From the IMG/VR virus record IMGVR_UViG_3300002835_007081, positions 1 to 41,517 of that record: a stretch of 41,517 nt of DNA; one strand, written 5' to 3'. Numbering within the stretch: position 1 is the stretch's first letter; each line of letters starts with the position of its first letter. A program made the position numbers and the translations under genes. The notes beneath the pieces were generated by a model. That model worked only from the letters and a program-made list of their open reading frames with translations. It was not told the origin of the DNA and searched no databases. Source of the DNA: a virus. Positions 1-41,517 of this stretch are shown piece by piece.

Positions 1-135
1 GAGGAAGTTGCCACCCTGCCCGAACACCGAAGCGAACAACAGCAGTTTGCTGTTGATCGCATCGTCCTGAACGATGGGTCACTCCCCCAGTTCCAACGCC
101 GAATCACCGAGATTATGAAGGGATTTTTAAAGTAA
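1..135 (+). CDS. C-terminal end of an unidentified gene (5' truncated)
   Basis: An open frame runs from the first base to a TAA at 133-135, giving 44 residues ending ITEIMKGFLK. It has no stop and no recognisable motif. The TAA overlaps the next ATG (TAATG), so it is the upstream member of the clamp-loader operon. The fragment is too short to assign. The missing helicase, primase or polymerase gene could lie upstream, but nothing in these residues shows which. Confidence 0.6.
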   Translation, partial: EEVATLPEHRSEQQQFAVDRIVLNDGSLPQFQRRITEIMKGFLK

Positions 136-1040
136 TGGGCCTCTATCAAAAGTATCGACCATCCTCTCTAGCCGATCTTGTCGGCCAGAGTGCTGTCATA
201 ACTCAATTGAGGTCAATGCTCGCCAAGCAGGCATTGCCTCACGCTATACTGTTTTCAGGCCCTAGCGGAACAGGCAAAACCACCTTGGCAAGAATACTCT
301 CCAAGGAACTCGGAGCATCCGGCGTAGATATCATCGAGAAAAACGCAGCCAGCGATAACGGAGTTGATGCTATTCGCGAAATCGAAGGGCGATTGCAGAT
401 GCGAGGGCTCTCCGGCGGCAAACGAATCTACATCATTGATGAGGCTCACCAGATTACGTCTCAGGGCCAGCGAGCTATGCTCAAGATGACCGAGGATACC
501 CCATCGCATGTCTACTTCATTCTGTGTACTACCAACCCAGAGAAGCTGGAAAAGCCGTTGCAGACTCGGCTCACGCACTTCAAGCTCGGCGATGTAAGCA
601 TAGCCGATTTGAATACGTTAGTGGGCAGAGTAGCGACCGCCGAGGGGATCGACCTGATGATCCCGACAACGATCTCACAGGCGGCCAACGGAAGCCCAAG
701 GCAAGCCTTGGTGCTGCTAGAGCAGATTGCCAATGCTCCGAAGGAGCGTTGGCCGGAGATCCTCGGTAACCCCGAAGAACTCAAGCCGGATGTATTCAAG
801 ATAGTTCAGGATCTTTACGCCGGAAGGAAGATATTTCCCACGCACAGCCTAGTCTTGAAGGATCTACCTGAAGGCGAGATCGAGCGGCTGAGGTGTGCGA
901 TTATGTCCTACGGCGCGACGATGATTCTGAATTCAAAATCCATCCCCACGGTCACGAACATCATGTCCCACTTTGAGAATCCATTTTTTTCTTCTCGTAA
1001 ACCCGGATTTATTCTTGCTTTGGCTAGGGCCGCAGCGTAG
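135..1040 (+). CDS. Sliding-clamp loader AAA+ ATPase (DnaX/RfcS/gp44-like)
   Basis: 301 residues. This protein opens and loads the sliding clamp onto primed DNA using ATP. The N-terminus (LYQKYRPSSLADLVGQ) is the classic clamp-loader start. Walker A is GPSGTGKT at about 42-49, Walker B is IIDEAH at about 100-105, and a sensor region ILCTTNPEKL is followed by LQTRL, where DnaX has its SRC motif. The DnaX zinc-binding cysteines are absent, so it resembles the short phage/archaeal small subunit. Its clamp partner is encoded at 6779-7786. The start overlaps the previous stop by one base. I see no separate large clamp-loader subunit in the window. Confidence 0.93.
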   Translation: MGLYQKYRPSSLADLVGQSAVITQLRSMLAKQALPHAILFSGPSGTGKTTLARILSKELGASGVDIIEKNAASDNGVDAIREIEGRLQMRGLSGGKRIYIIDEAHQITSQGQRAMLKMTEDTPSHVYFILCTTNPEKLEKPLQTRLTHFKLGDVSIADLNTLVGRVATAEGIDLMIPTTISQAANGSPRQALVLLEQIANAPKERWPEILGNPEELKPDVFKIVQDLYAGRKIFPTHSLVLKDLPEGEIERLRCAIMSYGATMILNSKSIPTVTNIMSHFENPFFSSRKPGFILALARAAA

Positions 1041-1084
1041 AACCTAGCACAGTCGGATCAAAAATTTTCAATTAGGAGGCAGAA

Positions 1085-1504
1085 ATGTCTGACCAAACAA
1101 ACTTGTCGGTAGATCGGAACCGTCTCGATGCGGATCTTGAAATCCTTCCGCAAGATATCTTGTTGTGGAATCGCGCGGCTAGTGAAGATGCCACAAGAGC
1201 CCTTGTTGCCGAGAATCATTTGAAACTCGTCGAAGCTAAACTGAGCATCGATATTCGGCAAAACCCTATCAACTATGGGGTCACCAAGACGACTGAGGAC
1301 ACCATCAAAGCACTGATCCTCATCCAGCCGAGCTACATCGAAGCCCAGCAGGCCGTAGTTTTAGCAAAGACGCAATTGTCGGAAAGCCGCGCCGTCTGTG
1401 ATGCACTCGACGCAAAGCGTTCCAGTTTGAAGTATCTGACCGAGTTGACCATCGCGGGCTTCCTCGGTTCTACCACCATCCAACCGAAGGGAGTGAAGAA
1501 CTAA
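1085..1504 (+). CDS. UvsY-like recombination mediator (probable)
   Basis: 139 residues, close to the 137 of T4 UvsY. The protein is alpha-helical and acidic. A central NPINYGVTKTTEDTIKAL...PSYIEAQQAV stretch (about 59-88) resembles the 'Y..KLTE..I......Y..A...' signature of phage UvsY relatives, followed by a helix ending in KRSSLKYLTEL. UvsY proteins load UvsX recombinase onto SSB-coated ssDNA. The SSB gene follows one base after the stop and a RecA/UvsX gene lies 2.2 kb downstream. A strong AGGAGG at 1074-1079 fixes the ATG. The assignment rests on pattern memory and context, not on a catalytic motif. Confidence 0.55.
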   Translation: MSDQTNLSVDRNRLDADLEILPQDILLWNRAASEDATRALVAENHLKLVEAKLSIDIRQNPINYGVTKTTEDTIKALILIQPSYIEAQQAVVLAKTQLSESRAVCDALDAKRSSLKYLTELTIAGFLGSTTIQPKGVKN

Positions 1505-1505
1505 C

Positions 1506-2642
1506 ATGGCATTGTCATCCAAGAAAACACGAGATAAAGCAGCAGAAGGTCGCGGCGGCGGCGTCTTGAGGATTCCTCAGGGCGTAAAGACTCTCAAGAT
1601 CGACAAGGCAGGTACGATCAAGATGGTGATCCTGCCGTACACTGTACCGCAGGGTGCGAAGCATCCTGTCGCAAAGGACGGCGAGTTGCACTACGCTCGC
1701 GACTACTACGTCCACAACAACATGGGATCAGACGGCAAGGGCTATGCCATCTGCCCTAAGCTGACCAAGGGCGGGAAGTGCCCAATCTGCGACGGCATCA
1801 GTGCCGCCATCGATTCGGGCGAACTGACCAAGGAGACGGCCAAGAAGTTCTACGCTAAGCAACGCACACTGTACACAGTGTGGTTGCCTGAGCAGAACCA
1901 AGTCGTGCTGTTTGACCACAGCTACCACCTGTTCTCCAAGCAGTTGAACACGACTGTCTCGGCCAAAGTAGCGATCCCGGGTCGCGAGTGGATTGATTAC
2001 TTCGCAGATCCGACCGAAGGTGCGTACATCTATGTCACTTTCGCCGAGAAGCCGATGCCCAACGGAAAGTGCTACGAAGCCGTCTCGTTTGATTTCGACC
2101 GACACGGCGGCGTCCCCGATGCGATCTTGGCCCAAGCTCTGCAACTCGATAACCTATTGATCATCGAGAATGCAGAAACCTTGAAGGCCAAGTTCTACGA
2201 CGAAGATCCAGAGGATCTTTCCGCTGCCCCTGCTGAAACCGAGGCCCCTGCCACGGTTTCGGCTGAAATGCAACCAACACCGGCTCCAAAGCCGTTGGAG
2301 ATTCCGAAGCCTGCTACTCCAGAGCCAAAGGTGCAAAGACCAACGGTCACGACGACCCAATCACCTACACCGGCGGCGAAGGCGGCAGATTCTTGGCCTG
2401 CTAAGGGTTCGGTGGTTTACCACCGAACTTTGGGTGAAGTGACAGTCCACAAGAACGCCGGAGGGGTAATCAGCGTCTTCGATAAAGAAGATGAGCCCCA
2501 TAAGGTGAACTTGGCCGACTTGTCGCGAGAGCCTATGGCACAAGCGACAGAAGCCATGCCAGCTATGCCTTCAGACCCAGCACCAGCCTCCGCTGAGTCT
2601 GATAGCAATGTAGCATGGGATTCGGATTGGCCCGAGCAATGA
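1506..2642 (+). CDS. T4 gp32-like single-stranded DNA-binding protein
   Basis: 378 residues. It coats ssDNA during replication and recombination. The diagnostic feature is a zinc ligand set H70-x12-C83-x8-C92-x2-C95 (CPKLTKGGKCPIC). This is almost the gp32 pattern H-x12-C-x9-C-x2-C. The core is OB-fold-like up to about residue 235. A long Pro/Ala/Thr-rich linker follows (about 240-300), then a small SH3-like stretch (WPAKGSVVYHRTLGEVTVHK) and an acidic/Trp tail ending DSDWPEQ, the kind of tail SSBs use to recruit partners. It starts one base after the upstream stop, so the two genes are probably translationally coupled. The linker makes it longer than T4 gp32 (301 residues). Confidence 0.85.
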   Translation: MALSSKKTRDKAAEGRGGGVLRIPQGVKTLKIDKAGTIKMVILPYTVPQGAKHPVAKDGELHYARDYYVHNNMGSDGKGYAICPKLTKGGKCPICDGISAAIDSGELTKETAKKFYAKQRTLYTVWLPEQNQVVLFDHSYHLFSKQLNTTVSAKVAIPGREWIDYFADPTEGAYIYVTFAEKPMPNGKCYEAVSFDFDRHGGVPDAILAQALQLDNLLIIENAETLKAKFYDEDPEDLSAAPAETEAPATVSAEMQPTPAPKPLEIPKPATPEPKVQRPTVTTTQSPTPAAKAADSWPAKGSVVYHRTLGEVTVHKNAGGVISVFDKEDEPHKVNLADLSREPMAQATEAMPAMPSDPAPASAESDSNVAWDSDWPEQ

Positions 2643-2738
2643 TCGGGCTAGGGGTCGGCGGCGTTGGGCCTCCCTAACGGGGACATCCAAGCGAGGGCGT
2701 AAAATCGCGGCAAAGCAGGTGCGAATCCTGCCCGATCC
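2640..2738 (+). ncRNA. Candidate structured RNA with a tRNA-like T-arm/acceptor helix
   Basis: The 3' part contains a T-arm-like hairpin: GCAGG, loop TGCGAAT, CCTGC at 2715-2731. Next to it, CCGATC pairs with GATCGG at 2641-2646, so ends about 95 nt apart form an acceptor-like closing helix. Inside are TTGG/CCAA arms (about 2664-2690) enclosing TCCC/GGGA with a TAACG loop. I cannot fit a normal D-arm or a 7-nt anticodon loop, so this is not an ordinary tRNA. It begins at the SSB stop codon and ends just before a strong hairpin at 2742. It could be a degraded tRNA or an unclassified small RNA. Confidence 0.35.
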
Positions 2739-2741
2739 TTT

Positions 2742-2770
2742 TGTCGGGACTTGTAACCAAGTCCCGACAT
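2742..2770 (+). terminator. 12-bp hairpin, probable terminator/RNA 3' end
   Basis: TGTCGGGACTTG (2742-2753), loop TAAC, CAAGTCCCGACA (2758-2769), a perfect 12-bp stem followed by TTTA. The T-run is short, so termination may be partial. It sits between the tRNA-like element and the next small gene. Confidence 0.55.
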
Positions 2771-2827
2771 TTACGATACAATAGGCTTTTGGCCCGTTTT
2801 ATGATGCTCGGCAATAGGAGAAAAACC

Positions 2828-2980
2828 ATGCCATTGAAAAAAGGTTCCAGTCAAAAAACGATTTCGGAAAATATCCGAAAGGAGATGAAGAAGCATCCCG
2901 ACATGAGCAACAAGCAGGCAGTCGCAATTGCCCTCAGCCAAGCAGGCAAAAGCAAGAAAGCGACTAAGAAGAAAAAATAA
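2828..2980 (+). CDS. Small basic protein, DUF6496-like
   Basis: 50 residues, beginning [16 protein letters not shown] and ending in a Lys-rich tail. The pattern 'KGSS.K.IS.NI..E......[16 protein letters not shown]' matches the short DUF6496 proteins found in many phages and bacteria, whose function is unknown. The start is set by AGGAG at 2816-2820 upstream of the ATG. An in-frame extension to 2741 would run through the terminator hairpin and is not used. The high Lys content suggests nucleic-acid binding (inference). Confidence 0.75.
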
Positions 2981-3117
2981 CGGTTGGCTTCCGAGCGGGT
3001 TCCAACTTCTCCGCAAAATAAGCTGGTGTGAGGTAAGTGCCGGGATTCACAAACCCTAACTGCCTAGTTCAAGTAACAAGTAGAACAAAACCTCCAACTT
3101 GTGTACTGGACAACTAT

Positions 3118-3158
3118 ACCACCCATCATTTGTTTACTCAGGTGATGGGTGGTTTTTT
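3118..3158 (+). terminator. Rho-independent terminator
   Basis: ACCACCCATCA (3118-3128) pairs perfectly with TGATGGGTGGT (3143-3153), giving an 11-bp stem with a 14-nt loop followed by TTTTT. It ends the SSB/DUF6496 transcription unit. In the gene-free 2981-3117 stretch I see only short stems (for example GTTGG/CCAAC near 2983-3005) and no gene. Confidence 0.85.
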
Positions 3159-3190
3159 CATGTTTCTACGTTTGTAAAAGGGCAAAAGCA

Positions 3191-3721
3191 ATGGTTGTTT
3201 ATGTGGACTGTGATGGCGTTCTGGGAGATTGGGTTAAGCAAGTCCATTCGTGGGCTGATAAACCCCTCAAACCTTGGAGAGCTTGGGACGGATTCTCTGA
3301 GCATGGGATTACTCAAGCAGAACTCGACGACATGATGTCATTTGTTTCGTTCTGGGAGTCGATGGAACTTTTACCTGGGGCCAAAAAACTTTGGGCCGAG
3401 ATCGGCAAACTTGCCGATTCAGCATACGTCTGCACGCGACCCTTCCCGCATCCGAATTGCCTGTACGGCAGAGCCGTTTGGTTGCAGAAGGAACTGGGTA
3501 TCAGCACCAGACATACGATTTTCATGCACGACAAATACGAACTGGCTCGCCCAGGGGCGATCCTAATCGACGACAATCTTGATAATTGTCGGCTTTTCGA
3601 GGCCAAAGGCGGCCTCGCAATCTTGTATCCTCAATCGTACAACAGTACGATTGAGGTTAAAGACAAGACGCAATACGTTCTCGATCAAATTCGTACTATC
3701 AAGGAGATGCCGAATGGCTAA
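3191..3721 (+). CDS. HAD-superfamily 5'(3')-deoxyribonucleotidase-like phosphatase
   Basis: 176 residues. HAD motif I is VDCDGV (D6 nucleophile, D8) right at the N-terminus. Motif II is near VCTRP (80-84), the motif III lysine is likely K115 (MHDK), and motif IV is LIDDNLDNC (D127, D128). This layout fits the phage/organelle 5'(3')-deoxyribonucleotidase group, which dephosphorylates nucleoside monophosphates and adjusts nucleotide pools. The ATG at 3191 is chosen because the nucleophile must lie close to the start. An upstream in-frame ATG at 3149 falls in the terminator. The SD is weak (AAAGGG, about 3177-3182). The stop overlaps the recombinase start by 8 bases. Confidence 0.8.
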   Translation: MVVYVDCDGVLGDWVKQVHSWADKPLKPWRAWDGFSEHGITQAELDDMMSFVSFWESMELLPGAKKLWAEIGKLADSAYVCTRPFPHPNCLYGRAVWLQKELGISTRHTIFMHDKYELARPGAILIDDNLDNCRLFEAKGGLAILYPQSYNSTIEVKDKTQYVLDQIRTIKEMPNG

Positions 3722-4784
3722 GAAAAAACCACTCGAAGTCCTAGAAGAGGCGGCGACGACCAAACGAAAGGAACAGAAGTTCCTTTCGCTCGGATGCCCT
3801 CTATTGAACCTTGCCGTATCCGGCGATTGGCGTAAGGGTATTATGGCAGGAACCTACGTTTTCTACGTTGGTGATTCGTCTAGCGGTAAGACGTTGGCGA
3901 CTCTGACGCTATTGGCCGAAGCGGCCAACAACCCGGACTTCGACGATTACGAATTATGGCACATCGACGCCGAAGTGGGCAACCACTTCGATTTCGAGAA
4001 GTTTTTCGGATCCAAGGCGGCAGGGCGGATTCAGGTACTGCGATCCGAACCGGGCAAGCCGATGCTACTTGAGTTTGTGTATGATTGGCTAGAAACGAAG
4101 ATCAAGGCGGGCAAAAAATTTGTCGCGATCATCGACTCGATGGACACACTGTCCAGCGAGCAGAAAGAGAAGCAGATTGCCGAGGACGCGAAGAATCGCG
4201 CCGAGGGCAAGGACATTGACGGCAACTACGGGGACGGTAAGGCGAAGATCAACAGCCAACGGCTCCCAAGAATCCTCACAATGATCGAGGACTCTGGGTC
4301 GATCTTGCTCAGCATTTCACAAGTGCGGGACAATCTCAAAGCTGGATTGTACGGGCCGAAGCATGTTCGCGGCGGCGGCCATGCCATCAAGTTCGGCGGG
4401 TCGGTTGAGATTTGGACATACCCCGGCGAGAAACTGACAAAAGAGATCAACGGCCAGAAGCGAATCATCGGCATCAACCCGGTATTCAAAGTCGAAAAGA
4501 ATCGAGTCAACGGAAGACAACGAACTGTTAGCATTCCAATCATGCCGGATTTCGGCGTGGATGCGACAGGCGCGGCAGTTGATTTCTTGCTGAAAGAAAA
4601 AGAATGGACAGCATCATCGGGCAGGATTTCCTGCCCGTTCTACGAAACCACACACTACCGCGAAGAACTCATTCGCAAGATTGAAGATGATGGCCGAGAA
4701 CAAGAGTTGTTCGAGGCTATGCAGGCTTGTTGGGACTCTATCGAGGCTCAACTAACAGTAACCCGTAAGAAAAGGTATGAATGA
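3714..4784 (+). CDS. RecA/UvsX-like recombinase
   Basis: 356 residues. It forms ATP-dependent filaments on ssDNA and catalyses strand exchange. Walker A is GDSSSGKT (53-60), Walker B is FVAIIDSMD (136-144), and a LLSISQVRDN stretch corresponds to the RecA motif with the gamma-phosphate-sensing Gln. This is followed by a Gly-rich loop-2-like segment (HVRGGGHAIKFGGS). It lacks the canonical RecA N-terminus and looks closer to phage UvsX proteins. AAGGAGAT at 3701-3708 fixes the ATG, and longer in-frame starts lie inside the HAD gene. Working partners in the window are the gp32-like SSB, the UvsY-like mediator and the Mre11/Rad50 pair. Confidence 0.92.
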   Translation: MAKKKPLEVLEEAATTKRKEQKFLSLGCPLLNLAVSGDWRKGIMAGTYVFYVGDSSSGKTLATLTLLAEAANNPDFDDYELWHIDAEVGNHFDFEKFFGSKAAGRIQVLRSEPGKPMLLEFVYDWLETKIKAGKKFVAIIDSMDTLSSEQKEKQIAEDAKNRAEGKDIDGNYGDGKAKINSQRLPRILTMIEDSGSILLSISQVRDNLKAGLYGPKHVRGGGHAIKFGGSVEIWTYPGEKLTKEINGQKRIIGINPVFKVEKNRVNGRQRTVSIPIMPDFGVDATGAAVDFLLKEKEWTASSGRISCPFYETTHYREELIRKIEDDGREQELFEAMQACWDSIEAQLTVTRKKRYE

Positions 4785-5020
4785 TGAACGCTGATGTAGC
4801 AGAACAAGCCATAGAACTACTTGACTCCTCGGCGCGGAACGTGGTGCAAAAAATTCTGGCCGCCACAACACTCACAACAGAAGAGCGGTTGGGGATGCTG
4901 ACTGCCATCACGTCAGACATTGCAAAACTTCGAGATAAGTTTGTGGCGATTAGCCACCAACTCGAATCTATTGAAGCCGTTCGCAAGCAATTGCAAGAAC
5001 TCAAGGAATCTCGCCAATGA
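4781..5020 (+). CDS. Small coiled-coil protein of unknown function
   Basis: 79 residues, starting at one of two adjacent ATGs (4781 or 4784) that overlap the recombinase stop. The C-terminal half (LRDKFVAISHQLESIEAVRKQLQELKESRQ) is a heptad-rich helix, probably a dimerising coiled coil. No enzyme motif is visible. Its position between a recombinase and a 5' nuclease, overlapping both, suggests an accessory replication or recombination factor. I do not recognise the family. Confidence 0.7.
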   Translation: MMNADVAEQAIELLDSSARNVVQKILAATTLTTEERLGMLTAITSDIAKLRDKFVAISHQLESIEAVRKQLQELKESRQ

Positions 5021-5865
5021 CCGATGACAATCGCTACGCGATCATCGACGTAAGCAATCTCGCCTACGCTCGGTGGCACACCATCCCGCCGCAGTTTTGG
5101 CGGGATGATCCAGGCACGCTGTTCAAGGCGTTGCATCAGTCCTGCAACAAGTTGCAGGACGACCTGTGCGTGGATACCTTAATTTTCTGCTTCGACGGCG
5201 GGTATGACTATCGCAAGAAGATCGACCCTGCCTACAAGCAACCTCGCAAAGAGGCGAGGTTGCAAGCACCCGAGGACGAAAAGGAACTCAGGCAGATCCT
5301 ATTTGACCAGATTGCGGCGTTCCGCGAGGTTCACTTGCCTATGATTGGAGCCAGAAATATCTTCTGGGCCAAGGGTTTTGAGGCTGACGATCTGATGGCA
5401 TCTTGCGTACTGAATCTGCCAAAGGCTCGGAAAGTCTACATCGTCAGCAATGACGAGGATCTCTACCAGATGATCGAAGGCAGTCGGGTGGTAGTCTACC
5501 GTCCGACTGCCAAAACGATTGTCAACGAGGAGGATTTCCGTAGAAAACATTCCGAGATGCCGCCATGTCTTTATGCCTCCGCAAAAGCGTGGGCAGGCTG
5601 CGCATCCGACAATGTTGTCGGACTGGCAGGCATCGGCATGGCTAAGGCTGCAAAATTTTTAATGGGAAAAGGCAACCCTGACTTCCGAAAACGCTTTACC
5701 GACAACGTACAAGTGTATGTAAAGAATATCCAGCTTACCAAACTACCCGCACCAGAAACCCCAACCTGCAATCCTGTTCCACAGGACGTTCCTTTGGATT
5801 GGTCAGTGATGGAACGAGTGTTTGACAGCGTAGCAAAGCGAACCCCGAAAGGTATCAAGAAATGA
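5017..5865 (+). CDS. 5'-3' exonuclease / flap endonuclease (FEN family)
   Basis: 282 residues. It removes RNA primers and flaps, like T4 RNase H or the PolI 5' nuclease domain. Visible elements: AIIDVSNLAY with metal ligand D11; IFCFDGG (D60); the helical-arch Tyr/Lys segment AYKQPRKEAR (72-81); GFEADDLMA (E122, D124, D125); IVSNDEDLYQ (D146, D148); and GCASDNVVGLAGIGMAKAA (D198 plus the H3TH DNA-binding turn at about 202-214). All expected acidic ligands are present, so it should be active. It overlaps genes on both sides by 4 bases (ATGA type). Confidence 0.92.
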   Translation: MTDDNRYAIIDVSNLAYARWHTIPPQFWRDDPGTLFKALHQSCNKLQDDLCVDTLIFCFDGGYDYRKKIDPAYKQPRKEARLQAPEDEKELRQILFDQIAAFREVHLPMIGARNIFWAKGFEADDLMASCVLNLPKARKVYIVSNDEDLYQMIEGSRVVVYRPTAKTIVNEEDFRRKHSEMPPCLYASAKAWAGCASDNVVGLAGIGMAKAAKFLMGKGNPDFRKRFTDNVQVYVKNIQLTKLPAPETPTCNPVPQDVPLDWSVMERVFDSVAKRTPKGIKK

Positions 5866-6200
5866 GCATTCGTTTCACTAGGAAACAATGGCTAGATTCC
5901 AATCAAAAGCCGGATGATCGGCGAACTGCTGAGGAGAGGAGGGCCGATAAGCAGAAGAACAAGACCACGCGACTGACAAAAGCCCCCCGACGAGTCCGCT
6001 TCCGCGAACTCGTGCAAGCCGTTGAGCAGAAGTGGGAAGGCCACGAAGTCATCAAAGATAAGCGAGTGCTGGAAGCAGTCGCGAGGAGAGCTAACTCGCA
6101 GAGCCTCGAACAGGCCCAAGAGCAGAGCCTGTGGAACCGACAATTCAACGACAAACGGGAGACTTACCGCACAAGCAGTGAAAGGCCCAACAATGTCTAA
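5862..6200 (+). CDS. Basic hydrophilic protein, unknown
   Basis: 112 residues, very rich in Arg, Lys, Gln and Glu (for example RRTAEERRADKQKNK at about 20-34), with no hydrophobic core that I can recognise in the first half. A helical segment RFRELVQAVEQKWEGHEVI follows. The start overlaps the FEN stop (ATGA) and the end overlaps the nuclease gene by 8 bases, so it is a genuine operon member. Possibly it binds nucleic acid; no family recognised. Confidence 0.65.
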   Translation: MSIRFTRKQWLDSNQKPDDRRTAEERRADKQKNKTTRLTKAPRRVRFRELVQAVEQKWEGHEVIKDKRVLEAVARRANSQSLEQAQEQSLWNRQFNDKRETYRTSSERPNNV

Positions 6201-6795
6201 GAAAAAAGCCACAACCGAGGCTCCGGCCAAAAAGAAACGCAAGGGCGATCCGAAGAAAGGCTCCGCCTTCGAGCGAGAGTTTGCAAAGAAGCTCTCGCTC
6301 TGGTGGAGCGAAGGGAAAGCCGACGACTGGTTCTGGCGAGTCGGCGGCTCGGGCGGCCGAGCCACCAATCGAGCCAAGCAGGGTAAATCCACCAGCAATG
6401 GTTGCGGTGATATTGGAGCCCAATGTCACGAAGCTCAGAGATTGCTGAACGTGGTTACTTTTGAACTCAAAAGAGGCTATAACAGCACCACGATTCAAGA
6501 CGTGCTTGATAAGCCCAACGGGCCAAATCAAATGCGGGATTTCATTGAGCAGGCGAAGCGATCAGCTTCGACTGCGGGGACTCCGTATTGGATTCTTGTT
6601 CTCAAGCGAGACAAGCGAGAAGAACTCGTCGTGACCAACATGATGTCTGGAAGCACCGCAGAAGTGAAATATCTCATGGTCGACTATTCGGGTCACTTCG
6701 ATTTTGCGTTGCTTGAGGCCGGATCGGATTTCTGGACTGATGGGCAACTGAAAATACTACAAGAGATGGCAAAGAAATATGAAAATCCAGCGTAA
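6193..6795 (+). CDS. PD-(D/E)XK nuclease, Holliday-junction-resolvase-like
   Basis: 200 residues. After a Lys-rich leader come the hallmarks of the PD-(D/E)XK fold: an N-terminal helix with FEREFAKKLSLWW (E29 candidate), the first catalytic Asp in NGCGDIGA (D73), and the E-x-K pair in TFELKRG (E91, K93). Phage proteins of this kind cut branched DNA or act as RecB/resolvase-like nucleases. Substrate preference cannot be read from sequence. The ATG at 6193 is chosen because it is preceded by an AAAGG (about 6180-6184) and the in-frame upstream sequence is only a shadow of the preceding gene. Confidence 0.75.
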   Translation: MSKKKATTEAPAKKKRKGDPKKGSAFEREFAKKLSLWWSEGKADDWFWRVGGSGGRATNRAKQGKSTSNGCGDIGAQCHEAQRLLNVVTFELKRGYNSTTIQDVLDKPNGPNQMRDFIEQAKRSASTAGTPYWILVLKRDKREELVVTNMMSGSTAEVKYLMVDYSGHFDFALLEAGSDFWTDGQLKILQEMAKKYENPA

Positions 6796-7786
6796 AGAAT
6801 TCCTTCGTCATCTAGAGTCCTGCGCACCCGGCTTGTCCTCTACCGAGAATATCGAGCAGTCTGACTGCTTTCTGTTCTCCAACGGGAAGGTCTACACCTT
6901 CAACGATGAGGTACTCTGCCAGCAGGATACCATAGTCAATTTCCGATGTGCGGCTCCTGCGAAGCCGCTTTTGGAAACCTTGCGTAAGCTCACCGAGGAA
7001 GAGATCGATATCGAGTACAAAGACGACCGATTGGTAATCAAGTGTGCCAACGTCCGTCAGATCAAACTCAATGTCCACCCTGAAGTCATCCCCCACTACG
7101 AAACGGTGGATGCCGCAGGCGAGTGGGCAGACGTTCCACCGGTGTTCGCAGACGCATTGGCGATGGCCGCCGATTCAGCGGCCAAAGACTCCGAGGCATG
7201 GGAATTGACCTGCGTTGAACTCAGCCCCCGTGGCCTACAGGCCACGGATACATTCCAGGCAATCCGCTACAAGCTGGATTGCCCGATCAGTAAGCCGACG
7301 CTTATCAAGCGTTCGGCTTGCGGTGCGGTGAACGGCCTGGGCGTTGCCGCCCTTGCCGAATCGGAAGGTTGGTTGCATTTCAAAACGTATACAGGATTGC
7401 AAGTCGCAGTCCGAACGTACAGCGGATCTCTGCCTGATCTATCCGATGCGTTCAAGTCGGAATCGGAAGCCAGCTTGAGATTTCCTAGTTGCCTGCTCGA
7501 TGCCTTGCAGAAGGCTACGGCGTTCCTCGCTGACACGGGAACTGGGAAACAGGCCCAGTTCCGGCTCAAGCAGGGGAAAATAATGGTGCGTGGGCAGAAC
7601 GAAATGGGCATTTATGAGGAAGTCCGGCCCGTAGAATATGATGGCCCGGCTAGGGCGTTTGGCATCAACCCTAAGTATGTTCAAACGCTCCTCAAGCACG
7701 ATTACCCGGTTTCGCTGACGCAGACTGCCTTGCGGATTCGCGGCGAATCCTTTGTATTCCTCACTTCAATGGAGACGGTGGTATGA
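6779..7786 (+). CDS. DNA polymerase sliding clamp (DnaN/beta-like)
   Basis: 335 residues, slightly shorter than bacterial DnaN (about 366). The N-terminal MKIQRKEFLRHLESCAPGL, the 'FSNGKVYTFNDEVLC' strand pair, and the C-terminal ending in a hydrophobic strand (ESFVFLTSMETVV, recalling the DnaN '...P.....Y.I.P.R' end) fit the repeated clamp fold. It encircles DNA and tethers polymerase; the cognate loader is at 135-1040. It overlaps its upstream neighbour by 17 bases and its downstream neighbour by 4. Assignment is by overall pattern and by the loader in the same operon. Confidence 0.82.
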   Translation: MKIQRKEFLRHLESCAPGLSSTENIEQSDCFLFSNGKVYTFNDEVLCQQDTIVNFRCAAPAKPLLETLRKLTEEEIDIEYKDDRLVIKCANVRQIKLNVHPEVIPHYETVDAAGEWADVPPVFADALAMAADSAAKDSEAWELTCVELSPRGLQATDTFQAIRYKLDCPISKPTLIKRSACGAVNGLGVAALAESEGWLHFKTYTGLQVAVRTYSGSLPDLSDAFKSESEASLRFPSCLLDALQKATAFLADTGTGKQAQFRLKQGKIMVRGQNEMGIYEEVRPVEYDGPARAFGINPKYVQTLLKHDYPVSLTQTALRIRGESFVFLTSMETVV

Positions 7787-8031
7787 GCAAATTTGAGGTC
7801 GGCGATCTCGTAGAAGTTTGCAATACGCATTTAGGTTTGCATGGTCGTCGAGGAGTCGTGACAGAAATTGCAGGTATTGATACTTCTAGAATATTGATCG
7901 ATGCGTGTGGTTCTATCTATTTACTGAATGCTAGCCTTAGATTAGTCGATGCTGAACCAAAAACCAAAAACCGACAAGGACTACGGCCCATCGATCAACG
8001 GATTCCAGATCAGATTCACCCAAGAACCTAA
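7783..8031 (+). CDS. Small SH3/KOW-like protein, unknown
   Basis: 82 residues. The first 55 or so (FEVGDLVEVCNTHLGLHGRRGVVTEI...) look like a KOW/SH3-type barrel with the typical 'GD.V.V......G..G.V' pattern. The last 28 residues overlap the next reading frame by 83 bases and are low in hydrophobics. The start overlaps the clamp stop (ATGA). A frameshift that would join it to the following gene is possible (see findings). Confidence 0.6.
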   Translation: MSKFEVGDLVEVCNTHLGLHGRRGVVTEIAGIDTSRILIDACGSIYLLNASLRLVDAEPKTKNRQGLRPIDQRIPDQIHPRT

Positions 8032-8236
8032 CTCCCTTGGGACGACAGATTCGGACGGCGTAGGTGTTGAGGATCTCACCGTCGACTGCGAGTACCAACT
8101 CCCGGGCGAAGAGCCGTTCTTTGTCATCCGAACCACCTCGGGTTGGTCATTCGACCAACCCGAAACCCTGCTGGCTTTGCTAACCACTGTCAAGGAATCC
8201 GAGAAGAAATGCCGCTGTTCGCTTCCGCAAAGCTAA
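7949..8236 (+). CDS. Small protein, unknown
   Basis: 95 residues. The central DLTVDCEYQLPGEEPFFVIRTTSGWSFDQPETLLALLTTV segment looks like a folded beta-alpha unit. The gene overlaps the previous frame by 83 bases and ends inside the start of the UDG/exonuclease gene (28 bases). The first 30 residues may not be translated if a later start is used, but no good SD is visible at a later site. No family recognised. Confidence 0.55.
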   Translation: MLNQKPKTDKDYGPSINGFQIRFTQEPNSLGTTDSDGVGVEDLTVDCEYQLPGEEPFFVIRTTSGWSFDQPETLLALLTTVKESEKKCRCSLPQS

Positions 8237-9429
8237 CCAAGTCCTTGCCCGTCGTCCCACTTTGCGGGACGTGCAAGGCAGACCGAACTTGCCAGCATCC
8301 AAAGCAGACTTGGCCGGGTAAACCGGCCAAAGTCGTCTTTGTGGTAGATAAAGCCGGTGACGATGCGCCGGATGCTCTTCTAGACGGGCAATTTGGTCGT
8401 TTAGGGACGGTTTGCAATCGCGTTGGCATAACACTCGACGCTTACCCTAAAGTACCTGCGGCGGCCTGCCCAGGAGCCTCAAACGAGGCGTGGAGGCATT
8501 GCCAACCGCTTGTGGCGAGCGAACTCGCTCGCCTCAACCCCGAAGTCGTCATTCCCTACGGGCCGAGGGCCACGCAGTCGGTCATTGGTCGGTATTGGCA
8601 ACAACCTGCCGAACTTTACGACCGATGGTACGGCGCAGTGATCCCTTGCAGGGATCTTAACGCCTGGATCTGTCCGGTGGGCCTCATGGGCGAACACAAA
8701 CGGATGCTCGACGTGTCGAGCATGTTTGAATACAAGTACCTACGAGATGCGATGCGAATATCGGGCCGCCCGTGGCCCGATGGGTGCGTACCGCTAGACA
8801 GTCGAATCCAGCAGGTCTACCACGCCCAAGAGATCATCACCCAACTGGACAAGATCACCAAGACGGCTAAGATCGCGGCGTTCGACTACGAAACCACCGG
8901 GTTAAAGCCCGAATGGGACAACCAGCTAATCGTGTCGATGTCGGTGGCATACGTCGCCGAAGGCGACGTGCATTGCATATCGTTCCCGGTATTCGCCGAT
9001 ACGCACGATGCGATCCGGCGATTCCTAGTATCAGACATTCAGAAGATCGCTGCGAACATGAAGTTCGAGGATCGGTGGAGCCGATCCAAGCTGGGGGTTC
9101 AGGTTCGTCGGTGGTGGTGGGACACAATGCAGGCCGCACACTGGGAGAACCCCAATAGCGGCATCACGGGCTTGAAATTTCAAGCGTTTGCGAAGTTGGG
9201 CGTGCCTTACTTCGCTGATGATGTGGATTCATTTTTCGAGTCCGAGGAAAATTCTCAGCGAAACAAGATATTTTCGATTCCCACGCCAAAGCTCCTGACG
9301 TATAACGGGATGGATGCCATAGTCGAATTGCTGTTAGCATCGATGCAGATGGTCGAGAATGGCATCATCAAGGAACACTTTGTACCTAGTAAGTATCTAC
9401 CAGCAAAATGCTCACAGAAATCCACCTGA
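8209..9429 (+). CDS. UDG-like domain fused to DnaQ-type 3'-5' exonuclease; polymerase domain absent
   Basis: 406 residues. The N-terminal part (about 15-190) resembles the family-4-like uracil-DNA glycosylase domain that precedes the polymerase in SPO1-type phages: cysteines in LCGTCKADRTCQHPK (C19, C22, C28), a 'VVFVVDKAGDDAPD' active-site-like region (the usual GEAPG motif is degenerate here), and NPEVVIPYGPRA. The C-terminal part is the proofreading exonuclease of family A polymerases: ExoI FDYETTG (D226, E228), ExoII NMKFED (283-288), ExoIII Y365NGMD369. The protein stops 37 residues after ExoIII, where PolA proteins continue into thumb, palm and fingers. The ATG follows AAGGA (8192-8196). 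The polymerase domain is not elsewhere in the window. Confidence 0.8.
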   Translation: MPLFASAKLTKSLPVVPLCGTCKADRTCQHPKQTWPGKPAKVVFVVDKAGDDAPDALLDGQFGRLGTVCNRVGITLDAYPKVPAAACPGASNEAWRHCQPLVASELARLNPEVVIPYGPRATQSVIGRYWQQPAELYDRWYGAVIPCRDLNAWICPVGLMGEHKRMLDVSSMFEYKYLRDAMRISGRPWPDGCVPLDSRIQQVYHAQEIITQLDKITKTAKIAAFDYETTGLKPEWDNQLIVSMSVAYVAEGDVHCISFPVFADTHDAIRRFLVSDIQKIAANMKFEDRWSRSKLGVQVRRWWWDTMQAAHWENPNSGITGLKFQAFAKLGVPYFADDVDSFFESEENSQRNKIFSIPTPKLLTYNGMDAIVELLLASMQMVENGIIKEHFVPSKYLPAKCSQKST

Positions 9430-10538
9430 CCAACTTCCAAGCTCATCGGTCACGATCATTGGCGTTCTCTCCTAATGTCAACGTCATCGTAGGCCCCACA
9501 AACGCAGGTAAATCGTCAGTCTTTCGTGCAATCCGTTGGCTTGTGGAACACAAGCCGATCACCGGATTGCAGACGTTTGACGAGCTTCATACCGAAGTGA
9601 CCATCGCCTCTGAGAGAGGCGAGGTCACTCGATTCAAGCATCCATCCGAAGGGTACGGCTACAGAGTCGCCGGACAGGCCTTCGTGGCGTGCGCCACGAA
9701 GCAACCATCCGAAGTCCAAGCTACGCTTGGACTCTCGGAAATCAACCTGCAAGGACAGCACGATGCCCCATTCTTGCTGACGTTATCCCCCGGCCAGATG
9801 GCAAAGGAACTTAACCGAATCGTAGACTTGTCGATCATCGACAAGGCAAACGCAATGGCAGCTAGCAACGCCACCCGAACCAAAGGCGAACTTTCGGCGA
9901 TGGAAACCATCGCCGAGAAGCAGAAAGCAGAACTCGACCAGATCGCCTGGGTTCCAGGCGTTCTGGCCCAGCATGAATCATTAGTAGTGTTTATGCAAGA
10001 GTTGCAGCATAAGCAAAGCCGATACACGCTGCTGTCTGACAAGACGCAGGTAATCGACGAGCTATCCAAGGCTCTGCTAGCATTAGAAAGTCTGATACTG
10101 GGCTTGCAAGCCTTGGCCGATCAGGCCAAGGATGTCGCCGACAAGCAGAGTCGCCGCAAGGCGATTCTTACGACGGTTGCACCTTTGGTCGACGTATCGG
10201 CTAAGATCAGTTTAGTTAATACTGTTGGATCAGGATTAGCTAAACTGAAAAAGCAGGGCGAGCAGATCGCCGCCAAGCGATCTTGCTTGGCCACGATTCG
10301 ATCAGTAGCCCAGCAGCTAGTCGCTATTAAGCCCATCGACGGAGACGTGGATGGGCTACTGGCAACGGGCAAGCGACTCGCGGAGTCGCGAGCCAAGCAG
10401 ACCAAGTTAGTACGATTGATGTGGAGCGTTGCAGATTGGCAAGGAACTTATCGACTCGCTTGCCAATCCGTTATCGAGTTAGAAACCAAAATCAAATTAG
10501 TGAGGGAAGTATGCCCAACGTGCAAAAGACCGCTCTAG
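9408..10538 (+). CDS. Rad50/SbcC N-terminal half: Walker A, coiled coil, zinc hook
   Basis: 376 residues. It begins with the RecF/SMC-type start (LTEIHLTNFQAH). Walker A is GPTNAGKSS at 29-37, and the Q-loop region is NLQGQHDAPFLL (about 113-124). From about residue 150 it is a long Ala/Leu/Lys/Glu/Gln-rich coiled coil. It ends in a perfect zinc hook C369-P-T-C372-KRPL with the stop four residues later. No signature motif or Walker B is present. In a normal SbcC those would follow the returning coiled-coil arm. Here they are encoded separately at 11816-12331. The start overlaps the exonuclease gene by 22 bases. Confidence 0.85.
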   Translation: MLTEIHLTNFQAHRSRSLAFSPNVNVIVGPTNAGKSSVFRAIRWLVEHKPITGLQTFDELHTEVTIASERGEVTRFKHPSEGYGYRVAGQAFVACATKQPSEVQATLGLSEINLQGQHDAPFLLTLSPGQMAKELNRIVDLSIIDKANAMAASNATRTKGELSAMETIAEKQKAELDQIAWVPGVLAQHESLVVFMQELQHKQSRYTLLSDKTQVIDELSKALLALESLILGLQALADQAKDVADKQSRRKAILTTVAPLVDVSAKISLVNTVGSGLAKLKKQGEQIAAKRSCLATIRSVAQQLVAIKPIDGDVDGLLATGKRLAESRAKQTKLVRLMWSVADWQGTYRLACQSVIELETKIKLVREVCPTCKRPL

Positions 10539-11416
10539 CCATCCTGTGTTCGGATCTCCACTTGCGGGAAACTGCTCCGAGTGCCAGGGCTGAAAAGGAT
10601 TGGTACGAGGTCATGGAGAACCACCTGAACGCATTGGGGAAAGCATCATCTCGTTGGGGTGTTCCTATCGTCTGTGCCGGTGACGTGTTCGACCGATGGA
10701 ACCCATCGAGCGAACTCGTCCGATTCGCGATCCAGAAGCTACCCCCACTGAACGCTATTCCCGGCCAACACGATCTTCGCTACCACGACTACGAAAGTAG
10801 GCTCCGAGGAGCCTACGGATGTCTGGTCGCTGCGGAGATCCTATGGGATATACCCGTAGGTCGGTGGGATGGTGTCCCTGCCGAGATGGTGCAAGTGTGG
10901 GCCATGCCTTGGGGTAGGTGGGAGCCGCCGACCAAGGCTGAAAATTTCTATGGAATCAAGCTGGGAGTCCTGCACAAGTACGCATGGAGCAACCAGTTCA
11001 ACTGCCACGCCAAAGCCGACGAGTCGTCTCGATTCGAGCGACTCTACCCCAACCTCGATGCTATGATTATCGGAGACAATCATATCCCTTGGATGCTACC
11101 CAACGTAATGAACCACGGCGGGTTCATTCCGCAGAACGCCGATCAGAAATCCTTAGTACCACACTATGGTGTTCTGATGTCTGACGGCTCCATCGAGAAG
11201 CATCCCTACGATGTTCCCGAGCCAATATGGCTCGAATCGTGGCAACCGCAGGTCGAGGAGTCCAAGATCGCTTCCGAGGTCATTCAAGAGTTGCAGGATC
11301 TCCAACACACTGGTGATTCATTCCTAGAAACACTAGAGCGTTCCGTCGATGCTGCCCCGCCCCGAACTGCCCATATCCTTAGGCAGATGCTTGCAGATTT
11401 GAAACAAGATGGCTGA
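10511..11416 (+). CDS. Mre11/SbcD-like nuclease
   Basis: 301 residues. Metallophosphoesterase motifs are in order: CSDLHL (D15, H17), AGDVFDRW (D58, D61), PGQHD (H87, D88; Gln replaces the usual Asn of GNHD/E), GVLHKY, and GDNHIPW near residue 190 (the usual GHxH appears as GDNH). With Rad50 this enzyme resects ends and opens hairpins. It lies between the two Rad50 half-genes, overlapping the N-half by 28 bases and the next gene by 8. Start at 10511 because GAGG precedes it at about 10502-10505; the 5' in-frame extension is a shadow of the Rad50 half. The two altered motifs may tune activity but look conservative. Confidence 0.83.
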   Translation: MPNVQKTALAILCSDLHLRETAPSARAEKDWYEVMENHLNALGKASSRWGVPIVCAGDVFDRWNPSSELVRFAIQKLPPLNAIPGQHDLRYHDYESRLRGAYGCLVAAEILWDIPVGRWDGVPAEMVQVWAMPWGRWEPPTKAENFYGIKLGVLHKYAWSNQFNCHAKADESSRFERLYPNLDAMIIGDNHIPWMLPNVMNHGGFIPQNADQKSLVPHYGVLMSDGSIEKHPYDVPEPIWLESWQPQVEESKIASEVIQELQDLQHTGDSFLETLERSVDAAPPRTAHILRQMLADLKQDG

Positions 11417-11669
11417 TTTTGTCTGCGTAATCTGTAAAAACTTGGTCTACCGTATTCCAGAAGTACCTAGCCCAGACGTACAATACATTGCCTGCCCCTA
11501 CGGAGGGGCAGGCAATAAACCATGCACACTGAAAGCCAGGAGAACCGATTGTGGACTATGCGGAAATTCAAAAGAAATTAGAGTCAGCCAAGACTCTGCG
11601 AACGAGGTTGGAGGGGCAGAAGGAGCAACTACTCCGCAACCTCAAGGATCTCGGACACGAGACGATTGA
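11409..11669 (+). CDS. Small zinc-ribbon-like protein
   Basis: 86 residues with two CxxC knuckles, C6-V-I-C9 and C48-G-L-C51, plus C29 and C39, spaced like a zinc ribbon. The ATG overlaps the Mre11 stop (ATGGCTGA). The last 40 residues overlap the next gene in another frame for 119 bases, but the second knuckle lies inside that overlap, so the overlap itself is probably coding. It may be an accessory zinc protein of the Mre11/Rad50 cluster (inference from position). Confidence 0.5.
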   Translation: MADFVCVICKNLVYRIPEVPSPDVQYIACPYGGAGNKPCTLKARRTDCGLCGNSKEIRVSQDSANEVGGAEGATTPQPQGSRTRDD

Positions 11670-11799
11670 GTCAGCGCAAGCAGAAATCACGGAACTCGAA
11701 CAGTACATCGAAACCAATGAACCAGCTTTCAACCAACAGTGTGACGAATTTTTTGCGGCTAACCAAGATGCAATCAACGCTCTCGGTGGCCTCAAGTAA
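11551..11799 (+). CDS. Small coiled-coil protein in the Rad50 cluster
   Basis: 82 residues, GTG start preceded by AGGAG at 11538-11542 (8-nt spacing), a strong initiation signal. Nearly all helix: QKKLESAKTLRTRLEGQKEQ followed by further heptads (to about residue 55). It sits between the Mre11 gene and the Rad50 C-half. One reading is that it supplies the returning coiled-coil arm, or a bridging segment, of a Rad50 broken into pieces. The alternative is an unrelated small helical protein. Confidence 0.65.
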   Translation: MDYAEIQKKLESAKTLRTRLEGQKEQLLRNLKDLGHETIESAQAEITELEQYIETNEPAFNQQCDEFFAANQDAINALGGLK

Positions 11800-11815
11800 G
11801 CATAGGGCTGCCGTC

Positions 11816-12331
11816 ATGGCGGTCGAAAGCAGCAAGTCGTCTATCGACGACTTGCGAGAACGATACGAAGCCGCCTTGGCGGCCAAAGAGATTATCCAAC
11901 AAGTCAGCATGGAGTGCCAGGAGGCTTGCCAGAAACGCATCGGGTACGTTGTTACCCGATGTTTGCAGGCGGTGTTCCCTGACCAAGGGCTTACGTTTCG
12001 GCTCGTATTCGAGCAGAAACGGGGCCAGACAGAAGTGCGCGGCGTCCTCGTCGATGCGGAAGGTCACGAGCTTGACCCCCTCCAATCGTGCGGCGGCGGA
12101 ATTTTAGACGTGGCGGCTTTCGGCTTGCGGCTCGCTTGCCTTATGCTACAACGTCCTCAACCCGCTCGGGTTCTGATTCTGGACGAACCGTTCCGGTTCG
12201 TCTCGTCGCACTACCGCAGCAACGTCCGCGCACTACTGTCTGAGCTTTCACAGGAGATGGGTGTCCAGATCATCATGGTCACTCACATTGAAGAATTCAT
12301 GGACTTCGATAGCAGATTGGAGATTGCGTAA
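11816..12331 (+). CDS. Rad50/SbcC C-terminal half: ABC signature, Walker B, H-loop
   Basis: 171 residues from the ATG at 11816. A short N-terminal coiled coil (about 8-40) leads into the ATPase lobe: signature-type S91-C-G-G-G followed by the helix ILDVAAFGLRLACLML, Walker B VLILDEP (D123, E124), a D-loop-like FVSSHYR, and the H-loop in MVTH157. No Walker A is present; that is in the gene at 9408. The frame is open upstream to 11666, and an ATG at 11768 or a GTG at 11786 would add 16 or 10 residues. None has a clear SD, so coupling from the 11799 stop is likely. The stop overlaps the next ATG. Confidence 0.83.
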   Translation: MAVESSKSSIDDLRERYEAALAAKEIIQQVSMECQEACQKRIGYVVTRCLQAVFPDQGLTFRLVFEQKRGQTEVRGVLVDAEGHELDPLQSCGGGILDVAAFGLRLACLMLQRPQPARVLILDEPFRFVSSHYRSNVRALLSELSQEMGVQIIMVTHIEEFMDFDSRLEIA

Positions 12332-12516
12332 TGCGGCAACTTGATTGGTGGGAGACGATCCGACCGGGTGACTTGGCATGGTTCCCCGCCCCCCTGGCGG
12401 ATGGCTATTGCCCTGTGAACGTATCAATCGGCATGACAGTTGACGAGGCGTTCTGGCATTACAAAAGGGTTAACGTACTAGTTATCTTCTACAGACCCGA
12501 CGAGATCAACGCATGA
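12331..12516 (+). CDS. Small unknown protein
   Basis: 61 residues, Trp/aromatic-rich (LDWWETIRPGDLAWFPAPL). The start overlaps the Rad50 C-half stop (TAATG) and the end overlaps the next gene by 4 bases, which supports it as a real operon member. The 'RPGD.AWFPA..' opening recalls small SH3-like beta proteins, but I do not recognise a family. Confidence 0.6.
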   Translation: MRQLDWWETIRPGDLAWFPAPLADGYCPVNVSIGMTVDEAFWHYKRVNVLVIFYRPDEINA

Positions 12517-12737
12517 GCAGTGACCGATTCGAGTATGTCCTGAGATACGGTAACACACCAATCGACGACGACGTGGCACAAGCCATGTTCGTCGGTACGG
12601 ATGCCCCTGCCGGATCTCTTGAAAAAATCGAAGTGATGCGAAAACGCGCAGAACTCGGCCAACCTATTTTCCACGAAAACGACCGATCCGATTGGCGAGG
12701 GATCGGATTAACTTTTACTAAACCCAATGATGAGTAA
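12513..12737 (+). CDS. Small acidic protein, unknown
   Basis: 74 residues, acidic (IDDDVAQAMFVGTDAPAGSLEKIEVMRKRAELG), with one probable helix in the middle. It is coupled to its neighbours by a 4-base overlap upstream and an 11-base overlap downstream. No motif identified. Confidence 0.6.
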   Translation: MSSDRFEYVLRYGNTPIDDDVAQAMFVGTDAPAGSLEKIEVMRKRAELGQPIFHENDRSDWRGIGLTFTKPNDE

Positions 12738-13191
12738 GAAAAAGAAAAACCCACCTGCCGAGATATATGTGTGCCACTGGTCGCCCGGCAAGCACCCTCC
12801 TATGGGATTCTATAGCTACAGAGCAGACCGAAAGATCAGGACGCAGGAGGAAGCCTACGCTTTGCAGCGTAGGCTTCTGAAAAAAGCCAAGAGGATGCTA
12901 GACGCGAAGCGTCCTTTGAACGCTTCGCATTTCATGCAAGCTCTGCTAGCTATTGAGCCCGGTGCGTGGGTTCGCGAGTATGGCAGGGCGATCAGTAACA
13001 CCCGAATGGTGTCGTTTAAGGCGCGGTCGGAGCAAACCCGCGACGAGATGCTCAGAACCGTAAACGACCTCAGCAAAGTCCATAATGTTGTAAGCTCTGT
13101 GGAGCAAAGAGATGGGTTTTTTATCCACAGTTACGAGGCCCACATGATACAGAAGACCATCAGGATTTACCCAAAGGAGTATTGCAAGTGA
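12727..13191 (+). CDS. Basic unknown protein
   Basis: 154 residues from tandem ATGs at 12727/12730. It is Lys/Arg-rich, with a helical segment QRRLLKKAKRMLDAKRPL (about 43-60) and a C-terminal beta-like region. Two strong perfect inverted repeats (12850-12877 and 12904-12928) lie in its coding sequence, so the mRNA would be unusually folded just after the start. AAGGAG near its end serves the next gene. Function unknown. Confidence 0.65.
   Translation: MMSKKKKNPPAEIYVCHWSPGKHPPMGFYSYRADRKIRTQEEAYALQRRLLKKAKRMLDAKRPLNASHFMQALLAIEPGAWVREYGRAISNTRMVSFKARSEQTRDEMLRTVNDLSKVHNVVSSVEQRDGFFIHSYEAHMIQKTIRIYPKEYCK
12850..12877. repeat. Perfect inverted repeat, 12-bp stem, 4-nt loop (intragenic)
   Basis: GAAGCCTACGCT (12850-12861), loop TTGC, AGCGTAGGCTTC (12866-12877). 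A second hairpin, 9 bp with a 7-nt loop, follows at 12904-12928. Both are inside a coding sequence; see the finding on genome-wide hairpins. Confidence 0.95.
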
Positions 13192-13868
13192 CCAATAATC
13201 GCAAAATCTATACGATACACAACAACAATCTTGGGGATCACTGGACGAGCTACTGTTTGATGGCTGTTGTAGGTGAAATGCATCAAACTCGATACGAACT
13301 CGGAACGATCAACGCAGGTTTCGACTTCGTAGATCGCCTTACGGAAATCGAAGCCTTGTTCAATCAGCATGTTCGTTATGCTCCGATCTTGGTACGCGAA
13401 CAAGGTACGCACAAAATCGACGCTTGGTTGAATTGGTGCTTCCCGGCCTTGCCAGTAGATGCTGGGTTCCGTTGGGACATAATCAATGTGACCAAGACGG
13501 TATGCTATCAATTTGACGGCATATCTTCCGACACCCACAAGAATCCAGACGAACAGACAGCCTCGCAAATATTAAATTATTTCGAGGAGCTTGGGTACAG
13601 ATGTATCCGTTTGGGCAAGCATATGAGTCTACAGGAAGTGTGCCTAAATCTATCGCAGTGTGCGTTGTTCGTGGGGTGCGACAGTGGCATAAGCCACGTC
13701 GCACACAGTGTGGGTTGTCCAGTATTTATGTACGAGAAGCACCTACCCACCGAGACTTGCCATCGACTTAAGCAGTCAGATGTTTTTCGCAATTTATCAG
13801 AACTGAGAATGAAATCCCAGCACTGGCTTCAACTGCTAAGTATCGGCATGCGGCTTTCGACACCTTGA
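13188..13868 (+). CDS. GT9/heptosyltransferase-like glycosyltransferase
   Basis: 226 residues. The C-terminal half has the donor-site signature of GT-B heptosyltransferase/GT9-type enzymes: a helix (MSLQEVCLNLSQC), then LFVGCDSGISHVAHSVGCPV (about 162-181), where the 'G.DSG.sH.A...g.P' pattern binds the nucleotide sugar. The N-terminal lobe is short compared with bacterial GT9 (about 330 residues), so it may be reduced. GTG at 13188 is chosen because AAGGAG (13173-13178) is 9 nt upstream; a TTG at 13182 is too close. It is the last gene of the + operon and faces the fused glycosyltransferase gene tail-to-tail. Confidence 0.7.
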   Translation: MTNNRKIYTIHNNNLGDHWTSYCLMAVVGEMHQTRYELGTINAGFDFVDRLTEIEALFNQHVRYAPILVREQGTHKIDAWLNWCFPALPVDAGFRWDIINVTKTVCYQFDGISSDTHKNPDEQTASQILNYFEELGYRCIRLGKHMSLQEVCLNLSQCALFVGCDSGISHVAHSVGCPVFMYEKHLPTETCHRLKQSDVFRNLSELRMKSQHWLQLLSIGMRLSTP

Positions 13869-13891
13869 CCCGGCCAAGAGTAAGACGGCAG

Positions 13892-15919
13892 CTAGCCGCA
13901 TAGCCCTGCGGCTTCGTCCTTCTCAGCTTTGCTGATTGCGCGAAGCACGACTAGTTTCACAACCGGACGCACGAATAAGCCACCGAGGTTTCTCTTGGTG
14001 GCTTCTTCGTTTAGCCAGTCCAGAATTAGCTCAAGATTATCTCTACACCACTGAACGCCTTGGGAATCCATTATCCTCGCTCTTTGATTACAAGAGCAGT
14101 TTGGCGTTGCTTCGATGCCTATCTTTTTGAGCCATGCCTTAAGGTTGGTTCCACAACCACAAGGCTTGCCTTCCTTGTCGGTCTTGGGCCAAGGCTTCGT
14201 CTCATTTTCCGGGCGATCCTCAGGCACGCGAGAGAGTACGGTCATGCCGTACTGCTTGTCATTATGCTCGGCGACGAACCATTCTGGACTCGCAGCGATA
14301 AAACTCTTGATGGCCCACCAGAGTCCCTTGGTATCCCCTTCGCCGACCAGTCCGTAAGTTGCTGTGTCGTGAATCATGATCCGCTTGCGGATCTTCGGAG
14401 CATAGGTGGTTAGCTCTTGCAATAATCGCTCGCCTGTATGGCGGGTGTCAAGAAACAAGAAATCCCCCTCGGGGATTTCTCGAACCATCTCATCGTGGTT
14501 CGCCTTTGTCACAGTGTACGACAAAGGCCGACCGGCGTGATTTCGCACCAAATCTTGGAGAATCTGAATGAGCGAGTCATCCTCCTCTTGCCAAGAGAAC
14601 ACCTCGGCGACCTTTTGACAACTCTTGGAGCATTGCCCGTCTCCGCAAGTAGGCTTCGAGCATGTTTTACGCCCCATAGCTGCGAGCAAGAAAGCAGAGC
14701 TTTCTCGCCGTTCGGTGAGTTCGATAGCGGCATCGCACCCAATTGTCCAACGCATGAATGCGTTGATATGCTGGTCAAGATCCCGAGGGTTCTTGACTAG
14801 GAACTCTGCAACATCGCCTAGCGATGTTGCGGCGGTAGGTAGTAGCATTCCGAGGTTGGATTTGTAGAGCGCGTCTAAGGCTACGGGGGCGGCCTTATTT
14901 TGGACGAACGGAGTGAAGTTCTTGGGGTCGGAAGCAATCATGTCGTACTGAGCTTGTGGAACCCCAACTTCGTCTACGAAGTGCTTGCGGATAGGCTCAG
15001 TGTCCATCCCAAGTTCCTTGTACCCAAGCAGGTAGTTCCTGACCTTCCCTTCCATCGTCAGCGGGTACTTCGGCCCGCCGACTCTGCCGAATCGGTGGTT
15101 CCACTTGAGGAACGGAAGACAGATTGTCTTCCGGCCCGCCGCTCGGTACTTGCGGTGGATGTAGCATTCCTCGCCACCGAACATGCGGAAGTCGGGATTG
15201 AATCCTAGCCAATGCTCCTTCGACGAGCAGAAGAGTCCCAAGCCCTGCGCCGGGATCTCGAACGGCGGGTCGTTCGAGTCGAACCCGGCCACCTTGTAGC
15301 CTCGGCCCATCAATGCGTGTTCGTGGCCTGCAAATGGCACGTCCAGGACGTGCCATTCTCCGAGGCCCTCGGGATGGAGTTTACGAATCTGGAGTTTCCC
15401 ATCGGCGGTTTGCCCTGTCACCACAAGAACCCCGTCTGGATGCCACCAAGCCGTCGCCCAAGTGCCTTCCATCTGGTCGCGGAAGACGCACTCGAAGTGG
15501 GTCGAAACGAACGAGAGGCCGTCATATAAAAGAGGGCCGGTGAAAAGATTCTTTTGCATCTCTTCATCCGAATTGGTAAGGAATTCCCGTAAGCGGTGAA
15601 TTCCGTTCGCTTGGAGGAACACATGGGGATCCGTCACCATGACATACTGCCCTTCCGCTTCGCGGAAGAGTCGTTCGCGGGTCTGAGTCGTCCCTGACGA
15701 CTCCGTGTGGGCGATGTACCGAACTTTGTCCTTGGCCGATAGGCTCTGGACAAAGTTTCGGGTATGGGTTCCGTGTTCGCTGTCGGGGTTGTTGTCGAGG
15801 ACGATGAACTCGCAATCCCGAGCGGTGTCCTGGTACATTCGGTGCGCCTGCACCGAAAAGTACACGCCGTCGAAGTCATCGTAAGTCGCCATGGCGATGG
15901 TAAGGAAGGGCTTGGTCAT
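13892..15919 (-). CDS. GT2-type glycosyltransferase fused to a second domain and a Cys-rich C-terminal module
   Basis: 675 residues. The N-terminal part (about 1-300) is a GT-A glycosyltransferase: LTIAMATYDDFDGVY, FIVLDNN, and YVMVTDPHV, where D97/H99 stand in for the DxD metal site. A Cys-rich linker with CSKPTCGDGQCSKSC follows (about residues 415-430). The second domain (about 440-575) has FLFLDTRHTGERLLQEL and RIMIHDT, a pattern seen in class-I methyltransferase/CmcI-like hydroxylase folds (D...H then HD). The C-terminal module (587-640) has CGCG, NCSC and QWC cysteines with a WL helix, possibly zinc-binding. Likely it glycosylates a phage structural protein or surface sugar; the acceptor is unknown. 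A hairpin at 15944 separates it from the upstream fibre gene. Confidence 0.7.
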   Translation of the reverse strand: MTKPFLTIAMATYDDFDGVYFSVQAHRMYQDTARDCEFIVLDNNPDSEHGTHTRNFVQSLSAKDKVRYIAHTESSGTTQTRERLFREAEGQYVMVTDPHVFLQANGIHRLREFLTNSDEEMQKNLFTGPLLYDGLSFVSTHFECVFRDQMEGTWATAWWHPDGVLVVTGQTADGKLQIRKLHPEGLGEWHVLDVPFAGHEHALMGRGYKVAGFDSNDPPFEIPAQGLGLFCSSKEHWLGFNPDFRMFGGEECYIHRKYRAAGRKTICLPFLKWNHRFGRVGGPKYPLTMEGKVRNYLLGYKELGMDTEPIRKHFVDEVGVPQAQYDMIASDPKNFTPFVQNKAAPVALDALYKSNLGMLLPTAATSLGDVAEFLVKNPRDLDQHINAFMRWTIGCDAAIELTERRESSAFLLAAMGRKTCSKPTCGDGQCSKSCQKVAEVFSWQEEDDSLIQILQDLVRNHAGRPLSYTVTKANHDEMVREIPEGDFLFLDTRHTGERLLQELTTYAPKIRKRIMIHDTATYGLVGEGDTKGLWWAIKSFIAASPEWFVAEHNDKQYGMTVLSRVPEDRPENETKPWPKTDKEGKPCGCGTNLKAWLKKIGIEATPNCSCNQRARIMDSQGVQWCRDNLELILDWLNEEATKRNLGGLFVRPVVKLVVLRAISKAEKDEAAGLCG
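13895..13912. terminator. Hairpin at the convergent junction
   Basis: GCCGCA (13895-13900), loop TAGCCC, TGCGGC (13907-13912), just after the + strand operon end and inside the last codons of the converging - strand gene. There is no T-run, so a terminator role is only plausible from position. Confidence 0.3.
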
Positions 15920-15943
15920 TTATTTGTTCCCGCTGAAATGGAA

Positions 15944-15973
15944 AGAGACATCCTGATTCTACAGGATGTCTCT
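15944..15973 (-). terminator. 12-bp intergenic hairpin, probable - strand terminator/attenuator
   Basis: AGAGACATCCTG (15944-15955), loop ATTCTA, CAGGATGTCTCT (15962-15973), a perfect 12-bp stem in the 78-bp gap between two - strand genes. On the - strand it is followed by TTCCATTTC, a poor T-run, so read-through into the glycosyltransferase gene is likely. Confidence 0.5.
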
Positions 15974-15997
15974 AAGTCAGCAAAATTTGTGAGATAG

Positions 15998-18900
15998 TTA
16001 TGGGAACAACGGAGGTGATAAAGTCACCGACGTTGTGGGTGCAATTGTGGTCGTCGTCGTGGTCGGCCCACACGGGAAGGATGCCTGGGCACACGTCTCA
16101 TTTGCTACCCAATACCCGCTGGCCCGGTCGCACCAGGACTCAGTCTGGCCGCTGGCACAGAGCGAGTATTCAGTACCAAAACAACATCGCCCAAGCGGAA
16201 CAGGCGTGGTGGTCGTCGTAGTGCCGCACACATCTGCCGGAGAGCAAGAAGCACCTTGAGTCCATCCCAGAACTTGATATTGGGGGACGCTAGGGAAGTT
16301 GTAAAAATCACATTCTGCTTGAGTAAGACCTTCTGTACAAAAGATACCCCCCGACTCAACTGCTCTTAGGCAACACCTACCGGTCGGAGGCAATGTCGTT
16401 GTCGTGGTAGTAGTGAAAGATGGGCATGTAAACGAATCGCAGTTCTGGTTAGCATACCAGACACTAGCTAGCCGCAACGAACAGTCCGCCTGCGTCTCGG
16501 TGGCGCAGAAGGTGGAGCCGCCAGAAGGGTAGCAACATGCGCCGGTAGGTACAGGCGTAGTTGGACAATCCGCAGTTTCGCAAGTGCTTCCGGGGCCTTG
16601 GGGCGATCCATATCTGGCGATGCATTGTTGAGGGGTAAGCATCTCGCAAGCGGCATCGAGGAAGCAGCAAGCCTGAGGAGCGACTGTCGTGCCAGTCGTT
16701 GTGGACGTAGATGTCTGCGTGGTAGGAAGTACGGATCCGCAGGTGTACCTGCGGATCTCACAGTCGGACGCACTAAGAGTCGGCGGATATGCTGGACAGG
16801 GGCAAGTCGACGGGCATGGGTCGTCGATTTTAACCCAGCCGCCGATAAGATTGCCTCTGAATGTGCATTGCTTGTCGCAAGGCTGAGTTGTGCAACAAGC
16901 ACACGGTTCGATAGACCTAAACTGACAGCCAGTCTCTACCAAGTCGCAAATACTCGCAGGCGGCGTAGCTGGTGGGTAGCAACCACAACAACACGGATTA
17001 TCTTCTAGCACATTAGTACATCCCGGAGAGTACCCGCCGATGTTGGGCCAAGATCCGTGTGGCGGGCATTTACATCCAGAGACTCCGTTACGGACTGGGA
17101 AACACCCGTCGTTCATACCTACAGTTTTTTGCCATCTCAATGTAGATCCGTACCCGTCCTCATACACTGCGTACCACATGCAAGATCCTTCGCAAGACGT
17201 GCATAAATTGGACGGCGTTGTTCCTGGACGAACGCAACTCCCAGAAACGATAGTCCCGCATGGCGGCGATGTGGATGGGTACGACAACACACAGTTGCAT
17301 CCTGGTTGGCATGTGCTTACTGGCACATATCCGCGACCTGTGAGGTACTGAGATGAGCAAGATCCCGAGCAGGGAGCAAGCGTAGTCGATGTGGTGCTTG
17401 AACCGCAGTTGCATTCCTGGTTGTACGTTGTGTCATAACACACAAACTGACCAGGAGCCCCAGTAGTTGTTGGGCATGTTATGCCCACCATACTCGCACC
17501 GCCTGGGCGACAGACGGTTCGCACACAATCAGAGGCGGACACAGGGCAAAACGTAGGAGGCTCACATCCGCACGGGACAGGAGTAGTAGATGTTGTGGAC
17601 GTTGTGGACGTTGTGGACGTTGTTGTGGTGTTTTGGTTGATCGGCAGGTAGTCGTTCAGCGGTGACGACTCACACGTCTCGCAGGGAGGCCCAGGCACGC
17701 ATGGGGACTCAAATAGGTAAACACCTATCGGGGATTCTGTCACCCCGTTGACAAACACATCTTGATAGTATATGAACTTTGGCGGACTGGCTGACGGTCT
17801 AGTCCCAGCAGGGCAACTTTGGCATTGTATCCAATTACCAGCGAACTTTTCCCCATCCTCAAACAATAAAGCCTCTGAGCCGTATCGCCCTCCCCAGTAG
17901 AACACTTGATCAGCATAGCCAAAAGCCTTAAAGCCTGCATAGCCCGTGCTGAATTCAGAGTCGTCGAGCGCGCATGGAGAGGCCACGCATGGGGTGTCGT
18001 GTATCATCACCCACGAGGTAGGCCCAGGATCAAAAGCGGCAACGCTACCTACCTTTAGCAATGGTACTTGGCCTGTTGGGCAATCTTGGCAGATCGCCCA
18101 ACCACCGACGCCGCCTTTCCATATGGCGGCTCTGTACTCGCCGGGGATCGCGGGGACTACGGAGGCTGCCAATGAGCAAGCCTCTTCTCCCGGAGCCGGG
18201 GTAGTTGTGGTCGTGCTAGTAGTGCTGGTCGTCGTGGAGACTACGAGACACTGGCTAAGGACTTCGCCTTCCTCTAGAAAACATGGATCTCCAACCCCGT
18301 AGCATGAGCAAGGCTCCGTGCATGGGAAGTTGTACAGATCGCTTACGACCACATAACGCAGTGATGGCTGCCACGATTGGGGCCAGCTTGTAGTTGTCGT
18401 GGACGTGCTGCCAGACGGGCTGCCAGTGGTCGTAGTGACGGGCATGCATCGAAGCCTACAAGGCGTGTACGAACACGGCGCGGGGGTTGTGCTTGTTGTG
18501 GTGGTGCTTGAGGTGGTCGTACTCGTTGTGGTCGTGGTGGTCGTGCTTGAGGTGGTCGTATTGGAACACCCGCCTTGCGGGGGTTTCCAAACCAAACCGC
18601 CTAACCCAAACCCAGCAGTGAATATGCACTCACCTTGGCACACGGGTCTGGGCGATATGTCTGGGGGCTGTGTAGACGTAGTCGAGGAAGACGAGGCTAC
18701 CTCCTGCGGTCGCTCATTTGTCCAATAACCATTCTTATGCCTAAAGACTTGTACGAAGTCGGTAGTTGTTAAGGCATAATAGTTGTAGACCAGGACTTTC
18801 ACTGGCAGATCAATGCCGTCCAGAACTGGGATCAGCTTCTTCTGGGCTTCATCTAATTTGAACAGGCAGCACACGGCTTCGCCTGGAAACACCTCACCGT

Positions 18901-19090
18901 CTTCTCGGGTTGCGGCAGGTAGTCCTGTCTCACATGGCGGTAAAGCCCAGTACGCATCCGGTGCGGTTTGGAAGTTTCTGTTAGTCGGAGGGAGCATCGA
19001 CGGGGGTGGTGCGGATCGTACCGCCTCGACTAACCCCTTGACGACCTTCAGACCTTCTTTAGTTAGCGTGTAGAATTTATTTTGAGTCAT
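15998..19090 (-). CDS. Large Thr-rich, Cys-rich tail fibre/adhesin-like protein
   Basis: 1030 residues. An N-terminal region of about 120 residues (YTLTKEGLKVVKGLV...) is probably the tail-attachment part. After that, short Cys-rich modules of 40-80 residues are joined by linkers of Thr/Ser runs (TTTTTSTTTSS type), often ending in PAP or APC. Several C-terminal modules follow the pattern 'GACC....G..FC....TQADC...' familiar from planctomycete surface proteins. The linkers look like extended, possibly O-glycosylated spacers. It lies between tail-tip genes and a glycosyltransferase, which fits a receptor-binding fibre. Many cysteines imply disulphides, so the mature form is extracellular. No enzymatic domain seen. 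Confidence 0.7.
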   Translation of the reverse strand: MTQNKFYTLTKEGLKVVKGLVEAVRSAPPPSMLPPTNRNFQTAPDAYWALPPCETGLPAATREDGEVFPGEAVCCLFKLDEAQKKLIPVLDGIDLPVKVLVYNYYALTTTDFVQVFRHKNGYWTNERPQEVASSSSTTSTQPPDISPRPVCQGECIFTAGFGLGGLVWKPPQGGCSNTTTSSTTTTTTTSTTTSSTTTTSTTPAPCSYTPCRLRCMPVTTTTGSPSGSTSTTTTSWPQSWQPSLRYVVVSDLYNFPCTEPCSCYGVGDPCFLEEGEVLSQCLVVSTTTSTTSTTTTTPAPGEEACSLAASVVPAIPGEYRAAIWKGGVGGWAICQDCPTGQVPLLKVGSVAAFDPGPTSWVMIHDTPCVASPCALDDSEFSTGYAGFKAFGYADQVFYWGGRYGSEALLFEDGEKFAGNWIQCQSCPAGTRPSASPPKFIYYQDVFVNGVTESPIGVYLFESPCVPGPPCETCESSPLNDYLPINQNTTTTSTTSTTSTTSTTPVPCGCEPPTFCPVSASDCVRTVCRPGGASMVGITCPTTTGAPGQFVCYDTTYNQECNCGSSTTSTTLAPCSGSCSSQYLTGRGYVPVSTCQPGCNCVLSYPSTSPPCGTIVSGSCVRPGTTPSNLCTSCEGSCMWYAVYEDGYGSTLRWQKTVGMNDGCFPVRNGVSGCKCPPHGSWPNIGGYSPGCTNVLEDNPCCCGCYPPATPPASICDLVETGCQFRSIEPCACCTTQPCDKQCTFRGNLIGGWVKIDDPCPSTCPCPAYPPTLSASDCEIRRYTCGSVLPTTQTSTSTTTGTTVAPQACCFLDAACEMLTPQQCIARYGSPQGPGSTCETADCPTTPVPTGACCYPSGGSTFCATETQADCSLRLASVWYANQNCDSFTCPSFTTTTTTTLPPTGRCCLRAVESGGIFCTEGLTQAECDFYNFPSVPQYQVLGWTQGASCSPADVCGTTTTTTPVPLGRCCFGTEYSLCASGQTESWCDRASGYWVANETCAQASFPCGPTTTTTTIAPTTSVTLSPPLFP
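16734..16757. repeat. Perfect inverted repeat, 11-bp arms, 2-nt centre (intragenic)
   Basis: GATCCGCAGGT (16734-16744), GT, ACCTGCGGATC (16747-16757), inside the fibre gene. As a hairpin it would be 10 bp with a 4-nt loop. Confidence 0.95.
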
Positions 19091-19545
19091 AGGGGGAAGG
19101 CCGAGATATGCAAAATGGAGGTAGATCGTGTGGAAGACGCATACAGCTTCCCACTGAACTGTCCATACATCATCCGCTCTGGCCCTATTGTACCGACTAA
19201 TCCCGATTCGTTGTAAATTTCAATTACGTTCATCTTCTGCTGGCTTTCCAGCAATTCATTTTTCTGTTGCAGTTGCGGGACTTTGTGTCCCAGAAGCAGT
19301 TCGTAAGCCTCGCAAGACTCTGGGAGAATGATCTCCTTTTTCTCACCTGGGTTAATTTTGATATTTTGTTGCTGGGATGCGTATTTGGACGGAACTAATC
19401 GGTCGCACGCCCATCGAGCAACGGTCGTTTGCCCAGTCTCGAACTCAAGGTAATGGCCCTGGACAACCAGGGTAAACCTATCGTCGTTTATGGTTTTTGG
19501 AGTGCCTTGGGTGGTCAAAAATTGCTCTTCGTTTCTATGCGTCAT
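19087..19545 (-). CDS. Tail-tip associated protein, unknown
   Basis: 152 residues, largely beta-type N-terminus (DDRFTLVVQGHYLEFETGQTTVARW), a basic/Gln-rich middle (VPQLQQKNELLESQQKM) and a C-terminal strand region. It overlaps its neighbours by 4 bases on both sides, inside the tail block between the fibre and the probable distal-tail protein. No recognised family. Probably a structural or fibre-adaptor protein. Confidence 0.6.
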   Translation of the reverse strand: MTHRNEEQFLTTQGTPKTINDDRFTLVVQGHYLEFETGQTTVARWACDRLVPSKYASQQQNIKINPGEKKEIILPESCEAYELLLGHKVPQLQQKNELLESQQKMNVIEIYNESGLVGTIGPERMMYGQFSGKLYASSTRSTSILHISAFPL

Positions 19546-20453
19546 GGTATGAGTGTGGTTGGGATCCCGAGAAGTAGTAGATTGGCCTCTTTTGGAATTC
19601 TCAGCGTCTGGATGTAGACATCTTCTTCGTTATCCACAGCCTCCCCAGAGGAATTGAGGAAAACAACTTCCATGTTCTCTCCCTTGCTGTCCTTTGCAAT
19701 TACGAAGTCCTCTGCCTTGGTTCCAAGTGTCCCTTCCTTTTTAATCTTCATCCCCATTGCTGGCACTTTTTTATCGAAAGTTTCCAGATTGCATTCAAAG
19801 GTGTATGTGACTTTGTAGTAGTAGAAGCATGACCCATACAACACACGCTCCCATTTCGCATCCGTAAAGCGTACACACCTAGAAGGAAGACCCCAAAGGG
19901 GTGCGTCGTTGACTTTGTTTATGAGTAGCACATAAGTGCTGAGCGGCAGGACGCCGGTGTTAAAGCCGATTGTGACCGAAGGGTAGCTGATCTTGTCTTC
20001 AACTTCGGGGCCGGTGATCGGCTCAAAGTTCGGGTGTCGGAGAGGCATGCCGTCCTTGTCCACCTTCATTTCGCGACTGACGTGAACAAAGTCACCAGAA
20101 AGAGTGAACGGCTCAAGGAGCGGGTTGTCGATGGGCGGGAACATGCATCTCGACATCGGCTTGGTGGTGTACTTCGTACTGACCATCCAATCCAACGTAG
20201 GCTCGCCTTCCTCGACATCTCGGTGTACCGAGATGGAGAGTTCAGGCGTGCGAAACGCCCACGGATCGTAGTCATTGTCGATAGCATATGCAGTGCCTAG
20301 CGGGGGCAGTTGCGTATTGACCGCCGCCAAAACCATCTCCGGCCCATCGAGATACGAATTGGTTCGGAATTGCCATATGACATCGTAGGTTCTATGACCT
20401 TCTTCATCACGAGCCATGCTCTGGTTTTTTAGTCCGACTAGGTATGCTGTCAT
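19542..20453 (-). CDS. Probable distal tail/tail-tip structural protein
   Basis: 303 residues, immediately downstream of the tape measure gene, the usual position of the distal tail protein. The sequence is beta-rich (TYDVIWQFRTNSYLDGPEMVLAAV, RVLYGSCFYYYKVTYTFECN) with a C-terminal strand region. I see no signature that separates a Dit from a hub or fibre-base protein, so the role comes from synteny. It overlaps the next gene by 4 bases. Confidence 0.55.
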   Translation of the reverse strand: MTAYLVGLKNQSMARDEEGHRTYDVIWQFRTNSYLDGPEMVLAAVNTQLPPLGTAYAIDNDYDPWAFRTPELSISVHRDVEEGEPTLDWMVSTKYTTKPMSRCMFPPIDNPLLEPFTLSGDFVHVSREMKVDKDGMPLRHPNFEPITGPEVEDKISYPSVTIGFNTGVLPLSTYVLLINKVNDAPLWGLPSRCVRFTDAKWERVLYGSCFYYYKVTYTFECNLETFDKKVPAMGMKIKKEGTLGTKAEDFVIAKDSKGENMEVVFLNSSGEAVDNEEDVYIQTLRIPKEANLLLLGIPTTLIP

Positions 20454-20462
20454 AAAGATCTC

Positions 20463-23400
20463 CTAAAGGTCGAGTTCTGCGACTTCCATAGGTTTCTGCT
20501 GTGTGTTTTTCTCAATCCGCTGTAGGATTTGATTGGCTTTGTTCTGTGCTTGCAATTTCGGATCGGATGTCGCGGCCTTCATACCTCGCATTCTATCCAT
20601 GTACTCAGCCATCCTCTTTGTGTAGTCGCCGCTGTGGACAGACATAGCATCCTGTACTTTGTAGTCGCTTCCTTTTGTGCCCGTTTTTGTGCCTTTGGCA
20701 TCTGGTTGGATAGCAGCAAACATAGCCGCAGCATCCGTAGGTGCTTCGGGTATTGCCAACTCTGGGGGCTCAGGGGGCTTTTGAGCCTCGGGAACTTTGA
20801 GATTCAGATTCATTTCGGGGGATGAGAACTCGACTCCTTCGAGCCCCGTTTTGATTTTGCCTGTCTCTTCGTTTATGATCGTCTTAGCGGCTTCAAAAAA
20901 TCCGTCCTCGCGAGTCTTTGCAACGTCCCCCGAAAGGGTGTCCATAAAACTTGTGATCGCTTTGGTTCCTTTGCCCCATTCTGAAGGTGAGGTAATGAAT
21001 TTCCATACTCGTTTACCGGCATCCAGAATTCGCATGAACACGTCTTTCACGAAATCCATTGCGGCTGAGAAAGCATTTTTAATTGCTTTGGGCAAATAGT
21101 CTATTAACCATGTTCCGAAGGCAACGGTGAGTCGTAGCCCCATTCTCCACATGACTAGGATGTTTCCGGGGACAGCCATAAAGAACCCACCAAGGATTTT
21201 ACCTAAATCCGAAAACATCGAACGCCAGTTCTCATAAACATACTTGGCAATGATGCCTGCGTTCTCTGCGAAGTTGTAAAAGAAACCATAGGCGGCTTGT
21301 GCAAACCACTGCATAGTTTCCCAAATCTTGGTTATCGCCCCAGAAATTCCGCCTGCACCCTGCAATGCGTTCATCACAGCAAAAATACCAGCTACGACCA
21401 ATCCAATGCCGCCGACTATTAACGGGATCGGCCCTAAAAAAGACATCCAAGCGAATATTGAAACCAATCGAAATCCATTCATCATCCGCACGAGCAAACC
21501 TATAGCACCGCCAGTCCTAACCGCACCCATTAGTCCAGTAGCGGCATTTTGGAGCATCGCAAATGTGGACAGTGCGACTACGACTGCCAGTTGTCTGAAG
21601 TATTCGAGAAGGCCCACAGAACGGATGGTCTGGTAAGATAATGCCAAAAATCTCCCGACAGCAGAGTTTCGCAACATTGCTATCGTGTTGATCGCAAGAG
21701 CCCTTGCGTTGCCCAATATGCTAGTGGTGAAGTAGACCATGCCTCTATAGGCAGCCGCAATCGCCCTATCCATCATGAGCGTGACTGTATTGTATATCTG
21801 AGTCATAACAGTGACCATACGCAACGCACCGGCGAATACGACACCAGCATACTGGGCTACATATGCCATTGATTGAAACAATACAATGACAGGTGTCAAG
21901 ACTACTCGCAGTCCGTACAACACAGAAACAGCACTATGCAACCACCAACGAACACTGGCCACAGCCAATCCGAGCATGTGGAAGGCGGCTATAAAGGCTA
22001 CGACTTTGACAACAAAATCAACTATTCTTGCGGCGGCCTCTCGATTATTTTTTATCCAATCTTGGAGCATTTTGACATATACAATAGCAGTTTTTAGGGC
22101 ATCTTTAAGCCTAGCATCCAGCACATCCATGACAGACAGCTTCATCTCCAGAAACATCTCAGATAATCGACTAGTTAGACCGCCCACCTCTTTCGACATC
22201 CTGTTGAGAAGATCAGCGAAGTAGCCACCTTTAGAAGTCTCCACTTCTAGAGCCTTCGCGAAATGCTCAGATGTTACCAGACCTTGTTCTTTGGCTAGTG
22301 TGATTTCTTTGATCCGCTGTTTGAGTTCATCGTCAGTGAACCCAGGCTTCAGCGATGCTCTAGCCATCGTAACCAGCGGATTGAACCCATGCTCGGCTAG
22401 CTGATTTAAATCTTGTTGCATCAATTTGCCTTTGGTCATAATCTGAGAGAAGACCAAAGACAGTCGGCTTAGCCGCTCCTGACTACCACCGGCAACGACC
22501 CCTAGTCTTTTAATAGCATCGGTAGCCATATCGACAGCAACGCCGCGACCCATCATATTCTTAGTCTCCTCAGCGATGCCTGCCATGCTATATGGAGTCT
22601 GTTGAGCGTATTGCATCAAGTCCCCCATAACAGCGTTAGCCTTCGCAGCATCTCGCGTAAACACTTCGATACCTGCACTCGCCGCCTTGAAGTTGGCGTA
22701 TACGTCAAGCATGCCCTTGCCGGACTGCACGAGGCTACTCAACGCATTGGCATGCATATAGATATCAGCACGCGCGCCCATACCTCCCATGCCGCCACCG
22801 CCTACAGCGTTTCCGCCTCCCGCAGCGTTGCCGCCACCGCCACCGCCACCGCCACCGCCACCGCCACCGCCACCGCCGCCTACAGCGTTTCCGAATTGGT
22901 TTTGCATGTTATTGAGCATGTTGTTCACATGCCTAGTCATCTGTCTCGTGAATCTTGTGACCATCGGTTGGATGTTCACCGTATTAGTAGCTACTTGAAA
23001 GCTGTTTTGCATCATTTGTAAAACAGCTTGTAGCGTAGACTGCAAGATGACTCTAAGTCTAGCTCGCACCATGGGCACATACATGACGCGAGTAAGCATG
23101 GCGAGAGCGGCTGTGCTTATAGTATTCTGTGTGACCTGTAGGATGGTGTGCAGCACTACCTGTACGGCTTGTCTTATGGTGGCGTTTATTCGGCCGGAGC
23201 CCGCAGGCCGGATATTGTGGGCATTGACTACAAGTAACCGAATGTAGCGAAGCAGAGAGTGTTCGACCACATGGATAGCTTGACGAATCGTAGTGTTCAC
23301 ACGACCCGCTCCCGATGACCGGATATTGTGCGCGTTCACCACCATCAGCCGAATGTATCGAAGCACGCTGTGCAGCACGACATCGACAGCTTGTCGAATA

Positions 23401-24002
23401 GTAGAATTAACCCTAGCGGAGCCGGAGGGTCGTATAGAATTAGTCTTTGCCACCAGACCGTTTGTCAAATTGATCAGGACATCCGTAATGGCGGCTAGGG
23501 ACGCCTTGATCTGCTTGTTGATCTTAGTCGTAGAGACATTTATTTTGTTAGATGTAGCAACCAAACCTTGGATTGCGCGGAGCAGATCCCGTTCGAGCAG
23601 ATCAACGGCGTTCTGCATAGCCATCTTCACAGCATTCGCTGCTTTACTCACGCTTGGGGTTGCAAATTTCTTTGCTGCATCATTTACCGCATCGACCAAG
23701 GATTTTTCTATGGCTTTTGTGGCATTCTTTATCGAATCCGTAACCCCTTTATGTTTTATTTGGATCGTGTGGATCTGACCGACCAGAGACTGTGCAGCTT
23801 GTTTAAGGCCCCGTTCGATCAAATCCACAGAGTTCTTGACCGCCATCTTCACAGCATTCGCAGACGCTTTCTGCGAAGCTACCTTATCGATAGAGTCTTG
23901 GAGACGCTTGGCCTTATCTTCAACATCCTTGATCGCCTTATCAAATTTCTTGCTATCGGCGACGATTCGGACGCGAATTGGAGGTAGTTCTCGATCTGCC
24001 AT
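20463..24002 (-). CDS. Tape measure protein
   Basis: 1179 residues, the longest gene of the window. It sets tail length and is ejected with the DNA. Order: N-terminal coiled coil (PPIRVRIVADSKKFDKAIKDVEDKAKRLQ); Ala/Ile/Thr-rich repeats of 37 residues (about 170-310); a glycine run of about 17 near residue 380; a segment with AAKANAVMGDLMQYAQQTPYSM..., the conserved tape-measure domain; hydrophobic helices (about 650-900, for example FLGPIPLIVGGIGLVVAGIFA) that could enter the host membrane; and a soluble C-terminus. It lies directly after the G/GT chaperone genes and its ATG overlaps the T stop (TAATG). A full-length product predicts a tail of roughly 170-180 nm using about 1.5 angstroms per residue (estimate). 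Confidence 0.93.
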   Translation of the reverse strand: MADRELPPIRVRIVADSKKFDKAIKDVEDKAKRLQDSIDKVASQKASANAVKMAVKNSVDLIERGLKQAAQSLVGQIHTIQIKHKGVTDSIKNATKAIEKSLVDAVNDAAKKFATPSVSKAANAVKMAMQNAVDLLERDLLRAIQGLVATSNKINVSTTKINKQIKASLAAITDVLINLTNGLVAKTNSIRPSGSARVNSTIRQAVDVVLHSVLRYIRLMVVNAHNIRSSGAGRVNTTIRQAIHVVEHSLLRYIRLLVVNAHNIRPAGSGRINATIRQAVQVVLHTILQVTQNTISTAALAMLTRVMYVPMVRARLRVILQSTLQAVLQMMQNSFQVATNTVNIQPMVTRFTRQMTRHVNNMLNNMQNQFGNAVGGGGGGGGGGGGGGGGGNAAGGGNAVGGGGMGGMGARADIYMHANALSSLVQSGKGMLDVYANFKAASAGIEVFTRDAAKANAVMGDLMQYAQQTPYSMAGIAEETKNMMGRGVAVDMATDAIKRLGVVAGGSQERLSRLSLVFSQIMTKGKLMQQDLNQLAEHGFNPLVTMARASLKPGFTDDELKQRIKEITLAKEQGLVTSEHFAKALEVETSKGGYFADLLNRMSKEVGGLTSRLSEMFLEMKLSVMDVLDARLKDALKTAIVYVKMLQDWIKNNREAAARIVDFVVKVVAFIAAFHMLGLAVASVRWWLHSAVSVLYGLRVVLTPVIVLFQSMAYVAQYAGVVFAGALRMVTVMTQIYNTVTLMMDRAIAAAYRGMVYFTTSILGNARALAINTIAMLRNSAVGRFLALSYQTIRSVGLLEYFRQLAVVVALSTFAMLQNAATGLMGAVRTGGAIGLLVRMMNGFRLVSIFAWMSFLGPIPLIVGGIGLVVAGIFAVMNALQGAGGISGAITKIWETMQWFAQAAYGFFYNFAENAGIIAKYVYENWRSMFSDLGKILGGFFMAVPGNILVMWRMGLRLTVAFGTWLIDYLPKAIKNAFSAAMDFVKDVFMRILDAGKRVWKFITSPSEWGKGTKAITSFMDTLSGDVAKTREDGFFEAAKTIINEETGKIKTGLEGVEFSSPEMNLNLKVPEAQKPPEPPELAIPEAPTDAAAMFAAIQPDAKGTKTGTKGSDYKVQDAMSVHSGDYTKRMAEYMDRMRGMKAATSDPKLQAQNKANQILQRIEKNTQQKPMEVAELDL
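22834..22876. repeat. CCACCG simple-sequence repeat (poly-Gly in tape measure)
   Basis: Tandem CCACCG units, read as GGT/GGC codons on the - strand, encode the Gly run of the tape measure protein. Such tracts are prone to slippage, so copy number may vary between isolates. Confidence 0.9.
23170..23490 (-). repeat. 111-bp (37-residue) repeats in the tape measure gene
   Basis: Three adjacent units with the core 'IR..G..R.N.TIRQA..VV.HS.LRYIRL.V.NAH' are spaced 111 bp apart (for example CGGATATTGTG at 23211 and 23322). Diverged copies may extend on both sides. Each unit would add a fixed increment to tail length. Confidence 0.8.
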
Positions 24003-24675
24003 TATTGATCCTCATCCTTCATTCCGAAAATAGCTAGCCAAGTATCTTTCGAGCTTTTTTCCTCAGGTACGGATGGTTTAAGTTCCAAAAGGAACTCATT
24101 GATCGGCCCTACCTTTGCTCCCTGGGAAGCATAGATGGCCCGTATCATCGAAGCAGAGTAGTAGTCAGACTTCTCTGAATGCGACATGCGTTCTTCAAAG
24201 TACGCCTGCCATTCATCAAATTCCGATACCGTAGTCAACTGCTTAATCAGCGATACGGGCCATCCAAGTTCATGTGCCAGTTTGTACCACAGGTACTTTT
24301 CTGGCCCTAATCGTTTTTTTCCGAGCCCTCGTCGGCTTTCTTGATCCTGAGGCCATTGAGTTCAATAGCAATCTCGAACAAAGCCTTTTGAGCAGTATCC
24401 GGCCATTCCTGGATTTTCGACTCAGGAATCAACTTGCTGTCTGCGTCGTACAAACAGAAAGACAGAAGGGTGCTATAAAGACCCTTGTAGTCTTTCATGC
24501 TCACGACCTCGCCATTCGCATCGCGATTAGTTCTCGATGCCGTCTTGTTGAAATACTCATCTCGCTGCGCCCCTGTCAACTCCTTGATGGAGTACCGAAC
24601 GAACTCGCCTTCGGAGAGTTCGAGTTCGACTGGCTGAGACTTGCGGAGAACTGAAATTCGCACTGCATCTGACAT
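24002..24675 (-). CDS. Tail assembly chaperone GT, made by -1 ribosomal frameshift
   Basis: The second frame (stop at 24002-24004; ATG-initiated part 24238-24002, 78 residues) continues upstream without a stop to a heptamer A_AAA_AAC near the end of the G gene. A -1 shift there replaces Asp-stop by RLGPEKYLWYKLAHELGWP... and fuses G (about 120 residues) to a T domain of about 102 residues. This is the lambda G/GT arrangement, where GT brings tail tube subunits to the tape measure. The T part begins with the typical 'YLWYKLAHELGWPV' and 'EFDEWQAYF' helices. The isolated 78-residue ORF is probably not a separate protein. Confidence 0.85.
24307..24675 (-). CDS. Tail assembly chaperone G
   Basis: 122 residues in the zero frame, ending SEKKND-type residues at a TAG (24307-24309). 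It begins SDAVRISVLRKSQPVELELSEGEF, continues with YSIKELTGAQRDEYFNK, and fits the G-like chaperones found between tail tube and tape measure genes. The 24676-24750 gap upstream contains a terminator, so its expression depends on read-through from the tail tube gene or a promoter I cannot see. Confidence 0.85.
   Translation of the reverse strand: MSDAVRISVLRKSQPVELELSEGEFVRYSIKELTGAQRDEYFNKTASRTNRDANGEVVSMKDYKGLYSTLLSFCLYDADSKLIPESKIQEWPDTAQKALFEIAIELNGLRIKKADEGSEKND
24313..24319 (-). promoter_or_regulatory. Programmed -1 frameshift slippery heptamer A_AAA_AAC
   Basis: On the - strand GAA AAA AAC GAT TAG contains A_AAA_AAC in the correct zero-frame phase (X_XXY_YYZ), with the G-frame stop only one sense codon later. 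The -1 frame is open through the whole T gene. I did not model a downstream stimulatory structure. Confidence 0.85.
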
Positions 24676-24696
24676 AATTTTTTCACCCTTCTGCTA

Positions 24697-24724
24697 CAAA
24701 AAAGGCGAACACTCGGGTTCGCCT
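24697..24724 (-). terminator. Rho-independent terminator after the tail tube gene
   Basis: Read on the - strand: AGGCGAAC, loop CCGAGT, GTTCGCCT (24724-24703), followed by a run of T (24702-24696 region). It lies in the gap between the tail tube gene and the chaperone genes and would make tail tube transcripts more abundant than downstream ones. Confidence 0.8.
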
Positions 24725-24750
24725 GGAAACTAACAAGTGTTCGGCCAGGA

Positions 24751-25215
24751 TTACGGAGCAGGCGTCGTGGTTGTGGTCGTGGTTGTAACCACGTTTGCAA
24801 GCACAGGCCCGATTTCTGCTGGGGTAGCGGCAGTTGACAAGTTACTTGGAATGAGTTCCAAAGTAGCCTGAGGACGCTCACCTTCTTTGAGAGCATCCGG
24901 CGTGAATTTATTCACGACGGCATAGAATGTGAAAGTCGCACCGTCTGGGAATGTGATGACGATTTGACGATTCGACCCGAGAATGTTCTGCATCTGCGGG
25001 ATGACATTTGAATCATATGCTACCACAACCGAAATGGTTCCCAGAGTAACCAACTTCTTACCGAGGTTGGTTCGGTAGCGACCATTTCGCATCGTGGTCT
25101 GGTCAATAACTCCGTTGGCATCCAATTCGGGTGGGGTTACTTCGATTTCCTCGAAAAGCGCAGTAATCCCGGTGATCGCAATGAGTGTCTTGAACCCGTC
25201 TGTTAGCTTTGCCAT
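24751..25215 (-). CDS. Major tail (tube) protein
   Basis: 154 residues, the beta-rich size class of siphovirus tail tube proteins (MAKLTDGFKTLIAITGITALFEEIEVTPPELD..., then a strand-rich core ending LELIPSNL). Position is diagnostic: after the connector/terminator genes and before G/GT and tape measure. The C-terminus is a run of eight Thr followed by PAP, the same kind of tract that joins modules in the 1030-residue fibre protein. The following intrinsic terminator fits a highly expressed structural gene. The tail may therefore carry Thr tags along its length. Confidence 0.75.
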   Translation of the reverse strand: MAKLTDGFKTLIAITGITALFEEIEVTPPELDANGVIDQTTMRNGRYRTNLGKKLVTLGTISVVVAYDSNVIPQMQNILGSNRQIVITFPDGATFTFYAVVNKFTPDALKEGERPQATLELIPSNLSTAATPAEIGPVLANVVTTTTTTTTPAP

Positions 25216-25218
25216 CGT

Positions 25219-25611
25219 TTACTCCGAAATGGTGAGCAGGAATTGTTGTGCGTAGTGGTATCGCCGGGTCTGTTGTTCTTGCCCTGCAAATCCTATTGTA
25301 TTAGATTTAGTGATGACTAGCAATTTTTGACCATCGGACAGAGGGAACCCGTAAACGGATTCAAACATATCCGAAAGCTGCTTAAGAACCCCACCTGCGG
25401 TAGAATCCACCCCCCTAACGCGAACTTCAATACGGGGATGCTCATCGCGTTTGCCGGATCGATGCTTCCGAGGTTCCAAACGACCACTCCCAATTTCATA
25501 GATTAAAATTGAGTTATCTGGCTGGTCTGGGACGTGATTGATGAATATTGAATATCCAAGGTTTGGGAGATTTGTCTCGATTACCTCTGCCAAGGCTTCT
25601 GCACCGGTCAT
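25219..25611 (-). CDS. Tail terminator/completion-like protein
   Basis: 130 residues. The N-terminal TGAEALAEVIETNLPNLGYSIFINHVPDQPDNSILIYEIGSG resembles the minor-capsid/tail-terminator group in which a helix is followed by a 'P.......I.I...G' strand. Between the HK97 gp10-like gene and the tail tube gene is the standard slot for the tail terminator that caps the tube. The ATG at 25609-25611 overlaps the upstream stop by 4 bases. Function from synteny and the fold pattern. Confidence 0.65.
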   Translation of the reverse strand: MTGAEALAEVIETNLPNLGYSIFINHVPDQPDNSILIYEIGSGRLEPRKHRSGKRDEHPRIEVRVRGVDSTAGGVLKQLSDMFESVYGFPLSDGQKLLVITKSNTIGFAGQEQQTRRYHYAQQFLLTISE

Positions 25612-26045
25612 ATTCTGGACATCTCCTCTGCTATCATTCCGACCATAACGCTTTGGAACATATCAACTCCATGATCCATCCACTTCCACTGAGTTCCAGG
25701 GTGTATGGCTTCTTGAATCTCATCGTGTTGCTTAGCGGCGTACTTCTCGGGTTTTTGCAGTACAATACGCCCCGAAGATACGAATACTCGGTAGTGTGGG
25801 AATTCAGGCTCTGCCCCATATCCGATGATGGTTTCAGTCTGTAAGCCTTCTTTTTCCTGCATCCAGATACCAGACGCTTGCAGGGCTCCAGTTTCCTGCT
25901 TTACGAAAACGTCCGTATTCCTCAGAAGAGTATCAGCGGCATCCGCACTAGACTGCCTAAAGGCGTGTCCTAGATCCTTGGCGTATGCCCTAAGGGCCTT
26001 ACTCAGCGCAGGCACTCCGTCTATTTTAACTCTCATTAGCCGCAA
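25608..26045 (-). CDS. HK97 gp10-like head-tail/tail completion protein
   Basis: 145 residues. Starts with a VKIDGVPALSKALRAYAKDLGHAF helix and the 'ADTLLRNTDVFVKQETGALQASG' stretch characteristic of the HK97 gp10 / minor tail Z-like family, with a C-terminal QWKWMDHGVDM segment. These proteins help join head and tail. It overlaps both flanking genes, as in the rest of the block. Confidence 0.72.
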   Translation of the reverse strand: MRLMRVKIDGVPALSKALRAYAKDLGHAFRQSSADAADTLLRNTDVFVKQETGALQASGIWMQEKEGLQTETIIGYGAEPEFPHYRVFVSSGRIVLQKPEKYAAKQHDEIQEAIHPGTQWKWMDHGVDMFQSVMVGMIAEEMSRI

Positions 26046-26380
26046 GCCTCGTAGAGCGTTTCGGTGTTTCGCAGGTTCGGAGTCATCGACGAGTCGATGA
26101 CTTCATACACATCTGAGTTCTGCTTGGGGTTGTCCCAGTAGGCGGTATCGGCCAGTGTGCCCAATCGCATCAATCCGCCTACTTCTAGGCGGACTTCTGT
26201 GATCGTCTGCACCCGAGACATGACTCGGGTGTTGGTATTGCTCAGCACTTCCTTGAGCATCTCTTCCCACCGGCAGGTATACTCGACCGGTGATCCCCAA
26301 ATAGGTTCGCCGGTCTTCTGTGTGCCTACCCTAGGCCAATAGACCATGGTCTGTTTCTGCGCACGCCTAATAAGTGACAT
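26036..26380 (-). CDS. Head-closure/adaptor-like protein
   Basis: 114 residues from the ATG at 26380 (MSLIRRAQKQTMVYWPRVGTQ). A longer in-frame start would extend through the upstream gene and is not used. 'VYWPRVGTQKTGEPIWGSPVEYTCRWEE' followed by a strand-rich middle fits the short stopper/adaptor proteins between connector and gp10-like genes. Overlap with neighbours is 10-14 bases. Family assignment uncertain. Confidence 0.6.
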   Translation of the reverse strand: MSLIRRAQKQTMVYWPRVGTQKTGEPIWGSPVEYTCRWEEMLKEVLSNTNTRVMSRVQTITEVRLEVGGLMRLGTLADTAYWDNPKQNSDVYEVIDSSMTPNLRNTETLYEACG

Positions 26381-26768
26381 CGGTGTTTGCCTCCTTACCG
26401 GCCCAGAACAGATCGAATTTGACCATGCCTTTGACGACCTTGTTATTCCAGACGGCAAGTTTGCCGCTGGAATCAAGCATCATGGCAGTGGTTCCAAAGT
26501 GCGTCAGGCCAAGTCCGTCTGCAAGACGGACTTGGTAGCTTGCTTGGATCGTCTTGACCTGCTCGCTTTGTATCCGAGGGTCACTGATGGCAATCAGGTG
26601 AGCCGAGAGATACCGCTCGACAAGCTCGGCGGTATTCACGTCTAGGGACGTTCCGATGATGTTCGTCACCATCAGAGACGCACTGTCAATCATCAACTGG
26701 GGATCTGGTACGTTCGTCGAGTCGTACTGGATGATCTTGTTGACGGCGACCAAAGTTGTTCTTGCCAT
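26367..26768 (-). CDS. Head-tail connector (DUF4054/gp6-like)
   Basis: 133 residues. The N-terminal 'VPDPQLMIDSASLMV' followed by 'NTAELVERYLSAHLIAIS' matches the helical connector pattern (a 'P..QL..I..A...V......' start, then an HxxLxxxL-type helix) of DUF4054-like adaptors that bind the portal. It sits directly upstream of the head-closure gene. Assigned from pattern and synteny. Confidence 0.68.
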   Translation of the reverse strand: MARTTLVAVNKIIQYDSTNVPDPQLMIDSASLMVTNIIGTSLDVNTAELVERYLSAHLIAISDPRIQSEQVKTIQASYQVRLADGLGLTHFGTTAMMLDSSGKLAVWNNKVVKGMVKFDLFWAGKEANTDVTY

Positions 26769-26771
26769 TTA

Positions 26772-28892
26772 TCACCCCACGATACTTCCGAGTGCGACCG
26801 AATCTCCGGCGTTGGCCGGAACCAGAATGTTGTACTTGCGGAGACTTCCCGTTCGGTAAACGATGTAGGTAGCCCCCTTAACCAAGTTGTTGAATTGAAT
26901 GACCCCTTGGTTGTCGGCGGCGGCCGTCCGAGCGGCATCTTCCATGACGATGCCCGTCGATCCTGTAGGTGGTGACGATGCCTGGATCGTCACCTGCGCA
27001 CCCGCCTGAGCGACTCCGTTCAGGTCGAACACAGTCCAGTATCCGGTTGTCCGTGGAGCCACGCTCGGCGTGACTCCACCGGTGCTAGTCAGCGTGTACG
27101 TCTGCGAGACGTTCCCGCTGACCACTAGCGAAACCGGAGTGAAGCTGAACCCTGCGGCGGTGATCGCGACGGTAAACGTCGCGTCATCGAGACTGAAAGT
27201 AGTCACACCGCTGGCGTTGGTAACGCCAGCATAGGTTTCCCCTGCCCGGTAAACGCGAACGGTGGCGGCTTCGACCGGATTGGCCGAGGCGTCTCGAACC
27301 GTGATCGTTACGATCCTCGCGCCCGACCCTTGGCCGGTCGCTCCGGTGATCCAAGCAGCATCGCCGCGATCTCGGATCGCTTCGAGCGAATCTGTCGTCT
27401 CGTTGTAGCCTGCCCCCGCTGTGGTCAAGTTGATTTCGGCTCGGGTGGTGCTATCTGCCGTTTTGCCTGCGATGGCTCCTAGCCATCGCGACATATAGGT
27501 GATGCCCGAGAACAGCGTTGCTGGGATGCGGGTCACTAGGGCAGTCACGTTGGCCGCCACGGCGGCCAACGCTGTGCTGGTGGCTAGGCCCGACTGGATT
27601 GCGGAAATCGAGTGAACGTGGACGGTTGGTATAACAATGAATTGGTCGCCCACAGTCGGAGCGGACGTGAACGCCTCTTCGACTGTAAACACCCCATTGC
27701 TGTTTACATACCCAGTGATTGGGCTGTTCTGCTCGTTCAGAGATGCCGCACTGATGAAGAGCAGAACGGCGTGCTTGAAAGCACCTGATGGGTAGTTGAC
27801 ATTGGAGGAGAAGGTAGTTGTCGTTGGAGTCGTCGCTGAGGTGACGGTTCCTTCGACAACGGTGTTGGACTTTTTGATGATGCTGATGTATTTAGCGAGA
27901 CTATGTGCGACCCCATCGTGATCGTCAACATTTTCTTCTAGCACCGCATCGGCAATAGCCGATGCCGTAGGCACATCTGAAACTGCCGCTGGGTTTGCGG
28001 GCAGATTGTCAGTCTTGGCTTTGATTGCGGCTACCTCTGTGTCTACATAGGATGCCAACGTACCCAGAAGAGTCGTGATGTTTGCGAAGCTCGCGGCAAT
28101 GTCGCTGGCATCTGCCGGGTCTACCGGCAGATTGTCAGTCTTGGCCTTGATTGCAGCTACTTCGGTATCTATGTACCCAGCTATCGTGGCCAGGGCTGCA
28201 TTTACGCTCGCGAAGCTCGCGGCAATGTCGCTGGCATCTGCCGGGTCTACCGGCAGATTGTCAGTCTTCGCCTTGATTGCAGCTACCTCTGTGTCGATGT
28301 AGCTTGAGATGGTAGCAAGTGTGTTATTGACTGTTACGAAGCTGGCAGCAATATCACTGGCATCTGCCGGATCTACCGGCAGATTGTCAGTCTTGGCTTT
28401 GATTGCAGCTACCTCTGTGTCAACATAAGAGGCGAGCGTATCGACGCTCGCCTGTGATGCTCGCGAGGCAACAGTCGTTTCGTCTGCTACGGAGGCTGGG
28501 AACGTCACCGCCGCCGCTGCGTTGGCGTCTTGTCCGTTGATTTGCACTACGTTGGCTTTTCGATTGCGATTCTCAATCGAGAAGGCTTTGAGCTTGATGC
28601 GAGTCAAATCTTTGCCGTCGACTGTTCCCGCTGTGAAGACTACATCGTAGTCTTCACCTACGGCATAGAACGTAGCATCCGCCGATGTGTCAATTGTGAC
28701 CATGTGAAGACCGGCCTTGCCGTCATAGTCCGCAGAGACGCTGATGCCGGACGTACTTTCCGTGACGCTGTTCTTGTACACAGCGAAAGTCATCGCTACC
28801 GCTGGTGTGGTGGGTACGAGGGCTTGGCTCAAGGTGTTAAACTTGATCCTAATCACCGACCCTGCTAGGAAATCACCAATGTATTCGCTCAT
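26772..28892 (-). CDS. Head/neck fibre or appendage protein with coiled repeats and a beta-sandwich domain
   Basis: 706 residues. N-terminal beta domain (about 1-130; GDFLAGSVIRIKFNTLSQALVPTTPAVAM...). Then four 42-residue repeats with 'VDTEVAAIKAKTDNLP.DPADASDIAASF' (about 150-300), probably a trimeric coiled shaft. A central beta part follows, then about 540-620 'IVTITVRDASANPVEAATVRVYRAGETYAGVTNASGVTTFSL', a carboxypeptidase-regulatory/Ig-like sandwich, and another small sandwich at the end. It lies between appendage genes and the connector genes, so a neck or head fibre is likely. The repeats are nearly identical at the DNA level. Confidence 0.7.
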   Translation of the reverse strand: MSEYIGDFLAGSVIRIKFNTLSQALVPTTPAVAMTFAVYKNSVTESTSGISVSADYDGKAGLHMVTIDTSADATFYAVGEDYDVVFTAGTVDGKDLTRIKLKAFSIENRNRKANVVQINGQDANAAAAVTFPASVADETTVASRASQASVDTLASYVDTEVAAIKAKTDNLPVDPADASDIAASFVTVNNTLATISSYIDTEVAAIKAKTDNLPVDPADASDIAASFASVNAALATIAGYIDTEVAAIKAKTDNLPVDPADASDIAASFANITTLLGTLASYVDTEVAAIKAKTDNLPANPAAVSDVPTASAIADAVLEENVDDHDGVAHSLAKYISIIKKSNTVVEGTVTSATTPTTTTFSSNVNYPSGAFKHAVLLFISAASLNEQNSPITGYVNSNGVFTVEEAFTSAPTVGDQFIVIPTVHVHSISAIQSGLATSTALAAVAANVTALVTRIPATLFSGITYMSRWLGAIAGKTADSTTRAEINLTTAGAGYNETTDSLEAIRDRGDAAWITGATGQGSGARIVTITVRDASANPVEAATVRVYRAGETYAGVTNASGVTTFSLDDATFTVAITAAGFSFTPVSLVVSGNVSQTYTLTSTGGVTPSVAPRTTGYWTVFDLNGVAQAGAQVTIQASSPPTGSTGIVMEDAARTAAADNQGVIQFNNLVKGATYIVYRTGSLRKYNILVPANAGDSVALGSIVG
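27548..27571. repeat. Perfect inverted repeat, 11-bp arms, 2-nt centre (intragenic)
   Basis: CGTTGGCCGCC (27548-27558), AC, GGCGGCCAACG (27561-27571), in the appendage gene; as a hairpin, 10 bp with a 4-nt loop. Nearby perfect hairpins: 27210-27230 (9 bp, loop 3) and 27469-27489 (9 bp, loop 3). Confidence 0.95.
28001..28504 (-). repeat. Four 126-bp tandem repeats in the appendage gene
   Basis: The motif GCAGATTGTCAGTCTT recurs at 28001, 28127, 28253 and 28379, exactly 126 bp (42 codons) apart, with high identity through each unit. The protein repeat is 'AIKAKTDNLP.DPADASDIA'. It is a coding repeat, not a CRISPR array. Confidence 0.92.
28633..28657. repeat. Perfect inverted repeat, 11-bp stem, 3-nt loop (intragenic)
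   Basis: GTGAAGACTAC (28633-28643), loop ATC, GTAGTCTTCAC (28647-28657), in the appendage gene. A 10-bp stem with a 4-nt loop lies at 28430-28453. Confidence 0.95.
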
Positions 28893-28895
28893 GGT

Positions 28896-29552
28896 TTATT
28901 TGATTAAGGGGTGGTCTAGGGGATCGAAAGTACCGCCGCCGCCAGTCGCACCGTAAACTGGCGATTCCACAAGCGACAGAACATATGTCCGCCATGCTGC
29001 CGAATTGGTAACTGTCACGTTGGTCGTCGGCCAAATTGTTGTGCGGCTCAACTGGTGATCCAATCGCGTTTGCCACAATGAACTATCTGTTGCCGACTGA
29101 ACGAGCGACATTCCTGTCGGACTTGACAGAGTATTTGCCGCATTGCGATTTTGCGCCCACGCTACCAACGCTTGATCGCTTGCGTTAGTTTGAAATGTGT
29201 TTGCCGTTTGTGCAGAATATACAATCGTCGTGCCCGTGCCGGAGTTGGTCGAAATGTAATTTGGAAACACAAGAGTTCCCGGGCCACCTCTCCAAACCGT
29301 TGCGTAAATCTGATCCGCATTTGTCCATGTGCCGTAAGACTCGGATGATGTCTGAGCAAACTTGTACGCGATAACTAACGAACCACTGCTAAGCGAGATT
29401 GCAACTCTCGTTACCCATCCTGCGGGAACTGTTGGAATTATTGATGCTCCATCGTTGTAGGCAAACCACAACAACAAGTCTCCCGCCGCATGCGTAAGCA
29501 TGGTTCCGGTCGAAGCATTGACGGTACTAGACGCTTGCAAGGCTATTGTCAC
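28896..29552 (-). CDS. Beta-rich structural/appendage protein
   Basis: 218 residues, Ser/Thr/Ala-rich with alternating hydrophobic strands (TIALQASSTVNASTGTMLTHAAGDLLLWFAY..., WVTRVAISLSSGSLVIAYKFA). The style is a lectin-like jelly roll common in environmental phage fibres. It ends in a Gly-rich tail and DPLDHPLIK. It starts four bases inside the upstream gene and sits next to the 706-residue appendage gene, so it probably forms part of the same structure. No catalytic residues seen. Confidence 0.6.
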   Translation of the reverse strand: MTIALQASSTVNASTGTMLTHAAGDLLLWFAYNDGASIIPTVPAGWVTRVAISLSSGSLVIAYKFAQTSSESYGTWTNADQIYATVWRGGPGTLVFPNYISTNSGTGTTIVYSAQTANTFQTNASDQALVAWAQNRNAANTLSSPTGMSLVQSATDSSLWQTRLDHQLSRTTIWPTTNVTVTNSAAWRTYVLSLVESPVYGATGGGGTFDPLDHPLIK

Positions 29553-30064
29553 AGCTGAGGCTCCGTAGCAGGATCACCGTTCCAAACTGTCAGTTTTTCT
29601 CTTGCCGCTTGCAGCCTGTCCTGCCACGAGTCATCTTTCGCTTGTCGCACTAGATCCAGCTTCAACGATTCCAAAGCGTCATCCACGTCTTGCTGCGAGG
29701 CTGTGATCTTGTGGTTCTGTAATACAGACTCCATTCGATTCACTTCCAAAGCTAGCTTGTCTGCGCCCGGCACAATGCCGTACTCATGTAAAGTGTAGAG
29801 CTTCTCTTGGATGTCTTGGCGAGCCAGTGGCAAGCCAGTACCGGTTAACGCATAGACTGCCCACTTCGATCCGCCGTTTTCAAGAGCGTCTCGCAGAGCC
29901 TCGGTAGACGTATCGCCGAGGATCTCGGCGATGCCGCTCCAAGTCCACATACGAGTGTCGACGACATGAACATGCGGAGCGTTCAAGTCGGCGTACACTT
30001 GCGAAGCAGTCTTTTGTTGCCACCCAGGTATACTTGAAATCAGTGATCGTAGGTCAACAGCCAT
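29549..30064 (-). CDS. Helical structural protein, unknown
   Basis: 171 residues. 'SLISSIPGWQQKTASQVYADLNAPHVHVVDTRMWTWSGIAEILGD' is followed by two or three amphipathic helices (ALRDALENGG, LALEVNRMESVLQ, LESLKLDLVRQAKDD). No membrane segment or enzyme motif is seen. Overlaps the beta-rich protein gene by 4 bases. Family not recognised. Confidence 0.6.
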   Translation of the reverse strand: MAVDLRSLISSIPGWQQKTASQVYADLNAPHVHVVDTRMWTWSGIAEILGDTSTEALRDALENGGSKWAVYALTGTGLPLARQDIQEKLYTLHEYGIVPGADKLALEVNRMESVLQNHKITASQQDVDDALESLKLDLVRQAKDDSWQDRLQAAREKLTVWNGDPATEPQL

Positions 30065-30076
30065 TCTGCGCTCCGG

Positions 30077-30457
30077 TTACTTGTCGGAAATCCGACTAGA
30101 ATTGAGGTGAGTATCCATATTATCCACCCTCTCCGAGAGGTTATCCACTTTCCCCTCAATGGAGTCCAACCGTTCGGGCACGGAAGCCAATCGCTGCAAA
30201 CTCGCCGATACGCTTTTCATCGTATCGTTCGCCTGTTCCAAAGTGGTGTTTAGGTTGTCTAAGTGCAGGAACCCGCGATCCCTTGCGGGGATCGCGATCT
30301 CCTTGCCGAACCAACTTGCGGCCCTCCACGCGCCCAGTCCAACAGCAATCAGAATGGCAACAACCACCCCGGTGGTTGTGTAGTTCTGTTCGGTCAAGAA
30401 CCGATGAGCTTGAGAGGGGTCTACCGCTTGGGCAATGATGGAATGAGTGCGAATCAT
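30077..30457 (-). CDS. Membrane-anchored coiled-coil protein (holin/spanin-like candidate)
   Basis: 126 residues. One hydrophobic helix (TTGVVVAILIAVGLGAWRAA, about 28-47) is followed by a coiled coil to the end (NLNTTLEQANDTMKSVSASLQRL, then IEGKVDNLSERVDNMDTHL). Such a TM-plus-coil architecture occurs in phage lysis accessory proteins. It overlaps the next gene upstream by 4 bases within the probable lysis cassette. No spanin lipobox. Confidence 0.5.
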   Translation of the reverse strand: MIRTHSIIAQAVDPSQAHRFLTEQNYTTTGVVVAILIAVGLGAWRAASWFGKEIAIPARDRGFLHLDNLNTTLEQANDTMKSVSASLQRLASVPERLDSIEGKVDNLSERVDNMDTHLNSSRISDK

Positions 30458-30918
30458 CTAGCCTGCTCCTTTTTCAGTCGTTCAAGTGACATTGCGCCGA
30501 CAATTTCGTATGTCTTACCATTTTCCTGGATGAGAAAATGCGGCGTAACTGGAAAGGCGTGATCGTAGCAAATGCCGACCTTGTATCCGGCTTGTTCAAA
30601 CTTTGGCCGCTGTACGGCCCACCACTGGTCGCAAGCCGGGCACGGCTTGCGAGAGAACATGATGACTTCTTTGAGTGCCTCGGCTCGCGGTGCTTGCGAA
30701 GGAGGTGCGAGATTGCATTCGCAATTCTCGCCACAGTTGCACACATCTACGCACTTGCAGACAGGGTTCATGCAAGCGATGGTGAACGGGCCGATCTTGA
30801 TCGGCTCGTTCGGCTCGGGCTTTTTGGTAAGGTTCTTCGCGAACATGAACAGAACTGCTAGCACCGCGAAGGTGAACAGAACGCCGACTACTGTTTCTCT
30901 GGGCGTCTCGTTGCTCAT
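30454..30918 (-). CDS. Membrane-anchored Cys-rich protein with a glutaredoxin/thioredoxin-like CPAC motif
   Basis: 154 residues from the ATG at 30918. TM helix at about 10-28 (VVGVLFTFAVLAVLFMFA). Then a short Cys cluster (about 48-71): IACMNPVCKCVDVCNCGENC, continuing ECN, with the CxC/CxxC spacing of bacterial metallothioneins. Then IMFSRKPCPACDQWW, a thioredoxin/glutaredoxin-like beta-alpha unit with the CxxC active site and 'TPHFLIQENG' downstream, the cis-Pro-like strand. The longer ORF from 30963 overlaps the papain gene's end. It may be a periplasmic redox or metal-handling protein active at lysis or in tail-disulphide formation; function inferred only. Confidence 0.6.
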   Translation of the reverse strand: MSNETPRETVVGVLFTFAVLAVLFMFAKNLTKKPEPNEPIKIGPFTIACMNPVCKCVDVCNCGENCECNLAPPSQAPRAEALKEVIMFSRKPCPACDQWWAVQRPKFEQAGYKVGICYDHAFPVTPHFLIQENGKTYEIVGAMSLERLKKEQAR

Positions 30919-31802
30919 AATTTGCTCCCCACAAAGACCCAGAAGTCGTGATACTTCGTGCAAACAAATGCGTCTTGCATTGTGAACAATCCGAATCCTC
31001 CTTCACCCCATCCTTGACTGTTGGTTGGCCCGTACATCGGGTCTTGGCTAGGCCCCCAAGAGTTCTCAATGTCCGGGTGAACCAGATCGTTGCCGCCAAC
31101 CCACTTACCAGAGTGGAACAAGGTGGCGTGGTTGCCAATGCTTCCGCCTTGGACGGCGTAGCCGTTCCTCAGTCGCATCGAGTTGCCGCCAACATGCCAA
31201 GCGTGGATGACTTGATGATCTCTCGCGAGCGCGCTCGCGAGAGCGATCTTGAAGGTGTTGTAGTTGTCGACCGGTAGCTTGTACGCCTCGAAAGTGGTGT
31301 AGCTTGTAGCGGCGTCTCGCGCCACTTCCATCCACTTCGCTGGCAACTGGCTTTTGAGATAGATGTTGTCGGGGATTGTGTATTTGTCTTGACCTTTGCT
31401 CAAAACACGGGGAGCGATCCCCTGTTTTGAGAAAGCCATAGCATCCGCAAGCAGTGCCCCCTGATCCCTGCCTCGGTTAATGTGCATGTACAAGTAGCAA
31501 TCGCTCAACGGAACATGCACAAGACCGTCTAAGTCTCGGCTATTGTGGAACCCGCTAACTGTAGCAGACGCCGCACACTTCCCGAGACTAGCTTGGTTCA
31601 ACACCCACTTGAATCGGCGTTGTCGCATCTGCTTGTAGACATCACCCTTGAGGGACTTCTCAATGTCTTTCGGCTCAAGGTAGAAGTTCTCCCCGTACAC
31701 TGGCATATCAGCCACGAGCGCACGCTCGGCGGGTGTCGGAGGGATGCAACCTACGGAAACCGTAGTCCCGTCTGGGAGTTTGAAGAATTCGGTTTCGCTC
31801 AT
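30915..31802 (-). CDS. Papain-fold (C1A-like) cysteine peptidase, candidate lysis enzyme
   Basis: 295 residues. Papain catalytic architecture in order: NQASLGKCAASATVSGF (oxyanion Gln70, nucleophile Cys76), GGSIGNHATLFH (His225), and DIENSWG (Asn247) followed by GWGEGGFGLF, which copies the papain 'NSWG..WG..G'. The N-terminal 60 residues could be a propeptide. Phages usually lyse with amidases or muramidases, so a cysteine peptidase here is unusual. It may cut peptidoglycan cross-links, or a protein surface layer, which would fit a host with a proteinaceous wall. No signal peptide is seen. Confidence 0.78.
   Translation of the reverse strand: MSETEFFKLPDGTTVSVGCIPPTPAERALVADMPVYGENFYLEPKDIEKSLKGDVYKQMRQRRFKWVLNQASLGKCAASATVSGFHNSRDLDGLVHVPLSDCYLYMHINRGRDQGALLADAMAFSKQGIAPRVLSKGQDKYTIPDNIYLKSQLPAKWMEVARDAATSYTTFEAYKLPVDNYNTFKIALASALARDHQVIHAWHVGGNSMRLRNGYAVQGGSIGNHATLFHSGKWVGGNDLVHPDIENSWGPSQDPMYGPTNSQGWGEGGFGLFTMQDAFVCTKYHDFWVFVGSKL
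31220..31243. repeat. 24-bp perfect palindrome (intragenic)
   Basis: CTCTCGCGAGCG (31220-31231) directly followed by its reverse complement (31232-31243), inside the papain-like gene. Another inverted repeat, 9 bp plus 5 bp with one bulge, lies at 31399-31431. Confidence 0.95.
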
Positions 31803-32179
31803 TTCAGGGACTCCTCAAAGGAACTCTTCCATGCCACCACTTTGCGAACCTTAGTGATCTTCCCTTCGGGAAGATCGACATAAGCCACCAAAGGCGGCTC
31901 GATGTTCTTTGCTTTTGCTGCTTCGAGAATGGGCTTCGCCCATTCGTCGTCTTTGTCGACATCGCGGAACCCAACCAATTTGTTGGCTTCAACAAATTGG
32001 TTGGCGTTGCGAATCGCGATAGTCTGATCGACCGTAGCAGCAGTCTTTTCGCTGACTAGCACAACGGTCGACCCCGCTATGTTGGCAAAACTGCCCCTTC
32101 CAAGGGGCAGCTTGTCTCCGAACAGCAGGAACAAACCGCCAGCAATCATCAGCCATGGGCCGAGGCGGTTCTCGTTCAT
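31799..32179 (-). CDS. Single-TM protein, unknown
   Basis: 126 residues from the ATG at 32179 (MNENRLGPWLMIAGGLFLLFGDKLPLG), with GGGAG upstream on the - strand. One TM helix at about 7-22; the remainder is soluble with a helical/beta mix. It lies in a run of small membrane-protein genes between the major capsid and papain-like genes. A perfect 15-bp inverted repeat (31971-32004) is in its coding sequence. Confidence 0.65.
   Translation of the reverse strand: MNENRLGPWLMIAGGLFLLFGDKLPLGRGSFANIAGSTVVLVSEKTAATVDQTIAIRNANQFVEANKLVGFRDVDKDDEWAKPILEAAKAKNIEPPLVAYVDLPEGKITKVRKVVAWKSSFEESLK
31971..32004. repeat. Perfect inverted repeat, 15-bp stem, 4-nt loop (intragenic, longest found)
   Basis: CCAACCAATTTGTTG (31971-31985), loop GCTT, CAACAAATTGGTTGG (31990-32004). 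It is wholly inside a coding sequence and has no T-run, so it is not a terminator. Confidence 0.97.
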
Positions 32180-32181
32180 GC

Positions 32182-32391
32182 TTATTCTCCCGTCTTCTTT
32201 GGCATCGTGGCGCGATAGGAATCGCCCAAGATCCAAGCCGACACGATGCCTCCAATGAAGAGCAAAGTAGCTTCGGGGATCGGTTGCCCTGCTTGCAGTG
32301 CTTTGATTGCTTCGTAAACCGGTTGGATCAACGATCCGACAGCCAAGATGTTTCGCTTCGATTTCAAGAAAGCTGCGATGAAGTCTTTCAT
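32182..32391 (-). CDS. Small membrane protein, holin-like candidate
   Basis: 69 residues with hydrophobic segments at about 15-25 and 42-56 (ATLLFIGGIVSAWILG). The size, the TM helices and the positive termini suit a small holin, but several neighbours look similar, so the true holin cannot be picked from sequence. Confidence 0.5.
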   Translation of the reverse strand: MKDFIAAFLKSKRNILAVGSLIQPVYEAIKALQAGQPIPEATLLFIGGIVSAWILGDSYRATMPKKTGE

Positions 32392-32397
32392 CTGATG

Positions 32398-32700
32398 CTA
32401 TTCCTTTGGGGTTGGGGTAAAGATCAAAGTAACAATCGCGTGTAGATGCGTGGTCGCATCACTGACGCCTCGCTGCTCGAAGTAGTCCGTCAAGACTTCG
32501 ACGGCATTGACTGCACGATCTCGATCAACTTTGGCGACATGGGAGCCGTCTTGGGGGGCTGGAATGGTCACAGGGGCAACTGGCTGTAACTGCTTGAGCA
32601 GTTCTGCCAGTTGATCCTGCGGGGCCTTGGGCTTACTGCCCCATGCCCAATAACCACCAACGGCCAGCAGAGCCAGTCCGATCATTGTGGTGATATCCAT
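32398..32700 (-). CDS. Small membrane-anchored protein
   Basis: 100 residues: N-terminal TM (MIGLALLAVGGYWAWG), then a Pro-rich linker (PVAPVTIPAPQDG) and a soluble C-terminal helix region. It fits a periplasmic or lysis accessory protein. It is one of four consecutive small TM genes. Confidence 0.5.
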   Translation of the reverse strand: MDITTMIGLALLAVGGYWAWGSKPKAPQDQLAELLKQLQPVAPVTIPAPQDGSHVAKVDRDRAVNAVEVLTDYFEQRGVSDATTHLHAIVTLIFTPTPKE

Positions 32701-32957
32701 TAGTCGGCCCCCACACCTGTCAGGACTTCTTCGTCATCGAGTTCGACGCCCGAGGTCTTGCGATCCTGGAAGTATTTGATGACGGCCATAACGAGTTGGA
32801 CGAGGAGAATGACCATCGCTGGATCGATCCCCACCAAAGCCTGATCCTTCTGTACCGCATCCCGAATCTGTTCCGTGTCTCCGTTGAATTGCTCGTTGTA
32901 TTTACGAGCAAGTCGAACGGCCAGTCTGCGGTTTCTGAGTCTCAGTTTGCCAAACAT
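32700..32957 (-). CDS. Small membrane protein
   Basis: 85 residues: a basic N-terminus (RLRNRRLAVRLARKY), a central hydrophobic helix DPAMVILLVQLVMAVIKYF (about 45-63) and an acidic tail. It may be a holin-like or membrane-associated lysis protein. The single-base ATG/stop overlap with its upstream neighbour suggests co-translation. Confidence 0.5.
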   Translation of the reverse strand: MFGKLRLRNRRLAVRLARKYNEQFNGDTEQIRDAVQKDQALVGIDPAMVILLVQLVMAVIKYFQDRKTSGVELDDEEVLTGVGAD

Positions 32958-33139
32958 TACTCGGCCTTCACGCCTTTCTTGGCCTCGGGCTTCTTGTCAG
33001 CCTCAACCAACTTGAACTTTTGTTCGCCAAAAACCGCGACCAAATCGCGATCCGACTCGACGACTTCACCCTTTGATGCAACCACCATCGGATTGTCGGA
33101 TACTAGGTGTGATCCTTCAAGCAATTCGTACTTAGCCAT
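32957..33139 (-). CDS. Small soluble protein, unknown
   Basis: 60 residues, acidic and Lys-rich at the end (EADKKPEAKKGVKAE), with a beta-like N-terminus. It is the first gene after the capsid terminator. No family recognised. Confidence 0.5.
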   Translation of the reverse strand: MAKYELLEGSHLVSDNPMVVASKGEVVESDRDLVAVFGEQKFKLVEADKKPEAKKGVKAE

Positions 33140-33163
33140 GAGCTATAGCCCTAAAGCCCTTTG

Positions 33164-33212
33164 CGAAAAGAAACCCCGACTATATGCCAAGGGCTTAGCA
33201 TACAGTCGGGGT
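33164..33212 (-). terminator. Intrinsic terminator after the major capsid gene
   Basis: 33173-33187 and 33198-33212 form a 15-bp inverted repeat with a 10-nt loop. The one non-Watson-Crick position (33182/33203) is A-C as written but becomes G-U in the - strand RNA, so the - strand transcript pairs throughout. It is followed on the - strand by TTCTTTTC. This orientation bias supports termination downstream of the capsid gene. Confidence 0.75.
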
Positions 33213-33242
33213 GCAGCGGGTGGTCAGGTTGTCATTTCAGCG

Positions 33243-34319
33243 TTAGCTGAAGTGGACGATGCCGCAGTTGGAGTTGATGTCAACCTTCATCTGAGGAACC
33301 ATCATCGCCATCACTCGGAACTTCTCAAGCAAGCCGCCACGCTCTTGCCATTGGACTGTTTGAATGTCCATTCCGATGATGGTGCGAACAGTGCTGGAAT
33401 CTTCTTGAACGAGCAACAGTTGGTTGCCGGTCAAGTAGTCACAAATTTCGACACTCGAAATTTGTGGGATCTGCTCGATCATCCGTTGCAACGAGGTCGA
33501 ATCGTAGCTGGTGGAGAACGGACGCAGCATGTATTGCAGGAAGCCCGTCGAGTACCAGAGCTTGAACGGCCCGTAGTGGAACTTGTCGTAAGCCAGTTGG
33601 ATCATCGACAAGACGTTGGTGTAGGTATCGTTTGGAACCCAACCAACACCTGCGGGGTTGGCTACCGAACCGGTGAGCCGGTTCGGGAAGTTGGTCAACC
33701 CATAGAGGGTCGCCCCGCCGAAGGTGAACGTGCCGAAGGTTCCCAAATGGAGCTTCTCAGCTTCTTCTGCAACCTTGATCGCAGCCAATTCCAACATCGA
33801 AGTGTCGAGTGGCGTATTGCCGTTCCGACTGGTAGCCAACTGACGACTCGACATGGTGACTTCTTTGCTGATGATCGGCAAAGGAAGGTTGACCAAATCG
33901 TAGGTCGGTCGGTCGTTGTCACCAGGAGACAGAGCGTCCATCGAAACGCGAGCCGCGCTGATGTCCGATTGTCGTTCGTATTGGTAAACCGTCTTGCCGA
34001 ACCCGTTCGGCAAGTTGACCGCGAGGCCAGAGCTTCGCAGCCAGTTGACGATCTTGAGTCGCTTACGCGCCGCCTTGACGACTACGTCATCGACGTACTC
34101 CCATTCGTCCTTACGCAAGGTAGCACCTGCGTTGGTGACGTATGCGTTGACAATCGGATTGCCGTTGCTATCGACCTTACCAGTGTTGTGGTTGATGTAG
34201 GATCGACCATCTTCACCTACGAATGGGCGAAGAATGTTGGTGTCGAATCCACTCGCCAAAAGTTGGGACGAAATGCTCCCCGACGCTTGGCTATTCAAAA
34301 CGAATTCAATGTTTTCCAT
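33243..34319 (-). CDS. HK97-fold major capsid protein (encapsulin-like type)
   Basis: 358 residues. The region 'LRKDEWEYVDDVVVKAARKRLKIVNWLRSSGL' then 'KTVYQYERQSDISAARVSMDA' and 'LPLPIISKEVTMSSRQLATSRNG' matches a widespread environmental capsid/encapsulin-like family (P-domain spine helix start, E-loop-type strands). No separate N-terminal scaffold is visible, in keeping with the separate protease-scaffold gene upstream. The following terminator suits a protein needed in hundreds of copies. A perfect 12-bp hairpin lies at 33440-33466. Confidence 0.88.
   Translation of the reverse strand: MENIEFVLNSQASGSISSQLLASGFDTNILRPFVGEDGRSYINHNTGKVDSNGNPIVNAYVTNAGATLRKDEWEYVDDVVVKAARKRLKIVNWLRSSGLAVNLPNGFGKTVYQYERQSDISAARVSMDALSPGDNDRPTYDLVNLPLPIISKEVTMSSRQLATSRNGNTPLDTSMLELAAIKVAEEAEKLHLGTFGTFTFGGATLYGLTNFPNRLTGSVANPAGVGWVPNDTYTNVLSMIQLAYDKFHYGPFKLWYSTGFLQYMLRPFSTSYDSTSLQRMIEQIPQISSVEICDYLTGNQLLLVQEDSSTVRTIIGMDIQTVQWQERGGLLEKFRVMAMMVPQMKVDINSNCGIVHFS
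33440..33466. repeat. Perfect inverted repeat, 12-bp stem, 3-nt loop (in the capsid gene)
   Basis: CACAAATTTCGA (33440-33451), loop CAC, TCGAAATTTGTG (33455-33466). Other perfect stems in this gene: 33665-33686 (9 bp, loop 4) and 33993-34014 (10-bp arms, 2-nt centre). Confidence 0.96.
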
Positions 34320-34337
34320 GAGAGTCGGTGTCCCTTA

Positions 34338-34772
34338 CTAGATGAAACGAACTGCGATCAGGTTTTGGGTTGTGACGTTCGAGGCTTCCTCGCAGATCGC
34401 AAACACCTTAACCGGCGTTCCGGTGGTTTTGATGAGAGTTCCGTCACCGCCGGAGATCAAGAGATCCCCAACTGCGACGTTTTCGTTGGCCTTGAGGCGG
34501 GCGTATCGCTTGGCTCCGGGGATGACATACTCGGCATAAACCCGAGTGCCTGCGGCAGCGGCATCGTCTGATCCCAAGCCTTGCAGAGCATCTTCGTGGA
34601 GAATGAGGGTCGCACCATCACCACCAGAGGTAGCGTGTACATTGCACTCGGTCGCCGAAGTTCGGCGAACCAACATGCCAGGACGGAGAGTTGCGCCGGA
34701 TGCGACCAAGAACTCCTCTTGGACTCCATCAGGCCCAGCCAGTCGAATCGTGTTTGCAGCAGCAATCGTCAT
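34338..34772 (-). CDS. Capsid decoration protein-like
   Basis: 144 residues, beta-rich, alanine/glycine-rich (NTIRLAGPDGVQEEFLVASGATLRPGMLVRRTSATECNVHA..., ISGGDGTLIKTTGTPVKVFAICEEAS). The 'ASGATLRPGMLV.' motif is typical of head-decoration proteins. Its slot between protease-scaffold and capsid genes agrees. Probably a trimer on the capsid surface. Confidence 0.75.
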   Translation of the reverse strand: MTIAAANTIRLAGPDGVQEEFLVASGATLRPGMLVRRTSATECNVHATSGGDGATLILHEDALQGLGSDDAAAAGTRVYAEYVIPGAKRYARLKANENVAVGDLLISGGDGTLIKTTGTPVKVFAICEEASNVTTQNLIAVRFI

Positions 34773-34778
34773 TTGTCA

Positions 34779-35252
34779 CTAAGCCTTTGCTGAGAAAGTG
34801 GACGGAGCTAGGAATCCTTTGACCGCCGAGGCCGAAGGCTTTTCAATAGGAGCAGCAGACCCGGCATACAAAGGAGCCGAAGCTGGTGCAGAAGCAGTGG
34901 GGGCAGGTGCGGCATTCACCGCGAATACTGCCATCTTGCTGAGCGTTGCTGTTGGCAACACTGCAAGTTCTTCCTTGCTGAATTGATTCTTTTCGTTGGC
35001 TACGATCTGCTCGATCAAGCCATCGCGGTGTGCGGTGTTGACGGCGAAGGCTTCTTCGATCTTCGTCTTGACATCGGCAGGGGCCGATGCAAGAAGCTCG
35101 TCGAGATTCTTCGGAGCTTCGTTAGCGACCGGGACTTCAACAGTCACGGTTCGTTGCAACTTGGCGAGTGCTTCAACCTGAACATCGGAGAGGTTGGTCA
35201 CAAAGTCTTTGTGTTCGTCGCCAAGTACGGCGAGGATTTCATCGCGTTTCAT
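34779..35252 (-). CDS. Candidate nested scaffold protein (internal start)
   Basis: In-frame ATG at 35252-35250 (MKRDEILAVLGDEHK), preceded on the - strand by GAGAAGG with 5-nt spacing, a good SD. It would give a 157-residue scaffold-only product, as lambda C/Nu3 does. The remaining sequence is a helical coil plus an Ala/Pro/Ser linker and a C-terminal capsid-binding-like tail. Not proven. Confidence 0.45.
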   Translation of the reverse strand: MKRDEILAVLGDEHKDFVTNLSDVQVEALAKLQRTVTVEVPVANEAPKNLDELLASAPADVKTKIEEAFAVNTAHRDGLIEQIVANEKNQFSKEELAVLPTATLSKMAVFAVNAAPAPTASAPASAPLYAGSAAPIEKPSASAVKGFLAPSTFSAKA

Positions 35253-35951
35253 TTTGACCTTCTCATTGACTATAAGAGGTTTTGATTCTCGAACTTCTTG
35301 TATTCGATTCTCTAATAGTTTACCCTCTGCTTCAGTCGCCGCCAAATTTTCAGCAGATTGGGTATTGACATCTGCGGCTTGAGAGTCTTTGTTGACCAGC
35401 AACCCCGCGCCGTCTTTAAGCGAACAAGCACCCACACCATTGACGATTACCGCAAGGTGATCGGGACGAAAATTACGGGCCTTACCCGTAAATTCCTTAC
35501 CGTTGTACTGACCAGAGAACACTTCTTTATCAACGAAAAGACCGGTAGAAACTTCCATCGGCTCTTGCTTCGCAAGAGCCGTTTTGATAGCTTGGCCGCC
35601 GGGCACTACATCCAGTCGCGTTTCGTCAAACCACGCTTCCGCACGAAGTTTTTTCGTGCGGGCGTTCCAAGAGGTGTTGAGAACCATGCCAACTCCAAAA
35701 TCCTCAATGGATTCGGGGAGACATCCCGATACGAACTGGTCACCCCGTTTGGGGTGACCTACGGTGATGGGCTTGTGATTCCAAGAAGCGACGGACTTGG
35801 TAATATCGGACTGTTCGTAAAGAATAGGCCCTTGATTACCGGCGAACACGCCTTCAACGATCATTGCTACGGGAGCGACGAGGTAGCTTCGACCCGCCAG
35901 TGTTTTCTTCTGAACTTTGCTCAGGGCTAGATTCGCTACCAATGTTTCCAT
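34779..35951 (-). CDS. Fused prohead protease and scaffold (DUF2213-like)
   Basis: 390 residues from the ATG at 35951, which is preceded by AGGAA (9-nt gap). The N-terminal half (about 1-200) matches the DUF2213-type phage protease: GVFAGNQGPILYEQSD, the 'ITVGHPKRG' region, 'EPMEVSTGLFVD', and 'GKARNFRPDHLAVI'. The conserved H and S in 'GHP' and 'VSTG' are likely catalytic. The C-terminal half (about 234-390) is helical, Ala/Pro-rich and scaffold-like. An internal start at 35252 may yield scaffold alone. The ORF extends to 36098, but there it lies in the frame shadow of the upstream gene. Confidence 0.78.
   Translation of the reverse strand: METLVANLALSKVQKKTLAGRSYLVAPVAMIVEGVFAGNQGPILYEQSDITKSVASWNHKPITVGHPKRGDQFVSGCLPESIEDFGVGMVLNTSWNARTKKLRAEAWFDETRLDVVPGGQAIKTALAKQEPMEVSTGLFVDKEVFSGQYNGKEFTGKARNFRPDHLAVIVNGVGACSLKDGAGLLVNKDSQAADVNTQSAENLAATEAEGKLLENRIQEVRESKPLIVNEKVKMKRDEILAVLGDEHKDFVTNLSDVQVEALAKLQRTVTVEVPVANEAPKNLDELLASAPADVKTKIEEAFAVNTAHRDGLIEQIVANEKNQFSKEELAVLPTATLSKMAVFAVNAAPAPTASAPASAPLYAGSAAPIEKPSASAVKGFLAPSTFSAKA
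35559..35581. repeat. Perfect inverted repeat, 10-bp stem, 3-nt loop (in the protease gene)
   Basis: CGGCTCTTGC (35559-35568), loop TTC, GCAAGAGCCG (35572-35581). Other perfect stems in this gene: 35639-35661 (9 bp, loop 5) and 35738-35759 (9 bp, loop 4). Confidence 0.95.
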
Positions 35952-36267
35952 CTTGAGATTCCTGTACAGGGAGTTCGATTCCCGCGAAAGCCTTGGACGC
36001 AATGCAAACGAACTTAGGGAACAGTATCCCGTAGGCTTGCTCGAAGGGAGCAGACTGCGCATCAGCCAAAATCTGACGCAAAGCCAGCACAGAATCATTA
36101 TAACTTATGCTGCAATGGTCGCAATTTTCGACGCACGGGCTCGAACAGCACACTTGGAGATCTGCCTCGTGTATGAGGCTCTTTAGCTTCGCAGATCCGA
36201 GGAATACTTCCCCTTGTTCGAGCAATTCGACAACTTCTGCGGCGAGGTCTGGGTTGAAATTACGCAT
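35854..36267 (-). CDS. Small Cys-rich protein, unknown
   Basis: 137 residues. N-terminal helix (NPDLAAEVVELLEQGEVFL) followed by CCSSPCVENCDHC (about 39-51), a possible metal-binding cluster, and a Ser/Glu-rich C-terminal tail. The last 33 codons overlap the protease gene by 98 bases in another frame. It is an operon member between portal and protease. No match recognised. Confidence 0.55.
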   Translation of the reverse strand: MRNFNPDLAAEVVELLEQGEVFLGSAKLKSLIHEADLQVCCSSPCVENCDHCSISYNDSVLALRQILADAQSAPFEQAYGILFPKFVCIASKAFAGIELPVQESQDGNIGSESSPEQSSEENTGGSKLPRRSRSNDR

Positions 36268-37783
36268 TTGGCGGATTCTCCTTTTGGACTACGTTAGGGG
36301 GTGTTTTGCTGGGGTCTTTGGTATCTGTGGGCTTGGGGACATCGGGGATGCTTGAGGGCGTGTTGTTTTCCTGGCCGGACATCCCCTTCGCCAATTCTTG
36401 CAGAACTGGTGAGAACTCGGATCGCTTAGCCTTGGATATCGCCTCAGCCTCCTCAAATCGCAATCCCATAAATTTCGTGAGCCATTCGACCAAAGGAACA
36501 GCAGACTCGGCTCCGGCAGTCGTGTACCTAGCCAGGGCTTCGGTACGCTTGAGTCCGATTTCTGCCTTCTCTCCCTCAGTCATCTCGGCAAGTGGCTTCC
36601 ACTTGACGATGTAAGGACGAGGCTTGCCGTCTCGCTTCTTGGTAGGCGGCAGTGCGCCGAACTGTTGGATCCGGTTGATCGTGGCTCTGATGATCTTTGG
36701 GGTGACGAAAAGTTCGCGTCGTTGGGCGATCTTCTTCTTCCACGCATCTTCATCTTGTTCATTGGTCTGATTGCCACCGTAGTTACCAACCAGTTTGGTG
36801 ATTGGGTATCCCTTAGCCGCCGCAATCATCCGCAGAGCATTGTCAATGAACGGTTGGGGGGAGACTAGGGTGGGGGTCAGGGGCTTGACCTGCACACCCA
36901 CCCCTGCGAAGTATCGTGACATGCCTTGTTCGTACTTGTAGATTTCGTCCTTGATCGCTTCGCGATCTTCTTCGGTGAGTTCGCCGTTTTGGGGATCCAC
37001 CTCGAAGGCGTAGCCGGGAAAGCCCCCTTTCCAGTAAGCCTCTCCCGAAGCTGCGTTGATCTTACGCACATCGAAAAGTCGGTTGAAAACCGGTTCCATC
37101 CTCGGAAATCCAAAGATTTCGCTGGTGGTAAGGCGAGTATCCGCAACATGGATAACTCGCGACCAGTGAACTTGTATGGTATCTGTTACAGGAGTAGCAT
37201 TCCTGTCTAGAGTCGAATCAATGGTGTCCTGAAAATCCAGTTCATAGAGCCTAGGTTGGCCATACCGAGGGTTGTTACGATCCCTCTCCCACTCAGCAAT
37301 CCTTGCTGAGGATTGGTCGAAAACTCGGTAGTACAGGACATTGGCAACGCCTGGGGAGTTAGCAACGCCGTCTTCGGTGAAACCCGGAGCAGGGAGAACA
37401 AACTCCTTCCCATCGTCTAACCCGATAAACAAAACGGCATACTGGCCGATACCGGATACGGTATCGACCTTCGCTAGGTATTCGTGGAGGCTTGTCTCCA
37501 CGACGAATGTAGAGACGGCCTTCTCGAAAGCCGTTTCGCGGCCTTCGTCTGTCTCGTAGATATCGGGGTATTCTGACCAGGATTCCTCGGGTTCTAGCGT
37601 CACGACTCGCTGTGCGATGTCTTGGCGGCGGTACATTTGAACGTAGTCGTCGATGGAGATCGACTCTGGGTAGCCGACCTCATCGTCGATGTCCCGATCT
37701 TCATTCTTGCCGTCGAGCAGGCTGTTATAGAACGCAGCACGGGACAACATGGCATTGGTGATGATGGAGTCTAGCTTGCTCAT
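36260..37783 (-). CDS. Portal protein (DUF1073-like)
   Basis: 507 residues. 'DDYVQMYRRQDIAQRVVTLEPEESW' near the N-terminus, 'LYELDF', 'VHWSRVIHVAD...TSEIFGFPRMEPVFNRLFDV', and 'AAKGYPITKLVGNYGGNQTNEQDEDAW' are the landmarks of the DUF1073 portal family. Its dodecamer is the DNA gateway and binds terminase. The C-terminus (about 465-507) is Pro/Ser/Thr-rich and disordered. It overlaps the terminase gene by 4 bases. Confidence 0.9.
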   Translation of the reverse strand: MSKLDSIITNAMLSRAAFYNSLLDGKNEDRDIDDEVGYPESISIDDYVQMYRRQDIAQRVVTLEPEESWSEYPDIYETDEGRETAFEKAVSTFVVETSLHEYLAKVDTVSGIGQYAVLFIGLDDGKEFVLPAPGFTEDGVANSPGVANVLYYRVFDQSSARIAEWERDRNNPRYGQPRLYELDFQDTIDSTLDRNATPVTDTIQVHWSRVIHVADTRLTTSEIFGFPRMEPVFNRLFDVRKINAASGEAYWKGGFPGYAFEVDPQNGELTEEDREAIKDEIYKYEQGMSRYFAGVGVQVKPLTPTLVSPQPFIDNALRMIAAAKGYPITKLVGNYGGNQTNEQDEDAWKKKIAQRRELFVTPKIIRATINRIQQFGALPPTKKRDGKPRPYIVKWKPLAEMTEGEKAEIGLKRTEALARYTTAGAESAVPLVEWLTKFMGLRFEEAEAISKAKRSEFSPVLQELAKGMSGQENNTPSSIPDVPKPTDTKDPSKTPPNVVQKENPPNA

Positions 37784-39198
37784 AGGATTCCCAGTCTGGT
37801 TCGTTGTTTATCAAGCATGGAGAAAGCACCCGAGCTTGCGTCTACTTGGTCGTCGTGCTTCCCGTTGGGGAAGTATGCGAGTTCTTCGAGGTAGGGGGTA
37901 TTAAAAGCTCCCTTTACCATGTAGACATTCCCGGCATTGACCTGCACAGAGAATGTGTCTGCTCGGAGTTCCTTCTTGCCGGAGGCTAGGTTAGGGTAAA
38001 CGCGAAAGCCGGACAGCCTCTTGACGGAATCCCGTACAGAATCCACGCCCGATGACCCCGGCTCACGCTCAATTCCAATTCGGACGGATTTCCCATCCCG
38101 GTTCGCACAAGCGACGATTTGTCGTTCACGCTCATCGGATGACCATTGGCCCCGACAGATGTCAAGGATCCAATATGAGCCATCCTTATGTAACCCCATT
38201 TTAACACCAACCGACCAGTCGCCGCCACCTTTGGTCGCAGCTTTGTCCCAGTATCGGACAATCTTGGAAAAGGCATCGATCCCCGGCGGATACTCAACAA
38301 TGTTGATTCGCTCAGGTTTGAACATACCCCCACCTAGCGGGATTGGATCTTGGAGGATCTGACCTGAGTAGCCGAACTGTCCAAGCTCGACCTGCATCCG
38401 GTCGAGCGTCGGACGAGATAGTCGCACAGGGTCGAATAAGCCATTCTGATAGTAGTCTTGTAAGCTGGCTGGTTTGACTGCTGGGGTGATCTCACCCGGC
38501 AGGCAAATGTGCCGAACAGCGGCTTCTCCCCGTTCGATGTAAAGGGTGGACGGGTCGTCTTGGTGCAATCTCTGCATGACCACGAAGGTAGGCGTAAGGT
38601 CTTTGTTGACCTTACGCGAAGAGATGGTTTCCTTACACCAGTTTTTGGCGGTTTCCAAGTCGGCTTTTGATCGAACTTCCCTCGGGTTGATCGGATCGTC
38701 GATGACGATGATGTGTGCGTGCATCCCCGTGACCGATCCCCCAACGGCGACGGCGTACCGGTCGCCGTTATAATTGTTGGCCCAGTGACTCTTCGAGTTA
38801 GTATCCTTGCTGAGTTGGATATTTGGAAACGTCTTCTGGTACAGCGGAGACTCTACGATCTGCCTGGACTTGCCAGACAAGTCCAGGGCCAGAGCGTCGG
38901 TATAGGACGCACCGATCATCCGAAGGTGGGGCATGCGAGTCCAGGCCCAAGGTACGAGCATCACGCTGAACAGCGTTGACTTGCTCGTACCGGGGGAGAT
39001 GTTTACCAGAAGATCGTTGGGCGAGTTCTCTCCTCGAAAAACTCGTTCCATTGCCTCTTGTATTGTGTCACAGAGGAACTTAATATGCCAGTTGCATACC
39101 AAGGGGTCTTTGACGATGGTGTGCCAGAAATGCTTAACGAACTCGAAATACGAGGCGCGGCAAGTCGAGGCGAGTAGGTCGTAATAGTCAAATTTCAC
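37780..39198 (-). CDS. Terminase large subunit
   Basis: 472 residues from a GTG at 39198 with AGGG 7 nt upstream. The ATPase domain has a Walker A-like SPGTSKST (68-75), Walker B HIIVIDD (162-168) and the motif III stretch near VVMQRLHQDD. The nuclease domain has VRYWDKAAT, GIEREPGSSG and HDDQVDA carrying the metal-binding acids. It pumps DNA into the prohead through the portal and cuts the concatemer. I see no small terminase subunit next to it; it may be outside the window or one of the unknown right-hand genes. An earlier ATG at 39243 would add 15 residues. Confidence 0.93.
   Translation of the reverse strand: MKFDYYDLLASTCRASYFEFVKHFWHTIVKDPLVCNWHIKFLCDTIQEAMERVFRGENSPNDLLVNISPGTSKSTLFSVMLVPWAWTRMPHLRMIGASYTDALALDLSGKSRQIVESPLYQKTFPNIQLSKDTNSKSHWANNYNGDRYAVAVGGSVTGMHAHIIVIDDPINPREVRSKADLETAKNWCKETISSRKVNKDLTPTFVVMQRLHQDDPSTLYIERGEAAVRHICLPGEITPAVKPASLQDYYQNGLFDPVRLSRPTLDRMQVELGQFGYSGQILQDPIPLGGGMFKPERINIVEYPPGIDAFSKIVRYWDKAATKGGGDWSVGVKMGLHKDGSYWILDICRGQWSSDERERQIVACANRDGKSVRIGIEREPGSSGVDSVRDSVKRLSGFRVYPNLASGKKELRADTFSVQVNAGNVYMVKGAFNTPYLEELAYFPNGKHDDQVDASSGAFSMLDKQRTRLGIL
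38863..38887. repeat. Perfect inverted repeat, 10-bp stem, 5-nt loop (in the terminase gene)
   Basis: CCTGGACTTG (38863-38872), loop CCAGA, CAAGTCCAGG (38878-38887). A second, 10 bp with a 6-nt loop, lies at 38592-38617 in the same gene. Confidence 0.95.
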
Positions 39199-39210
39199 AA
39201 AATAGCCCTG

Positions 39211-39238
39211 TAGACAAAAACCTGATACCCAGTAAGAT
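39211..39238 (+). promoter_or_regulatory. Candidate sigma-70-like promoter for the right-hand + genes
   Basis: TAGACA (39211-39216), a 16-nt spacer, TAAGAT (39233-39238), in the 71-bp divergent gap between terminase (-) and the right-hand + genes. It fits consensus only partly (5/6 and 4/6). A divergent promoter for the structural block should also be in this gap, but I could not pick one out. Confidence 0.35.
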
Positions 39239-39269
39239 ACCATTAGTTCTTTTAATTCACAAGGATTCT

Positions 39270-39710
39270 ATGACAAACGCAGCAGAAGAGATGATCGAAC
39301 CGCCAACCAGACAAGAGATGGCGTCCGACGAGAAATTGGCACGCCGCATCTTGACTCGAACCAAAGATCAAGACATCCGAATACTCTGCAAGAATTTCAT
39401 CAAGTGGGTGGCACAAGTAGATCGGTACGCCGATTCGATCTACCCCTGCTTCTCGATGATGGAGAAGGAGATTCGTCAGCACGGTGCGTCGTTTTCTTTG
39501 GAAAACGACGGAATCTGGAGGCTACGATCTTCTAAAGGGAAGATCGTAGTGACTGGAACAAGTCTGAAAGACTTGTTCGTGAACCTGATTCTCTGGCAAG
39601 GGGATTGGCCAGAGGACGAGTTTCTAGAAGATTGCGCTACCGAGGAGGACGCGATCTTTGAGCCAGATAGGCGAAAAACACCGAAAAACAGAGATAGTAC
39701 CAACGTATAA
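39270..39710 (+). CDS. Unknown protein
   Basis: 146 residues, first gene of the right-hand + block; AAGGA is 4 nt before the ATG. A helical N-terminus, basic middle (EKLARRILTRTKDQDIRIL), an acidic stretch (EDEFLEDCATEEDAIFE), and a basic tail. Function is unknown. Size and position would suit an early regulator or small terminase, but no HTH is recognised. Its coding region contains three perfect hairpins within 92 bp. Confidence 0.65.
   Translation: MTNAAEEMIEPPTRQEMASDEKLARRILTRTKDQDIRILCKNFIKWVAQVDRYADSIYPCFSMMEKEIRQHGASFSLENDGIWRLRSSKGKIVVTGTSLKDLFVNLILWQGDWPEDEFLEDCATEEDAIFEPDRRKTPKNRDSTNV
39487..39578. repeat. Cluster of three perfect hairpins in one gene
   Basis: 39487-39510 (10 bp, loop TTTG), 39522-39549 (11 bp, loop TAAAGG), 39556-39578 (10 bp, loop GAA). 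All three lie back-to-back inside the 146-residue gene; a weaker 7-bp stem follows at 39591-39614. Confidence 0.96.
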
Positions 39711-39758
39711 CATGAGGATAGCCCGTTTCTAGGGCATACCCATGTACGAAGGATTACT

Positions 39759-40364
39759 ATGTCGACCGAACCAAATTCCGAAATCGGACAAGCTGTCAAT
39801 GAACTTCTTACCACCGTAGTCGATTTTAAGACCCCCGGCGGGTTATTAGGGGCAATGGTCGCCTTTACGCGAGGGCTGGCGGCTTGCGCCGCCGCCCACA
39901 ATGCGTTTGCAGATTCGGATCTCTCTGAGAGTAAATTCAAATACAACATTGAACACTCTGGCACAATTTTCGATGTCATTGAATCCGCCGTCTGGCTCTC
40001 TGACGAAAATTCTAGCGATTCTATGAGCCAGGAGATGCTCGATGAGTCGTTCGCATTGTTCGGCAAGCTCCTTGGCAACAAACTCAACAAATGCGACATA
40101 GTAACAGCAGTCTTAGAGGAGGAGGCGGTTTCAGAGGATTGTCAGTTTATTGATCGAGCGACCTTCGCCGTGAGAAGGTTGTATGTGCTGACATATTTGC
40201 GAATCGCCCTTGCCCCTCTTGCTCATGCGATTTCTGAGGAGATGTGGGATAGCTTTGCCCACGAGTTCTACGAATCCGTGCAAAAACATAGTGTGGAAAA
40301 GACGAAAGAGATCATTACTCGCCTCAATGAGATGTCCCCCCCAATCCAGAAAGGGGCACGATAA
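39759..40364 (+). CDS. Unknown helical protein
   Basis: 201 residues, mostly predicted helix (AMVAFTRGLAACAAAHNAFADS, FALFGKLLGNKLNKCDIVTAVLEEE, RRLYVLTYLRIALAPLAHAIS), with no enzyme motif. The start follows GAAGGA (about 39749-39754). It overlaps the nuclease gene by one base (ATG/TAA), so the two are translationally linked. Confidence 0.65.
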   Translation: MSTEPNSEIGQAVNELLTTVVDFKTPGGLLGAMVAFTRGLAACAAAHNAFADSDLSESKFKYNIEHSGTIFDVIESAVWLSDENSSDSMSQEMLDESFALFGKLLGNKLNKCDIVTAVLEEEAVSEDCQFIDRATFAVRRLYVLTYLRIALAPLAHAISEEMWDSFAHEFYESVQKHSVEKTKEIITRLNEMSPPIQKGAR

Positions 40365-40813
40365 TGCCAAGAGCCAAGAAAGAAATCCAGACGCCACAGC
40401 CAGACTGGCTGTGGCGTTATCGCGTAACCGTGTTGCGAGTCGTCGACGGCGATACCGTCGAACTGCTTTTCGACCAAGGCATGGGAAATTGGTCTATGGA
40501 GACTTGTCGGCTCTATGGCATAAACGCTGTGGAGTTGCGACAAGACGGCGGCGAGGCCGCTAAAACGAACTTGGAGGCCGAAATAGAGGCATCTTCTATA
40601 AGCAGAGGCAAGTTCAATCTCCCTGTGGTCTGGGCCAGAACGATCAAAAACCGCGCCGAATCCAAAGAGATCCAAGAGAAGTACGGTCGATATCTTGTAG
40701 AACTCTACTCAACGGCAGAGGAGATGGATCGAGGCTTCGCGCATTCGATCAATCAGGGTATGATCGAGAACGGTTTTGCCAAGCCGTATTACGGCATCGG
40801 AAAGGTAAAATAG
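40364..40813 (+). CDS. Staphylococcal nuclease-like (SNase/TNase) protein
   Basis: 149 residues. It has the SNase start 'WLWRYRVTVLRVVDGDTVEL' (Asp of DGDT is a Ca2+ ligand), 'CRLYGINAVELRQDGGEAAK' (like SNase R.......E), and C-terminal 'EKYGRYLVEL......SINQGMIENGFAKPY'. It is probably a non-specific Ca2+-dependent nuclease for host DNA degradation or nucleotide scavenging. I cannot confirm every catalytic residue. A perfect 12-bp hairpin covers 40389-40415 near its start. Confidence 0.78.
   Translation: MPRAKKEIQTPQPDWLWRYRVTVLRVVDGDTVELLFDQGMGNWSMETCRLYGINAVELRQDGGEAAKTNLEAEIEASSISRGKFNLPVVWARTIKNRAESKEIQEKYGRYLVELYSTAEEMDRGFAHSINQGMIENGFAKPYYGIGKVK
40389..40415. repeat. Perfect inverted repeat, 12-bp stem, 3-nt loop (in the SNase-like gene)
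   Basis: ACGCCACAGCCA (40389-40400), loop GAC, TGGCTGTGGCGT (40404-40415). It starts 25 bp into the gene, so it could affect translation initiation. Confidence 0.96.
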
Positions 40814-40815
40814 AA

Positions 40816-41169
40816 ATGCTACATCCTAGTATTTTGTGTACTGTCTGCCAGTATTACCACACAAAGCTCCAGCTTGTTCGGAGCTTTTTGCAGATGGTTC
40901 CCGAGGATACTCGGGAACCTATGACCAGTCCGCAGTACAAATACTCGTATGGGGTGGCGTTTGACCAGCCCTCGATGAGCTTTGAACTGGTCGGATATAG
41001 GGACTGCATTGGCAGAAAGTGGGATTATCAGTATGTTGAGGGCGGTGTCGTGCTGTGTATGCAAGGCAGTTCGGAGTCTATGAAGGCTCCGAACCTCTCA
41101 GATTTGGTGGTTTTTTACTCGGAAACCGAGTTTTCCGAGTGGTTAGGAAAGATTTCAGATGGCAGATAA
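40816..41169 (+). CDS. Unknown protein
   Basis: 117 residues, starting 3 nt after the nuclease stop. The N-terminus is short and Cys-containing (LCTVCQYY), the rest is beta-like with aromatics. No motif recognised. Its DNA contains 40863-40887 (8 bp, loop 9, then TT; it could act as a weak terminator) and 40896-40919 (10 bp, loop 4). The end overlaps the next ATG. Confidence 0.55.
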   Translation: MLHPSILCTVCQYYHTKLQLVRSFLQMVPEDTREPMTSPQYKYSYGVAFDQPSMSFELVGYRDCIGRKWDYQYVEGGVVLCMQGSSESMKAPNLSDLVVFYSETEFSEWLGKISDGR

Positions 41170-41517
41170 ACCTAGTTTGACAACAACGGAGGAGAAGCTC
41201 GCTAGTGTCGTTTCGGCACAATCGAAGATGATCTCGATGCTTATTACCAATCGAAGACTTTTTGCAGCGTGCCTGATTGCTGACGTATCGGCATCGAAAT
41301 CCGTGAGGGAGCGTGCTGAGAAACTCCTTAGCTCGACTAACGATGATTTGATTCCTACGGTCGATGCCTTCGTTCAAGGCTATTGTGACGAACTACCGCA
41401 CATCTTCCGAGCGTCTGACGACTCCTTTGAGGACGAAGAGGACGAAGAGGACGAAGAGGACGAAGAGGACGAAGAGGACGAAGAGGACGAAGAGGACGAA
41501 GAGGACGAAGAGGACGA
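41159..41517 (+). CDS. Acidic-repeat protein (3' end beyond the window)
   Basis: 119 residues visible, ATG at 41159 overlapping the previous stop. The first 90 residues form a helical domain (KMISMLITNRRLFAACLIADVSASKSVRERAEKLL). From residue 91 it is pure EDE repeats, encoded by the 9-bp repeat that reaches the window edge. The acidic tail recalls DNA-mimic or histone-like chaperone tails, but this is speculation. The real length is unknown. Confidence 0.6.
   Translation, partial: MADKPSLTTTEEKLASVVSAQSKMISMLITNRRLFAACLIADVSASKSVRERAEKLLSSTNDDLIPTVDAFVQGYCDELPHIFRASDDSFEDEEDEEDEEDEEDEEDEEDEEDEEDEED
41429..41517 (+). repeat. GAGGACGAA tandem repeat running off the window
   Basis: Nine complete copies of GAGGACGAA plus 8 bases of a tenth, in frame with the acidic gene. 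The window ends inside it. It may reflect a long repeat that ended the assembly. Confidence 0.97.

Follow-up and report, generated by a model that had tools for sequence, protein, structure and literature searches.

The virus behind the window analysed here, a stretch of 41,517 nt taken as a whole, is a member of an uncultured clade of tailed phages, in which genomes have probably been selected to hold short, perfect DNA hairpins irrespective of stem sequence. That pairing is selected is shown by the evolution of the stems among related contigs, where hairpins are gained by point substitution and then kept up by purifying selection and compensation.

Hairpin census of the window

The excess of hairpins in the window is genuine and bigger than first noted. 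The count of perfect stems with 10 bp or more and loops of 0 to 8 nt is 35, whereas the base composition predicts 0.36. Genes of both strands bear hairpins, and 31 of the 35 stems lie within predicted genes, the gene models being our own predictions, which miss at least positions 15998-19090. Synonymous codons were permuted within genes in 200 shuffles, and the shuffled genes failed to yield the 31 real in-gene stems (mean 0.80, maximum 5).

The initial annotation had listed 25 stems, all said to lie inside genes. Perfect pairing exactly as listed was recovered for 24 of the 25, among them (stem in bp/loop in nt) 3629-3656 (12/4), 5238-5263 in the 5'-3' exonuclease gene (10/6), 8138-8163 (11/4), 11487-11516 (13/4), 12850-12877 (12/4), 14458-14480 (10/3), 14808-14830 (10/3), 15333-15357 (12/1), 16734-16757 (11/2), 27548-27571 (11/2), 28430-28453 (10/4), 28633-28657 (11/3), 33440-33466 in the capsid gene (12/3), 39487-39510 (10/4), 39522-39549 (11/6) and 39556-39578 (10/3). 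The stem listed at 40389-40415 was off by two bases and is located at 40391-40417 (13/1). Loops of 3 or 4 nt, attributed to 21 of the 25, are strictly present in 16, and the higher count is reached once the innermost pairs of five stems with loops of 0 to 2 nt are opened. Eleven stems had been missed altogether, namely 2407-2428 (10/2), 2742-2769 (12/4), 5139-5160 in the 5'-3' exonuclease gene (10/2), 9680-9701 (10/2) and 9894-9916 (10/3) in the Rad50-like gene, 15944-15973 (12/6), 26081-26102 (10/2), 26509-26535 (12/3), 30629-30652 (10/4), 33993-34014 in the capsid gene (10/2) and, outside the count of 35, a stem at 22999-23029 with an 11-nt loop.

The last of these is the only stem between 16,757 and 26,081, so that the sparse stretch described earlier was borne out, as was the unlikeness of the stem sequences, which extends to 360 non-homologous hairpins with stems of 9 bp or more across 15 contigs of the clade. 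Regular spacing was looked for and is absent, the hairpins being spaced randomly or in clusters. Their density in noncoding DNA is of the same order as in coding DNA; around start codons they look scarce, although the bins are noisy.

Hairpin density in related phages

Close relatives in IMG/VR reach 37 to 38 hairpins per 10 kb, compared with 0 to 3.5 in 55 control loci, and the median density in the clade is about 50 times that of these controls. A typical hairpin of the clade has a stem of 9-12 bp and a loop of 2-4 nt, and most members carry about 2-4 per kb; the denser genomes hold well above one hundred unrelated hairpins each, mostly in genes. In-gene stems again far exceeded codon shuffles (120 versus 1.4 in G004, 125 versus 1.4 in G006 and 99 versus 1.5 in G007). 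The suggested comparison with relatives thus revealed more hairpins than in the window, frequently kept at identical codons, and the same sites recur among contigs of separate metagenomes. Neither of the two outcomes that the initial annotation had named as refuting the excess, similar counts after shuffling or no excess and no conservation in relatives, came about. The window strain is the poorest of the hairpin-rich group, and its own lineage seems to be losing hairpins.

A syntenic sister phage is hairpin-poor, with 2 and 5 in-gene stems versus 0.3 expected and a mild surplus of stems of 6-8 bp, although its core replication and recombination genes are the same as those of the clade and stand in synteny. 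They include Mre11 and Rad50 genes in the sister contig G002. The presence of Mre11/Rad50, to which the hairpins had initially been linked as a possibility, is therefore not the cause. Between clade and sister, the Rad50-like N-terminal (37%) and Mre11-like (43%) proteins are among the more diverged core proteins, a divergence that may or may not be relevant to the trait. Gain of a gene was considered as well, and the comparison of gene families between rich and poor contigs brought up none whose role would be evident. One variable family, 244-407 aa in length, occurs in 10 dense contigs and is missing from G001 and G002.

Evolution of the stems

Third-position divergence in stems amounts to 0.38 of the codon-matched background (0.22-0.52 by pairing class). 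No such drop is seen in the loops, where the rate equals that of the flanks or is slightly higher. Breaking and repair of stems were counted among 14 representative contigs; the confidence intervals were bootstrapped over gene families only, and the lineage comparisons are not independent. Stem-breaking synonymous changes in 10-bp stems were observed 106 times and expected 329.5 times (0.32, CI 0.22-0.45), while nonsynonymous breaking changes were not clearly reduced (46 versus 53.8, CI 0.55-1.18). Stems with one mismatch were repaired 17 times versus 5.2 expected (3.28, CI 1.82-5.21), and 7 of these repairs were nonsynonymous versus 2.0 expected.

Compensation in relatives, which the initial annotation had proposed to look for, was found: after exactly two changes in the arms, 127 of 249, 49 of 120 and 15 of 34 comparisons (41-51%) were still perfect. 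Relatives carry compensated variants of the 15-bp stem at 31971-32004 (loop of 4 nt), and the outer pairs of the 10-bp hairpin at 40896-40919 (loop of 4 nt) differ in L002 and L003 and are compensated. In the RecA-like gene, the hairpin at 3765-3788 (10 bp, loop of 4 nt) has 12-16 bp in 7 of the 10 other representatives considered. Two terminase-gene hairpins of 10 bp are found at 38592-38617 (loop of 6 nt), present in 6 of 7 representatives, and at 38863-38887 (loop of 5 nt), where an 11-bp hairpin takes a shifted position in two relatives. The outer pair of the perfect palindrome at 31220-31243 (12 bp, loop of 0 nt) was perfected within the window lineage.

In alignments of the terminase, capsid and clamp genes, hairpins are gained and lost while gene length is unchanged or nearly so, and codon phases with greater wobble freedom are commoner among the hairpins of the clade. 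As read from these alignments, substitution is the route by which hairpins originate.

DNA or RNA as the selected molecule

Hairpins might instead be selected as mRNA structure, for stability, RNase control or pausing. Most of them lie in genes of either strand and could fold in mRNA. Nevertheless, this reading is very unlikely. Mismatches of the G-U type in aligned stems are not better tolerated than A-C (44 versus 37, and 22 versus 23 away from the stem ends; 15 versus 23 in an alignment-free count). Among 129 effective tetraloops, the RNA types are not enriched (GNRA 3 versus 5.1 expected, UNCG 2 versus 2.4), whereas the DNA triloop GNA is enriched on both strands: of 122 effective triloops, 21 are GNA on the coding strand versus 9.2 expected (2.3-fold) and 24 are TNC, i.e. 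GNA on the other strand, versus 7.6 (3.2-fold). Together they make up 45 of the 122, and 53 of the 122 have C as the left closing base. The 10-bp hairpin at 35559-35581 in the window has such a loop (TTC, GAA on the other strand). GNA/TNC loops occur at chance level in control phages, whereas at stems of 9-10 bp hairpin-rich phages show a 3.2-fold enrichment; along the genome, GNA loops showed no clear bias to one strand. The apparent scarcity around start codons and the comparable noncoding density also speak against selection at the level of mRNA.

The selected molecule thus looks like DNA rather than mRNA, since tolerance of G-U does not exceed that of A-C and GNA loops are enriched on both strands while RNA tetraloops are not. 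Selection in mRNA or in single-stranded DNA had both been offered initially; low stem divergence, repair and GNA loops argue for DNA pairing, and the mismatches and flat tetraloop counts argue against mRNA. At each stem length between 9 and 15 bp, DNA folding energies spread less widely than those of random stems, and stems rich in AT are longer.

Mutational and other origins

Template switching, or conversion of an arm templated by the hairpin, would perfect quasi-palindromes and leave the hairpins functionless. As an account of the whole trait this is unlikely, even though several observations fit it. Repair outpaces the background, and one-mismatch stems are not commoner than perfect ones, with 137 distinct 11-pair stems carrying one inner mismatch versus 179 perfect ones of 11 bp or more with loops of 2-7 nt, the two counts being taken from different contig sets. 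Inverted loops between relatives occur in 8 of 474 homologous perfect-hairpin pairs at 6 loci and match the known template-switch footprint, as described in PMC8604942; the 10-bp window hairpin at 11832-11855, with loop TATC, has an inverted loop (GATA) in a relative. Conversion has also been proposed for perfect coding palindromes of Nematomorpha (PMC6649704). According to our own derivation, however, sites whose partners are both synonymous should keep the background rate under unbiased conversion, and where both paired sites are fourfold-degenerate third positions 87 changes were observed versus 390.8 expected (0.22, CI 0.12-0.48). Arm conversion alone is insufficient because divergence stays low at these sites. 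Among 11 cleanly polarised gains with at least two arm changes, all changes fell in one arm in 3, compared with about 3.8 expected for independent changes and 11 for a single switch. Stems longer than 12-13 bp are rare, although longer stems should convert more readily. Template switching, suggested at the outset as a possible cause, therefore retains the loop inversions in its favour and has the multi-change gains and the doubly synonymous divergence against it; the inversions are traces showing that template switching or hairpin inversion is also active in the clade.

Still less probable is a ratchet in which paired bases mutate less, for example because stems escape damage to single-stranded phage DNA, and hairpins accumulate. 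It agrees with the lowered divergence of stems and with loop divergence slightly above that of the flanks. Yet it predicts repair of single mismatches at background at most, in contrast to the roughly threefold rate observed, and the repairs that change amino acids are in excess. If paired DNA mutated less and arms were converted as well, the two effects together could imitate some of the pattern ascribed to selection. Mobile palindromic insertions, intrinsic terminators or an assembly artefact are scarcely credible as explanations. Dispersed small palindromes are known from bacteria (PMC3733652), and some intergenic hairpins are repeated, for example with five copies in L002. Ungapped alignments speak against both insertion and artefact, as hairpins turn over in the terminase, capsid and clamp genes with little or no change in gene length, and identical sites are found in contigs of separate metagenomes. 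REP-like elements were rejected, with no related repeat at many sites, mostly unrelated stems and genes of constant or nearly constant length; intrinsic terminators were rejected given the predominance of in-gene stems and no clear peak at stop codons. A search of the window against Rfam 15 at the gathering threshold gave no match.

Comparison with known hairpin systems

Mitochondrial genes of Nematomorpha hold many perfect inverted repeats in conserved protein genes. As described in PMC6649704, these resemble the phage hairpins in being coding palindromes, in favouring wobble-rich codon phases and in being gained and lost between species; they differ in reaching 284 bp, whereas phage stems are mostly 9-12 bp and short-looped. 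The authors of that study lean towards functionless conversion, whereas the phage stems show measurable selection on DNA pairing. Template switching has elsewhere been held responsible for an excess of short inverted repeats (Ladoukakis and Eyre-Walker 2008; PMC8604942 and PMC8794818). Short perfect arms, short spacers, spacer inversion and conserved repeat regions are shared with the phages, but the phage trait has a median density about 50 times that of the 55 control loci, sits in one clade and shows a divergence pattern beyond arm conversion alone.

The promoters of the phage N4 virion RNA polymerase are DNA hairpins extruded under gyrase supercoiling, and extrusion requires a C-G closing pair and the loop bases 5'G and 3'A, according to PMC4496689. 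In the clade this loop type is enriched but belongs to a subset of the hairpins, and variable stem bases in N4 count for pairing only. No giant virion RNA polymerase was named among the proteins scanned, which cover part of the genome. N4 has, in the same paper, three promoters with conserved stem bases, in contrast to the more than 100 unrelated hairpins, mostly in genes, of the denser clade genomes; no shared stem motif was seen in a composition table of the 360 non-homologous hairpins. Inverted repeats of E. coli with cruciform potential belong to the same sequence class, with perfect arms and a short spacer; in that bacterium they concentrate at the ends of genes, close to start codons and at promoters, and many are terminators (PMC6060812), whereas the phage hairpins run through genes.

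Possible role and host

The hairpins might fold on either strand of single-stranded phage DNA during replication or recombination, or under negative supercoiling. Once folded, they could shield or organise the DNA or be handled by a structure-specific protein; that they do the former in single-stranded DNA is a tentative proposal. Besides the Mre11/Rad50-like proteins, the phage has an SSB-like protein and a PDDEXK endonuclease. The selective pressure probably comes from the host or the infection setting, because the trait is weak in the syntenic sister, which has the same replication genes, and seems to be disappearing from the window lineage. A benefit could be, for example, that single-stranded replication intermediates are shielded from a host nuclease or sensor, with the trait coming and going with the host.

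Ordered structure on the scale of whole genomes is a familiar notion for RNA viruses. Searches of open-licence PubMed Central turned up no description of an equivalent in the DNA of a double-stranded DNA phage. It is conceivable, at somewhat less than even chances, that this clade of double-stranded DNA phages evolved such a structure in its DNA, favoured for its stability on either strand, as a host-dependent physical adaptation. Synonymous sites of a double-stranded DNA virus appear to be moulded genome-wide by selection for DNA folding, which suggests that DNA folding has an unrecognised job in viral genomes. As the clade set offers hairpin-rich, decaying and hairpin-poor phages with syntenic genes, the role of the hairpins and the factor that demands them are testable.

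A nucleotide search of INPHARED phages with window positions 1-25000 gave no match, and all matches found for the terminase, capsid and RecA-like proteins had less than 60% identity. A scan of genome contigs yielded 8 capsid relatives with 31-50% identity in MAGs of several phyla. In one contig of a Planctomycetaceae MAG, a capsid gene (42-43%) and a RecA-like gene (41%) occur together; a capsid match occurs in 4 of 392 genomes of the phylum of that MAG, the MAG itself included, and the other three are weak. This is a hint at Planctomycetaceae as possible hosts and does not amount to a host call. The phage has few tRNA genes.

Perfect inverted repeats in the window and in related phages

When the 41,517 bases were searched mechanically for perfect stems that are 10 bp or longer and enclose loops of 0-8 nt, 35 were identified, compared with 0.36 expected from base composition, and the excess claimed in the initial annotation was thereby confirmed. 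Of the 25 stems listed there, 24 were recovered exactly and one was off by two bases, while 11 further stems, one with an 11-nt loop, had been overlooked. Inside predicted genes 31 of the 35 were located, the gene models being our own predictions, by which some genes were missed. Synonymous codon permutation within the window genes, proposed earlier as a refuting test, did not reproduce these counts (mean 0.80 stems, maximum 5, 200 shuffles).

A fragment of a tailed phage, the window carries the terminase, portal, capsid and tape-measure genes and also encodes a clamp loader, a clamp, a RecA-like protein, a 5'-3' exonuclease, and Rad50-like and Mre11-like (metallophosphatase) proteins. A 61-kb IMG/VR contig (G001) is 99.4-99.6% identical to it where aligned. 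Across 36 loci, some on overlapping contigs, that represent the window together with its close relatives, the density of stems of 10 bp or longer was 7.4-38 per 10 kb (median 26), against 0-3.5 (median 0.5) in 55 control loci taken from MAG contigs and from phages less closely related. The excess is therefore shared by relatives, whose lack of it had been named as refuting. The highest density belongs to locus L002, where five copies of one tandem repeat were counted, followed by L034 with 37.0 stems per 10 kb. A syntenic sister phage is represented by two contigs from the same sample (G002 and G003), which probably constitute one genome and show approximately 71-73% nucleotide identity across their alignable 1.9 and 6.7 kb. 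Five stems were counted in the 39 kb of one contig and 7 in the 26.6 kb of the other, of which 2 and 5 lie inside genes, where about 0.3 were expected. Strong within one clade, the trait thus weakens immediately beyond it. Stems of 6-8 bp were also in mild excess in the sister (loci L062-L065; 18 stems of 7 bp in G002, where codon shuffles gave 6.4), which may be a weaker form of the trait.

Formation, size and placement of the hairpins

Alignments of terminase, capsid and clamp genes indicate that the hairpins are made by substitution, gene length being the same or nearly so while hairpins come and go. At many sites the same codons carry hairpins in several lineages, at some positions the lineages differ in which of two alternative, shifted hairpins they carry, and certain hairpins are confined to a single lineage. 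Stems are mostly 9-12 bp long, few exceeding 13 bp, with loops mostly of 2-4 nt. Our own similarity filter left no fewer than 360 mutually unrelated hairpins with stems of 9 bp or longer. Hairpin densities are widely spread and of the same order in noncoding and coding DNA; the value is 3.07 per kb in genes that the sister also has vs 2.0-2.1 in other genes. Spacing is random or clustered, and around start codons, between positions of about -30 and +45 nt, noisy bins suggest a scarcity of hairpins. Plus-strand genes were about twice as hairpin-dense as minus-strand genes (2.7-3.5 vs 1.3-1.9 per kb; loci L066-L068 and L071-L076 of the rich contigs G004, G006 and G007).

Selection on base pairing

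Comparative sequence data indicate that base pairing in the stems is selected. Between relatives, third-position differences in stems numbered 2,834, where 7,361 were expected from the codon-matched background (ratio 0.38); the ratio ranged from 0.22 to 0.52 by pairing partner and from 0.00 to 0.55 by lineage (G001, 0.50), and loops evolved as fast as the flanks or faster. Relative to the sister, stem positions were not slowed (0.591 in stems, 0.554 in flanks). Where the arms differed at exactly two positions, the stem was still perfect in 127/249, 49/120 and 15/34 comparisons of three identity classes. With states polarised by an outgroup in 14 representative contigs, 106 synonymous breaks of 10-bp stems were observed vs 329.5 expected (0.32, CI 0.22-0.45) and 17 single-mismatch repairs vs 5.2 (3.28, CI 1.82-5.21); the lineages share ancestry and the counts are not independent, and the intervals were taken from gene-family bootstraps. 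Seven of the 17 repairs changed an amino acid (2.0 expected), and the repair ratio was 2.6-3.7 across stem lengths of 8-11 bp (lowest CI 1.08-4.79). Nonsynonymous stem-breaking changes were not clearly reduced (46 vs 53.8). DNA folding energy was more narrowly spread in stems than in length-matched random stems, and stems rich in AT were longer, as expected if stability is selected.

Arm-to-arm copying, or conversion, could also yield perfect stems. According to our own derivation, it leaves the average per-site rate unchanged when both partners are free, because copying reverts one half of new mutations and doubles the other; since the partner is often constrained in coding DNA, the test was limited to doubly fourfold-degenerate third-position pairs. 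These showed 87 differences vs 390.8 expected (0.22, CI 0.12-0.48; 21 gene families), which conversion alone does not explain. Among cleanly polarised gains, 43 of 54 were single changes, and all changes fell in one arm in 3 of 11 multi-change gains, roughly the figure for independent changes. Inverted loops, described as a footprint of template switching in PMC8604942 and PMC8794818, were nevertheless present in 8 of 474 homologous perfect-hairpin pairs, at 6 loci. Template switching, suggested earlier as a cause, does occur in these phages, but it leaves the low divergence and the rarity of one-arm gains unexplained and looks like a side process. The initial annotation had further proposed hairpins selected in mRNA or in ssDNA. 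RNA stability should favour G-U, yet on the coding strand the 133 distinct single-mismatch variants included 44 G-U against 37 A-C (22 and 23 away from stem ends). An alignment-free count gave 15 G-U and 23 A-C in coding DNA, and 7 G-T and 1 A-C in noncoding DNA, with no transcribed strand assigned. RNA tetraloops were not enriched either (GNRA 3 vs 5.1 expected, UNCG 2 vs 2.4; 129 effective tetraloops). The mRNA part of the proposal is not upheld, and these patterns point to DNA as the selected molecule.

Among 122 effective triloops, GNA occurred 21 times vs 9.2 expected and its complement TNC 24 times vs 7.6. The frequency of GNA or TNC triloops relative to chance rose in six rich contigs from 1.3 on 5-bp stems to 3.2 at 9-10 bp and was 2.6-2.7 above; in control phages it was at or below chance, with 1.00 at 5 bp, 0.95 at 6 bp, 0.55 at 7 bp (70 loops) and 0.44 at 8-12 bp (35 loops). 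Triloops on the sister's 6-7 bp stems numbered 35, of which 14 were GNA or TNC (vs 4.8 expected), four of these 14 being copies of one repeat. The extraordinary stability of GNA DNA mini-hairpins was reportedly described by Yoshizawa in 1997. PMC6479982 likewise names GNA as the loop of such hairpins, and according to PMC4496689 extrusion of the phage N4 promoter hairpin depends on a C-G closing pair and the loop bases 5'G and 3'A.

Apparent loss in the window lineage and possible role

The window lineage (G001; loci L058-L061) keeps only 18 of 89 sites that are perfect in at least two diverged relatives, vs 52-100% in other rich contigs; 0/56 and 0/27 were kept in the sister. Because the RecA-like and portal proteins of G001 are near those of the dense phages, the low retention apparently reflects loss by natural decay. 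In the sister the core genes for replication and recombination are the same and identically ordered, so their presence is not the cause of the trait, which speaks against the suggested Mre11/Rad50 link; we infer a host or infection factor. Their proposed role would probably be exerted in phage DNA that is single-stranded, as during replication and recombination, or negatively supercoiled, in which case short GNA hairpins would extrude as those of N4 do. The encoded SSB-like protein, PDDEXK endonuclease (matching a RusA-like PHROG) and Mre11/Rad50-like proteins are candidates that could meet them.

The Rad50-like protein seems to be in separate N- and C-terminal pieces flanking the Mre11-like gene (window 9408-10538, 10511-11416, 11816-12331), the C-terminal piece matching an AAA model weakly, below cut-off. 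DNA polymerase A also appears split, into an exonuclease-type protein (window 8218-9429; matching DNA polymerase in PHROG and, weakly and below cut-off, Pfam) and a separate polymerase-domain gene (L058:13936-15237; DNA_pol_A, 2e-49) that lies about 9 kb off in G001. Putative regulators of the CsrA type (L058:6421-6615, judged by eye only) and LysR type (helix-turn-helix, L058:12757-13533; Pfam HTH_1, below cut-off) were noted. Window 15998-19090 encodes a 1,030-aa protein rich in Thr and Cys, in which Thr/Ser runs are long and Cys motifs recur; by eye we take it to resemble planctomycete proteins. In window 28000-28440, repeated matches against locus L005 revealed tandem repeats of about 126 bp that keep the reading frame of a 706-aa protein.
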